A stretch of 64,000 bases of DNA from Cloeon dipterum (lineage: Eukaryota > Arthropoda > Insecta > Ephemeroptera > Baetidae), in contig NC_088789.1 in NCBI RefSeq assembly GCF_949628265.1, positions 1,860,001 through 1,924,000 of the forward strand. The letters run 5' to 3'. Below the pieces are notes generated by a model. The model was given only the letters and a program-made list of their open reading frames with translations, had not been told where the DNA came from and searched no databases. Positions 1 to 64,000 of the stretch are shown piece by piece. The position numbers and the translations under genes were made by a program. Positions within the stretch are counted from its first letter, which is position 1, and each line of letters begins with the position of its first letter.

Positions 1-1490
1 ACTAAACCCCACACATCCTTATACATCCACGACTAATTGAAAAAGCCATTAGCTTAAATGAAAGAACGTGCGTTAAAGTTTACACATTCTAGAAGGTGTT
101 TTACTACAGGATAGTAGGGCATTGCGAAATTCAAACTCATTTTCATTCAAGCTCTATTTTCTTATAGTGAGACAGATTTCATCCAATAAAAGTATATTTG
201 TAATTGTGTAGAATGGTAATCTCTCATGAGTGATCGCCCAAATAAAAATTCATGCGCGCTTTAGTACAAACTGTAAGTAAAACGAACCTATTCATTTTTC
301 CATCAAAATTAAAGTAAACGGCAAAAAATATTAGGAGGAAATTTTTTGAAATAATGAAATTAATGTATTCGCGAAGGCATGAGACTTTTAAACGGTTAAT
401 TTCTTAATAACAATTAAAAAAACGAAGTGTTTAATTCCCTGATTTTCAATAAAATATTATCCAAAAATTAAATTAGGTTAATGTTTGTTTCTTGAAACTT
501 TGCTTAAGGACATTCCGTGGTTTACGAGCTCACCGAGTCCCAATGGCACCACAAGGTGGATAACATATATAGGGGGCCCGAGTGGGCGCAGAGGAATTTG
601 GCCCATAATGTTGACAATTTAAACAAACTATATAAATTAAATTTGCTGTCTGCTGCCAAAAACATCGATTTCAAAATATTTTCTGGGATCTTTCTTTTAA
701 AATTTGGTATATCAATTTTTAACAGATTCAAGCCGTATTTTGTTTAAACCATATTAACAAAGTAAAATTTTGTAATTTTAAAAAGGAGATGTCATTCGAG
801 CCGAGAAATTATTAAAGATCGAGTTATTTGCATCTTTTTGTGACATTTTTAATTTGAAAGTAATTTTAATCGTTAAAAATGGCAATTTCCAATATTTTTT
901 TGGAGAAACAGCTGCTGTATGTGGACATTCTTTCGCCTCTCTGCTTCGAGGTCTTGTTACTGAAACGACAAACATTTATCCCTAAGCCCGCTGGAAAGGT
1001 GCGAAATCCGCAGCTAGCGGCAAATTAGCACGTTGAGCTAAGGTGATCATTATTTCAAGACAATTATTAACTAACCATTTTTCGCTAACTCTGATAATGC
1101 ACAAACAGTAATAGATCGCTGAAATTCTCAAAAACAAATGCATTATAACAGTGCGATCCAACGGGCAGGTTGAATGCTTACAACTGCGATTTAATTAAGA
1201 AAGGGATATTTAGAGGGATTTGAAGCCTTGTTCTAGCAGTTTTTGGAACTCAAATGTGTCAGTTGATCAATTTTGTTGTGGTTTATGTCATCTGGAATTT
1301 TTTCATTTCATTGCATCTAAAGTTAATTTAAAACAGCTTCCCAATTTATCATTTAAGTTTTGGCAGAAATGTGCTTAGCATAACTCAATATAAACTTTGT
1401 GGATGTTTAAATTTATTTTCTTGATTGAAAACGAGCCAGAGGTTGAGATAAAAAGTATTAAAAGATAAAAATTATATTTGAATCAGTCTG
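1..1490. other. Intergenic, AT-rich left edge
   Basis: No gene can be supported here. The only structure seen is the repeat in two parts near 505-615 and 940-1015, listed separately. The short ORFs at 517-747 and 778-975 lie inside or beside that repeat, lack a signal peptide or any known motif, and were not called. Confidence 0.5.
505..1015 (+). repeat. Dispersed repeat, copy A (interrupted)
   Basis: Two blocks, about 510-610 and 940-1015, match the reverse complement of 3280-3465. Shared landmarks are a block reading roughly GGGCCCAAGTGG then GCAGAGGAA, and a second block containing CCGCTGGAAAGGTGCG. In the other copy the blocks are adjacent. Here they are separated by about 325 AT-rich bases, so either this copy carries an insertion or the other lost the middle. 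The family is not recognised. Confidence 0.55.
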
Positions 1491-1583
1491 ATAATTTTAT
1501 TATACATTCTTGGATCACAAAACATGTAAATGTAAGGCAATAAATAGATCGAAATGATGTTGGATGCGCTGTCAAAAACAATC

Positions 1584-1995
1584 TTAGTAGTGGAGGCCGT
1601 GGAGACCGTAGCTGTGGGCGTAGTTCCTGTGGCCGTAGCTGTAGGAAGAGGCGGCGGGGTAGGTGTTGTAAGCGTTTCCGTAGACGCGGCCGTACGAGTT
1701 GTAGGCCAGGGGGCTGTGGCCGTATCCGTAGGCAACGGGGGTGGCGCGGTGCACGGAGTGCACGTTGGCGTAGGAAGTGGCGACGGGGGCGACGTAGTGG
1801 TGGCGGTAGGGGGCAACGCCGTAGTTGTAAGAGTTGTAGCCATATCCGGGCTCGGCGGCGGCCACGGCGACCAGGAGGGCGATGCAAACCTGAGCGATAA
1901 AAAGGGTGAATTTTTAGTGATGAACTTATGCGAAACAGTTTTACGAAATATTAAAAAATTAAGTTCTAAAATTTAATTCTCACCAGGAATTTCAT
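1584..1995 (-). CDS. Gly/Tyr-rich secreted cuticle-type protein (105 aa)
   Basis: Two coding exons are read on the minus strand: 1984-1995 (MKFL) and 1584-1889, joined by a 94-base GT-AG phase-0 intron. The joined N-terminus MKFL-VCIALLVAVAAAEP is a good signal peptide. The mature part is rich in Tyr, Gly, Ala, His and Ser, with the motif ATSYANVHSV about 40 residues in and a YGYG/SYGLHGLHY tail. The motif ATSYANxHSV recurs in the gene at 3.6 kb, so the two look like paralogues. No R&R chitin-binding consensus is seen. A TATA box and TCAGT initiator lie upstream, and an AATAAA (plus-strand TTTATT, 1496-1501) lies about 83 bases past the stop. Cuticle function is inferred from composition and architecture. 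Confidence 0.8.
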
Positions 1996-2035
1996 GTTGG
2001 TTGGTTGGGCTGTTTGTTTGCTGTGCTGCAGACGA

Positions 2036-2071
2036 ACTGATGCTTTGGTGAGGCAGTGGCGAGTTTATATA
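2036..2071 (-). promoter_or_regulatory. TATA box and TCAGT initiator of the 1.6 kb gene
   Basis: Minus-strand TATATAAA at 2071-2064 is followed about 31 bases downstream by TCAGT (2040-2036), the usual arthropod core-promoter spacing. The start codon at 1995 leaves a leader of about 40 bases. Confidence 0.7.
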
Positions 2072-2079
2072 GCTCACCT

Positions 2080-3555
2080 AAGGTGGATGTGCAGATATAG
2101 GCACCTGTTCTGCACGCGCCACTCTCCCCGCCCATCGCAATTACGCAGCCATCAGGGACAGGGACACACCTTTGGTGCAATCGCACATTTCAAATGATGT
2201 TTATTTATGCTTCACTAGGGCAACATTCCTAATCTGTTACGTGCAGATTTACATAAAATTATGTATTAATTAATACAAATAAGAATTATTATTTTAATCA
2301 TGGTTTCTTCTAATATTTTAAAGCTATAGCTCTGAATCCAAATTAATTTCCCTGTGAGTTTAAATTTATTTGATTTGACATGAAAGGCGCGTGAGACGAC
2401 ATTCGTTATTGAGCGTCTCTGGTAGTTTTTTTATAGCAAGGCAAAACCTTGTCAGTCTGTGCCTTTACAGAAGTGTAGTGGTACTTCTCATTTAATTTTG
2501 TTATCAAATTTTGGTTTATTAAAAACCATAATTAATGTCGGATAGGAGCAAAAAATTTTCAGGACGCTAACGTAGCAGTTGGGGGGGGGGGGCGCTCGGC
2601 CTGAGGGATTTCAAAGGGCCAATTTTAAATGAAATATACAGGGAGTGCATCGGGGAATGCCTGCTACGTCTATATATATAGCCAGTCTGGCACTCACCAC
2701 AATATATGATCAGTATTGCGTATTGTTCCTATGCTTCAGATTCAGATACTCTTTTATTTTGAATGAATTAGACACCAAAGGTGTACAACAGACATATAAT
2801 AATTAAATCACAGATCAATGCTTGTTGTTTGCTTTGGTGGCTTTTGGCACAGTGTCAATAAACTGTTCTTATCACATTCGAAAAGAATACTCTCTTATTT
2901 TGTAAAGCCATTATTTTGTGATGAGTGATATAATATACAAGAACATCTTTAATGAATATAAAGGTTTCTATATTACATTCAGTCAGCAACTCTTGAAAAA
3001 TGTATTATGAATTTTACCTATAAAGTGAGCTTCATAAATTATAAGTTTCTATTTATAAATTTTATCACTTGGCAAGACCACTTTTCTTTAATACTTGTGT
3101 ATAGAAATAGTAGAATCCAGCCCGTTGACTCGCACTATTAAGGCATCCTCAGGAGTGTCAAAGCAGTGGGAGATATTTGAGCAGTTCCTGGCTGCCCAAT
3201 GTCAGAGATGGCAATTTAGAGACTCGATGAAATGCTCAAATAGCTCAAGGGGCTGGGAGGCGTACCGGCGTCGACTCGCCACTTGCTGCTTCGTTTCCGC
3301 ACCTTTCCAGCGGCTTTAGGAACAAATGTCTGGCGTTTCAATAAAAGACCTCGGTGAAAAGATTGCCACATTGGGCCCAAGTTCCTCTGCGGCCACTTGG
3401 GCCCCAATGCTATCCACTTAGCGGTTTATTGGGACCCAGTGACCTCGTAGCCAAAGGTTAAACATATCTCACTTTGAAAAAATAAAATGGGAGGGGATGA
3501 TAATGATCAAAATAGTTCAAATGAAAATTACATACTCCATTTTTCCTGTTAAATT
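2080..3555. other. Intergenic DNA
   Basis: AT-rich with a run of 12 G at 2581-2592. Apart from repeat copy B near 3100-3470, I see no gene, RNA or recognised element. Confidence 0.45.
3100..3470 (-). repeat. Dispersed repeat, copy B (inverted relative to copy A)
   Basis: The reverse complement of about 3280-3465 matches the two blocks of copy A, here without the 325-base spacer. The moderately GC-rich stretch 3100-3280 next to it may belong to the same element but has no partner in the window. No terminal inverted repeats or target duplications could be made out. Confidence 0.5.
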
Positions 3556-3646
3556 ATCAATTTATTTATATGTACAACCGTATATTTCTGCATATCAAGC
3601 GCAAACAATAATTTACAACCGTTGAGAGGGCATCATGGCTTAATTT

Positions 3647-4532
3647 TTAGTAATAGTGAGATCCGTAAGCAGATCCAAGTCCAAGTCCATGTCCATGTCC
3701 ATATCCGCCATAAGCAGATCCATAGCCGTATCCTTGGCCGTAGTGAGGTGCGGCCAGGGCGACGGAGTGCGTGTTGGCGTAAGAGGTGGCCTTTCCGTAG
3801 GGGTAGCCATAGCCGCCATAGCCGTGTCCATATCCCAGGGATCCCAGTCCGTAGCCGTTGCCGTAGCCATTGCCGTAGCCTCCATAGCCATTGTAGCCAT
3901 AGTCATCGCCGTACAGTCCACCGTAACCCGATCCAAGATACGAGTTGGAGTACGAGGTGGCCACGGCCACAGGGGAGGCCGAAGCACAAGCGGCCAGGAA
4001 GGCCAGGCTGAAGATCTGAAATTTTTTTGATAGTATAAGAAAATGATAAAATAGCAGCATTTGCGAAAAAACAGCCGAAAAACCACCAGTTTTGGGTTGT
4101 TCTGCATTTTTCCGAATTTAACCCCGAAAAGGTCACATTTCGCGCCAAAAAAGTGAAATTGTGGAAAATTATGATAAAGCGTTAAAATTTTCGTTCTTTT
4201 GGTGAAACTAGTGGCTTTTATAAATGCATGCGTTTCGGGAAAATGTGCAAAGTTGCAGAAAAAAACGCAAAAACAGATTTTTGCGATGGAAAAAGGTTTT
4301 GATTAATATAGTGGTTAGCTAAATATCGTGTAATTTTCTGAATAAGTAAATCATTCACAACAAAACTTAAAATTATGATAAAAATGCAGATTAATAAGAG
4401 CTCAAAATGCCCTACTAAGATTTTAATTAAAACTGCACCTTGAAAATATAAAAATTACACAATTTAGTTTTGGTGCATCAATAAGCGAATGAAGTGTTCC
4501 AATGCCAAGTGACTTACCACAAGAGTGTTCAT
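3647..4532 (-). CDS. Gly/Tyr-rich secreted cuticle-type protein (127 aa)
   Basis: Exon 1 (4518-4532) encodes MNTLV and ends in the donor GTAAGT. Exon 2 (3647-4015) follows a 502-base phase-0 intron and starts IFSLAFLAACASASP, completing a signal peptide. The mature chain is dominated by GYG, GNGYG and GHG units and contains ATSYANTHSV, the motif shared with the 1.6 kb gene, plus a related ATSYSNSY nearer the N-terminus. The C-terminus is short and Tyr-ending. TTTATT at 3561-3566 gives a minus-strand AATAAA about 81 bases beyond the stop. An unspliced reading would start with a Met inside the intron, but the spliced version has the better signal peptide and sits behind the TATA box. Structural extracellular role inferred. 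Confidence 0.8.
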
Positions 4533-4587
4533 GTTGCTTGAATGCTTGCTGAGGGTGAAGTGGATGCCTTTGGGCTAGATCCGCTCG

Positions 4588-4595
4588 CTTTTATA
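4588..4595 (-). promoter_or_regulatory. TATA box of the 3.6 kb gene
   Basis: Minus-strand TATAAAAG lies 56-63 bases upstream of the start codon at 4532. No TCAGT is seen at the expected spacing. Confidence 0.6.
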
Positions 4596-4599
4596 CCTC

Positions 4600-7500
4600 G
4601 AAGCATGTGCATTGCAAATTTTTAATCACGGCCAAACACCATGTAACATAACACTTGGTGTCAGCGGTTTCACTCGGCGTTTTGTGGTCGGCCAGTTAAT
4701 TTTAATGCAGCGGCGCGTGTGCATGCACTCGAGCGTGCACCGCGCGCGAAATGTGTGTGCAAAACGCCGGTCAAGTTGGGCAATCTCTGCTGCAGTTCGG
4801 CTTATTTGAACTAATGGAGCTGACCGGCCGGCGCACGCTCCATTCGTCGCGGTATTGAATTTGTCAACGCCCGCGTCGAGAGGCGTGAAAATGCCATTCA
4901 TTGTCTTTTCCCACGTGCGCACCCTTCTCTTTAGGAAATCGTATCTTATTGTTCTGATATATATGTCGTTTGAGGCAGGGCTGTGAAAATTAGACCGTTT
5001 TTTCAGGAAATGGTCGGCTATTTTTATACATAATAGACGGTTTTTTGAGACATAATTTCAGCCCAAAGTACACGTTTATTGGCTATAATTTGAATTTTAC
5101 TGACGTTGCTATAAAGGTCATTTTATTGACGCTCCAAAAGCAGGAAAAAAATTTTAAAAAAACACGATTTGAAATAGATATTGTTGAGCTAAATTAAACA
5201 GTATTATTTATCCTGTATACTGGGAGGGACTCAAGTCAATATTATTTATTCCAATTGTTCCCTCAATCAAGCCTTCAACCATTCCTATCAATAAAAACTG
5301 AAAAAAATCAGAGTGCAGAAGATTGAAAGAAAGTAGGGAATATTTTTAAATGCAGTATTTAACTTTTTCAGTTATAGTTGGGAATAGGGTTGAAGGCGGG
5401 GTGGTTAGGGGGAGGGTTGAAGGGACGTCTGAATTGAGACCCAGCCAACCCACTGAAAATGGTGACAAAGAAAGCATTGTTTTATTCTCTTGACATGAAA
5501 ATTTTCCTTAAAAATTAAAACTGTGACGAACATTTCTACTAGCGAAGCAAAATTATGCACTTTTATCTACATCATCTATTATCTTTTATAAACATTAATT
5601 GGAATCTAATATATATGAAATAAAATATTGTAAAATTATTATTTTATATCTGTACCGTTGTGTGGATACAAAAAATAAATAAAATTATTTTAAATTAAGA
5701 ACTGTCCAAATTTTTTTTTATAACCTTATAAATATTAAGGAAAAAATTGTTCTAATTAATTCCAGTTTTTGCCTTGTCAATAAATAATTCATATATATTT
5801 GGATGAAATACCAATACGTCATATATGCACATGGCGGAGTACATATAGATAAAATAAAATGAAAATTGATTAAATAAATATTGCAAAAAAGCTGCATTTC
5901 AAGCTGTCTGTTTTTTATACGTTTTCCATTCATTGTCTTCAATTTGGGCCGTAAATGTTTAGTTTGAATCTATTTTATTCAATCACAAAATAAATTTATA
6001 AACAGCAAAAATGTACGCGCAGGTATTTTTTTTTTTTAAATTACAAATTCCGTTTCCTCTATTTGATTGTTGCTCAGCAATGAGTAAAATCGGACACGTA
6101 TTCAACGATCGCTGATTCACAGTATTCTTATTCTCTGAGGTGAGAATTATGTTCACGAGGTAAAATACTGCTTAATTCGAGGCCTGATGCTGTTCTGTGC
6201 GAGAGAGTGTTATTTATTTTTCTTTCAAAATATTACACCAATAACTATCCGTTCCCAGTAAATCCGTGCATTTTAAATGTCACAAAATAAATTTGAGACT
6301 CTTTCAATTGTACAAAAAAAAATTTAATGCGCAAGTTTATATATTTGCAACTTTGAATTATGCTACTGTAAAATTTTTATGACCTCTAACTACGAGAAAT
6401 AAATTATATAAAAAGCTCTGCATTTATTTACGAGAACCACATTTCACTTTTTCATTTATGGCGCAGCTTTAAAATTATCTGCAGCTTTGCGTTGGGAACT
6501 GTAGCGCCCTCTCTATATCAGTGGTCGTAGTATCAAAAGGCATTTTACGATCAAAGTATATATAACTTTTTTATTGTTAGGAAACGGTCCTCATGCCGAA
6601 AACTTGTCAAAGTTGATCTGGTTTACTGCAGCTTTTCAATCAATTTATCTCCAGAAAATCCTTTATTTAAGTTACAAATTCAATTAAAATAGATCATTAG
6701 AAAATTATTTAATATAGAGAATCTGATTGATATTTAGATGTCAACGACGGGCTGGATGCTTGCACATTTGATTCCAATGAATTGCTACGATGAGTCCACA
6801 AAAATTTGAGATGGATGTGAAAAGAAGTCCGACTCGCTACCTCCTGCATGCGTAAATTATAATTCCACGGAATATTACGTATTGCCTGCAGCGTTCCAAT
6901 AAAATTCCTAGATGTGGAGGCATGATGTTCCTTTTCTAGACTGGACTTCTCCCATTGAGTCTCGTGTCATTCGTTCGCGAAATCGCGAGTTGATTGCATT
7001 ATCTAAAAATGGATAAAAAAAAAATACCAAGAATTTAACATTTCATCTTTAATATTAACGCAATAAGTGATACCGGTTTGCAAGCGACCGTGCGCATGAC
7101 ATCCTTTCAATTTCAGAGATTGACTGGGGTGGTTGATCCAGAATTATTCTTGCAATCACCGAGTGAAAATATATATTCAAACTTGCAAAGTGGCTTTTCG
7201 TCATATCGGCGGCACTTCCGCTACAAAGCCACTCATTCCCAAAACTGCGAGTGACGAGCGCAAAACTGGTTTCTAGTCCTCTTCTTGTCACCTTCCCTCC
7301 GGGCTGTGCGTGAGTTCTTTATATTGTAGCCCGTATATAGAGAATGTAAGGCAGCTTCGGTGAAAGCATTTATTATAAGATGAGATCGAAAGACAAAAGG
7401 AGCACACGCGTCCATTAATCAGCAGCCTCTTGTTCTTTGCAACACGACCAAACAACGGAAATTGAGTCGAGGAAGTATAGTGGTGTTTATACGTTCACAC

Positions 7501-7930
7501 AGAATTACGTCGGTAATCGTTATACAATGTGTATATTATTGAGTGAATGCGAAAGCGGTTTGTTGTCCTCCAGCTATTTCCGTGTAATGATTTTCAATCG
7601 TTTTTTCTCTCTCTCGTGTAATTTGTAGAATTAGGAGAGAAAACTCTTACTTCTAATAAGCAGTTGTTTGGCAAACGTTCACAAAAAATAATGAACGAAA
7701 TATTTGTTAGATAAAAAAGTGTAAGTTTTATTTGCCAAATGTTGGTAAATTGATTTCTGTAGAGAAAGAGTCTAAAATATAAGACAATATCCTTCGAAGA
7801 AATAAACTAAATTAAATTTAGCCAATTTGTTGCATTTTGCTAGAATTTTCTTAGCGATTGAATTATTATAAATTTAATTATGTGAACAGCATAATAAAAG
7901 TCAGCTATTTATATTAAAAGAGCGGTCGTT
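4600..7930. other. Intergenic DNA, 3.3 kb
   Basis: AT-rich DNA with homopolymer runs. The ORFs here are short and without signal peptides or recognisable domains, so none is called. The last bases (TTTATT at 7933-7938) begin the 3' end of the next minus-strand gene. Confidence 0.45.
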
Positions 7931-8057
7931 CTTTTATTATAATAAAATTAAATATAGAGGTACAAATGGAGCAAACATGAACTTATATCAAACTGACAAT
8001 AATGGCGGTGATGTTATATCATACAGGCGAAAAAATGGAATAACACAAATGCTATCA

Positions 8058-11000
8058 TTACACCTGGGTGGTGAAGGAGGAGGAGCTGTAAGAAGTGCCT
8101 CCAGCCTCACCGTGTCCAGGGTGGTGGGTGATCTGCAAACTGCCGCTCGCGGCGTTGCTCAGTTCGGCTGCCGAGCCGAACACGCTGGTCTGCCTGGACA
8201 GCGGGGAGGCAGCCACCAGGGGAGCCTCCGTGGCAATAGAACGGACGGGCGAGGGAGACCCTTCGGCAGGGAGGCCATTGAAGAAGGTGGCAAAGTTGGA
8301 AGCGTAATTCTGCTGTTGGGGACGGCTGGGGGACGAGATGCTGGGGGCGGCGGAGCGGAAGGGCACTCCGGTGGCAGGGTATTGATCCAGGTTGATGCCC
8401 TGAGCGAGGAGTTGTTGGTACTGAAATTATTTGGAGGGTGTTAGAATAAAGCTGTAATTATACTGTCCTATTCAGAAGTCACTGTTTAGATTTCTGAGCA
8501 CACCAATCGATTCTTTAGGGTAGAATTAGGTAGCGTGGATATATTTTCCGACCAAGAAGTCCAGCGAGAAGTGCGCATGCGTCAGAGCTGCCTGAATCTG
8601 ACAAAAAGTCATTCGTACAGGCGGTCTCTATGCAAGTGCTTTCTGACGCATGCGCAGTTCTTGCATTCATATTGTTTTGGCGGGAAAAAAGTTGCGCTGG
8701 ACTTTTTGGTCGGAAAATATATCCACACTACCTAGTAATTCTACCCTCAAAAATCGATTGGTGTGCTCAGAAAAACTTGGTCAAAATAACGGTTTTTGAT
8801 CAAATCATACCTGTTCACGGAGGGGCACAAAGTTGACCGCATCAGGGGGTGGCACGATGGCTGGGGGCGGCTCGACGATGCGACGTCCGCCGTTGGGAAT
8901 GACCGAGTTGACCACCTGCACAACCCCAGGGACGGCTGTGGGCGTGGCGGGGTTGACGGGGGCCTGAGTGACGGGGGCGGGGGAGAGGGAAAGGGGCCCC
9001 GAGGCGGGAGGAGGAATGCCGAAGACTGCGGCAGCATCGGCGGCGAACGCGGGCGGGTTCACCATCTGGGGCTGGGGCGCCGCAGGGGGCGCAGGGGGCA
9101 ACACGCGCGGGGGTGGAGGGATGTCGTTCTGCTCCTCGCGCACGGGGGCAGGTTCGATGGGGGCTGCCGCGCCGGCGTGCAGGGCGGCGAACATGGGCGA
9201 CGAGCCGTCAGCGACGATGATGCGGAAGTCTCTCGGGGATGGCAGCGAAGTGGGCTCGTGGAAACTGATTATGCGACCTGCGCTCAGGTGTAGGCTGAGC
9301 AGGACCTGGAATTAGAGGAGGATGAGAAAAGGAATAAAACATAGAAAATTCTCAGGAATGCTGTAAAAACAAAACTAGAGGTCTCAGCCGCGAGATTTAA
9401 GGCGGCGGCTGGCCATTTTTACCGGTTGCTGGTGCGGCTGATAATACTTTTAACGTGAAGTTTGATAGTGCTTAACAGGAAGACATTTTTTTCTCCTGCA
9501 CTTTTAAATTTTTGACCCTTTTTCCCCGGCGGCTGCCCACGAGACCCAAATTTGCCGGCTGCCGCGGCGCAGTGCGGCTGGCTGAGATCTCTGATACAAC
9601 ATTCACTCAATTAAAATAAGTGTAAATTTATCACAGCCATTCTTATAAAAAATAAATTTTCTCGCTCTAGCTATTCTACATTGGTTTGTATTCCTCGAGT
9701 ATGCATTTCCTAGTACATTAAAATTGAATTTCAAATTTTTTAATAGGATTCTTTTGTTTAGTAACATTTAATTGTTAATTTTTTATTCATTTTTCGCGTT
9801 GATTTAGCAATGAATGGGGCAAGGTTGATCTATAGATATTTTCCTTCTAATTATCATGCTACTTAATAAACATCTCTATTTCGGACTCAGATAAAACGCG
9901 TTTAATTTAAAGTTAGAATTGATGCAAAAGCATCACACAAAAAATGCACCTATAAACTTGAACTTTCCACTCTGTTTCACTAAACTAGGTGAACCTTTTT
10001 TGTTTTGTGCTAAAAGTTGATCATTTCATAACGACGCAAATTATTTTTAAATGCTCTTGCGCGCACAACCTTGGGTCTGATTGCGGTTCCAAAAATGACA
10101 AAAAAAATTCATTAGGCAAGAGACCTATTCCACTGATCGAGTTTAAACGACCAAGCCGCACGTCTGGAACCGGATATCTGGGTCAATTTTTCCGAAATAG
10201 CATATTATGCGTTGGGCAACAGTCGCCCTCGCGCGCATAACTTGTTTTGTTTCAGACAAAAAGCATAATCAGGTTAAGTGAGGTAGTTGAGGAAAGTAAC
10301 TGGCTCGCCTATTACCATGTTCGAAAGACACATCAATCAGATTGATTAAGTGTGTGAAACAATAATGGGCTAATATATTATATGCGAACGCCTTAGGCAA
10401 ATGTAAGACTTCTCTAGGTTGCATTCGAGTGAATAAAAATGGTATTATAAACAGCCGTTACATAACGCGATCGCGAGACTAGAGTAATTCACCAGTCTGC
10501 GTCTAGAAAAAAAAGAAAGTTTATAAGAGCACGAGGATCAAACGCGAGCGTAATTTTCTGAAGGCTGCGTGAAAAATGGAATAAATGCGTCGGCCCATAA
10601 CACTATGCGAATAATAATCTATTCACTTTTACTCTCCGCCAAGGAAAGGGAGTTGTCAACCGAGGTTTTATTTTTAGAATGCAGTTAATTACAATGAACG
10701 CCGTGTTTGATTTGTGATATTTCTGCGGAATAGCATTTCTCTTTGCTGCGCGCGCTCCTAAATTCTCCAATATATCGGCTTTCACTGGTGGACACGTATG
10801 AATCGAAAGATGCTCCGATCGTGTGGGAAGATTACACCACAGATTTCACTTATAAATAATTAATCGTCTTGAGGAGGAAGAGCGCCGCTTTGTAATGCAA
10901 TCTCAATAACGAATGAATCTTTTGATTTGTGCGGCATTGAGTAAAGGCGGTGTCAGTGAAGCTCACGCGTAATCGACGCAATGCCAAGTCGCAAACAACT

Positions 11001-11865
11001 ATTGCATGCACTTGATAGCTTTCACAAACTGTACTCTTGTAGTTACACTGTTACAATCAATCGTAATTGAAGCAATGCCAAAATTGGCTAACACGTAAAT
11101 GGTGTAAAATAATTAATTTATTTTGTATCAAATAGTCGGTGACAAAGTAATGAGGAGGAATTTCGTGCTGGGATTTCTCCTAATTACACTCGACAGTAAA
11201 AAATTTCTCATCCATGCTACTTTTGGGTTGGAAATCGAACATTTTTTACTCGCCGACAAGTGCCAGGTGCCTCTGGCCACGTCGGGGAAAAATGTAAAGT
11301 TAATTTACAAAAATCAAGGCCTAAAATTAACGTTATAAATTCAATCAGTTTATTAAACACCAGTTGGTGTACAAACGCTTACAAATAAAAATTAATTATT
11401 TTACACCATTTACGTGGGTAGCCAATTTCACGTTAAGTAACGATTTGTTGATTTCCCATTTTCAGCACTGAAATTATTTGCAAGGTTCAGCTTAGTATTA
11501 TTTAATCATTTTTAAAAGTGCAAATTTTAGAAAATATCCGGGCATATGAGAAAATTGGTATAGTTTGTGAAATACCCGCATCACTCATATAAAAAAAAGC
11601 TTTTGGCAAATGACGTAATGAAGTAAGATTCACTCGAGATTGTCATTAAAATTAAATTAAATGAGCTGTTTTATTTTTCAAATTTCCTAAGAAATGTCGT
11701 GCTTCCCATGCACCGAGAAAGCTTCTTGTAATTTCAACACGAAAAATTGTAAATAAATGAAAAATAATTTATTTTGCATATTAAAAAGTAACTGGGTGTG
11801 GCATCTAGTTGAATTAAGACTGTACTTACCCCAAGAAGTGCGAGCTGCAGTTTTGTCGACGCCAT
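8058..11865 (-). CDS. Secreted Pro/Ala-rich protein, three exons (297 aa)
   Basis: Exons are 11830-11865, 8811-9305 and 8058-8420, all joined in phase 0. Exon 1 encodes MASTKLQLALLG and exon 2 continues VLLSLHLSAG, giving a clear signal peptide. Exon 2 then encodes about 150 residues rich in Pro and Ala (for example PPPPRVLPPAPPAAPQPQ) ending PLREQ. Exon 3 starts YQQLLAQGINLDQYPATG and ends with a Ser-rich tail. There is no PV repeat, KRG site or R&R domain, so it is a different family from the main cluster. Intron 1 is 2.5 kb and holds two repeat elements; intron 2 (390 bases) holds a fold-back MITE. TTTATT at 7933-7938 gives a polyadenylation signal. Its exon plan (signal, low-complexity exon, short last exon) matches the 20.3-21.7 kb gene. 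Function unknown; an extracellular structural role is a guess. Confidence 0.7.
8475..8805. mobile_element. Fold-back MITE, copy 1 (inside an intron)
   Basis: Long inverted arms: the left one runs from about 8494 (TGAGCACACCAATCGATTCT...) to GAAGTCCAGCG, and the right one from GCGCTGGACTTTTTGGTCGG to AATCGATTGGTGTGCTCAG near 8770. Inside are inverted copies of GCGCATGCGTCAGA. The same element occurs at 20576-20905 and 59865-60240. Copy 1 is the most divergent and no longer shows clear TTAA ends. It is non-autonomous, with no transposase ORF. Confidence 0.8.
9375..9600. repeat. Possible small element with short terminal inverted repeats
   Basis: A GC-rich patch in the AT-rich intron 1 is bounded by AGAGGTCTCAGCCGC on the left and, inverted, AGAGATCTCAGCCAGCCGC on the right. 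Only one copy lies in the window, so it is a weak call; a chance palindrome is possible. Confidence 0.3.
11081..11428. mobile_element. MITE with terminal inverted repeats of about 45 bp
   Basis: The left end (AAATTGGCTAACACGTAAAT, then GGTGTAAAATAATTAATTTA) matches the inverted right end (AAATTGGCTACCCACGTAAAT, then GGTGTAAAATAATTAATTTT). The interior of about 250 bases encodes no transposase; the 71-residue ORF inside shows nothing recognisable. No target duplication is evident. It lies in intron 1 of the 8-11.9 kb gene, and no second copy was seen. Confidence 0.7.
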
Positions 11866-12342
11866 GGCGAGAAATGTGCGAAAAGCCGGTGCGGCGGCGA
11901 GTGTATAGGCTGGCTGACAGCCCCCCTTTCTAAAGCGTGTATGTTCTGTGCCCTTCCTCCGCCTGCTCCAGACCATTTACGCGACCCGCACCATCCACTT
12001 TCAATATTCCAGGTGGGTGCACTCGCCACACAATCGGTCTCGAGATCGTAGGTGGAGAAAGTAATAAGCAACGTGCGAATTCAGTTTCAATCAACGAGAT
12101 ATTTTTGCAATGCTCCAGTTGCACCGCAGAATCTGCAATTCATCGGCGAGTTTATTGGGTGAATAATCGGCAAACTAGTTTAAATAAGAAACTTTGCAGT
12201 GATTTTTTCTTTTTCCAACAAGAGAAATATTCGATCTCAGGAAGTATGCTTGAGGAGCAAACATCTGTCGAAAATATGACGGCACGAGGGCAATAAAACG
12301 TGAAATATAAAGTGCAACAACCTCCGGAATTTGACGCGAAGC

Positions 12343-12378
12343 CATAAAAAGCGAAATCCATACTCAAGCTCAGTCAGT
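12343..12378 (+). promoter_or_regulatory. Orphan TATA/TCAGT core promoter
   Basis: CATAAAAAG starting at 12343 is followed about 28 bases on by TCAGTCAGT (12370-12378), the same layout as the called promoters but on the plus strand. The first downstream ATG (12440) opens only 11 codons, so any product would need splicing. It could drive the small ORF at 13.4 kb, or be a chance match. Confidence 0.3.
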
Positions 12379-13426
12379 TTTACGTTCAATAGAGCAAAGT
12401 TGTGTCTTGCTCTCGTTGTCAGAGCTCATTAAACTAACAATGATACATATTCCGATCCCGGAGGCACTTGTATAGTAATTACGCGCGCGCACAATGCAGG
12501 TGATTGTTGAGAAAGCAGTGAAGGAGTCGCACCGCTGGCGACATTCGCCATCACGCAGAATTTAAAAAATCCCGCAGGTCGTGGGAACAGCCGAAATTAT
12601 CCGCCTCGAAGGTGCTTTGTGAAGCGAGGCACGCACGACCCAAAACACCAGTGAAGACCTTGTCTCGCTCTTTCAATTGTGCATCCGAAACAATTTCAAC
12701 TAGGCAGGAAAATATGAAAATATGACACTCTAAACGCAGCGCTGAAAGTAAAAAAGTCCTCTTTTGCGGCTTTTTTCGCCACCGCAGGAGAAAACTCGAA
12801 GGCTTACAGACTTCTTGATTCCAGTCCATTCACCGATTTCGCGAGCACTCTCTGGTTTCGATTTTTTTTTAACAAACAAGTTGAGTAAATTTCACGCCGT
12901 ATATTCATTTAGATGCCGGTTGAACCTGACCTTCTTTCCTGAAGACTGGAAGAGGTTCCATGTTTGAGAGTCATGAGAATATTGGAGATCTGACCATCTG
13001 ACAGGTTTGGAAACTATCGTAGCTCTAGGGCTTGGCAAAACTAGTTTCGTAGTCATTTTATGGCAAGTTTAAATAGAGTTATTAAATAAAACCACCTAGT
13101 AAATTTAATAAATAATGCGAAAATATTATCACTGCCAGCAGTTGGTGCTTATTAAAAAACTAACTCTTATAAACACAATCAATTAATTAGTTTAAAAAAT
13201 AATACACTTTAGCTTATATTCAAAACAGCATTTAAAAATACTACTGCTTTCTATTGGCCTTTTACAACCGTTTTGCAACATTTAATATAATAATAAAAAT
13301 ATGAATAAACTAGAGCAATTTAAATAAGGAAATTTTTACGATGCTGTTTAGACTAACTGTCTTCACCAGGAATACAATTTCTTTTAATGATACCTGCGTC
13401 TCCACCTGTGAGACGGCGTGGAAGCT

Positions 13427-13609
13427 ATGATGCCGTTTTGGTTGGCTATAGTAATTGTTTTATTAGCAGAAATTGAACTTTCACTCTCTTACTTACTGAA
13501 TCGTAGGCAACCGGCGCGACACATAAGAGATGCAGGCTGCGGACCAAACCCTTTTCAGATTTCAGAAAAAGAGAAATTTTTTAAACACAATTGGTGTATT
13601 GGCATATAA
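13427..13609 (+). CDS. Candidate small secreted peptide (60 aa)
   Basis: Starts MMPFWLAIVIVLLAEIELSL, a textbook signal sequence, then a short basic mature part containing NRRQPARHIRD, CGPNPF and a second Cys four residues from the end (NWCIGI). An AATAAA follows at about 13774. There is no paralogue in the window, and codon use is AT-rich, unlike the neighbouring cuticle-type genes. In AT-rich DNA a hydrophobic ORF of this size can occur by chance, so it is offered as a candidate only. It may be transcribed from the orphan promoter at 12.34 kb. Function unknown; a two-Cys secreted peptide is all the sequence shows. Confidence 0.3.
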   Translation: MMPFWLAIVIVLLAEIELSLSYLLNRRQPARHIRDAGCGPNPFQISEKEKFFKHNWCIGI

Positions 13610-14508
13610 AATTAAAGACTAAAATTATTTCTCATGTAATCGCGGTAGGCAGCAGTTGTTTCTACGTCTTAGACCCTCATACAGAATACTTAAAAAATAT
13701 TTACAAAATTATATGCTGATTGTGAGCATTACAAACCACCAGTCGTTGGAAACATTAAAATTGAGCAATAGGGAATAAATTTGGCGTACCGACACAACTA
13801 TCTCTTTCAAAATGCGATGCTATATTATGTAAAGCTGTTTCAATGGGTGAAATTCTGCTTGTCACGAAACGAAAAATCTAGAAGGATTATTGTTTTGTCG
13901 TGTTGCTTGTCGATTTTGGAAAAGTGTAAATGCGAGTCTTTGTGTTCGTTTCAATTCTGAAGGAAGCCAAGTTTCCTCCCTCAAAAAAAAAAAATAAAAA
14001 ATAAAAAACAGGAATGATCTGTTGTTTTATTCGCATCATATTTTTTTGGAGATTTTAATTTAAAAAACAATTTTGTACGGCACTTAAAAATCTGCTAAAC
14101 TTTTTCTCGAATTTAAGACACCTTTGAGAATATTTCAAAGACTTTGGGTATCAAAAAGAAGTATTTTCTCTGAGATATGTCTTATCCTAAAAATAAATTG
14201 TATGCATCTTATTATATTTCTCTATAAATATAATTTATAGGACGTGTTTTTGTGGAAAAACAAATTAATTGAAAATAAAATCTATGTACAGTTATTCTGA
14301 AGAGGAATAAATCGACAGTATTTTGAGGTTCGCATAAAAAGAAAAGACGAGCAATTAATTCCGTAACAAATACATATATTATATCACTGTAACTGTTCAC
14401 ATTTATTTTACATAAATTACAAAATTAAATGCGATCGAAAATCAAGGCAGCGCTCCACAAAAAATTTTAAGTCTTTGAGTTCAGTTGGCATTTCTAGGAG
14501 TTCGTCGC

Positions 14509-15604
14509 TCACCACCAAGGATCGGCGGCGTAGGGCTTGGAGACAAGGAAGGGTTTGGGCACGAAGTAGGGGGTGGGCACTCCGTAGGGCACGGCCTTGG
14601 GGACAGGGACGGGGTAGGGGTCAGGGTAGGGCACGGCGTAGGGCTTGGCCACGTGCACCGGCACCTTGACGGGCACGTGCACCGGATAGGGCTTTTCGAC
14701 GGGCACGGCGTAGGGCTTCTCGACGGTGACGGGCACCTTCACGGGCACGTGGACAGGGTAGGGGCGAGGCACCTCGACGGGGTAGGGCGCGGCCACGGCG
14801 TACGGAACCTTCTTCTCCACGGTGTAGGGCACAGGGTGGGGCACGGGGTAGGGCACGTGGTTCGTCACCTCGACCGTGGTCGGCGGCAGGTGCTTGTCGA
14901 AGCCGAAGTACGGGTAGTCGCTTCCGTAGGACAGCGACGAGAACAGACCCCGCTTGTCGCGCTTGTCGTCAACGTCGGCGGCCAGGGCACAGCCCACCAA
15001 AAGGCAAACCTGAGACAATTAAAGTGGATTGAAACAGGGTGAAATTGACAATTATTTGAATGGTTGATCGATAAGCAATTTGTTTTAATCCAAATCGGAA
15101 CTTGCGCTAAGTACAAATTCATTTTTTTTTTCAAAATTTCTCCAACATTTTGAGCGCTTGACCACATTTTCTTGAGAGAAAACAGAAGATCTACCCAACA
15201 GCGTATGAAGCCTTTTTGTTGTGAATTAAAAAAGGATTTTAAGTAAGGAGACTCCTGGTAAGGAGACAGTGCTAACTTTGCAGCCACTTTTCTCAAAAAA
15301 TTATTTTAATTTAGGCTTCAAATGAATCCTAGGGAATGTCTTCGTGCATTCGCAACAACGACTCTCCAGGAATTTGTAGTAACAAATCATGTTTAAATAT
15401 TTTCCGTGTAAAATTTTTTAGAGTTTCGCATATAAAAAGAGCAATTTGATATTTTTATCTCAAAATCAGTGTTGTGAATCATAAAAGATTCGGTTTAGTT
15501 CAACCTTCAAATGTTTGAGCACAAAATTCACCATTAGAGAAGCTATCAAAGTTTAAAATTTGAAAATTCAAAGTGTAATTGGAACTCACCAGGAAGGTCT
15601 TCAT
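14509..15604 (-). CDS. PV-repeat secreted protein (171 aa)
   Basis: Exon 1 (15590-15604) encodes MKTFL with donor GTGAG. Exon 2 (14509-15009) begins VCLLVGCALAADVDD, completing the signal peptide. The sequence DKRDKRG follows at residues 20-26, with the putative cleavage after Arg25. A short SSLSYGSDYPYFGF segment leads to a Val/Pro domain of about 115 residues with units such as KPYPVHVPVKVPV, EKPYAVPV and VPYPVPHPV, ending near PKPFLVSKPYAADPWW. It has no Gly-rich block, so it is one of the simplest members. The 580-base phase-0 intron contains a dispersed repeat. A polyadenylation signal is at 14402-14407. Known analogues are PV-repeat insect cuticular proteins; the matrix role is inferred. 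Confidence 0.85.
15022..15375 (+). repeat. Dispersed repeat of about 350 bp, copy 1
   Basis: Lies in intron 1 of the 14.5 kb gene. It aligns along its length with 16440-16815 and with the reverse complement of 24505-24862: AAGTGGAT..ACAGGG at the start, ATTATTTGAAT, TTGACCACATTTTCTTG, TAAGGAGACAGT, and GGCTTCAA.TGAATCCTA near the end. No terminal inverted repeats or coding potential were seen, so the class is unknown. Confidence 0.75.
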
Positions 15605-15658
15605 GTTGTTTCTCTGCACACACAGTGGTTATGTCATGGTTATCTAATAGACGCTTTG

Positions 15659-15666
15659 TATTTATA
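15659..15666 (-). promoter_or_regulatory. TATA box of the 14.5 kb gene
   Basis: Minus-strand TATAAATA, 55-62 bases upstream of the start codon at 15604. Confidence 0.6.
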
Positions 15667-15669
15667 CTG

Positions 15670-18500
15670 TTGGCCTCCCCACCTTGGTTTCTCGCATGAA
15701 TATCGCTCATAGTTGGGTCGGCTCCCAAACAATCTTGTTGCAAATATGGAGAAATTCCCTCTCGACTTAAATACCCCACCTCTTCGCAGTAAAAATCGTA
15801 AAAATTATTTGCTACATAAATAAATAAATAAAATAACTACAAAATAGTTTTTGTCAATGATAACTGTCCCACGTGATAATTTACAAATTCATATTCATAC
15901 GACAAATTAAATTTTAAGGTTTTCCAAATACATAATTGAACCTAAAATTCTTGTCCTCAAATTTTTGCCCCAAAATTCAATTTGTCTAGAAATAATCTTC
16001 CTCCTTAAACGTGATTTGGACACTTGAACAGTATTTATTTGATTTTTTCCCAATTTCATCTGGAAAATAATTTTATGTTTATCTTTAATTATTTTGGAAA
16101 ATAATTAATTAACCAATATTGCTTTTTTTGCTGTGAAGCACTGAAATTTAATTTTCTGGCAGGGCCAAAATAAGGCTCCATCTATTTTTATTCTTAATTT
16201 TTCTTCTTAATGTGATAAAAAAATAAACTAGAAAATAAACACTTTCTATGAAGAGAAAATAAATTCCAACAGAAATTGAACAGCGAAATTTCACGAAAAA
16301 TGACGCGATGAACTCTCAGGGGAAATACATATTTAGCAATAACTGATTTTAAGTGGCACATCGCTCTACATTTATTTTAACCATTTAAAACATACATACA
16401 CTTGTTTCACATATGTACCTATTTGAAAAAATAATTACTTAAGTGGATCGATACAGGGCGATAATTGAAAATTATTTGAATTGTTGGATGCAATAAGCAG
16501 TTGATGGATAAAAAATTTGTTCTACAATTTGCCATAATCAGAAAATGGCAGTAAAAATTCAAATTTTCTCCAAAATTTCCTGCACTTGACCACATTTTCT
16601 TGGCAGATTTTGATTCCTCTCGTCGAGATCTGTCCAACAGCTATTTAAAGGAAACTCATTGTTGGAAAATAAAATAGGATTTCAAGTAAGGAGACAGTCC
16701 TCACCATTTGCAGATACTTTTCTAAAAAATTACACTGCTACTTAATCAATTTTGGCTTCAACTGAATCCTAACGAAAGAGTTCATGCATTGGCAACAAGC
16801 ATTTTCTAGTAAAAAAGAGCTACACCGCTAGCATCACTTCATAACTAATAAATGCGTGCACTATTTACGCTATGCGTGGTTAATTGTGTGTTGACAAAGA
16901 AATGCAATCTGCTGGAAACAATTCCAATTTCTCCGCTGCAAACTCTCATGATGCATGAATTTTTCAGCCTTCTGTGGTAACCGAGTAAGGGCCCAGGGAT
17001 AGTTTTACTACTCTCATTTTCGGCCCGCGGGCGTTCCGTGCTGCGTGCACGCTGTGTCCGCCGCGACGCAATAAATTTCTGCCCTGGCGACGCGGCATAC
17101 TGATCGAAAAAAGCAGTTTCATATTCTCCGCCGAGACGCAGAGTGCGAGTGCACGTGGTGGCGCGGATGACTCCGGGGCAGCACTTCCTGCAAATGCTGC
17201 AACTAGAAAATATTATGAAAATGCACACAGCAATTATCTCGCACTTGCATCACGCACCTGGACATTAATTCCGACAGGAACTTGAATTTATGATTCTCGC
17301 TGGACTTATAGAGCAATTAACAGGTTTTTATCAAGTTTTGGTTTTTTCTGCGTCTCAATTCTGTTGTTTACAACTCTATTTGCCCGGCAGCGCGTTGAGT
17401 CAGCAGGCAATTAGGAAAATTTTCGGCAATATCGGGTGTTCAACCGGTTGAAATAAAATAACTGCCTCTCCTTATTCTTGTCACTGCGCCGAAGTAGGAC
17501 ACCACCGCACAGGAGCCGTTTGACTAATTTATTGCGTGTGCACCAGACGACTTTCGTGCGCCTGGCCTATATTTTTTCAGCAACTAATTTCCGCAAATTA
17601 GTATCCTGTATGTTCCAGCAACAATCAATCAATCAATCAATGCCAATAAAATATATATTATTATAGAGTTTTATATGATGTTTATTGCGTCAGATTTGGA
17701 GTTTTCCGTAGAGAAAGGTATCCCAATTGCCCCATGAAACATTTTTTTATAGTCATCAATGCGCTGATTGATCTAATAATCCATGAAGATAAATTTGAGC
17801 AAAGCTTTAAATTTCAATCGTAAGTGGATTCCAATTGGTCTACACTGACAGTACAAAAATATTTCCAATCTATCAGCTGAAACCTGGAATGTTTTCAATT
17901 AGAAATTTTTATGTACAATATAACTCAACTTTCTTTCCAGCGTGCAAATTCAGCACGCCGAGAGCTATTCATGCTATATTAATATTTTAAAACTGTGATA
18001 ATCAGGCTAATAAGAATTGTAAACCAATCGACTCGTGTTTAAAACCGTCACGGCGGTGTTTAAGCAGTTTCGCAAAGGCTGTGGCACAATTTTAATCCCC
18101 TGCTTCATTGGCAACATGTGTTTATCAAAAATACGCGTGAATTAAAACAAACACCATATAAACAAGAAGATTGTTTGGACCGCGAAATTCCCAGCGGCGC
18201 GTGAGAAAGTGCGTACAAAGAGGGTTTGAGTTAATTGCGTGATAATGCGTTCGCCGTGAATGTGAAGTAAGTGATACAAATGTAGTTGGATATTTTCTCG
18301 CCATTCCTTGAGAATTATCGCAACCGCAGCATATTGTTTTGCATTATAGGGTCAAGGCCGAGGAATGAATACGTTTGACCGCAAACGCGCCAAAATGTTA
18401 ATTATAAGCAATAAAATATTTAAAAGATTTTGGTTATTGCCTACAATAAAATGCAAGGAGTTGCGTGACAAATAATTCAAACCATGTATTTCGTAAAAAT
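15670..18500. other. Intergenic DNA
   Basis: Holds repeat copy 2 at 16440-16815 and a short AATC tandem run near 17623-17641. No gene is supported. ORFs such as 16845-17228 on the minus strand lack convincing protein features. Confidence 0.45.
16440..16815 (+). repeat. Dispersed repeat of about 350 bp, copy 2
   Basis: Same orientation as copy 1, about 1.4 kb away and outside any gene, with the same landmark blocks. Copies 1 and 2 may come from a local duplication, but copy 3 at 24.5 kb is inverted and a 3' fragment lies at 61.6 kb, so it is dispersed. Confidence 0.75.
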
Positions 18501-18821
18501 CAGTTTATTTGCGAAAATCTCAACACTCTATGGCAGCGATACCATTTTGCTAAAACACAAAAGGCAATCGTGAAAGTACTGAAATCATCGGGGTAACAGT
18601 TCCACCGTTGGTCTCTCACACTTATTGAAATAATATGACAATGCAGCTGAGCGGGAAAAGCGCCGATTATGCAACCGACAGATCCGACTTTCGTAAAATC
18701 GATAAAAAGATAATATCAAACAGAGTGACAAGTAAAAAACCGACCAGAATTTCGTGACTACTAAACAAAGTCGATTCAAAATGATTGGCACGTAAATGGA
18801 GCAGCCTCTTGAATAATATTT

Positions 18822-19528
18822 TTACTTCAGAGACAATTCCTCGGGCGCCAGGGAGATGTCCAGGGGTTCGCTGTGCACAGGCACGGGGTAGTCCTTGATG
18901 TAGGGCACGGGGATGTCCTTGGTCACGGGCACGTGGTACGGGGCGTCGACGGGCACCGGCACCGGCTTGTCGACGTACACGTTGTAGGGCTTGATCACCT
19001 TCACGGGGTAGGGCGCGTCGACGTAGACGGGCACCTTCTTCTTCACCAGCACGGGCACCGGCTTGTCGACGGCGACGGCGAACGGCTTGATCACAGGCAC
19101 GGCGTGCTTCTTGTGGATGGTCAGCGTGGGAGGGTGGAAGTGCTCGGCGAGCAGGGCGAACGGCGACGAGTAGGGCGAGAAGTGGCCGAGGGCGGCTTTC
19201 TTCAGCAGCAGGCTCCTCGCGATGCTGGGGTACAGGCCGGGGTAGAATCCGGGGTGCAGACTAAGTCCGGAGTAGAAGCCTGGCGATGGCATGCTGCTCA
19301 CGGCAGCCAGGGCCGCTAAGAGAGGCTGCAGGGAAAATTAAAATTAGATTAAAAACCATAAAATAGGCTTTTTGTATTTTTTACTCTCTGTAAATTTAAA
19401 AAACAGCCATTCAATATAATTTAAATCGTTTTTGTCCTTGGTTTTAAATGTTTTTAATAAATAAATTAAATTAAAATCTATATCTCAGAGATTGGAAAAT
19501 GCACTTCACTTACAAGCAATAGTTTCAT
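18822..19528 (-). CDS. PV-repeat secreted protein without Gly block or KRG site (172 aa)
   Basis: Exon 1 (19514-19528) encodes MKLLL with donor GTAAGT. Exon 2 (18822-19325), after a 188-base phase-0 intron, continues PLLAALAAVSSMPSP, giving a signal peptide. The mature N-terminal part is Leu/Pro/Phe-rich (FYSGLSLHPGFYPGLYPSIA). The lead-in LTIHKKHAVPV precedes a domain of about 90 residues with units such as DKPVPVLVKKKVPVYV, DAPYPVKV and KDYPVPV, and the tail is acidic (SLAPEELSLK). Unlike most relatives it has no KRG motif and no Gly repeats, and its PV units carry many Lys and Asp. A TATA/initiator pair lies upstream; a polyadenylation signal (18504-18509) is about 310 bases past the stop. 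Confidence 0.82.
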
Positions 19529-19545
19529 GCTGCTCTATCGGATAG

Positions 19546-19582
19546 ACTGATGCATTTTCTAGATATACAAGGGTAATTTATA
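19546..19582 (-). promoter_or_regulatory. TATA box and TCAGT initiator of the 18.8 kb gene
   Basis: Minus-strand TATAAATT at 19582-19575 and TCAGT at 19550-19546, about 32 bases apart, with the start codon at 19528. Confidence 0.65.
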
Positions 19583-20299
19583 GGCGCACATGCAGTTCCC
19601 CTGCTTTTTTCGCGCGAATCTCGCACTTTCTCCGCAGGTCGGCGCATTGCACCTAAGACGCGGTGCAACTTGAGATCGCTACGCAGTGAAACCGAACTGA
19701 CCACTCCATGAACAAACCCTTTTTTGAATTACAGGCAGAAACGTAGAGAGTGTGCCGCTGCGGCGTTTTCTTCTCTTTGCAGATTTGTAAATAAAATCCT
19801 GTTTCGTTTAGATCGTCACTTTCATGCGATGAACGTGAGAGAAAATGCAAATTTCGTCCGGAAAAAAGAGAGCTTACACTTGTTTCCGGAATTGCGTCGT
19901 CAAACTTTTCTCAGCGTGACTTGTGTCCATTTGTACGTGAAGCGTAGGTCAGTGCCGCATGCAGGAAGCCGAAAAGACAATGATGCTCGCTGACCGTTCC
20001 GAGAATCGTCACTGCTTTCACTGGCAGTGAGAATCCCATCGGCTCGCACGTGTGGGAAGCCGGCAAATGCGCGTCTTTTATTACGAAAGATGGACACCTG
20101 CACGGTAATTTTATGCAACTGCATCTCACTTTTGATTCGGAGAAAATAACATTCCGCAGCTAGAACTCATAACTCGTTTTATTGTAAACAATCACAGCAT
20201 TAAATATTCTTATCATACACATCATAGAAATGTTTGAAAATTAGATTTAATTCTCATTGAAGAATAATTAGGGACTTGAGTATGCTGGCACACGACTCG

Positions 20300-21670
20300 T
20301 TACTTCTTTCCGTGGTTGACGGGCTTGCCTAATTCTTGGTTTTGGTAGCTGTACGACCCACTGACGGAGTATGCATTTGCCTCCGAGTGCTGCGGGTGGC
20401 TTACTATCGTCTGCGCCTGAGGGTGATGATGAGCGGCCAGGATTTGGGTCATTTGCGACTGAGGCACGGCTCTAGATACAACTTGTGACTGCAACAATTA
20501 AAATTAAAAATTATGCCTTTTTATATGCACGCTGATTTAAAAACAAATCCACAAATTTTTAGGATATTGTATTTTTTAAAGACTCTTTGACGAAGTTTCT
20601 GAGCTCACCAATCGATTTTTGAGGGTCGAATTAGCTAAAGTGGATATTTTTTCCGACCAAATCGTCCAGCGCGATGTGCGAATTTTTAAGCATACTTGCA
20701 GAGAGGCCGCCTGTACGAATGACTTCTTTGTCACATCCAGCCAGCTATGACGCATGCGCGCTTCTCGCATTCATATTGTTTTGGCGGAAAAACAGTTCGC
20801 AGGTCGCGCTGGACTTTTTGGTCGGAAAAAAATATCCACTTCACTTAAATCGACCCTCAAGAATCGATTAGTGTGCTCAGAAACTTAATAAAAGACGGTC
20901 TTTAAATTTCCCAATGAATATTGATCAGCCCTGAAAACGCACCTGAGGCTGTTGCACCTGAGCAAATGCCTGCTGAGGCTGCAGCATCAAGAACATGGGA
21001 CTCTGTTGAGGATTCTGCGCCAGGGACTGCATGAGGGCAGGGTTGATCAGCACCAGCTGGGCCACCGGCTGCTGTCCTCCCTGGAAGAAGGGGGCGTACG
21101 AAGAAGCACCCTGTCCGTAGAACTGTCTGGCGGCCCTGCTGTAGTCGAAGTAGGCAGGCTGCACAGCCGGTTGCCTCCTGAAGGCCGGCAGTCTCCTGAA
21201 GGGCAACCGAGACGGAAAGGCGGGGGCGTACGCACGCTGGGGTTGGTAAAAGGGAGCGTAGCCTGCGCCAGCGTAACCTGCGGTGGCGTAGGGGTAGTTT
21301 TGGAAAGCTCCCGCTGCAGGTGAGAGGAGTGCCTGCGCCCCGCCTGACATCGACTGGTGCGCCAGCGAAGTCAGAAACAACAGGGTGGGTTGCAGAAACG
21401 CCTGCTGCTCGGTCACGAAACGAAATTTTAAATTAGGGGAGTAGCGAGGGAAATCAAAATTGCATCAAAATAATTTAAATTTAACACGAAATGTTTCTTT
21501 GATGGCTATAATTTTAACTTTTTTTTACAAAAATATCTCAACGTTAGGTGCAGAGCTTTTTTAAATCAAATTAATCAAGCTAAAATTTAATCTTTCAGGT
21601 ATTAAGGTAATTTTAAGAAATATGAATGAAATTATTTTAAATTGTTTAACAAATTTTTCCTCCTTACCAT
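20300..21670 (-). CDS. Secreted Gln/Ala/Tyr-rich protein, three exons (about 216 aa)
   Basis: The first coding exon appears to be just the ATG (21668-21670) followed directly by the donor GTAAGGA. Exon 2 (20943-21401) begins AFLQPTLLFLTSLAHQS, which with that Met makes a signal peptide. Two CAG acceptors in a row (NAGNAG) make one extra Gln possible. The mature part is rich in Ala, Tyr, Gln and Pro (QNYPYATAGYAGAGYAPF, RLPFRRLPAFRRQPA). Exon 3 (20300-20488) adds SQVVSRAVPQSQ, His-rich and SYSYQNQ segments, ending NHGKK. It has no PV repeats or KRG site. Intron 2 (454 bases) is mostly a fold-back MITE. Polyadenylation signal at 20178-20183. Function unknown; probably extracellular. Confidence 0.68.
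20576..20905. mobile_element. TTAA-flanked fold-back MITE, copy 2 (inside an intron)
   Basis: Bounded by TTAA at 20576-20579 and 20902-20905, with ends TTAAAGACTCTTTG and, inverted, TTAAAGACCGTCTTT. Long arms carry CACCAATCGATT, GAGGGTCGAATTA and TTTTTTCCGACCAA. TTAA target sites are typical of piggyBac-type elements, but the end sequence gives no firm family, and there is no transposase. Confidence 0.82.
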
Positions 21671-21781
21671 TTTGTCAGATCCTCAAAGATTAATTCAGGA
21701 GCACAAAATCACACTGGGCCAGCTATCCTCTCTTGATCAATGTCGGAGCTGAGATGAGTCCGAAGATGCTACTGACCCTGT

Positions 21782-21789
21782 CTTTTATA
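21782..21789 (-). promoter_or_regulatory. TATA box of the 20.3-21.7 kb gene
   Basis: Minus-strand TATAAAAG, 112 bases upstream of the ATG-only first coding exon, giving an unusually long leader for this window. Confidence 0.55.
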
Positions 21790-21794
21790 CCGTG

Positions 21795-22235
21795 GCCTTG
21801 CTCTTGACATTCGCGCCGAATCGGTGCATCCTCTCTCTCCACGCAGATGTTTTGTTGATTTTTGTCTGTCGCCGGTGAGTACACTTTCTCCGCTGCTGCG
21901 CGTCGGAACCAAAAGAACCTTATTTGAGCTATAACGCCGGCTTAACGGAAAGGCAATCGCGCGCCTAGCTCTACAAAGAAAGTGAAAAACTAGTCGCGAC
22001 AACAAGAAATGCATCGCGTCCGTGCGTAAATACACGCAGCTGATAGATTTCGATTTAATTTGTTGTGGAACTGGCTCTGAAAAATGCGTGCAGTGAAATT
22101 TTTGCTTCGTGCAAAGGGAAATCACGCGCAACTAGAGTAAATATATTTCACTTTTCTTTAATGGCAGATAGTTGCTCGCTTGCATCACGGTTGGTTTGTT
22201 TTCAATTGAGGGACGGAATGTTTTTTTATATAAAA
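21795..22235. other. Intergenic DNA
   Basis: No gene or repeat recognised between the promoter of the 20.3-21.7 kb gene and the polyadenylation signal of the next gene. Confidence 0.4.
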
Positions 22236-22551
22236 ATATTTTATTCCTATCATCTGTATCAAGTACATGGTATGGCAGGTGGTCATTTTATACAGTTGGT
22301 GAACAGGTCATGGATTGCAATAATTAATTAATTGCGGATCCAAAAAAATTACAGATGCGTGGAGACTCGCAACAACTCTCACAACTCCAGTCGGGCGGTT
22401 TGTGCAAAAATTTTGCCTACATGGCTGCAGTTACATAGTAGATATTTACAAAAGAGCAGCGCAAGTACTGCGGAAAAATGTATCTCTTTGGGCCTATCAG
22501 ACAGTCTTGTTCGAAAAAAGATGAAGAATTAGAAGAAAATCTGGAAACTGC

Positions 22552-23223
22552 TCAAAGGGCCTTGAGTCCATGGGCGGTGGGCACGAAGGCGGCGGTGACG
22601 TCGGTGTGCGTGCTGATGGACACGGCCTCCGTGTGGACGGGCACGGCGCGGGGCACCTCGACGGGCACGTGGTTGGGCACCTCGAGGGCCACCGGCCTGG
22701 GCACGGGGTAGGGGACAGCCCTGGGCACCTCGACGGCCACCGGCTTGTGCACCTTGACGTACACGGGACGCGGCACCGGGATGCGCACGTGCTCGATCAC
22801 CTTGACGGGCACAGCACGGGGGATGGGCACAAACACGGGGTGCGGCACCTTCACCGGGTACGCCGAGTGGATGGTGCGCACGCTGTAAGGGTGGAATCCG
22901 CGACGGATCCTTCCACCAGCGGCGACGGCCACCAGAGCCACGAGGGCGACGAGAACCTGCAAGAAAAAATTGAATGGAATTTATCAATAAGATTGTTGAT
23001 TATGTAATTCAACACAATTAGCGATTTTGAACTCATGAAAACAATTTTCTGAAATTTTAAAAACTAATTTTGAATTTTAATTATGTAATAGGAAAGAGCG
23101 GAGTGATTACAAAAAATATTTATGATTCTCAGAAGAATTTAATCAATTTAAAAAAGCTTTATTTACGATTTGAAATATGTGAAAGTTGCAAAAAGCGGAG
23201 CTTGAGTTTACCTGGGACTTCAT
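22552..23223 (-). CDS. PV-repeat secreted protein with RIRRG site (138 aa)
   Basis: Exon 1 (23212-23223) encodes MKSQ and exon 2 (22552-22956) continues VLVALVALVAVAAGG, a strong signal peptide; the intron is phase 0. RIRRG at residues 20-24 fits a furin-type RxRR site and sits where relatives have [DE]KRG. The lead-in YSVRTIHSAYPV opens a compact PV domain of about 80 residues with units such as PHPVFVPIPRAVPV, PRPVYVKVHKPVAV and VPRAVPYPVPRPV. The C-terminal 25 residues are Thr/Ser/Val-rich without PV units. There is no Gly block. TTTATT at 22240-22245 supplies a polyadenylation signal about 307 bases past the stop. Its Arg-Pro-Val units resemble the 26-31 kb genes more than the Lys-Pro-Tyr members. 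Confidence 0.83.
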
Positions 23224-23291
23224 GACTGGAGTGTGTGTTGTGTGAGGGACGGAGGTTGTGCACGCACTTGCACCTACCGAGGGGACTAATA

Positions 23292-23299
23292 TTTATATA
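23292..23299 (-). promoter_or_regulatory. TATA box of the 22.6 kb gene
   Basis: Minus-strand TATATAAA, 69-76 bases upstream of the start codon at 23223. Confidence 0.6.
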
Positions 23300-23304
23300 A
23301 AGGT

Positions 23305-24500
23305 GCGCGGCGGCTCTTTTCGTCCCTGTCCGACACTTTCCCCACCACCTTTGAACGCTGTATTAAGTCTCTCTGCCCTTTTCCAGACGCTCAATCTTGC
23401 TTTCCTGTTGTGAGTCGCGCGCGCAATGCAGTCATATCCGTTTTCGATAATCATTGATGCGATCACAGATTCCTTTGCATTAAGCTGCTGTCCAAGTTCA
23501 GAACGCTGCAAAATTAAAAATCTAAAAATCATTCTAGGATAAAAATAAATGGTTTAAAAGAATGTCTTGTTCATTCTCAAAAGTTCATTTTTTTGTTCAT
23601 TCTCAAAAGTGCGACTTTTCCGGCAACCAAGTTAGCTAAGACCCTGATGTCCTAGACAAAAAAGCCGAAGAGAGCCCATTGATAATTTTACTTTATTATT
23701 TTATAAGTATAAATATATGGAAAAATAATTTTGAGGTTTGATATTTATTTACTCTCCATTAAAAAATAAAAATGTAGGGAAAAACCTTGAAATAAATGAA
23801 TTTTTATATTGTTTTCAATAGATTCAACTTAATTTAATCCTTAAGTCAAATTTGAAAGTGACAAATAATGTTTGTTTGCATTCTCACAATCAGTCATTCA
23901 TTCAGTTTTGAATTGATTTACAGAGCTGAATCTTGTTTTGCCACCTGTACATTGTAATTGAAAAATCACTTTCATTGCTGTGAGACGTCCATAAACCCAG
24001 TTTAAATATGCAAATGCAATTACCGAGGACATACAATACAAATTACGAATGTCTCATCACGACTTGTATTTTGTAATTCGTAATTACGCAGTATATTCTT
24101 CTCACGTGTGCGATTTAAGATATATGTGTATTGCCTCTCCGTATTGCGCAATGTTCGCCCGAGAAAGTGCATAATAATTATTGCAGCTGTATGCACTTAC
24201 TAAATGATGCTGAACGATCAACATGCATGCAAGTTCAAAAACAAGGTCGCACACCTATCTCGCGATTCAACTTGTCAGTGCTATGCACTTTTACTTTTCA
24301 CATCTATCCGCGCAGACTGGTTTTTGCATTTGGCGACTGGAGGAAAGTTATGAATTTCTGATTTCCATCCTGCACTGCTTTTAAGCTATGCATGCTAATT
24401 AGCAATTTTCCATATCAGTGCCCTCTAGCTGTTGTATACATATGTTTTACTGAGATAGTCACAGTGCTCAATATGTTATATAATATAGGCAGAAGTAACT
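23305..24500. other. Intergenic DNA
   Basis: AT-rich; no gene, RNA or repeat recognised. Confidence 0.4.
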
Positions 24501-24504
24501 ACTG

Positions 24505-24862
24505 CCAGTGCATGAACTCTTCCCTTTTAGGATTCAGTTCAAGCCAAAATTGACTGTAAATTTTTGAGAAAAGTGGCTGCAAAGTTAGAATGCTTTTCAA
24601 ACGGCGAGGACTGTCTTCCTACTTGAAATCTGATTATATTTCACAACAAAGAGTTTCCCTTAAAGGTTTCATACGCTGTCGGACAGATCTCAACGAGAGG
24701 AATCGAAATCTGCCAAGAAAAAATGATTAAGCGAGAAAATTTTTTAATTTTTCTGTCCTTTTTTAATTATCGCAAATTGTGGAACAAATTGTTTATCGAT
24801 CAACTGCTCATTGCATCCAATAATTCAAATAATTTTCAATTGTCGCCCTGTATAGATCACCT
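24505..24862 (-). repeat. Dispersed repeat of about 350 bp, copy 3 (inverted)
   Basis: Reverse complement of copies 1 and 2 across the whole unit, including the AGATCT..CAACGAGAGGAATC block and the TTGCATCCAATAATTCAAAT block. It abuts the decayed gene copy at 24.9 kb, so it may mark a rearrangement edge. Confidence 0.75.
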
Positions 24863-24924
24863 TTAAGGCACACTCACGGGGACTGGGATGGTTATGGGCA
24901 ATATAATTTACCAATTAATTTCTT

Positions 24925-25440
24925 CGTGGTGGTTGCCTCTGCTGTATGCGGCAGCCTGCAGACTGCAGACATCTCTCCTTCTTTTCCAAAGCGACACCAC
25001 CTGCACTTCAGAGATGATCTTGGTCCATTTGCTTTTGCCTTCTCCTCTCCGGTGGCCAGAGCAATGAACAGGACGACTACCTATGAATTTGATTTAAATT
25101 ACATGTCCAATATTTTTATCTATTTTTTAAATGTTCTACGAAGATTTGATGGACTCACCAGCAACCTCATCTTCTCAATTGCAGACGTAATGTGATGCCC
25201 TACAGTGGGCTTAGTCTCATATTAATAGGGCTTTGGCTATTTTGAGCCCTTAATATCATTCAAGTGTTTCTGTATGCATGTTATTGTCAAAGCATTTCTC
25301 ATACCGGAGGGATGTGTTCAGCAATGTATATTTTGCTTTGATTTTGCATTCACATTTTGAGAAATTTGCCTTATTACAAATACTAGTCCAATGACCTGAA
25401 AATGCTCGACATGTTTAATGTTACGTGCAAGTTGTGATTA
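24925..25440 (-). pseudogene. Decayed 5' copy of the 26-27.5 kb PV/Gly gene
   Basis: Aligns with 27300-27780, the 5' part and upstream region of the next gene. Exon 1 survives as MRLL with a GTGAG donor (25159-25170); exon 2 begins after a TAG acceptor and reads VVVLFIALATGEEKAKA, close to [18 protein letters not shown] in the parent. After about 20 codons the frame is lost by a one-base deletion relative to the parent, just before the region matching DKKEKRG, and no Gly or PV exons follow. The upstream match continues beyond the former TATA position, where no good TATA remains. This is a partial tandem duplication of the host gene that has decayed. Confidence 0.75.
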
Positions 25441-25712
25441 CTTTCAATTATTTAGATTGAAATTACTTTGATCAAGATTTTTCTGTTTCTAATTTAATTA
25501 AATATATTAACTTTGAATTTCTATTGTTATTAATTGCAATTACTTTAACGCAAACAGACTAAACAATATGAATTGTTTCTTGAGTTATCATTCAACCAAT
25601 TGACCATCCATCCATGAAGAAATGAATGGTTTAATTTCTAGTTTTCTACTTGCAGGGGTCTAGTATAAAGGAAAACTTGTTTCGTTTGGTAAAATCCAAA
25701 AGCAATATTTGC
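25441..25712. other. Intergenic DNA
   Basis: AT-rich spacer between the pseudogene and the 3' end of the next gene; nothing recognised. Confidence 0.4.
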
Positions 25713-25943
25713 TTTATTAAACGTTAATACATCGTTTTTCATATGGTGATATGGACCACAGTACATTATTTGGCTTTATAAAATGTTGGTGTAGCTTTCA
25801 CTTTTTAACCTGTATGGAGTGCAGGAATTTTTTCTCTAGTTTTATCACATTTCAACAATTATCGGATGTTGGTTATATACAATTTAGTTTGAAAATAGGA
25901 ACCACGCACCCAGCCGCCTCGTGAGAAGCTTCCGGGATCTTGA

Positions 25944-27514
25944 TTAGTGCTTGCCGTAGCTGATGCTAGCGTGGCTGCTGCCGCCGCTGCCGCCGCTGCC
26001 ACCTCCCAGGCTAATAGAGTGTCCGCCTCCCAAGCCAGAGCTGCCTCCGTGGCCACCTCCAAAGCCAGAGCCGCCTCCGAATCCAGAGCCACCTCCGTGG
26101 CCGCCTCCAAATCCAGAGCCACCTCCGAAGCCGGCGCCAGCGCCATGACCTCCGAATCCGCCTCCTCCTAACGAAATAAATTTCATGTTGAATTATTTTT
26201 TATGATGTATATATTTTACCGAAACCTCCAGCGCCTCCTCCGAATCCACCAGCACCTCCGAAACCGCCAGCACCTCCGGCACCACCTCCAAGGGAACCTC
26301 CGAGCTGTCCGACGTTGTTGTTGGTACCGACGACGACAGGAGAGGCGATGACGTAGGGCTGAGGAACGTTGACGGGAACGGCCTTAGGCACGCTCACGGG
26401 GACGGAATAAGGAACGGCGATGGGCACGGGCCTGGAAACGGCGACAGGGACGGGCCTGGGGATGGACACGGGGTAGGGCCTGTCGACCGGCACGGCGTAA
26501 GGACGAGGGATCGTCACCTGAAAGGTTAATTCGTTAAATATTTTCCTTTTGAATAAAAATTGTGCAACTTGCCTGGACAGCTTGGGGAACCTCAATGGGG
26601 ACGGGTCTTGGCACGGCCACGGGGAAGGGCTGGGGCACAGCGATGGGCACCGGCCTGTTGATGGTGATGGCAATGGGCTGGGGAACGTTCACGTGCTGGG
26701 TGGTCGTGATCACGCGGACGGGCGCCTGACCGTTGCCTCCAGCACCACCGGCTCCACCGGCACCTCCGGCTCCACCTGTGAAAATTCCACCTTTGTGAAA
26801 TTCAAACAAAATTGTAGTTCTAATCGCGTATTTGATAAAAAAATAATGTTTCAAAATTCCTTGATGGTGGAATTTACTTTAGCCACTATATTAAAGATGG
26901 GAAAAGTGCAAAAATAAAGATACCAGCGTCATCTCCACCTCCAAAACCACCGGCGCCGCTTCCGCCAAAGCCGCCAGCTCCGCTGCCTCCGAATCCGCCT
27001 CCAGAGCCGCCTCCGTAGCCGCCTCCAGCACCGCCTCCGTAACCGCCTCCAGAGCTGCCTCCGTAGCCTCCTCCAGCGCTGCCGCCGTAGCCGCCTCCGG
27101 AGCTTCCTCCGTAGCTGCCTCCGGCGCTAGCACCATAGCCGCCGTCACCGCCCCCGAATCCGCCGTGTCCGCCGCCGCCTCCTAGGGAGATGCTGCCTCC
27201 AGAGTATCCACCGGCATCGCCGCCGCCACCACCTACAAAATTTAGAAAAATAAATTTTGGAATTAAAAGAGCAAAAAATATGTTACCGATTCCTCCGTGG
27301 TCGCTGCCTCCGCCGAATCCGCCGGCCAGACCCCTCTTCTCCTTTTTGTCCGACGCGGCCGCCTGGACTTCAACGGTGACCTTGGTCTCTTTGGCTTTGG
27401 CCGCCTCCTCTGCGGTGGCCAGAGCAACCAAGAGGACTGCGCATACCTAAAATAGTTGGCAAATAAATTTTTGGATTTTTTTGAATGCTGCGCTTAGCTC
27501 ACCAGGAACCTCAT
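25944..27514 (-). CDS. Gly-rich/PV-repeat/Gly-rich secreted protein, six exons (401 aa)
   Basis: Exons: 27503-27514 (MRFL), 27287-27446, 26924-27232, 26573-26775, 26220-26517 and 25944-26167; the summed length stays in frame. Exon 2 finishes the signal peptide ([12 protein letters not shown]), followed by a Glu/Lys/Ala propeptide-like stretch ending DKKEKRG (residues 37-43). Exon 3 is a block of about 100 residues with repeated GGGYGGS units. Exon 4 opens with GGA repeats and then, with exon 5, encodes the PV domain ([30 protein letters not shown] and similar). Exons 5-6 add a Gly/Phe/His/Ser tail ending [11 protein letters not shown]. Four introns are only 52-148 bases; the one between exons 4 and 5 uses a GC donor. 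Phase-1 introns bound the Gly blocks. Polyadenylation signal at 25713-25718. Confidence 0.8.
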
Positions 27515-27561
27515 CTTGTGAGCTGCAGCTGTACTGTGATGCTCTTCTGTGGGTCCAAGCT

Positions 27562-27569
27562 CTTTTATA
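27562..27569 (-). promoter_or_regulatory. TATA box of the 26-27.5 kb gene
   Basis: Minus-strand TATAAAAG, 48-55 bases upstream of the start codon at 27514. Confidence 0.6.
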
Positions 27570-27784
27570 GTGTTGCGGACCCTTCACTATCATCCAAGCG
27601 CATCTGGCCGCCATTGTCCAAGCAGATGGTGTTCCTGCCGGAAGGATGTGTTCAGGCGAAGCACTTTTGCGCAGATTTCGCTCAGTCATATGGAGAGAAA
27701 TTCCTTCTGCAGCGCAAAAAAAATTAGAGATCATCAATCCGAAAATGCTCAACAAGCGCGAGATGTGCAAGTTGCGTTAAAATT

Positions 27785-29410
27785 AATCTACAAGTTTAAT
27801 TGCCTTCAAGTGTATTTCGCTCTTTTCTGTCGTTCGTACTAGTAATTACTGCTAATTGTACATTTCTGCTGAGAAATTACAGGCTTGAGAATAATTATAC
27901 TCACTGGGAGGTATGCATCGAGCCAGTGTGAAAATCAACTCGCGTTGCATACGTGACAGGCGCGTTTCTGCATCTACTTCTCGCACAGCAGGACAACTTG
28001 TCGCGGTGCAAGGAAAAATTTTTAATTAAATTAGTTACACAGTAAGAGAAATTTGTTGTAATTATACAATCACTCTTGGCGAGGAAAATAGATTTCGAAA
28101 CTGCCGTTGACGAACAATGGCGCTATTAATTTTTGTTCTTGATTGCTAAACTCAAAGTAAAAAAATCACAATATATGACCATAAGAAATTGAAATGTTTA
28201 ATAATACAAATATGGACATCATTTGTTCTGGATTCTCTGCAGCGCCAATCATGGGTTAGAGCAGAGCTATTGTTATTTTGCTCATTTTCTACACCAGTTG
28301 CGACCAGTGAGCTTTCTTTTCATTTTTTCTTGGAAAAAACACATTTAATCCGTCACGTTCACGTTGCTCTTTAGATTCAAACATTAATACTTCGCGGCTG
28401 AACGCTTTAAGAAGCGACCAAAGGCGCAAATTATGAGGAAGCTAGCCATTATACAAAGAGTGCTCGCTGGTGCGAACAGCCCTTCCAGAAGCATTGCCAC
28501 TGCAACAATCAAAGCTTCATTATAAAGCCCGATGTGAGTGATGTGGCAGGGCCATTTCTCCAAAGCGTGATCCATCGCTTGGCACCTGATAGCGGAATAA
28601 ACATTGAACATTACTTGCTAATTTATCCAAACGGGTTTGTTGTTTAAATGAATATTTATTAATGGCTGCACTTAATTTCCATCAAAGGAATTTTAAAAAT
28701 CGATATGTTCTAAAAACATATAGCATAAAACTGGTTAAATAACTCTTGGAAATTATTAATTTCTTCTCAATTCAGTTCTAAAAGCTATACAGCCGCAGTT
28801 TTTTTTAGATTAGTAACGTGTGTTTACATATTAAATAGTTTAAGATATAAGAAGTGTTCTTTATGTGCTGAATTTCATTTGACGAGTACCGCTTGATTCT
28901 TATTCTGACAATAATGTATTGTGCATATGTATTTTTACTCAATTTGCCTGTCACGGTTGTCAGTTATCTCTTTTGAATTAACCAGAACTAAAAGAAGATT
29001 GAAATTTGTACTGTTTACAATACCATTCAAAATTTCACGACTTAAACTTTGAGAGCAGCAAGATTAAATAAAAACAGTTATTTTCTACTGTGTTCATTAA
29101 AGTATGAAAGAGATGCACATCTTACTAGCTCATAATGATTTCAGCGAAATAAGTCGTAGTATCACAACTTGCTTTCTGAGGTTGGACAGTGCATTTGTCA
29201 TTTAATACGCACCTGCAACTGAAAGTAAGTAAATGATAATAGAAAGTGCAATGAACACCAAGACAAAGTGAAAAGTGTGTAATTTAAACCAACAAGTGGC
29301 CTTCTTTTGTGTAAAACTCGCGATGACTATTGAATCAATTGCATGAATCGGGTTTATTTTTAGCAAGCAAAGTAAACTTCAGCATGTGTATTTTATAAAT
29401 ATAAAAAATT
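27785..29410. other. Intergenic DNA
   Basis: AT-rich. The only item worth listing is a possible membrane-protein exon at 28384-28585. Confidence 0.4.
28384..28585 (-). CDS. Possible terminal exon of a membrane protein (weak)
   Basis: After a plausible acceptor (TATCAG) the frame reads CQAMDHALEKWPCHITHIG, then a hydrophobic stretch (EALIVAVAMLLEGLF), a second one (TLCIMASFLIICAFG) and a basic end RFLKRSAAKY before TAA. The pattern Cys-x7-Trp followed by hydrophobic segments is faintly like a tetraspanin tail. No upstream exon was found between here and the gene at 29.5 kb, so this may be a gene remnant or a chance ORF. Confidence 0.2.
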
Positions 29411-29488
29411 ATTTTATTCACTGCACTCAGCAGAATTTACACCTAGGTACAAAAATTTTGACGCCGGCAAATTGTGCGCCGAACTGAC

Positions 29489-31780
29489 TTAGTATTTGGA
29501 GGGGGCGCCGTAGCTGCTGGACAACGATCCAGATGAGCTGTAGCTGCCCGATGACAGGGAGGAACCGCCGTGTCCGCTGAGGGCAGGGGTGCCGTAGGAC
29601 GTGGTCAAAGATGGAGAGCCGTACGAGTTGGACAGGGATGATCCGTAGGACGAGTAGGACGGGGATCCGTAGGAGGAGGAGAGGGATGGAGATCCATAAG
29701 AGGAGGAGAGCGACGAGCCTCCGTAAGAGGAGTAAGATGGACTTCCGTACGAGGAGGACAGGGCAGGGGTGCCGTAGGAGGTTGACAGACCAGATCCGTG
29801 GCCAAGGGACGATCCAAGGGATGATCCAAAGGATGAGCCGTAGGATGAGCCGAAGGACGAACCGTACGAGCCAGAGCCGTCAGTGGTCAGGAGGCCGGTG
29901 GTGGGGATGCCGGAGGAGGTGGCCAGGCCATTGCTGCTGGACAGACCTCCGTAGGAGCCACCGCTCAGGGAGGAACCGCCGAAGGAAGATCCACCGTAGG
30001 AGCCACCGCCCAGGGAAGATCCACCGTAGGAGCCACCGCTCAGGGAAGATCCACCGTAGGAGCCACCGCCCAGGGAGGAACCACCGAAGGACGAGCCGAG
30101 GGAAGATCCGCTACCGACGGAGACGGCGATGGGCTGGGGGACGGCCACGGGCTGAGGCACGGGAACGGGCACGGGCCTGGGGACGGCGACGGGGACGGGG
30201 TGGGGCACGGAGACGGGCACTGGCTTGGGCACATGCACGGCCTGGGGAACGGGAACCTGCGGATGCAATTTGATGTTTAGACTTGGCCAATTAATAATCA
30301 AGTTGTAAGCTCACCTTGACGGGGTAAGGGCGGGGCACGGCGACGGGGTAGGGCCTAGGGACGGTGACGGGAACAGCCTGAGGAACGTGGACGGGGTAGG
30401 GACGAGGAACGTTGACGGGGTACGGCTGAGGAACGGAGACGGGCACGGGCTGGTTGACCTGCACGGGGAAGGGCTGGGGCACGGGGTAGGCGCGAGGGAC
30501 GGTCACAGTGTTGACAGTAACGCGACCAACGCCAATACCGGAGCCAAGGCCATTACCAGAAAATCCTGTAAAACATCCAAGCATTAGAAGATATCTCTTA
30601 AAAATTAAATCAAATTTCACATACCTCCCAATCCGTTTCCAAGACCAAGTCCGCCATAGGAGAGACCAGAAAGTCCAGAGAATCCACCGAGTCCCGAAAG
30701 ACCGCCAAGTCCGTTGCCTCCATAGCCATATCCAAGTCCATAAGACGAGCCAAGTCCGTAGCCCGATCCAAGTCCATAGCTAGAGCCGAGTCCGTAGCCC
30801 GATCCAAGTCCGTGGCTTGATCCAAGCCCGAAGCTTGATCCAAGTCCATAATTTGATCCAAGTCCGTAGCTAGAGCCGAGTCCGTAGCTGGATCCCAGGC
30901 TGGACGAGTGGCCTCCAACAGTGGCAGACGTAAGCCCAGAAGAACCATGACTGGCGCCGGAGAGCCCGGAGGAAAGTCCAGAGGAAATCGAGGCGCTGGA
31001 ACCGTAGTTGTTTGCCACGATTCCTCGTTTGTCCTTTTTGGGCTCTTCGACGGCGGCGGCAACCGCGCACAGTGCAATAAGCAAAACTGTGGTCCTCTGC
31101 AGAAAGATGAAAATTATTAATTGTACTCCAATTGCCGAGAGTGGAACACTTAAAGCGGAAAATAATCTCGAAAGCTGAATTGTAAAAATCTGCTAGTCAT
31201 TGTTTATGCGAGAAACGGGTACTTTTACATTTTGCACGCGGACACATCGTAAGCAAAGAATACAAAGGGAGATCGCATTTCTGAAAGTGACCGCCCAAGT
31301 GAAATTGCGCTCTGCACGTAGGTGTACGATTGAATCCGGGGCGCGCGCTTAAATTCTCTTTACTTTCTGTTTCACTCAACGCCGCGAGATGAGAATTATA
31401 TTTAAATGCTTTTTGAAAGTTCAATTCTTTGCATTAGAGGAAATGAATCAAGTATTTAACTTTGATTTTCTAATATTTTCCTCATTTTAAATTTTTACAA
31501 AATACAAATTTTGAATAGCAAAAATTTGAACCAGTAATTTAAGGAAAATCTGGACTAGATTATTTCTTTTTTTAAAATGTCAACTTTGTATAGAGACACA
31601 AAAAACAAGAGCTGACAATGAATAAAAAATCAATGATGCCTGTCGTTTGTATTGAATCAACGAATCGATAATGGATTTAGTTGTTCAAACGCTAAATTCG
31701 CGTCAGCTTTCCGGATAACTGAGCGAACACGAACGCTATAATAGCAAATTGAGCGGAACCCAACTCACCGTGGTCTTCAT
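29489..31780 (-). CDS. Gly/Ser/Tyr-rich and PV-repeat secreted protein, four exons (500 aa)
   Basis: Exons: 31769-31780 (MKTT), 30625-31096, 30315-30565 and 29489-30256; phases are consistent (0, 1, 0). Exon 2 completes the signal peptide (RTTVLLIALCAVAAAVEEP), followed by KKDKRG at residues 24-29 and a long block of SSYGLGSSYGLG repeats. Exon 3 starts with a few Gly units, then VNTVTVPRAYPV and a PV domain with RPYPV and VPQAVPV units. Exon 4 continues the PV domain ([20 protein letters not shown]) and then becomes a block of about 190 residues with [14 protein letters not shown] and SSSYGSPSYSS units. It is the largest member and is organised like the 26-27.5 kb gene but with Ser-rich tails. 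Polyadenylation signal at 29413-29418. Confidence 0.82.
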
Positions 31781-31795
31781 GGCTGGTGGAGTGCG

Positions 31796-31833
31796 ACTGA
31801 TGATGCCACAACAGTGCGACCCCCCTTTATATA
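31796..31833 (-). promoter_or_regulatory. TATA box and TCAGT initiator of the 29.5-31.8 kb gene
   Basis: Minus-strand TATATAAA at 31833-31826 and TCAGT at 31800-31796, about 33 bases apart, with only about 18 bases of leader before the ATG. Confidence 0.7.
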
Positions 31834-31839
31834 TGCGCC

Positions 31840-34800
31840 CCTAGACCCTGACCAGAGAAGGTTAACTCGCGGCGGGTGCAAAGGGGAACTTTCGCTGATG
31901 GTCCACTCCCAGGCGGGTCTTCCTCCACGCCCTTCCCTTCCACACACGCCGGGTGTACGTACGTTCAAGTGAACGTGAACCGGTCTCGAGAGGAAGATCG
32001 CATAATAAATTTATCTGCTCACTTTTAGCGCAGACGCTGCACACACGCGCTCGCGTGTGCTACACTTATAGGTGCCTTGCTTTCATTCTAGCAGGCCGAG
32101 AGTTCGCCGGCAGATCGCATTCCGCGATGCAGCCAAAGCCCCTTTGCGTGCGAGACACGGCTCCGAGCCCTCAAATTCATACACATAATTTTACTCGAGA
32201 AAGTGACATCAAAAAACTCTTTGCCGCTACTCAATGACGCAAGTTTTTTTACTGAGAATTATCTGGTTTTGTTGGAACTCCTCTCAATGCAGACTAGATG
32301 TCTTAGTTAGATATCAAAAGTTGTTTTCAAGGAACGGTTTAACACTTTTATTTAATTCATTGTCGCTCATGCAATTTCATAATTTTCTGAAAATAACAGT
32401 TATTTTTAACAATTTTAACAGATTGTACGGGACAAAGGTAGCGATTGACAATATATCAATGAGAAAAAATATTGGAAATACTTTAAATTTAATGTTATAA
32501 TTTAGAGTATAATCTTGAAAATAATTTAAACGTCGAATTTGAATTATACTCGAAACAGAAATGTGTTTCAAACATAATTCTTATCACGTCATGTTAAATT
32601 TATTTTGAGCGAAGAATACAATCGCACTCTTCGCTTCATAATAATTGAAAAAAAGCGAAATAAATGAACTCTCTCTGTGATTTAATTTATATTCCAATTT
32701 ATCTAGCGCACGCATTATATTTAAAAGGGTCATTAAATGTCCCCTTGTGATTAGTAAACCGGTCCATTGTTTTCCGCAGTTTCACAATCTAATTATTTAA
32801 TGATTTTGTTCGATTTGGCGTGGACCAAGCTGGCCAGTGCCCCTCTGTTTCGCAATAACGAAATGCAATATCCACTTCAGCTTTCTTTTGTTCTCCCTTT
32901 TTGCACCGAAAAACCTGTTGGTCAGGAAAAGGTTGGCCCCTTCACGCTCTACGTGATGTGAATTGAGGAAAGACTGAAAATTAGATCTTACTCGTGGAAA
33001 TTGCACCGAGATGTGTATGTAATTTACGTGTCAGACGAAATAAAAGCATGCACGCTTCTTAGATTTGCTTAATAATTTTACCCACTATCGCGAGCAACAA
33101 TCGCAGCTTGGACCCAATTAGCTTAAAAGCTTTTCAGCCTAGGCCTTTTTCTCTAAAAATCTGGAACAAGCCATCCAGTAAACGACCGGCCAGCAGCTCA
33201 GCGCAGATTATGATCCAGTTTGTTCAATTCTGCGAGAAAGTATGTTGCGCGAACGGAGCGATGTAATTAAATGTAAATCTGCACCGAAAAGCGAGCAATT
33301 TGACGTGTGTAATTGTTCGCCTCGCGGTAGACCGGGTGTGGCGTCTTGCCAAAAAGCATATACCCTTTCTTCGGCGTGGATGTGGGTTAACAACCTGCGA
33401 GAGGTTGCACCTGAGCTGCGAGATCATCCATCATAAGTGAAAACTAGTCGCGCGCCTTGAAAGGGGATCAACAATTTCGACAGATTGGTATTGTATCAAT
33501 GAATGATCACGCATCCGTATTAATTGGCGGCGGTTCCTTGCCCTAGGTCAGTCTTCCGCTAGGCCAGTGCGCACGTTATCACTCAATTATATAACTTATA
33601 GGATATGTTGCCTCCGGCTGTATAGTAGTAGCTGACCTATCCAACAACAATCCATCAAAATATTTAGACTGCTTCCTTTCACCATTTAGATAGTGGTTTC
33701 GTTTGATTAAAACGTGAAATTGTAATCCTTTCAAAATTGAAGCAAGCCACAGAATTGTTAATATGCATTACTTGAAGTTCAAAATCGACTTACAAATATA
33801 TAAAGTTATTTTTAAAACGATTTTTTTATCATTAGAAGCCCAGCTAACTCGGACAAATTTAACTATCGGCTAGTGCTCACTAGGCTATTAATTGCAAAAA
33901 ATAATTTAAAACAGTATTTTATAAATTTCCTTTTCACTTAATTTTTCTCAAGGTAGCTGGTTTTATATTCTTGGAAGTTCGACAGCGATCAAAATATTTA
34001 CTTTTAATCATTTCATCATATTGGCGCGTTTGTTCAGTGCCAAAATTACCATAAAATAGTGAATAAACTTGATTTATGCATGTCATGTTATCCAACGACA
34101 TAACATTCTCAATAACAAGTTTTTATATTTCATATTTGTTTCAAAATATCAAAGTGTAATGAATAACTAAGAGAAATTTCAGCTTGGAGATAGTGGCAAT
34201 TGGAAAGTATTCTCCTTCAAACCATAGAGAAATAAGAACGAGTCGAATTAAATACTGTTTTTAAAAATTGTAAAGAGTTTTCAAACTGATTAACAGCCTG
34301 CCAATTTTTTCACTTGGAAATTTCTTTGCCTTATGTTGATAATGCAACACTAACGTATTCATTAATTAAAAAGGAGTGCTATTTATTTTTTACTTTCAGC
34401 CCGTCATGCAAAATAATCGAGTGTGCATGGCATGCCTTTCAATTCATCGCACGTCAACAAGATCACTGCGCACTGGATTGATTGCGGAAACAATCCAGTT
34501 TTTCGCCAACAACATTTTGACTTGCATAACGAGATCGCCAGCCAGGGAAATTGCTTGCCTGCAATAATAGCGCTCGATATATCCATTACAGTCGTTTCCC
34601 GTTGGAACGTAAATTCGCCGCATGGAGCGAGACATCCCTTTTAATTGCACACACAGCCACACAATCTCCGCCCGCGGCGATCAACCTGCGACTGATCTCA
34701 TTGTGACGGCATCCGCAGCTGCAAAAAAGCGGGCATGCAGCAGATGTGGCGATCGATATACATAAATAGAACTACTATTCGTCCGCTATAACTCTCTCGA

Positions 34801-36085
34801 TCTTTCACATTTCGCTTTTGATTCAGGCACGCGAGACAAAAGGAAGTGGTGAAATCAAACCACATTTTATGGCACCTTTCTGTTTCGCAGAAGGTGAACA
34901 TTAACATCTTTAGCTGCAATTTTTGAATCTTTTCCCTGTTTTTATAAGAATTGGTGCAGGTTTATTGCGACCTGGAAGTTGCATAAAAGCCATTTCACGA
35001 AATCGGGCTCTCAAAAACTGGTTAGATGAATGATGGGAAAAAATACGCACTTTTATTTCAAGTTGCGAAGTGACTTTTCGCTCCACAAGGGGGAGATATG
35101 AAAAATGGATCTGACACGCTGAAATAGGGTCCCCCTACTGCGACTTTCCACGAAGTTTTAAGTAAGACACTTTTGCTTTTGATATTTATTATAATAGAGA
35201 GCGAGTGACCAGGCACATATCGTAATAGCAAGAGACGTGAACGACAAGATAATTTTGAATCTTTTCCACGATGATGGGATTAAATTTTATTTGACACAAG
35301 CTACAAAGGGATTATTAAACGAGTCCTTTCACTGCAGCCTTTGACACGATGTGCGCGTTAAAGTATCTCAGTGCCTAATGGCTTTCGGAGAGCTTTTAAT
35401 GTGCTCTAGCGAACGCGAACATCACTAAATCAGAGCGAGCGACCGTCTGGACAAGTGCAGCGCAACAAATTGAGTGCGTGGATGATTGTGAGAGAGCTAG
35501 ACGGCTGGGCAGCTCTCTCCGATCCGCGACAGCGACGTGTGTCGGTGTTGGTGCACCTCATCCTGGATCCCAGCATTATTTTTCCTCGCTTAACGTGACA
35601 CGCGACAGAAGAGAAAAGTGAAGGAGGATCAATCACGCGTTGTTTGTGTTTCCCTTTGTGAGGCATCGACAGCAACAGCGACAGCATAGGGAAACATTGC
35701 ATAATTGCTGGAGAAATTTTCCATCAACGCATTTTTTGATCGTGAAATAAATCACCGCTTGCTTCTTCAATTTATTTTTAATAAAGCATTCCAGGAGAAG
35801 ATTTAAAATTTCAGAGCAGAAAATTTTAATGGATTCGTCAGGCGTGAAAGCAAGAACTTAAATTACAGTAATAATAATAACACAGTCAATTTGCTCCACA
35901 GAGTGCAAAAGATTTCACAAGAGGATCATTTTCCTTATGAGATGTAATCTGTCAAATTAAACATGGAAAGTAGTCCATGCGGTGGCATATCAACTCGATT
36001 TTAAAAATGTGGTCTGGCCAGCCGCAATTATCATGCAATAACTTTTACACCTGCCGCAGTCATTTCAGCTTTAACACGAACAACT
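31840..36085. other. Intergenic DNA, 4.2 kb
   Basis: No coding sequence with a signal peptide, domain or splice-consistent frame was found. The short ORFs here look like chance. No repeats matching other parts of the window were noticed. Confidence 0.4.
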
Positions 36086-36110
36086 TTTTATTAATGCAAT
36101 GAACCAGGGC

Positions 36111-38028
36111 CTACTCCACGAAGATCTCATCAAGAGCGACCAGGGCGTGTTTAGGCTTGATATTGCTCACGTTGCCCTGTTTGGCGACGGCCATTCTGAT
36201 GCGTTCCTGCAGCATGTGGAATTCTTTGGTGTGCGTCTCCTTGCGCATTTCCATCTCCTCGGCCTTGAGGAAGGCGTAAGGCAGCAGGTCGGTGGTCAGG
36301 GGCGCCTCGACGAGCATGGCCACCTCCTGGTCTTGGGGGTCGCAGCTGTCCAGCTTGTCCAGCGTGTCCCAGTTCTGTTCGCAAGCCTCGCACTTGCACT
36401 CGAGCCCTCCAGACTGGAAACAGGCATCCTGGAGGAGGCTCTGGCGCAGGGCCCGACCTATTTTCAGGAAGTCAACTTCAGGGTAGAGGCACTGGGTTAC
36501 CAGACTGCCAGCAGTGATCAGACGAGTCGCCTGGATTTGAGTGGGTATTAATATCAGGTTTGTTATAAATTAATAAATAAATTGCCTGCATGATCAAGCG
36601 TCGACCAAGGCTGAAGGTGGTGGTGTTTGGCGAGCAGGCGTGGCTCACCAGAGCCGTGACAGGGTAGACCCCAAGTCCGACTGCACTGTTTGAGTCTTCG
36701 CCCAGGTAGCCGCCAAAGGGAACCACTTGGTCGATGCTGAACGTCGCAGCAGACAACCTCGTCACGAGTTCACCCAGGGAAAGCACCAGCTGGTCGAAAT
36801 CTGGTGACTGCTCCTCGTAGCCGAGTATCCTGGCCCACAGAGTGAAGAACATTGTCAGCATGGCCTTGTTTTCAGACAGGATAGGACGTTGCAGGAAAAG
36901 CGAATTTGGGTCGCTCGAGAGCAGCGGCTTCGTGTAGCCGAGTTGGTCGTCCCTCTGGCACTTGGTGATGTCGTGAGCCAGCTTTAGTTTCATCAAGTTG
37001 AGCATGTTGAACTGGACGCCGGCCGATTGCAGAGCTGGCATCAGGGCGCACTCTTTGGAGTGCAAATCCTTGGCTTCAGCCTTGCACTTTTCGCTGCAGT
37101 ACACCTCCTTAGAGTTTTGTTACATAATTTGGATCTGATTAATTTTTTGAAACAAATCTTACCCATTGGCACGTGTCGCACGGAATGAGGTTTAAGGCGT
37201 GATGCATGCAGGAGCAGCATCTGTCCAGCTGATCAGGGTTGAGGAACGAGACCAGTGGCTCCTCAGATATGAGAATTTCGCCTGCCTTGATCTCTCTGGT
37301 GGCCACGAAGCGGTGGATCTTGTTCTCCGAGTCGACCTCCAGCTTCAGAGCATCGCTGACGCACGGAACGAGCGGATTAGCGGTGCTTACGGCCAGTTTG
37401 CCGCAGTCAGTGACCGTCATTCTGGCCGCCAGTTCGCAAATTTCGCGCTCAGTGTCTCCAGAGTCAGCCTCCTGCTTGGTTGGCTGCGCCGCTTTGGCCA
37501 TGTATTTGAGGCACAGATCGAGCTTGTTCTTCAGCTTGATTTGTGACTCAGGGTCCAATGTGCAGGCCAAAGCAGCATGCACGTCGCTGGCACAGGCGTT
37601 GAACTGACGCATTCGCAACAGGATTTCCGACCTGACGGTCAGGGCCTTGGCCCTGAGGCCTTCCTGGTCGCTTGGGATGTGGGCCAGACCTTTGTTCACT
37701 TTCGCCAAAGCGAATTCCAAGTCGTGAGTGAGCATGGAAATTCTGTAAAAATTTAGATATCAAATAATTTATTTTGTTGAACGGTTTCAACAAACCTTGC
37801 ACTTTCCAAGTACTCGGTCTCGACGCATTCCGGAATCTTCTTATTCTGCACCTTCAGCTCAGGAAGTTGGAAATTCCTGAGGATGGCTTTGACGGATTCG
37901 ACGCGCTCTCTGTCCTCTGGAATCGCGTTCAACTCGTTCATCAGCTCCTCGCCTGACTTTCCCTCCTGGACATTGTCCAAGTGCTGAAGAAGCTTGTCTG
38001 AAACTTCCAAAATCAGATATTCGGCCAT
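36111..38028 (-). CDS. SET and MYND domain protein, SMYD4-like (584 aa)
   Basis: Exons: 37796-38028, 37163-37742, 36586-37107 and 36111-36530, in frame throughout. Residues 1-190 look helical and TPR-like (LEFALAKVNKGLAHIPSDQE). The split SET begins at about 219-240 (ATREIKAGEILISEEPL) and is interrupted by a MYND zinc finger whose ligands are all present: C253, C256, C266, C269, C275, C279, H287 and C291. The second SET half has SHACSPN (426-432), and a post-SET Cys cluster ECKCEAC has C490, C492 and C495. This layout is that of SMYD4-type lysine methyltransferases, which act in cytosol and nucleus. Several SAM or catalytic motif positions differ from consensus (see findings). The last intron has a GC donor. 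No TATA; polyadenylation signal 19 bases past the stop. Unrelated to the surrounding secreted proteins. Confidence 0.85.
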
Positions 38029-38029
38029 C

Positions 38030-41000
38030 CTTCTAAATTCTTTCAGAGGAATTGACCGTTCAAGCTGCTTTTGTTTGGTTTTCAGCTATTCTTTGCTGGC
38101 TGATTGTTGAAAAAAAATTTTTCAACTGTCAAAATTACTCAAAAATTGATGATGGAATGCAACAATAATTTTTTTAGTTTTTATTATGCTAGGTGTACAT
38201 ACCAGCACCAGCATTCTGAGCGACTTATTTGATCATTATTTGTAACACATACTTTCCAAATTAATATTCCGGTGTACAATTAATTAATTATTGCGTGCAC
38301 AAATTAAAAATGAGCTAATTATGACGCAAAGGTTCTTCGAGTATATGCATAATAAAATCCAACAGCCCTTCACGCCATCAACACAAGACAGTTTTTTATT
38401 TGTCCATAAATTATCACCTTGTTCGTATTTTAGGAAAATAATATTTTACGCCCTAAATGGAAAGAGCAAATTCCTTTATTTATTTATTTTTTTATGATGC
38501 GTTGTCGGGTTTCAGGTGTTATTTTGCTTATGAATAAAAAGTCAAATCTTTTCCGTGTTGAGTTTTATTTTGCATGAAATTCTTTTTTAAGGACATCAAG
38601 TTATTTAATCATACATCATATGCACTGGCATCTGAGAGTTTCAGGTTTTGTAAAATGCAGAAGAAGTTTGAAAGTAAAAGTAAGTGGTTACTGCAGGCAA
38701 AATGAAATGCATTAAATCAATGCCGCCAGACCAAAATGCTTTCATGGAACAAAAAGGAAATACTTTACCTTCCCTTTGCGCACATTGTATAGATGCACGA
38801 TTAATTATGGAAGCCATCTGTTTGATGATCTCCATTGCCAACGGCTGCAGTGGAAAGATAAATTGCCTCAATTTGGCTAATTTCCCCACGGGCGTAATTT
38901 TTGCATGCTCATTCTGCAATAAATTTCTTCCGACGCGCGTAGCAAAACCCGTTTGCATGCAATGAGAACAGTTTTGCTTAATGACTACGTGTCATCGGCA
39001 GTTTTATTTACTCTCGTGTTATCCAACATCTCCATTGTGTCAAAACACAGTCGGAGAAATTCTCCCGGTAAATCATCAAATTTCAATCTCCACCAATAAC
39101 AAATTCATCGATCCCTCGCCCGAGGATGAAATAAAAAAAATCGTTTTCCTGGGTGTGAAACCGAGTGTATATACTTTTTTGTCTGGAGGCGTTGTTTTAC
39201 CTCTGTGGCTTCGCATTTAAATTAAAAGGCTTTTGTAATTATGCCGTTGTACGCTGCTCGCCTTACTCGAGTTGATTATATTCTAGATCGAGTCTTTGCG
39301 CACCCAGGCACATGAGTGGATGTGGCTTCCTGCTCAGCTCGTTTCGGGCCAGACAACATGTCTTATTGTGCGATCATCGCGCCGCAATATATTAATCGCG
39401 CCGAGATGCGGTGCTTCCTGCTGGACCAAAAAGCAAAAAGCGGCTCCTCCTTTCACTGCAGTCGGCGCAGATAAACTGGCAGTTTTATACATTGAAGTCC
39501 GATCCATGTGCTAGTCCTTTTTCTTATTCGTTTTTACACAGCACGAGACTTTCCTTCTGTTGTTTTGAGTACAGTCACGGCTACAAATTAAATGTGGCCG
39601 CTTTCTTCGAATTTTGTCTGCCGATTCACGAGAGCCGAGACCCTCTAATTTGATGCAATTTACGCGAGACAATTGCCGTTTAATTGAATAGCGTGTACGA
39701 CCTATCGCTCCTTTTCATTCAAATTAGCGGAGAGCAAAAGGCGCTGCCACACCAACCACCATCCATAATGCCCACCTTGCTCTTATCTCAGATCGCGGAG
39801 AGCAAACAAGCTCATGTCGCTCGCTGCGGTTGTGTGATTTTCACTTTGCATGTGTAATTTATGCGCAAAGTTGTTACTTTGAATCGGAATATTGTTTCTA
39901 ATTTATTGAGCGGTTTTCAATATTCCGATTTTGTACCAACACTTGTTCCGATTCCCAATGCGACCGCGAGATCGTGCATGCGGCATCAAAGCTGAGAAAG
40001 TTCAACCAGATGAAACCCGATGCTGCTTTTGCTCCGCATTTTATTGGCACGAGTCCACATTGTGAATTTGATAGATTGCATACTGGTAAGCCCCAAATAA
40101 AATCAAAACTTGTTATAAATTAATCACTTTCGATTGAACTCCATCATAAATCAATCTGTGCGTGGGAATCTCGCACTTTATTCACACTCGACGCGTTAAA
40201 AAGCGTGTTGAACCGGAATTTCAGCGGTGCTGGTGAATTATAATTCTCCTTTCAGTGCGATTTTTGCAGCGCTCTCATTATCCCTAATCACTCTTCATTC
40301 ACTGACGCTATAGTTGCTGACATGAAAATTCGATCACTTCCCCTGCTAATGTGTACAGTTCATTGTTCTCGATAACAATGGAATCAAACAATGCGGCGTG
40401 AACTTTAGCCTCTTCTCTGAAATTAAAAACTTCCGTGTCACCGAAACTACCAGATAAAAATACAATTGGATCAATCATCACATCAATATTTCCAAGAGCA
40501 AATCTGGCTAAATATTGAAGATATTATAATGATTTCATTGAAGGTCGTTCATGGGAGGAAAAGTTGTCGTTTTATTAATGCCCCCGCTAGTTTCAATTTT
40601 CAACTGCAGCCCTATTTCGTGGAGAATGAAATTTTAGATCATAAAGTAAAATTTAAAAAGATTAAAATATTAAATATACTGAAGTATTCATAACAATGAT
40701 TCATGGCACACACTCGCTTTCCGTAATGTATATTTAAAGTTTTACTATATGATCTTAAAATACATATACAAATCGATTTGACATGAAATATGGCTGCAGT
40801 TGACCACGAAAACTAGTAGGCATTAATATAACGATGCATTTTTAATGAGGAATGTCCGATATTAATGATGTACACTTTTATGATACCCAAAAATTAGAAA
40901 CACACTCGTTGCCTATTATCTTCATTTATATGAACTTTGCTCAAAATTTAAATTTGAAAGGATGAATTTACTAATTTAAAATTTATATTTAAATTGGGCA

Positions 41001-42850
41001 AATCTTAATAAAACTAAATGAAGAAAATTAAACAGAAAATTTAAGTCTTCAAATTTAATGTATAAATTTATTCACAACTCTGCACATGCGAGTGAAACTT
41101 AATAAAAAAAGATTGATCATCAATAATCGATTAACAAAATAAAATTGTTATATTAAAATAATAGTAAGCGATCCTATGATGTACAAAAATTGATGCAATT
41201 TTTATTCAACGAACAACTCAATCAAAAAATTGCCTAACTGATCCGCGACAAACACAAATGTTAAATAACAAATTAAACCTGAAGGAGTTTCTACGCAAAT
41301 GAATAACAACGTTTGTAAAACTTCAATTGCATTTAATCACTTGTGAATAACCCATTTTCCAGCTTTATATCATTTACCGGAACGCGCCGGTCTGTTTGAG
41401 AATGCGAGCAGATCGGAATGACATGCAGTGAAGGCGTCTGCTCCGACAACAACGGAAAAAGTGCGCGGCGGAGAGCGAGCGGTGCTTCTCTTCCAAGAGT
41501 TCACCGCGAGTGTGTCTCTCATCTGGTGGCAGCGTGCACACTTTGCAACTGGTTCGTTTTTTGCCTCCTTTCTATGATGTGGATCGCTCCTGAATCACTT
41601 CTTGCACTTTCTCCGGTCGTTGGCACGCCCACTTTATCATCCGCCAGTGGACCAGCGGGTCATTTTTAACGAAAGCCCTAGCTGCGCCGAGAAATATGAA
41701 CGCGACAGTCGATTACTTACGTCCGCGTGCAGTGCACTGCAAACGATGTGTGAGAGATAAACTTCTACTACTCTCCACGAGAGAAATTACCCTTTACTTT
41801 TTCGTCATCCAATTTGCGCATTTTTATGGGGCCAGTGCAGTGGACAGCCAGGTCGTTTCTATAAACACTTCGCCGCGAGATGGGCGTCTGAGATTCGAAC
41901 TGACCATTAATCACATAAATCATTCGAGATCTGGGTGTTAGCTCGCTTTATAAAGAGAACCCATGAATAATGCAGAAATGCGAAGAATGGTTGCTAATTT
42001 AATTTTTTATAACCCCAGGAGAGAAAGTGTTAAATCCTTCTTGAATAAATCGAAACAATATTAATTCTGTTACTGGGGCTACTGTCCAGTAAATACTGGC
42101 CATTGCTTAAACGAGAGCTGAATTGAGTTTGGTTTTTGTGCAAATCCAGCATTGACTGCTCACAGGAATTAAAAAAAACGTTATGTAATTTTATTAATTT
42201 TTTTAGATCAACTTTTTCCAACAGTTTGTACGTCTTAGAATCAGGGTTTGCCAATTTTGAAATGCGCAAAAATGCACCACTGTTTTTTTACTATAGATTC
42301 CTTCTCAATTGTGTTTTGAATCGCTTCAGAAAAACTCTGTTTTTTTAATCTATTACTTAATGAACCATTAAAAAATAATTTTATAATCTCCGTGTGCCAG
42401 TTAATGCAAAATCAGGTTCATACTTTATCTTTTTACCCAGGCACGCATGCAGAAACAGCTTTTTAGACCATAATGGCTTGTCACTGATGGCATTTTTGAA
42501 GCAAAATAAGCAGTTAAGCCCGAAAATCTCGTTAGTTGGATGCCGATGTTGCTCCATATTGGGCGTCGATCAATCCCATCGTATGGCTGAACAAACAGTC
42601 GCCCCGGTCCAGTTTTAATTAACGGAGTGCTCAGGCGCAGTGATGTAACCGCAGACAGACGGACGCCGATATTAACAGAGTCAGCAAAAAATACATTTTC
42701 CTTCACCAAAAGACAGCAGGTCGGTGAGCCCGAGTTTTAATGACGCGCCAGCTGGACGGGCTGTCGCAATCGTGAAAGAGCTGGAGCATTTTATTTGGGT
42801 CCATGCACCAGAAATGATCGTGCTTTTTAAGTGGAAATGAGTGAATCAAA
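38030..42850. other. Intergenic DNA, 4.8 kb
   Basis: AT-rich with no supported gene. Short ORFs here lack domains or consistent splice sites. The 5' leader of the SMYD4-like gene presumably lies just above 38028, without a TATA box. Confidence 0.4.
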
Positions 42851-42999
42851 CGGTTTTATTTCGCACGGTTTGGTTTTATTAGAAAAAGCAGTCGCAGACG
42901 AAACTGTGCTGAACAGAATACAACAAAGTAACAAAACATCAGTCGTGGCATTGAAATTCAAAATGAATTACAAAATTAAAAACGAAAACACTCCTCTTC

Positions 43000-44569
43000 T
43001 CAACCCTTGTAGGTGGATGAGTATTTGCTGGAATCGTCAGCGCCGGTTGCTCCCACGGAGCTCAAGTTGGAGTGGTCCTGCTGGCTCGAGCTGGACGGAC
43101 TGGACAGGCTGCTGGACGATCCGTACGAGTCGCTCGAGTGGCTGGATGGTGCGAGCGAAGATGACGAGCCGTAGGAGGACGGGGAAATCGCTTGGGTATT
43201 GCTGTAATAACGCATCAGAATCGACCTTTTTCATTCGGATTAGAATCGTTGCGAAAGCGGCATGTGGATATCGCAAAAGCAGCCAGAATTTTACAACTAC
43301 GTTTACTTCTAATTGAAAAATACATTTATTTTTGAACTTGGTGCCCCAGACAGGTGGTAAAAAAAACTATCTAAATTAAATTGGTTTTAAAATTACCTGA
43401 CAGCATCGAGCGTATTAGAGTGATCTCCAGATCCTGCTCCAAGTCCTGCAGAGGATCCAAAGTCCCCGCCGCTTCCGTGGTTGTATGCGCTCGCGTAGCT
43501 GCCGCTTCCAAGTCCACCGTAGCTGGAGCCCAGGTCGCTCTGGCCTGCTCCAGCGGCGCCGTAAGAGCTTCCAAGGCCGCCGTATGAGCCACCGAGTCCT
43601 CCATAAGAGCCGCCTAGTCCACCGTAAGAGCTTCCGAGTCCACCGTACGATCCACCAAAGGAGCCGCCAAGTCCGCCGTGAGAGCCGCCAAGTCCGCCGC
43701 TAGAGCCGCCAAAGGAGTTGCCGAGTCCGCCGTAGCTTCCGCCAAAGCCGCCGTCGTGTCCTCCTCCGAAGCCTCCTCCGAATCCACCGCCGAGCCCGGC
43801 GTGTCCTCCCAGTCCTCCGCCGAATCCTCCGAAACCGCCGAAAGAGCCGCCGTGGCCTCCGAAAGAGCCTCCGTGTCCTCCGACGGGCACGGGAACGGGC
43901 ACGGGCACCCTAATAGGGTGGGGCACCGGCACGGCGACGGGCCTGGGCACGTGCACGGGCACGGGGTGGGGCACGGGGACGGCGACAGGCCGGGGAATGT
44001 GGACAGGGTAGGGCCTAGGCACGGCCACGGGCACGGGATGTGGGACAGGCACGGGCACGGCGTGCGGCACGGACACTCTGTAGGGCTGGGGCACCGGCAC
44101 GGGCACCGACTTGGTCACGGTCACCGGGTACGGCTGGGGCACGGGGTACGGCTTGGGCACGTACACCGTCTTCACCTGCGTGTGCCACGGTTGAACGCCT
44201 CTCTTTTCCGTTTTGCGCACCACCAAAGTGGTCTTGGGGCTCTCCGTGGAGGCGGCCAACGCCAGCCAGCACGCAGCCACCATCAGCGCTATCTGAAACG
44301 ACAAAATAAAATAATTTTAAAGCCCTTCTCTATACAGAATATTATTCTGAATGCATGTATTTAATTTTTATAGCTCAAGGCGTGTCAACAGAACAGGTTT
44401 GAGAGTAAAATTATAAATGCGTAATAAATACGTGTAGAATGTAGCAAGATAAATAATTAAAATAAATTCGATTTCATATATACATAGCTTTATACCACAA
44501 TGGTGATTTAGTTTCAGTTTGTTTAAAATTAGAAAAGGTTTAAAATGTACTTACCAGAGACTTGTTCAT
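43000..44569 (-). CDS. PV-repeat plus Gly/Tyr-rich secreted protein, three exons (370 aa)
   Basis: Exons: 44555-44569 (MNKSL), 43397-44292 and 43000-43201; introns are phase 0 and phase 2. Exon 2 completes the signal peptide (IALMVAACWLALAAS) and gives VVRKTEKRG at residues 29-37. Next comes the lead-in QVKTVYVPKPYPV and a PV domain of about 120 residues (PHPVPVAVPRPYPV, PRPVAVPVPHPVPVHV). A block of about 150 residues of GGSFGG and SSYGGLGG repeats follows. Exon 3 adds a Ser-rich tail of about 67 residues (SSLSSPSSSSQQ) ending STYKG. Domain order is the reverse of the 47 and 56 kb members: PV first, Gly second. Two possible polyadenylation signals lie at 42855-42880. Confidence 0.82.
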
Positions 44570-44623
44570 GTTGCTGTGAGGATGCTCAGGGTGCGAGTGA
44601 TGTCGACACACCCAGTCCACCGG

Positions 44624-44631
44624 CTTAAATA
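44624..44631 (-). promoter_or_regulatory. TATA-like box of the 43-44.6 kb gene
   Basis: Minus-strand TATTTAAG, a variant TATA, 55-62 bases upstream of the start codon at 44569. Confidence 0.5.
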
Positions 44632-44639
44632 CTCTAGAG

Positions 44640-46915
44640 GAATTGGTTTGGTGCCATCCCATCCTCCGAGTCCACCCTTCACCCACGGACGACGTTCGTT
44701 CTTGACCCTGCCGCGTGACGACCGAAGGAGAAAGGTTGAAGAAGAAGAAGAGCGGCGTGCAAGACAATGCAATTTAAACTCACTATCACTCGCCATCCAT
44801 TCCACGGGTAAAAGTTCCACGCGGCGTCAGTGTCAGGGACAGAAGAATGGACACGAATGTGCAAAAAGATGCGCTGCCGGAACCAATTGCCACGGGTCCA
44901 GCGAACAATGCGTGATGTTCGTCCGCTCGAATCACCTGCGGAGCAATTGGATAATTGCAATCGGCCGATTTTGCCAGGCGGAGATTGCCTCGCTTTTTGT
45001 AGGATCCGCGCATAAAACGGTTGAAAGTTGGCTTTCTTAGCACACGCCGAGGTTCACCGCAGATCAAGAATTCTTTTGAAGGTGTCGTCGTGACAACTCT
45101 CGATTTTAATTAACGTGTTGCATTTTTACAGAGGCGTTGAGTCACTAGCTCGGCGTTAATTGTTAGTGAATCCGCGTCATTTCGTGTCACAGACAAACAA
45201 AAGATTCGAACTAGTGTTTTTTTGCTTAATTCAGGATTAAAAAAAATAGTATAGATTGAACGAGGTCTGCTTTTCTTATTCCATCATGCTTTAAGGAAGA
45301 CAGATTAATATAATTTCAAAAATCATCGTTATTAAAAAACTGTAACAAAGTTTGTTTGTATTTTTGTCTATCTCTTTATTAACCCATCATTGGAATTATC
45401 AGGATTTGACGCAAAAAAAATCTTCATTTAACACTCTGTATCATGGATTTGCCACTTGTTTGCTGCTTTTAAGTTTAAATGAAACACACATTTAAAAAAA
45501 ATATATATATATATAAAAAGCTCTTGTTGTTGTCGCTGTGCAGTAAATTTTACGATTATGCAGTGTATTTTTCTACATCTTATCTTTACCAAAAAAAATA
45601 TGTGTATATTTATTTAAACACATTTTTATAGAAAATTATTTATTGGGAGTTTAGAAAAAATGAGCTAAAGAATTGCACTGTAGCCGAATTTCTCTTGCTC
45701 TCAAAGAGAGAGAACCTACACGCTGTATGAAAAAATTAAACGAAACTGACGAAAAATTGTTCAATTGCTTTGAAACAAGGATAAGCGCCAAAAAACGAAC
45801 AACCAAATGGAAAAATAATTTATTAGCACGTGTTTCTGTACTGGACAGCAAGTTGTTTCGGCCCCTCAGGCATCATCAGCAGCACAAAACCTGTAAAAAA
45901 ATCAACGCGACAATAACATTTATAACTGCAGGAAACGTTTATTCCATACCAATAATTAAATTATCGGTCAAGCAGCGGCTCTTTCCCAGGGTGGCGAGAG
46001 AGAAATGTTGTGAATAATTGCTTTAGACTATTTCCATTGCATGAAAATGAAAAAATAAAACCTTGGATAAAAAGGAATAAAATTTGACTTGTCGTTATAT
46101 CATCAGGAAAAGCTTAAGTAAGAATAAGTAACTGGATCAAGCAACAATGATCGATGTCTGCAATTAGAATGTTTTATTCATATTTTGACATACATGTTTG
46201 CACCGCAGCATTAATCATAATCAAAACGTTTCGAAAAATTGAACCATATAGTTGCTTCACTGACAAAATATTTATTTATTTTTGAATTGGCATCATACAC
46301 ATATTCATTTTCCATATGCAGAGCAATCTCGCTTTAATAAACTTTATTTGAAAGGAGGAAAAACCCACATTCACCTTGGCAAATACGTTTCTAATCACGA
46401 TTTTTGTAATGCTTTTACGCGCTTAGTACGAATTCCATTGCTCTTTGGTCAAACAATAGGACAATACATATTTTTTGTTCCTCTTGCAAATAACAATCAT
46501 CCCACTAGAGTTTTATTTTACAAGGAACCAGTGGCGTGAAATAAATAAAAGTCGTTTCAAAATTCATTTGAACCTCTTTCAATACCACAAAACAACCTAA
46601 TTAAAATGGTCCGCCGCGCGATCATTGCGCGCTAAGCGTAAAGCAGAAAATCAAGATTTCGCAGGTTGTGATTCACCGCACCTTTTTAGCGTGACAGCGA
46701 TCAGCAAGTCGAGATTCTGTAAACGATTTTGCAATGCCACGCCGATCTCCTCAAATATAATTCAATCTCATTGCGCTCTGAATAATACGAACAATGAGGC
46801 AAGTGCGAACAGATGCTCGTGAATGTTTGCTCTCCATTTATTTTAGTTGTGTGCTTGAATTTTAATTTTAGGATCGATGAGTACATATTTCATTTGGTTT
46901 CGGTTTGGTATAAAT
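44640..46915. other. Intergenic DNA
   Basis: No gene supported. An AT dinucleotide run lies at about 45500-45515. ORFs on both strands at 44.5-45.1 kb overlap each other and show no protein features. Confidence 0.4.
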
Positions 46916-46993
46916 GTTTTTATTTCTTTTTTTATAACAAAAAATACATCAGTTGTAAAACTTAACAATTAAAATGACTGTCTCATGGCTCGT

Positions 46994-48007
46994 TTAATGC
47001 TTCCATCCGCCGCCTCCGCTCTTGCCACCGTAGCCGCCTCCATAGCCGCCTCCGTGTCCACCTCCGTATCCGCCTCCGTGTCCACCGCCGCCTCCGTAAG
47101 ACTTCTGGATGACGATGGGGTGGGGCACGGGGATGTGGACGGGCTTGGGCACCTCAATGGGCACGTACTTGGGCACGGTGATCTTGACGGCCTTGGGCAC
47201 CGGCACGGCGTAAGGTTGGGGCACGTGCACGGCGTACGGCTTCTCGATGAAGATGGGCACAGGCTTGGGAACGTGCACGGTCTTGGGCACCGCGTAGGGT
47301 ACGGGGTAGGGCTTGGGCACTTGCACGGGCACAGGGTAGGGCACGTGCTTGATCACTTGCACGGGAACGGGGTGTGGCACCCGGATGATCTTGACTTCGC
47401 CGTGCCCGCCGCCCTGGCCGCCGCCATATCCGCCTCCGTATCCGCCTCCGCTGCCTCCGAATCCGCCTCCGTGGCCGCCGCCGAATCCGCCTCCGTAGCC
47501 TCCGAGTCCCTGGCCGCCGAAGCTGCCGCCTCCAAATCCACCGTGTCCACCAAAGCCTCCGCCGAAGCCGCCGCCGAGACCGCCGCCGCCGTGGGTGTTG
47601 AAGGAAGCAAGGGCCTCCGAGTGGCCGCCTCCGGTCGCGCCGCCAATGTCTCCTTGGCCGCCGAACGATTCCTTGAGGCTGCCTCCGCCGGTGCCGCCGC
47701 CGCCGCCGCCGCCGTGGCCGCCTGCGGAGGACAAGCTGCTCGAGACCCCGTGGTCGCCGAAGTCGGCGCCGGTGTAGCTGTTCTGTCCGTAGCCGCCGCC
47801 GTAGCCGTTGCCCTCGGAGCTGGCGCCGTAGTTGCTGGCCACGATGCCCCGCTTGTCCGGCTGGTGGTCATCGTCCTCCGTCTCGGAGGCCGCCACCACC
47901 AAGCAGGCGGCGAGGAGCAAGCAGGCGGTCTGGAAAATAAATTCAAATTTAAATGAAAATCGAATTGAAAGCAGAGGAGCTGCTTGTACCTGGATGGTTC
48001 GAGCCAT
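46994..48007 (-). CDS. Gly-rich/PV-repeat/Gly-tail secreted protein (317 aa)
   Basis: Exon 1 (47990-48007) encodes MARTIQ; exon 2 (46994-47929) continues TACLLLAACLVVAAS, completing the signal peptide, then an acidic stretch ETEDDDHQPDKRG with KRG at 32-34. About 140 residues of Gly-rich sequence ([13 protein letters not shown], with a GHG-rich middle) precede the lead-in EVKIIRVPHPVPV and a PV domain of about 95 residues (KPYPVPYAVPKTVHVPKPV, EKPYAVHVPQPYAVPV). A short GGGHGGGYGG tail ends GGGGWKH. The phase-0 intron is 60 bases with no stop in frame, so an unspliced transcript would stay open with 20 extra residues. The spliced form is chosen because it gives a compact signal peptide. Polyadenylation signal at 46919-46924. 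Confidence 0.84.
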   Translation of the reverse strand: MARTIQVQAAPLLSIRFSFKFEFIFQTACLLLAACLVVAASETEDDDHQPDKRGIVASNYGASSEGNGYGGGYGQNSYTGADFGDHGVSSSLSSAGGHGGGGGGGTGGGSLKESFGGQGDIGGATGGGHSEALASFNTHGGGGLGGGFGGGFGGHGGFGGGSFGGQGLGGYGGGFGGGHGGGFGGSGGGYGGGYGGGQGGGHGEVKIIRVPHPVPVQVIKHVPYPVPVQVPKPYPVPYAVPKTVHVPKPVPIFIEKPYAVHVPQPYAVPVPKAVKITVPKYVPIEVPKPVHIPVPHPIVIQKSYGGGGGHGGGYGGGHGGGYGGGYGGKSGGGGWKH

Positions 48008-48042
48008 GGAAGATCTGTGTCTTGCAATGCCAAGGTCCCCAT

Positions 48043-48050
48043 CTTATATA
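48043..48050 (-). promoter_or_regulatory. TATA box of the 47 kb gene
   Basis: Minus-strand TATATAAG, 36-43 bases upstream of the start codon at 48007. Confidence 0.6.
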
Positions 48051-48059
48051 CCAACAGCT

Positions 48060-49815
48060 CCTTTCGCTCTGCCGCAGAGAGGATGCCGCACTTTGAGTAT
48101 TCGCGCTTTTGGTCATTGTTTTTTTTTTTTGTGTGTGCGCCCGGTGAGGCGTCAAATGATGGGATTCCACTATCCCATGCGCGGCCGGCCCTTTCTCCCT
48201 GACCCTTCACTTTTGAACAGAGGCTCTTGGCATTACCCTGAATAACTGGCGGGCGTATCTAACAGACTTTTGCAAAAAGTGCGACAAAAACTCAAGTGTT
48301 TTGCTAGGTAATAATCCACTTCACGTATGCATGCATAGTGAACTTTCGTTTTTACGCTTTCAAGAGGCAAAAAATGGTATTGTGTTGAAGTGGCGACTTT
48401 TCAATGAAAATAATTAAATTGTTTTGAAAATGTAAACATTTTTATTTGATTTGTATATAGCAGATGCGCAGAGCCAAGCTCCTACTCCTTTTTCATTTTT
48501 GGTTCAGGACATTGTTAGTGTTTAATGATAAATTATTATTCGTATTGCAATTAACAGAGAGCGAATTTTGATTTTAATAAAATTTCGACCATCAGGTCGC
48601 ATTTCTTAACAGTAACGGACCCGGATCAATCAGGTAAATTATTGTTTTGATTTAAGCTGTTCATATATAATTCAATCCAGATTGTTTTGTCAGTTAAGTT
48701 TCTCTGATAACGTTAATCTGTAGAAATTCAATTTTGAAATTGTTTTTAAGAATTTTGTTCCAGGTCCAAGTGTCCTTTTATTTCAATTTTAATTATAAAG
48801 AAGATAATTCAAACTTCCGAGAGTTTATTCATCACCCCTTTCCCAAAGATTCATAACGCTTCTATATTTGAAATATTGGAAAACATTATTTAGAGCGAAT
48901 ACTTCTTCAACACTAAAATGCAACCGACATGAAAGGTTAAAAAAACCGATCAACGTTTCCTTTGCGCTTTTGCTTCTCGCGCGGCTTGAGAGGAAGTTAT
49001 TATCATTCTCACCACAGTCAAGGATGTAGTCAAGATTTGGGATTGAATATTTTTAATATAATTCTAAATGTGTAGAAGTAACTTTTAAATGCAGCGTCAG
49101 GACAAAAAACAATTTTTACGAACAGAAAGCGAGGCAAAATGTAATTATTAGTAGGGTTGTGCAACACCGATTAACGATTATTCTTTCTTTTGCCTCTATG
49201 CGAATTTGTAACAATGTTGTAAGCAGCAGAGAGGTCGCCAAAGCCAAGTTATTAAAGGAATCTTGAAAAAAACAGATAATGTTTGAACAAAATGATTAAT
49301 TAAAATATACTTGCTTCTATAGCTGAAATTTTAACATGTAAGATTTATTTTTTTATCTATACTAACAGTAATGTACGTAAGCAATGATTGATTTGGAATG
49401 TGATAATTTGTAAGGATCGCATGATTGAACCAGTTGCAGAAAGTTGTTGTTCGTTACAGTATAGCTCTACAGTAAGAGAAAATTCTTTTTAACTTTATCT
49501 GAAATTTGAAAAAAGCTAAATTTTTGCCATTAAACATTATATGTATTTATTTCTACCTCTTTAAAACTCAAATTATATATTCACAGGCTGCTGGTGTCTA
49601 CGTTTTACCTGCGCAATATTAAAACCACGAAATTTGTCGAATCTTTTTTATAGTTATTTAAATTGCGAGCGGTAACCAAACCAAGCCAAACGAGCAATAG
49701 CCGCACATAAAGCTGATGTAGGCCACGCCATGTATAATGTACGTATTTTTGTGATTGATTAGACGCCTCGTCTGCATGTTATGCAAAATTCCCGAGGAAA
49801 ATCCGGAGCGAAAGT
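48060..49815. other. Intergenic DNA
   Basis: AT-rich spacer between two genes that point away from each other. Nothing recognised. Confidence 0.4.
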
Positions 49816-49823
49816 TGAGGAGC

Positions 49824-49830
49824 TATAAAG
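49824..49830 (+). promoter_or_regulatory. TATA box of the 49.9 kb gene
   Basis: TATAAAG 50-56 bases upstream of the ATG at 49880. The following leader (GCACCAGTTGACC..AGTCCGT) is closely similar to the leader of the 53 kb gene, so the promoter was copied along with the gene. Confidence 0.6.
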
Positions 49831-49879
49831 GATCGGCCATTGGACTACAAATGCACCAGTTGACCAGTCCGTCTGAATC

Positions 49880-50486
49880 ATGAAAATCTTGGTGCATCCA
49901 CTGCAAACCAACGTTTCTAGCATCATTCTAATCTCTATATTTTGCACCACAGGTATGCACTTTGGCCGTTCTGGCCGTCGCTCTGGCCGCTGAGAAGCAG
50001 CCTGAGCTTAGGGCAAACTTATATTCCGGTGGCCTAGGAGGCGGACACGGTGGCGGCAGCTCTGGCGGCGGACTCGGCGGCGGACTCGGCGGCGGACACG
50101 GAGGTGACGGCGGCGGCCACGGAGGCGGCAAACTGGCCAGTGGAGCCATTGGCGGAGACGGCGGTGAAGGCCTCGACGACGGATCCGGCCACGCCAAGGT
50201 ACAGTTTCTTAACTTATTATTTATATTTTTTCCTGATTTAAATTTGGAATATATTCAGGTCCACGGCATCACCATCCACAAGGTGATCAAGATCCCCATC
50301 AACCAGCCGGTTCCCTATCCCGTGATCCGCAAGATCCCGGTCCACATCCCCCACCCCGTTCCCGTGCCAGTTGACAAGCCCTACCCGGTGCACGTGCCTG
50401 TGAAGGTGCCCCTGCATCACACCGAGCTCTACCCCGTCTCTAAGCCCGTTCCCGTTCCTGTCCACGTGCCCGTGAAGACGACCTGA
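49880..50486 (+). CDS. Shortened inverted copy of the 53 kb Gly/PV gene (161 aa)
   Basis: The only plus-strand member. Exons: 49880-49891 (MKIL), 49953-50198 and 50259-50486. Exon 2 starts VCTLAVLAVALAAEKQPE, as in the 53 kb gene, then jumps to LRANLYSGG: an in-frame loss of 11 codons removed the segment that holds KRGIDYGG in the parent. The Gly block (GGGHGGDGGGHGGG) and the acidic EGLDDGSGHAK follow. Exon 3 encodes VHGITIHKVIKIPI and a short PV domain ending KPVPVPVHVPVKTT, without the long PV half and Gly tail of the parent. Both introns align with those of the parent. The first donor (GTGCAT) is weaker than the parent's GTACGT. The frame is open and AATAAA lies at 50616-50621, so it may be expressed, but decay is possible. 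Confidence 0.72.
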
Positions 50487-50624
50487 GAGGATATTGCTCT
50501 CCTATGAAGAAGCTATATATAGCTGTAATTGTGAGAGTGTTTACAAGCTAAACAATCTTATATTTTGTTATTTTTATGCCAACTTTAACAAGTGCTTATC
50601 CAATTTTTTCTTCAAAATAAATAT

Positions 50625-52895
50625 TTATTTGTGGACACATTTGAGTTGCTTCTATTTTAAAATCGAACACATAATAATTACATGGGGAATAGATGAATTG
50701 ACTTTTACTCACTAATACATATTTGACAGTTGTAAATCGAGCTCATCACGTCATAAAAGTTTGGTTGTTTTGGTGATCGACTCAAACCTTTAAATGAGAT
50801 GACAGACAAAGATAATCTGTTCTGATTGAGAAAATAGAGGCGTTAAACTATTCAAACCAAAGAAATTTAGATCCAAAAATGAGAATTATTTCAAATAATT
50901 CAACTAAACTAACATTTTTAATTTATCGTTTTGTTTAATTAGTAAATTTTACAACCAATATAAAAAACTGGCGTGTTGGTTCTTCACCTGTTTGCTTTAA
51001 GATTTTATTGTTAAGAAAATAAAACAGTCTTCTAACTCATTTCATTGAGAGAAAAATAAAATGAAAAATAAGTCAATGGTTGAGTAATTTAAAAGTCAGA
51101 ATACATGTTCTTAATTAATTCAACCATCCAAAATCTTCAAATATGACTAACATTAATCCCCAGGTAATTAGCACTTCTTATGTATTCAATTGACGGAAAA
51201 AGAGGAAAAGGAACCAAATGAGGAGATATTTGATTTAAAAACAGATTTTTCAATCTAGAAAAACTAACAAAAATATGGTGAGACATTATTTTTTCTGCAA
51301 TAAATGCCAGCTATACTTTGTGACAGTGAATTGTTTATTTCGGGTGATAACGTAATTGTGTGAAATATTTCATTTGTAAGTCACAAATCCAATTTCCAAC
51401 CAGAATTTTAATCCTCGTTACTGTGGAAAAGTTATTCATCGAACGCGAAAAGAGATTTCTATTTGTTTTTCTTGAATGTTCTTGCATGCCAATACATACA
51501 ATTAAAGAAAATACAGCAAGACCAACAAAATATTGCAAAAATGATTTTATGCGAGAAGCCATTTAAAATTTATTGTTTTACTTGCAGAAATGACCGTCTA
51601 ATCGCTAAAATATTATGCATGTCATCAAAATCATTATACATGTTCCATCAATTAGATATTATGTCCGTTTCAGCGACTGTCCCCAAGTGTATTCCATAAG
51701 TAATGAAAGCACAAGGCACTCAACGAATTTGTCCGCAAAAACTGATTTCCATTTTCTAACAATGGAAGTTATTAAGAAAGGCGCCGCATCAGCTGTGGCT
51801 CGGCAGGTAGCAAACAACATTAACAGCTCTCCACACAAGTGGGAATTCCCAGAAACCTTTCTGCTCGAGTTTTGAGTGACGGGCCTTGATGCAAAGAGAA
51901 CCTATTCACTTGCCGTGTAATTTCTCTTCAGATTTTTTTGTTCGACTCTAGGAGCCGAGCAGGAACCGCATCAAATCACCAACACAGTGGCTTATCGACA
52001 GGGAAAATGAATTAATTATATCGCCTTGTCGGATAAATTTTGGGATTGGCGAGAAAGCAGAACAAATTTTCGAGTATTCTACGTGATTTACTACCGTATT
52101 TATGCATTATGCCGGTGGTCTGAGCGTGGCTGATGGGCCTGCGGGCGACCACTGTGAAGCAGCATGACTCTTCACAAAGCTCGATTGACACTTTCGCCTT
52201 CCATCGGCTATTCATACTCGCAAATTACCGTTTATTCCGCTCCTTTTGTCATTGTCACTTGGACGCACAAGTTTCGCTGCAATAAGACTGCATTGTCCCC
52301 TGGTTGTTGCTCTATATGCATAATAATGTTCAGAGAATCGGAACTCGACTTTCGATTTCTTTTGTAATTAAAAAACAGTTCCGCCGTTTGGTGAATAATG
52401 TGTAATCAAGAGGAGTTATTTGAGTAAACTGTAGGTAGTTCTTGCTCGTAATAAATTTGTCACTTTTATTTGAAAGGATTTTATTATTAATTGCTAAATC
52501 ACGTACATTTTTCCCTCCATGATATTCTAAACATGAAAAATCAGACAGGTAGATTTTACAATTCGAAGCCATAATTAAATTTATTAGCGTTTTAGGTTAT
52601 ACAAAATGGAGTGAATGCCAATTCCAAAATTTGGTTTCTGAATGTACAAACTTGAATCTTGAATTTAATATATTTTTACCTCTAAAAGCCAAAGCCTTAT
52701 AAAAATTGTATTTCGGCATTGTTGACTTTAATTAAGCACGAAATTTTCTGTTTCATAAAATTTTATTCGCACAATTTAATTTCTTAAAGAAGGCAAAATT
52801 GGCATAATTTTAGTGCAGCCCTTGGAAAAGGTACAGGTGTCAGCATTTGATTGCTGGTGATAAAGTAAAAACTGTTATTTATCCTCATCACATAT
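50625..52895. other. Intergenic DNA between the inverted pair
   Basis: AT-rich spacer of 2.3 kb between the convergent duplicate genes. No gene or repeat recognised; short ORFs here are not convincing. Confidence 0.4.
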
Positions 52896-53071
52896 CAGTT
52901 TATTTGTAACGATGTTCACAGCAGTGAGAGTAATTCGTAACAAACATATTTTTGGTGTTTTAAGAAATGCAAAAATCTGATTTCTACATTCGAGTCTTAC
53001 AGTTAAAATAGGGAACTTTAGTTTGACGGGGGCGGCACGCCTCCCCCAGTATGGGCCCTGCCAGCGGGCGC

Positions 53072-53990
53072 TTATTTGCCCTTCCAGCCGCCGTCTCCGC
53101 CGCTGCTGTATCCGCCTCCGTAGCTGGAGCCTTGTCCGCCGCCGAAGCCTCCGTAGCTGCCGCCGCCGCCTCCGAAGCTGGAGCCGCTGTCGGATCCGTG
53201 TCCGCCGGAGGGCGCCTTGTCCAGACTGACCACGATCGGAACGGCCTTGTGGATGGGCACGGGCTTGTGCACCGGGAACGGTTGGGGCTTCTGCACGGGC
53301 ACGGCCACGGGCTTCTTGACGTAGACGGGAACGTCGTGGTGCAGGGGCACCTTGACGGGCACGTGCACCGGGTAGGGCACGGGCCGCTCGATGGGGTAGG
53401 GAACGGGCTTCTCCACGTGCACGGGGTACGGCCTGGGGATCTGCACGTGGTAGGGCTTGTCAACTGGCACGGGAACGGGATGGGGGATGTGGACCGGGAT
53501 CCTGCGGATCACGGGATAGGGCACCGGCTGGTGGATGGGGATCTTGATCACCTTGTGGATGGTGATGCCGTGGACCTGAATATATTCAAAATTTAAATCA
53601 GGAAAAATTTAAATAATAATGTTAGAAACTGTACCTTGGCGTGTCCGGATCCGTCGTCGAGGCCTTCACCGCCGTCTCCGCCGATGGCTCCACCGGCCAG
53701 TTCGCCGCCTCCGTGGCCGCCGCCGTCACCTCCGTGTCCGCCGCCGAGCCCGCCGCCACCGTGGCCGCCGCCGGAGCTGCCGCCACCGTGTCCGCCTCCT
53801 AGGCCACCGGAATAGTCTGCCCCGAGCTCGGCGGCGCCGCCATAGTCGATTCCGCGCTTTTCAGGCTGCTTCTCAGCGGCCAGAGCGACGGCCAGAACGG
53901 CCAAAGTGCATACCTGTGGTGCGAAATGTAAAGATTAGAACGGGATGCTGCGGAATCGTGGCTTCGCAGCGGACGTACCAAGATTCTCAT
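53072..53990 (-). CDS. Gly-rich/PV-repeat/Gly-tail secreted protein (264 aa)
   Basis: Exons: 53979-53990 (MRIL), 53635-53913 and 53072-53575; introns of 65 and 59 bases, both phase 0. The signal peptide ends in LAVALAA, followed by EKQPEKRG (KRG at 23-25) and a Gly/His/Asp block (GGGHGGDGGGHGGG) ending LDDGSGHAK. Exon 3 opens with VHGITIHKVIKIPI and encodes a PV domain of about 115 residues (DKPYHVQIPRPYPVHVEKPV, PYPVHVPVKVPL, KKPVAVPVQKP). It finishes with a Gly/Ser/Tyr tail ending GGDGGWKGK. The exon 2/3 boundary separates the Gly block from the PV domain cleanly. It is the probable parent of the 49.9 kb gene. Polyadenylation signal at 52899-52904. Confidence 0.84.
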
Positions 53991-54043
53991 GATCCTCTGT
54001 ATGGTTTGGACGGACTGGATGGTCAGTTGGTGCAATGTCTGAG

Positions 54044-54052
54044 CTTTTTATA
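54044..54052 (-). promoter_or_regulatory. TATA box of the 53 kb gene
   Basis: Minus-strand TATAAAAAG, 54-62 bases upstream of the start codon at 53990. Confidence 0.6.
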
Positions 54053-54059
54053 TCCACTA

Positions 54060-55860
54060 CTTCCTTTGTCGCCCTTTCCACCGGCGCAATTTGCGCGCAG
54101 AAAGTCTGCATCCATGCATCCAGCCATCCGTCAATCCGCGGCAGCTGCACTGATTCAGCACCGCGAGGAGAGATGCATGCTCATCAGCCTGTGGCGCGCC
54201 AAAATTGCTTCTATGCCGCGCACCGAGCTCTTAATTGAACACAGAGCAATTCAATTTTATTCATTAGCCTGCCAAGTCAGTAATTTAATAATTAGATTAT
54301 CACAAGAAACTCAATATAGAGCGGATATAGCTTTTATCTTTATCAAGATCAGCCTAATATATATAATTTAATCATGCGATCTCCGTGAATTTAAAATGCA
54401 AAGGATTGTGACTTGCACGTCTATCAGAGGCAACCCAAAATTTGGAAAGCAACATTACGAATCAGTAATGCAAACACTTAGTTGTAATTAGAGAGTTCTA
54501 GAGAGGAACATAGTGTTTAGTGTTTTGCTATCAACAATTTATTTATGGAAATAGTTGGGATAAATTTTTTGTTTTAATCACTACAATTAAATATTTACTG
54601 TTTATTTCATATAAGTTTACTTATAATTTTTTATATCATTGTAACTCGAGAAAACTACATGACTGTGTAAAATAAATTTAAGTGTATTTAATTAGCATAA
54701 TATGTTATATATTAATTGGACTTTCCGCCATGTTCATTACTAATTTGCAAGATATTTGTTTGAAATGCATAGCTACTTTTATGTAAATCTCTTAATATCA
54801 AATTGAATAGAGAAAAGGTGTTGACTGCCACTGTTGTCTATTAATTAATTAAAGTGATTCTTTGAACTACTATAAATCTGATAAAGCTTCTTAAATCATG
54901 TTTTTACATTAAATTTGTTGCAATATTCAATCAGTAAAAAATAATTCTAACGTTGATAGAAAAAGTTATTAACGAATGAAAACGGGATAATGAAGCAAAA
55001 AATATAGTTTTCTCTCCGTGGATATGATTTACGTGCCGTCATCTATCGTGCAAATGATCCACTTGTCAGACAGAAGTGGCTTTCTTTTGTAGCCGACGTT
55101 CCATTTAACATCAGTGAAAACGTACAAATTTTTCACAGCTTCGCAGCGGGATTTAGCAATTTATAAATTTTCTATAGATTTGTGGGTACTTCTGCTCAAT
55201 TTTTCTCCAAAATTCTTGTGCATCCCATAGAGGACTCAAGCATCTCGCTGTGCAAAGTCACACTCATGACAATGAATGCAATGAGTAAGCATTTTATTTT
55301 AGATATGCGTGCAATGCACTCTAGAAGTTTATTCCATTTTTAAATTTTGATATAGGATTTCCCAACGTGTTGCAGAGTAAAAGTGATCTTAAAATAAAAT
55401 ATTTAACTTGCCAGAGACTGATATGTATATAAAATTTTCGTGAATCAAAGAAAACAATTAACTTCGAGACTGAAACTATGATTAATGAGAATTAATGAGA
55501 ACTGGCGGGGCCCTGATTTTCCTGATATACATATTTTTACAAGATTTGCATTGTTTTCTGTAGTAATACAACGTTTTATTAAGCATCTAGCAATATCTGT
55601 GGCGAGACTTGTGAAAAACATCAAATTCAAAAGTGTACTGCAAGAAAATTGATTTGGAGAGAAGAAGCAAAAATTTGTAAAAATTGATATTTTACAGATT
55701 AAAAATATTTAACACAATTATTTGCCGTATAATTTTTTTGCTACGATTTAGAGATCCCAAATTTCAAATTTTAGCCATTTGCGGTTGTGAAAAAAGGATT
55801 TATCTTGGATATTTTCTGCGGAGGTGAAATTAAAAAGTGTTGCTTCGGTATAAATTATAA
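54060..55860. other. Intergenic DNA
   Basis: Very AT-rich; nothing recognised. Confidence 0.4.
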
Positions 55861-55953
55861 AAACTTTATTCTACACACAATTATATAAACAATCAGAATT
55901 TCAGATCACATGTATTCAACAAAAATGAATTTGAGAGCGAGACCATTATTTAC

Positions 55954-57643
55954 TTAGTAAGAGCCATAGCCTCCCAGGTCGTAGGAGTCGTGGTGGCCTC
56001 CCTTGACGTAGACGGGCACGGGCTTGGCCACAGGGTAGGGCTGGGCGACGGGCACCTTCACGGGCACGTGCACGGGGTAGGGCACGGGCTTAGCCACGGG
56101 GTAGGGCACGGGGTGGTGGACGGGCACCTTGTAGGGAACGTGCACGGGGTAGGGGACGGGCTTCTCCACGGGGTAGGGCACCAGCTTCTCGACGGGCACG
56201 GGAACCTTGACGGGCACGTGCACGGGGTAGGGCTTGTCGACGGGAACGGCCACAGGGTGGGGCACGGCAACGGGCACCCTCTTCACCACGGGAACGGGAT
56301 AGGGGTGGGGAACGGGCACGCCGACCTCGCGGTGGATGGTGATTCCGGAAATGCGCTCCTGGCGGCCGTAGCCCAGACCGGCACCGCCGAGTCCAGCGCC
56401 TCCGAGTCCAGCACCGCCGAGTCCAGCGCCTCCGAGTCCACCACCGAGTCCAGAGCCGAGTCCGAGACCGGAGCCGTATCCGTAGCTGGAGCCGTAGCCG
56501 CCGGAGAGACCAAGTCCGCTGCTGAGACCGAGACCGCTTCCATGGCTGAGGCCGCTTCCGAGGCCGAGGCCGCTTCCACTTCCGTAGCCAAGGCCGCCTC
56601 CGCTTCCGTAGCCGAGGCCGCTGCTGTAGCCACCACCGAGTCCTCCGAGGCTGGATCCGTATCCGTAGCCCAGACCGGCCAGGCCTCGCTTGTCTGTCTT
56701 CTTCTCGTCCTTGACGTCGTCAGCAAATACTGCTGAAGCAAGGAGCAGAACGCAGACCTGAAATGCGAGAAGGAATACAATTAAATATTTCAATTCAGTC
56801 GAGTGTGCATGAACCTGCCAATTAGGCTATTTGTGAACAATAAAAAGCGGCTGATAGAATCCTAAGTCGTCGTTAAACATAAAGACCCGGCTTTGTGAGA
56901 GTCATTCTTGTTATTTGCTGTCTAACAGCAACGCCCATTGTGAACTATACACGAATGACGGCGGCGGTCCTTTCTTTTCCAACACCTACACGACTCGTTT
57001 CCGGTGATCTGAATGCACGCATTACGAAAGTGAACAGCATCATTTATCCATTCACCTGTTTTAAAATCGACTGATAAGAGCGGCGTGCAGTTAGCGCAGA
57101 AGTGAGCATTAATAGATTATAAAAATAGATCTAATAAATGTAATTATGCAATAAATCGAGCAGATTACTTTGATAGACGCGGCCAATGACCAATTAATTT
57201 AATCGTCGGCATGTTTCCTTCTGGCTGACAGTGCGAGCGAGAGGAGAAATTGCCGCTGCCGGACCAGGTGGGCCCGCAAGGCAAATTATATGGTGTTGCC
57301 ATTTAGAATAAAAACGTTTGCGTGTGACATCACTTTAATGTATTATGCGGGTATTATGCAATGAAAGAAAATGAAAAAAAGTCGAACACACGTGAAATCG
57401 CTTCCTAATGGAACTGGATTACCGCAACACCTTTCGCATAGAGATTTAGAGTCAAAATTTTCACAGTTAGGAAATTTAAGAGCAAATATCAGCAATTTGC
57501 ATTTTTCTTATAATTTAAAATAAAAATATAATTGCAAATATTTCAAAATTGAAATTTGCCGAGTAAATTACGAATTGAAAAAGCCAGTTGAAATTATTTG
57601 TAAATTTCACTGGCTGGTTGTGAGTACTCACCAGGGACTTCAT
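55954..57643 (-). CDS. Gly/Leu/Tyr-rich then PV-repeat secreted protein (271 aa)
   Basis: Exon 1 (57632-57643) encodes MKSL; exon 2 (55954-56757) continues VCVLLLASAVFADD after an 874-base phase-0 intron. The propeptide-like stretch DVKDEKKTDKRG places KRG at 27-29. About 110 residues of GLGYGSG, GLGLGSG and GGAGLGGAG repeats follow, then ERISGITIHREVGVPV and a PV domain of about 115 residues built on KPYPVHVPVKVPV and KPVPYPVHVP units, with a short SYDLGGYGSY tail. The GITIH lead-in is shared with the 50 and 53 kb genes. The order here is Gly first, PV second, with almost no Gly tail. Polyadenylation signal at 55865-55870. The TATA box 70 bases above the ATG supports the distant first exon. 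Confidence 0.84.
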
Positions 57644-57712
57644 GTTGTGAGCTTGTGTGTGTGTGGATTGTGAGGGTCAGGCTGAGAGTGCCTGAGGTCG
57701 GCGGTCGGATCG

Positions 57713-57720
57713 TATTTATA
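57713..57720 (-). promoter_or_regulatory. TATA box of the 56-57.6 kb gene
   Basis: Minus-strand TATAAATA, 70-77 bases upstream of the start codon at 57643. Confidence 0.6.
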
Positions 57721-57724
57721 CAGC

Positions 57725-59860
57725 CACCACGCAGCGCAGGGGGCAGTTTGCAGTCTTACTTTCATCTCCCACTCAGGAGGGCCAGGTGACCCGCACTTGC
57801 CTCGATATATCGCTCCTCCCTGTGCCTGGTTATGCAAAGCCAGCAGGGCCCGAGGAGATGGACGGGAAGAGGACTGCTGCTGCTGCTGCTGCAGAGGGAC
57901 GCGCCCATTTTTCTCGCTCGCGGGGCTCGCTCTTCCACTTTCTTCGAGTCCACGCGGTGCGCGCTCTCGGTACAATTATAATTTTGCTCTCGCGCTGTTT
58001 AGACGGGATGTCGCATTTCCTCGTTCGACGTAATATCATGCATAATATGTGTACTAGACGCGAGCGGCGCTTCCTATACTCGCAGCAGAAAGGAAAGGCA
58101 GCGATATATTTTTATGTAATAGCTTCTGGAGCAGTGGACAAAAAGATGCAGAGCTTGCCTCACACTCGACGCGTAAATAAATTGATGAGTCATGAAATTG
58201 CTTTGCATTTGCAAGCCAGTATTGTGCACTATTTTGACACAATTATTTTCACTACTGCCCTTGAACTGTGAAGAAATTAAGGCTATCCCTGCAAATAAAT
58301 ACTAATCATAAAACTTTTTACTGAAGTCGATGATTAAAATAAGAAAATGGCATCAATGAAGGGCTTTAATCTGTGATTTTTCTATCGATATTTTTCTTAT
58401 TTTTTCGTACGACTGCAGCTATTTCGGCCCTTGAAATGCATTACAAGCTAAAACCCTCACTGTAAGCAACTCTGAATCGCTGGCCGGTTAATTGAGACAC
58501 AGTATATTTTTATTGATTCAGTAGAAATTTAGTTTATTTCGTCCCGTTGGATATTGAGTACATTTTTAAAATAGTATGACCACTATAAAGCCAAAAAACT
58601 TCACAATCAATGATAAAATCTTAGTGCAGTTTTATCAAAGATGAATTTTTAGCAATTCATGTAAAAGATTTATTATCAGATAAAAATTGGCAGTTGATGA
58701 TTTAGGAAGTTTTTTTTTATAATAAATTGATATATTTTGTAATTTTTAGATATTATTAAAATTAAAATAAAATTCTCATGTGTGGTAGCTGTTGTCCATG
58801 AATAACAATTAAATACGCAGGGATTTTGGTTTTTATTTCAAAAATTTATTTTTTATGTTTATGGTGCCACCACTATATGTTAAATTTAATTTTGTATACT
58901 TCTCCAAAACAAGTCATCTTACACAGCATAAAATATTAAATTAAAACAAATATCATATTAAGGATAAATTATCAGGCGTTTTTTTTTTAAATAAAGCTAC
59001 GGTTGAAATAAGAGCCAATTAATTTACTCACTCGCCACAATACATCACGTTTTATATAACATAATATATAATGCAATTAAATATTTTTTTAGCAATCAAT
59101 AGTTTTATTAAACGCAATTTGAGTACAACTGTAAAACGTTATCTATTATACATTCCTGCGCCCTGGTGAGTTCGCTCAGGTTGTTTGTGACAAAGAAGCA
59201 ATATAGCTTTTTTTTATTTTGTATATGCTGAACTATTATAAGGTAACTGTGAAATAAAGCTTTTGATTTCACAATCATCACACTATCCATCGGGTTTCAG
59301 AATTAGAGTTCCTCTGCGTTTCCGTATATAACATACAGGTTTCTCTTTGAATCGTCCATCCACTGATTACGACAAACCGTAAAAGTTATTATATTAAGCC
59401 AAGACTTGTTAACCGGTCAGGGGCCTAACTTCTTGTGCGGAAACGCGTCACACCGGCGATTAAAACATAGACGTCCTGTCTCTTTTTTAGCAGAAACCCG
59501 AGCCGGATAACGTTTCCGCGGGTTTGGGTTCCTCTATGCAAATTGTCGCCGATTTCACAACGCGTCTCAACAATGGACGAATGGAAGAAATGGTCACGCT
59601 ATCGGAACCGACGCCTTGACTGACAGCTTGATTGCCAGTTACAGATTTCTAAAAGCTCCTTAAATTTCGGCCTGCCAAACGAGAATCAAGCAGGAATGGT
59701 GCAAATCTTGATTTCCCACGCCGCACATTTTTTTGCAAGCACGGCAAACAATCTCTTAACTCTTAAAAGGGATTAACAGTTAACAAAAATTTCTAATTTA
59801 ATTCGATTTTTTCCTCTTGATGAATTAAGGCTATAACACACGTAAAGAGCCAGTGACATA
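57725..59860. other. Intergenic DNA
   Basis: The first 400 bases hold GC-richer promoter-flank sequence with a CTG run near 57877-57893; the rest is AT-rich. No gene supported. Confidence 0.4.
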
Positions 59861-59864
59861 TTCC

Positions 59865-60240
59865 TTAAAGACCGTATTCGACGATGTTTTTGAGCCCACC
59901 AATCGATTCTTGAGGGTCGAATTAGGTAAAGTGGACATTTTTTCCGATCAAAAAGTCCAGCGAACCTTTTTTCCCGCCAAAACAATATGAATGCGAGAAG
60001 TGCGCATGCGTCAGAACTGGTTTGAGCACTTGCAGAGAGACCGCCTGTGCAAATGACTTCTTTGTCAGATCCAGCCAGCTCTGACGCATGCGCACTTCTC
60101 GCATTCATAGTGTTTTGGCGGGGAAAAAGGTTAGCACGTCGCACTGGACTTTTTGGTCGGAAAAAATGTCCACTTTACCTAATTCGACCCCCCAAGAATC
60201 GATTGGTGTGCTTAGAAACTTCGTCAAAGACGATCCTTAA
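59865..60240. mobile_element. TTAA-flanked fold-back MITE, copy 3 (best preserved)
   Basis: TTAA at 59865-59868 and 60237-60240 bound a near-perfect fold-back of 376 bases. The arms match from CACCAATCGATTCTTGAGGG inward, through TTTTTTCCGA and AAAAGTCCAGCG, to GAATGCGAGAAGTGCGCATG on both sides, leaving a loop of a few dozen bases near 60040. No ORF for a transposase. This copy sits between genes and gives the clearest picture of the ends. Confidence 0.85.
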
Positions 60241-60244
60241 CACT

Positions 60245-63195
60245 AATCCAGCTTAATGACACTGTTGATGCAATTGTTAATAGAGGAACTCGTGAAAAAA
60301 ATTGAAGGCCGTGATTTTCGGTCGAAACTTGTTGTGGACAATGCATACTTTTTCCACTGCTCAAGTGCAGCTGAACGGTATTGACACGCATTCCCAAAAA
60401 AGGGAATGCAGCTGTAAATCATGCCCTGACGCTGATCACCGCATGCCCAGCAGCCGAAATTAGTCAACGTGCCATTAATGAGAGTCGGAATAATAACCCG
60501 AAAAACCAGAAGCTGCTGCTTTTTCTGCCTCTTTTCATTCGCGAAAATTGAGCAAACGCTCGATATCCCGGGCGGGTTTTGTTTTGGTCAATGCCGTCCG
60601 GACCACTTTTGCTCGAGAGCGATTTCGCGATCACGCACGCGGTTCCTCTGGGGTGATGCCCGCGTTGCGCAAAGCGGTCCGGCGCTTGCATCACGCCGCG
60701 CCGGGCCTAATTGGCCGCCAATAAAACCAAAAGTGAAACGGACGCTTTTTCAATATGCATAGCTCTAATTTTCTCGCAAACGAAATAACTAGAGCTCGGT
60801 GTCACTGACGAGAAAGAGTAGTCTGTATGCGCGACAGAAAAAAAATGCACGAGTGGACGGAGATCGCTGCCTCTCGCGCGAGTGTGAGCGCGTGTGTGGA
60901 CCGCCTCTCTTGTAGGAAACAGACGCGCTGCTAAAAAAATCGCCAGCCGCAAAGCTACTTTCACGAATGTGTTTTATCTTACTCTTTCGGCTCACGGGGA
61001 ATGGCTTCCAGCTCGAAATGCTAACAGAAACGCGATTGTCTCAAGTAAATGGTTTATTGAAATTCAGCATTGTTTCACAGATACGCTCGTTCAATTGGAG
61101 ATTATTCTGTCTTAATTGCTGAATCGATTTTAATATTCATTACGTGACTATGCCAAAATAATTGCCGGAATTTTCATTTTAACTAAATTTAAATCGCATG
61201 ACTGTCTTGCAAAAATATTTATAATTTTAAAATTGATTATTTGTAAATTGAAGCTTTCAAAACTTGCTATTTTTACTCAAATCTATTTTAAAATAAAAAA
61301 ATTTACGCATATTGGCTCTACTTTGCGCGGAGTTTACTAAAAATTTATGGCTTATATACGAATTGAATTTTGTTAGAGTTATTAGTTAACTCAATACAAA
61401 ATGGAGCGAGTACGCCAATTTTAATTTCATAAAATTTCCTGCGTGGGCGTATTTCTTTTCATTTTTATTTTAATACATTTGTTGTGATATAGCAAAATGA
61501 TAACAGAATTAAAGAACCCGGGCAAGCATACTAGAAGTTTGTAGTTCCTCTTAAATTAATTCCTATAAAACAAGCTGTTTTTCTAGTCTTTCCATGATGT
61601 CCAAACAACAAAGAATAATTTATTTACACTGTTACTTAGGTCAATTTGGCTTCAACTCTATCCTAAGGGATCAGTTCATGCTTTGGCAACAATCATTTCC
61701 TGGATTTTTGCTATCAATCCTCTTGAAGAGGTTGCAAAATGTTATTTTTCACTTTATCAGAGTTTTACTAAAAAACTTTATTAAAATAAACATAATATTA
61801 TACACATGCATAATTTAACAATTAATTATTAATTTTAGTTTTATTTTATTTTAAAACATATATTCTACTACAATTTTATTATTTTAAGTTTAATTTAATT
61901 TCAACTTTAATTTTTGTTTGTAAATATGATTAAAATGTACCCATTTAATTTATGTATATCACCACATAACTATAAAATTTGTATTTAAATACTTACTCGA
62001 ACACCCATTGAATTAATTTATGATTCATGAAGCGACTCGGCTGTCTTGTACAAATTCTCTTTACGATCAGCTTTACCGATACAGAATACTTAAATTAAAG
62101 TTAAAAGTGGAACTTCACTTGAATTCTTTAAAAGGATAACATAATATGTTATATGATATTATCATTTCATGTACATATTGGCTACTAGCATTTTTCTGGA
62201 TTGTGCAGTATAACAATTCTCTAATGAGGTGTGGATGTATAATGAAAATGATATAATTATCACTGAATAAATTCACATTTTTATCCATGAATTTCTAATT
62301 GTTTATTCAAGAGAATTTATATGCGCACCGTCACCATACCAAATACTAAAAAGTTTAAACTAATGATTCCACTCTTAAAACTTTTATAATCTTTTATATC
62401 TTTCGGAAATTAAATTAAATTTAATGTGAAATAATTCAGTCTGTTAAGCCTGAATAATTTAGTGCCGATACTTTTACTTTTTAAGGAGTAAAGGCTTTAT
62501 AATAATATAGAAAACATTCTTCAATTCGGCATAAAGTCTGCTGCGCGCTCAACCGCCGCGTTGTGCCGGTTGCGTGTGCCTCAGGCGAATACAAAAGTCT
62601 GATATATTATGCCTTCCCCAACGTGATCCACTTGCTGTGGCCAGACGGCTGTCATCTCTCGCTGCATTCGGAGGTATCAAAATTCACACGGTAGCGACCA
62701 CTTTCACCTGCTGCCTGCAAGGTATGCAACTGGTGCGACGTTGGCGCTGCACACATTGCCGCCGCAGAGCGTGAGTCTGTTGCTTTTTTATTTTTAAAGC
62801 ATCGGCGATCGATTGTCCGTAGTATTGGGTTTCTTGCTCGCTCAGTTTGCCGTGTTTGTTTCGCTCGTCATCACAACAAACTGTAATTGGAGATCGTTCC
62901 TAGAACTTGACAGTCGACTTAATAGAAAAGTGACGACGGCAAGTCATTCCCTGTGGATGTTATACGCTTTTCAGCGCGAGGAAATGCATATTACGCTCTC
63001 CTGTTGTTTGGTACAATTGGTTAACTTTCTTATTTTGAAACCCATTTCAAGCGAGTCTCGTGAGGAAATGAGGTTACCGTTAAAACTTTTAGTGAATTCT
63101 GATAGTGACTATTTAATTATCTTAAGTCAAATGTGATTATTGAAAGTTATTAGTTGTTACTTTATTTATTTTTGTGGATGGTGAAAGAACATATG
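60245..63195. other. Intergenic DNA
   Basis: AT-rich apart from GC-richer patches at 60.5-61.0 and 62.55-62.8 kb. A repeat fragment lies at 61.6 kb. ORFs at 62574-63136 were examined and not called. Confidence 0.4.
61620..61715 (+). repeat. Fragment of the 350 bp dispersed repeat
   Basis: About 95 bases match the 3' end of copies 1-2 (CACTG.TACTTA..TCAATTT, GGCTTCAACT, ATCCTAA, GTTCATGC.TTGGCAACAA). The 5' part of the unit is absent. Confidence 0.6.
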
Positions 63196-63202
63196 TGTTC
63201 AT

Positions 63203-63212
63203 GCGTATAAAA
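63203..63212 (+). promoter_or_regulatory. Possible TATA box upstream of the right-edge exons
   Basis: GCGTATAAAAAATA around 63203-63215, about 220 bases before the ATG at 63429. No TCAGT is seen at the usual spacing. Confidence 0.3.
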
Positions 63213-63428
63213 AATATCTGTCTTCCTGCTTGGAATAAAAAGAAGCAAACCAAGGTCTCCGCCAACGCCGCTTTTTGTAATGCGCTGATTCGCCGCTGGC
63301 TTGGAGAATCTGGTTTTGGTCCAGTCTGCTTTCTGATCGCACGTGAAGAATGAGCTGCTTTAGAGGAGGACTCGTATAATTGTTTGCATTTCGCTCTATT
63401 TTATCACAATTCAAATTTTCCTTTGAAG

Positions 63429-63781
63429 ATGGCACCAGGTATTAATCGCAAATCTTTTTAGGAGTCTAAAAATCGTTATGGTTTAGTTTTCAGCTGGGAT
63501 AAAAGGTAGTGAGATTGGCCCTTTGATCACTTCCCCTATGGAAAGCAGAAATTTAGCTGAGCCCTTGAATTTTTATTTCTAGGAGAGTCATTGCCACTTT
63601 TGATGGTAAGTTGCGGTTTAATGATGAACATTTTAAAAATGATTTACTTTCAGAGGAACCAGGAGGTTTCAATGAGTCAACAGACCAAACAGCTATTTAC
63701 TTCGGTCGCTGCTCTGAGGTTGACAAAGACCAGCCATTCACAGACAACAATGAAGGCTATCGGACAAAAATAAAATTTTGA
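63429..63781 (+). CDS. Micro-exons and last exon of an unrecognised gene
   Basis: Four exon-like pieces are bounded by canonical splice signals: 63429-63438, 63494-63505, 63583-63605 and 63654 onward, with introns of 55, 77 and 48 bases. Two frames stay open across all joins. One, needing an upstream exon, reads DGTSWDKRRVIATFDEEPGG, then NESTDQTAIYFGRCSEVDKD, and ends EGYRTKIKF with the stop at 63779-63781; it looks the more protein-like. The other starts at the ATG (MAPAGIKGESLPLLM) and gives 54 residues with its stop at 63771-63773. I recognise neither. AATAAA overlaps the end. Whether these exons belong to a gene starting further left in the window is open. Confidence 0.4.
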
Positions 63782-64000
63782 AGTTTAATCAATTTTACGA
63801 TTTTTATACCAGTGCTTAAATCTACTTTGGAAAATTGCAAGAAATTTAAAAAAAAACTACAGACTAACGTAAATGGCTATTCTCTGTGTTCTCTTCTTCT
63901 TTCGTTTAGTTTATATAATGAATAAATTTATTATTAAATGCATATGTGCGTGCGACACTAATCCTATACAATCAATTCTTTCAAGTCTTTGCTGCTTTTC

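Follow-up and report, generated by a model that had tools for sequence, protein, structure and literature searches.

A local array of PV-repeat genes probably encoding CPLCP/Vajk-type cuticle proteins, with a two-residue phase and an eight-residue register

The PV-repeat genes of the 64,000-nucleotide window (the whole stretch of DNA that was analysed) are part of a locally duplicated array, which we consider, at a probability of roughly three in four, to encode cuticle proteins of the CPLCP/Vajk type that are secreted and cross-linkable, with a PV block that forms an extended amphipathic strand. The family is of a known kind and is clearly expanded here; the novel detail is the strict two-residue phase of the PV repeats together with their 8-residue superperiod. 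All ten genes reported by the sequence-only reading over 14509..57643 have been located and modelled, with the first stop at 14509 and the last ATG at 57643, such that the span is exact, and nine of them lie on the minus strand and one on the plus strand, as had been stated. The models are listed below; for D, G, H and I the automatic versions were partly wrong, and the splice choices were then checked by hand.

Gene A, 14509..15604, minus strand: exons 15590-15604 and 14509-15009, 171 aa; leader, KR-G site and PV block (aa 46-164), without Gly block; TATA motif 62 nt before the ATG.
Gene B, 18822..19528, minus strand: exons 19514-19528 and 18822-19325, 172 aa; PV block aa 80-159, without KR-G site and without Gly block; TATA motif 54 nt before the ATG.
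Gene C, 22552..23223, minus strand: exons 23212-23223 and 22552-22956, 138 aa; RR-G site, PV block aa 33-117, without Gly block; TATA motif 74-76 nt before the chosen ATG.
Gene D, 25944..27514, minus strand: six exons (27503-27514, 27287-27446, 26924-27232, 26573-26775, 26220-26517 and 25944-26167), 401 aa; Gly-PV-Gly, with one GC-AG intron within the PV block; several splice sites weak and partly hand-placed; TATA motif 55 nt before the ATG.
Gene E, 29489..31780, minus strand: four exons (31769-31780, 30625-31096, 30315-30565 and 29489-30256), 500 aa; Ser/Gly-PV-Ser/Gly; TATA motif 51-53 nt before the ATG.
Gene F, 43393..44569, minus strand: exons 44555-44569 and 43393-44292, 304 aa; PV block aa 42-150 followed by a Gly-rich block; in place of a strict TATA motif, a variant TATTTAA lies upstream.
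Gene G, 46994..48007, minus strand: exons 47990-48007 and 46994-47929, 317 aa; Gly-PV-Gly; first-intron donor weak and hand-placed; TATA motif 41-43 nt before the ATG.
Gene H, 49880..50486, plus strand: 161 aa, copied from gene I in inverted orientation, truncated and probably decaying; TATA motif 56 nt before the ATG.
Gene I, 53072..53990, minus strand: exons 53979-53990, 53635-53913 and 53072-53575, 264 aa; Gly-PV-Gly; TATA motif 62 nt before the ATG.
Gene J, 55954..57643, minus strand: exons 57632-57643 and 55954-56757, 271 aa; a Gly-rich block precedes the PV block (aa 144-259); TATA motif 77 nt before the ATG.

For gene C, an alternative first exon (25159-25170) scores slightly higher, yet it was set aside.

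The Val-Pro repeat content is also evident without gene models, as a six-frame search of the window finds 22 ORFs with a 40-residue stretch of at least 50% P+V, versus none in any of 20 dinucleotide-preserving shuffles; some of the 22 are echoes on the antisense strand or in other frames, so that the number is not a gene count. Past the window the array reaches ~92.8 kb, with three further genes and one broken copy (67.1-67.6 kb), giving 13 array genes that are local duplicates, in agreement with the expanded array proposed earlier. A single further PV gene lies 23.4 Mb from the array. For two PV queries, the matches with E <0.01 are confined to the array or to one other place among the best candidates scored, and these matches are lower bounds because only such candidates were scored. 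By eye, a non-PV gene lies inside the array at ~36.1-38.1 kb, and to the left of the array several genes resemble other low-complexity cuticle genes.

The array genes share an architecture. A tiny first exon is common to the models, a hydrophobic N-terminal leader is seen by eye in 13/13 of them, and a dibasic KR/RR-G site, absent from the earlier description, follows the leader at the end of a short stretch in eight of the ten window genes and 11 of the 13 array genes. In 11/13 genes the 160 nt before the ATG contain a strict TATA motif, each time 41-77 nt away, against a background frequency of 17% of 4000 random 160-nt stretches. The PV blocks are 48-119 residues long. They had been described as accompanied mostly by Gly/Tyr/Ser blocks, and this holds for the seven window genes that are Gly-rich but not for A, B and C, which have no such block.

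The sequence rule of the PV block is strict. In 13 PV blocks, chosen by P+V density alone, 343 of the 346 prolines are in one residue phase and 352 of the 366 valines are in the other, the purity in each gene being at least 94% for proline and at least 92% for valine. The proline phase holds mostly P/A/H/K/T/E and the valine phase V/Y/K/I/R/H; tyrosine (72/82) is found on the valine phase, and so, mainly, are lysine and arginine (89/126), at a single position within an 8-residue repeat, whose register is roughly V-P-[KRH]-P-[VY]-P-[VY]-x. The proposed alternation of hydrophobic and basic residues thus holds only in part, the basic residues being mainly on the valine phase. Pooled identity is 0.423, 0.446 and 0.454 at lags 8, 16 and 24, and 0.308 at lag 12, comparable to lags 4, 6 and 10 (0.308-0.314), with weaker peaks also at lags 14 and 22. 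The recurrence of residues other than P and V is 0.142, 0.180 and 0.181 at lags 8, 16 and 24, and 0.040 at lag 12. Among the even lags 2-14, lag 8 ranks highest in 12 of the 13 genes (in F tied with lag 14), the exception being H.

At the level of sequence, this strict alternation agrees with the earlier proposal of extended or beta-type fibres, but beta structure is not reproduced by structure prediction. Two AlphaFold runs give no global fold (pTM 0.14 and 0.12), and strand is confined to residues 7-12 and 22-27 (of 129) in one model and is absent from the other; with almost no paired strand predicted, sheet formation by the PV block is at most putative. It is a real possibility, which we nevertheless do not prefer, that the PV block acts as a rigid rod or spacer of the X-Pro kind, extended and unpaired, that separates cross-linking blocks and forms no sheets. 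This explanation shares the family assignment with the preferred one and differs in mechanism. The X-Pro repeats of TonB are extended and unpaired, and a proline at every second residue, as present in the PV block, disfavours ordinary sheets for stereochemical reasons. The block-mean pLDDT of 64-83 across the PV core in the model with pTM 0.14, in which DSSP strand is almost nil, is also in line with a rod. However, for a mere spacer the 8-residue register would be superfluous, as would be the segregation of Tyr and Lys/Arg to the valine phase.

In the preferred CPLCP/Vajk-type mechanism, the PV proteins would be secreted by epidermal cells at moulting and may be cleaved by a convertase at the KR/RR-G site; for cuticular proteins, a literature search on furin-type processing listed one paper, which deals with nematodes. 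The PV block would stay extended; its prolines would line one face, and V/Y, with roughly one basic residue in each octad, the opposite face. If the strand is of the beta type, alternate prolines would remove hydrogen donors along one edge only, so that pairing would use the other edge and wide sheets would not form; we regard such strand pairing as rather unlikely. Cross-links through Tyr, His and Lys would make the cuticle insoluble, the Gly blocks would provide compliance, and the number of genes would permit stage- or region-specific mixtures. It is more doubtful that the PV block represents a fibre module of its own, a one-edged amphipathic extended strand with one hydrogen-bonding edge blocked by the alternate prolines and with an octad register that determines where Tyr and Lys/Arg of paired chains come together; if so, the cross-links would be at fixed spacing and amyloid-type sheet stacking would be prevented.

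The assignment of the PV genes to the CPLCP/Vajk family is very probable as judged by composition, in keeping with the Vajk-type kinship suggested earlier. CPLCPs (cuticular proteins of low complexity, proline-rich) are described as having their proline mostly in PV and PY pairs, with V, K and Y also abundant, and the genes of the array likewise have PV/PY pairs and these residues, together with a putative secreted-type leader. Three conserved sequence motifs are also mentioned in the literature for CPLCPs. The 13 array genes and the singleton have 9-23 PV pairs and 0-14 PY pairs per gene (0 in N, 2 in C and H), and the PV blocks contain 21-31% P, 25-33% V, 0-11% Y and 1-12% K, with K low in D (1%) and E (2%) and Y at 0% in N. 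A Pfam scan of 15 PV sequences, several of them single exons, gives no family at the cut-off, the sub-threshold matches being of a composition type: Cornifin for C (E 0.025), keratin head for N (0.0061), and keratin head (0.0011) and GRP (0.0026) for L. The CPR (R&R) cuticular proteins are defined by Chitin_bind_4 (PF00379), which has no match in the 10 window and 5 further PV sequences, some of them single exons, whereas the rest of the genome has 94 matches to this family. When one PV block is searched against PDB sequences, only chance-level matches result (E 0.15 and 0.36). The GGYGG/GGxGG-type Gly-rich flanks seen by eye in most array members resemble CPGs (glycine-rich cuticular proteins), which differ in being defined by Gly repeats and are reported from Lepidoptera only; several Bombyx CPGs have been reassigned to CPLCP. 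The set here has more members than the CPLCP counts cited for five insects (A. pernyi 2, B. mori 6, M. mediator 7, Drosophila 4 and A. mellifera 2), and nearly all are in one array, although the Anopheles names extend to at least CPLCP12.

It is improbable that the PV proteins belong to another secreted material, such as egg coat, silk or adhesive, rather than to cuticle. Many secreted materials could be built from a leader followed by PV blocks and low-complexity Gly/Tyr/Ser blocks, but the composition fits the published CPLCP description, several leftward genes look by eye like low-complexity cuticle genes, and CPLCPs have been recovered from cuticle and scales. The CPLCPs recovered from Anopheles were confined to the unextractable final pellet; in Bombyx, CPLCP12 and 11 rank within the first four scale proteins at day P-6, and CPLCP12 is 21st at P-8; and Drosophila Vajk-4, named as the ortholog of CPLCP3, is said to participate in cuticle barrier formation (PMC8667434).

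There is very little likelihood that the articulin/alveolin/epiplastin superfamily, whose protist members share VPV-rich repeats with the array, includes the PV proteins as animal representatives, a relationship proposed in the literature for VPV-rich insect proteins. Of the 13 array genes, 11 exceed three VPV modules, the threshold of PMC6212826, and C and G have exactly three; the same paper describes epiplastin-like sequences in insects, and PMC8062583 cites a resemblance between mosquito CPLCPs and articulins. However, a 12-residue repeat is reported for articulins and alveolins, and the PV blocks peak at lag 8, with lag 12 no higher than baseline; PMC6212826 describes the insect epiplastin-like genes as apparently present in a single copy in each genome, unlike this array; and the scanned PV sequences have no Pfam match at the cut-off. 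The protist proteins belong to the membrane skeleton, whereas the array proteins have a leader peptide, although ciliate plateins also carry signal peptides.

Signs of sequence decay are seen in places. In gene H the first donor is weak, and the KR-G site and the C-terminal part are absent; this plus-strand gene is a truncated and probably degraded copy of its neighbour gene I. Computed on the whole protein and on the PV block, dN/dS is 0.29-1.51 over eight paralogue pairs, exceeding 1 for J-M. That a large part of the array has no function and is low-complexity sequence held open by composition is hardly credible: H looks degraded, the copy at 67.1-67.6 kb is broken and dN/dS is near or above 0.8 in several pairs, but the leader, the KR/RR-G site and the TATA motif co-occur in most members, the phase purity holds in every gene and none of the 20 shuffles has a P+V-rich ORF.

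The locus presents an ordered CPLCP/Vajk-type gene set at one place in a chromosome-scale genome, and the two-residue phase and eight-residue register are a sharp rule that makes a 'low-complexity' cuticle family structurally testable. The host is probably an insect, as suggested by five matches to the odorant-receptor family, which is not known outside insects. Tribolium is rejected as the host; the USP/RXR exon gives 1.40 bits per aligned residue against 2nxx (Tribolium) and 1.71 against 4ozr (Bovicola). A baetid mayfly, Cloeon dipterum, is a tentative candidate: 23 exon matches to chemosensory proteins fit the 16 CSP genes reported, but the odorant-binding-protein search has one match, in contrast to the 167 OBP genes reported for that species, although exon-wise searching has low sensitivity. 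A search for the telomerase family has no match, and neither have its controls. A mayfly host would bear on the age of the CPLCP/Vajk family in winged insects.

The sequence-only reading claimed ten PV-repeat genes at 14509-57643, nine of them on the same strand, and this is borne out by the presence there of PV open reading frames (ORFs) in a six-frame reading and by the spliced models, A to J, of which nine are on the minus strand and one, H (49880-50486), is on the plus strand. The window (G000:C4:1860001-1924000) belongs to a genome of 190.1 Mb in ten contigs, five of 33-43 Mb, and scanning of the flanking DNA for further members (C4:1800001-2004000) shows that the array continues past the window end:

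70525-68930, minus strand, gene L, spliced model
86758-85824, minus strand, gene M, spliced model
92800-91691, minus strand, gene N, spliced model
67646-67140, broken PV copy, related to H and I

Gene I (53072-53990, minus strand) matches H at 94% across 375 aligned bases; in H, the C-terminal part is missing and the first donor is weak. In a whole-genome search with protein queries, a single additional PV gene is found outside the array, at C4:25.37 Mb, and there is no other convincing PV locus among the best candidates scored, the next matches, on C1, having E-values of at least 0.01.

The first exon comprises only 4-6 codons in all 13 array models (A-J, L, M and N). The gene-model search was designed to seek such a tiny exon, and therefore the independent support from TATA motifs matters. 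A strict TATA motif occurs within 160 nt of the ATG in 11 of the 13 genes, at a distance of 41-77 nt in each, as compared with 17% of 4000 random 160-nt stretches; F and M have TATA variants only. For gene C, an alternative first exon (25159-25170) scores slightly above the nearer one; the model uses the nearer exon, which has a TATA motif. Gene D has a GC-AG intron (CAG|GCAAGT) inside its PV block (26518-26572, minus strand).

The stretch after the leader ends in a dibasic site before glycine, KR|G or RR|G, in 11 of the 13 genes, the exceptions being B and H. The dibasic site is not confined to the PV genes, as a cuticle-like, non-PV neighbour, an AAPAVYHAPA-repeat ORF left of the window (-5951 to -5544, minus strand), also has a leader ending in DKR|G. 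The PV blocks are 48-119 residues long, with 21-31% proline and 25-33% valine. The glycine-type blocks ascribed to most members are found in seven of the ten window genes (28-47% glycine outside the PV block) and not in A, B and C (5-8%).

When PV blocks are picked on proline plus valine density alone, prolines and valines occupy opposite residue phases, with 343 of 346 prolines in the first and 352 of 366 valines in the second, and this separation is significant gene by gene (p from 8e-7 to 1.2e-19). Pairs of prolines that lie an odd number of residues apart, to a maximum of 15, reach 0-4% of the shuffle expectation. The valine phase also holds tyrosine (72 of 82) and lysine or arginine (89 of 126). 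The best 8-residue frame is approximately V-P-[K/R/H]-P-[V/Y]-P-[V/Y]-[P/H/A], and residues that are neither proline nor valine recur at lags 8, 16 and 24, with no recurrence at lag 12 and with smaller peaks, as yet unexplained, at lags 14 and 22; H is the sole gene without a lag-8 peak.

In a β-strand, successive residues direct their NH groups to alternating edges. On these stereochemical grounds, prolines kept in one phase would leave one edge poor in donors, generating a one-edged strand. The AlphaFold predictions are of little help: an alignment of 13 PV segments gives a mean pLDDT of 70 and a pTM of 0.14 with two short strands, and one of four almost complete chains gives a pLDDT of 44 and no strand. 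These results suggest that the chain on its own is extended or disordered, and they say nothing firm on assemblies.

Earlier reports describe the proline-rich low-complexity cuticular proteins, CPLCPs, as high in proline, in PV and PY pairs, with V, K and Y besides (PMC7497268; PMC10138643; PMC12426002), and name Drosophila Vajk-4 as the CPLCP3 ortholog (PMC8667434). Those Anopheles CPLCPs that were recovered came solely from the final pellet (PMC5395146), CPLCP12 and CPLCP11 are within the four top-ranked proteins of Bombyx scales at P-6, CPLCP12 being 21st at P-8 (PMC8062583), and a dragonfly CPLCP is grouped with nymph-type genes and shows a response to Kr-h1 RNAi (PMC8892354). PMC8062583 also cites a resemblance between CPLCPs and articulins; articulin and alveolin repeats are given as 12 residues (PMC4303705). 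For epiplastin-like VPV genes, each insect genome apparently has a single copy (PMC6212826). An 8-residue CPLCP register is not named in the titles listed by a limited literature search, which is a weak negative.

Beside the array lie three closely alike ORFs of low complexity and secreted type (AAPVAYGYGHSPLAYNSYGRVYGN), which by eye look cuticle-like:

1587-1913, minus strand, AAPVAYGYGHSPLAYNSYGRVYGN ORF in the window
-625 to -299 and -4025 to -3678, two AAPVAYGYGHSPLAYNSYGRVYGN relatives immediately to the left of the window

A Pfam scan of one of the three gave no match at cut-off. A SYAN-HSV motif is common to all three and to a Gly/Tyr-rich secreted-type ORF (3650-4117, minus strand). 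Pro/Ala-rich ORFs at 8061-9311 (minus strand) are probably coding; of these, the ORF at 8808-9311 was scanned and matches no Pfam family. Within the array lies a multi-exon gene (36114-38085, minus strand) that is SMYD (MYND/SET)-like by eye; its only Pfam match, from three ORFs scanned, is a sub-threshold MYND (E 0.28). ORF pieces alike in SEHTNRFxRVELG at two places, 8490-8732 (plus strand) and, beyond the window, 74558-74770 (plus strand), suggest a dispersed repeat. Right of the array, beyond the window, there is an inverted pair of alike ORFs (FHQMRQILCVYLRVAGFVTQLL; 102301-102699, minus strand, and 109241-109762, plus strand).

Against the reading as a probable locally duplicated CPLCP/Vajk-type array stand the unhelpful structure predictions and a paralogue dN/dS as high as 1.5, in one of the eight pairs compared. 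Judged from sequence, the gene family is of a known kind, here in a clear, large array, and the strict repeat rule of its PV blocks is worth testing.
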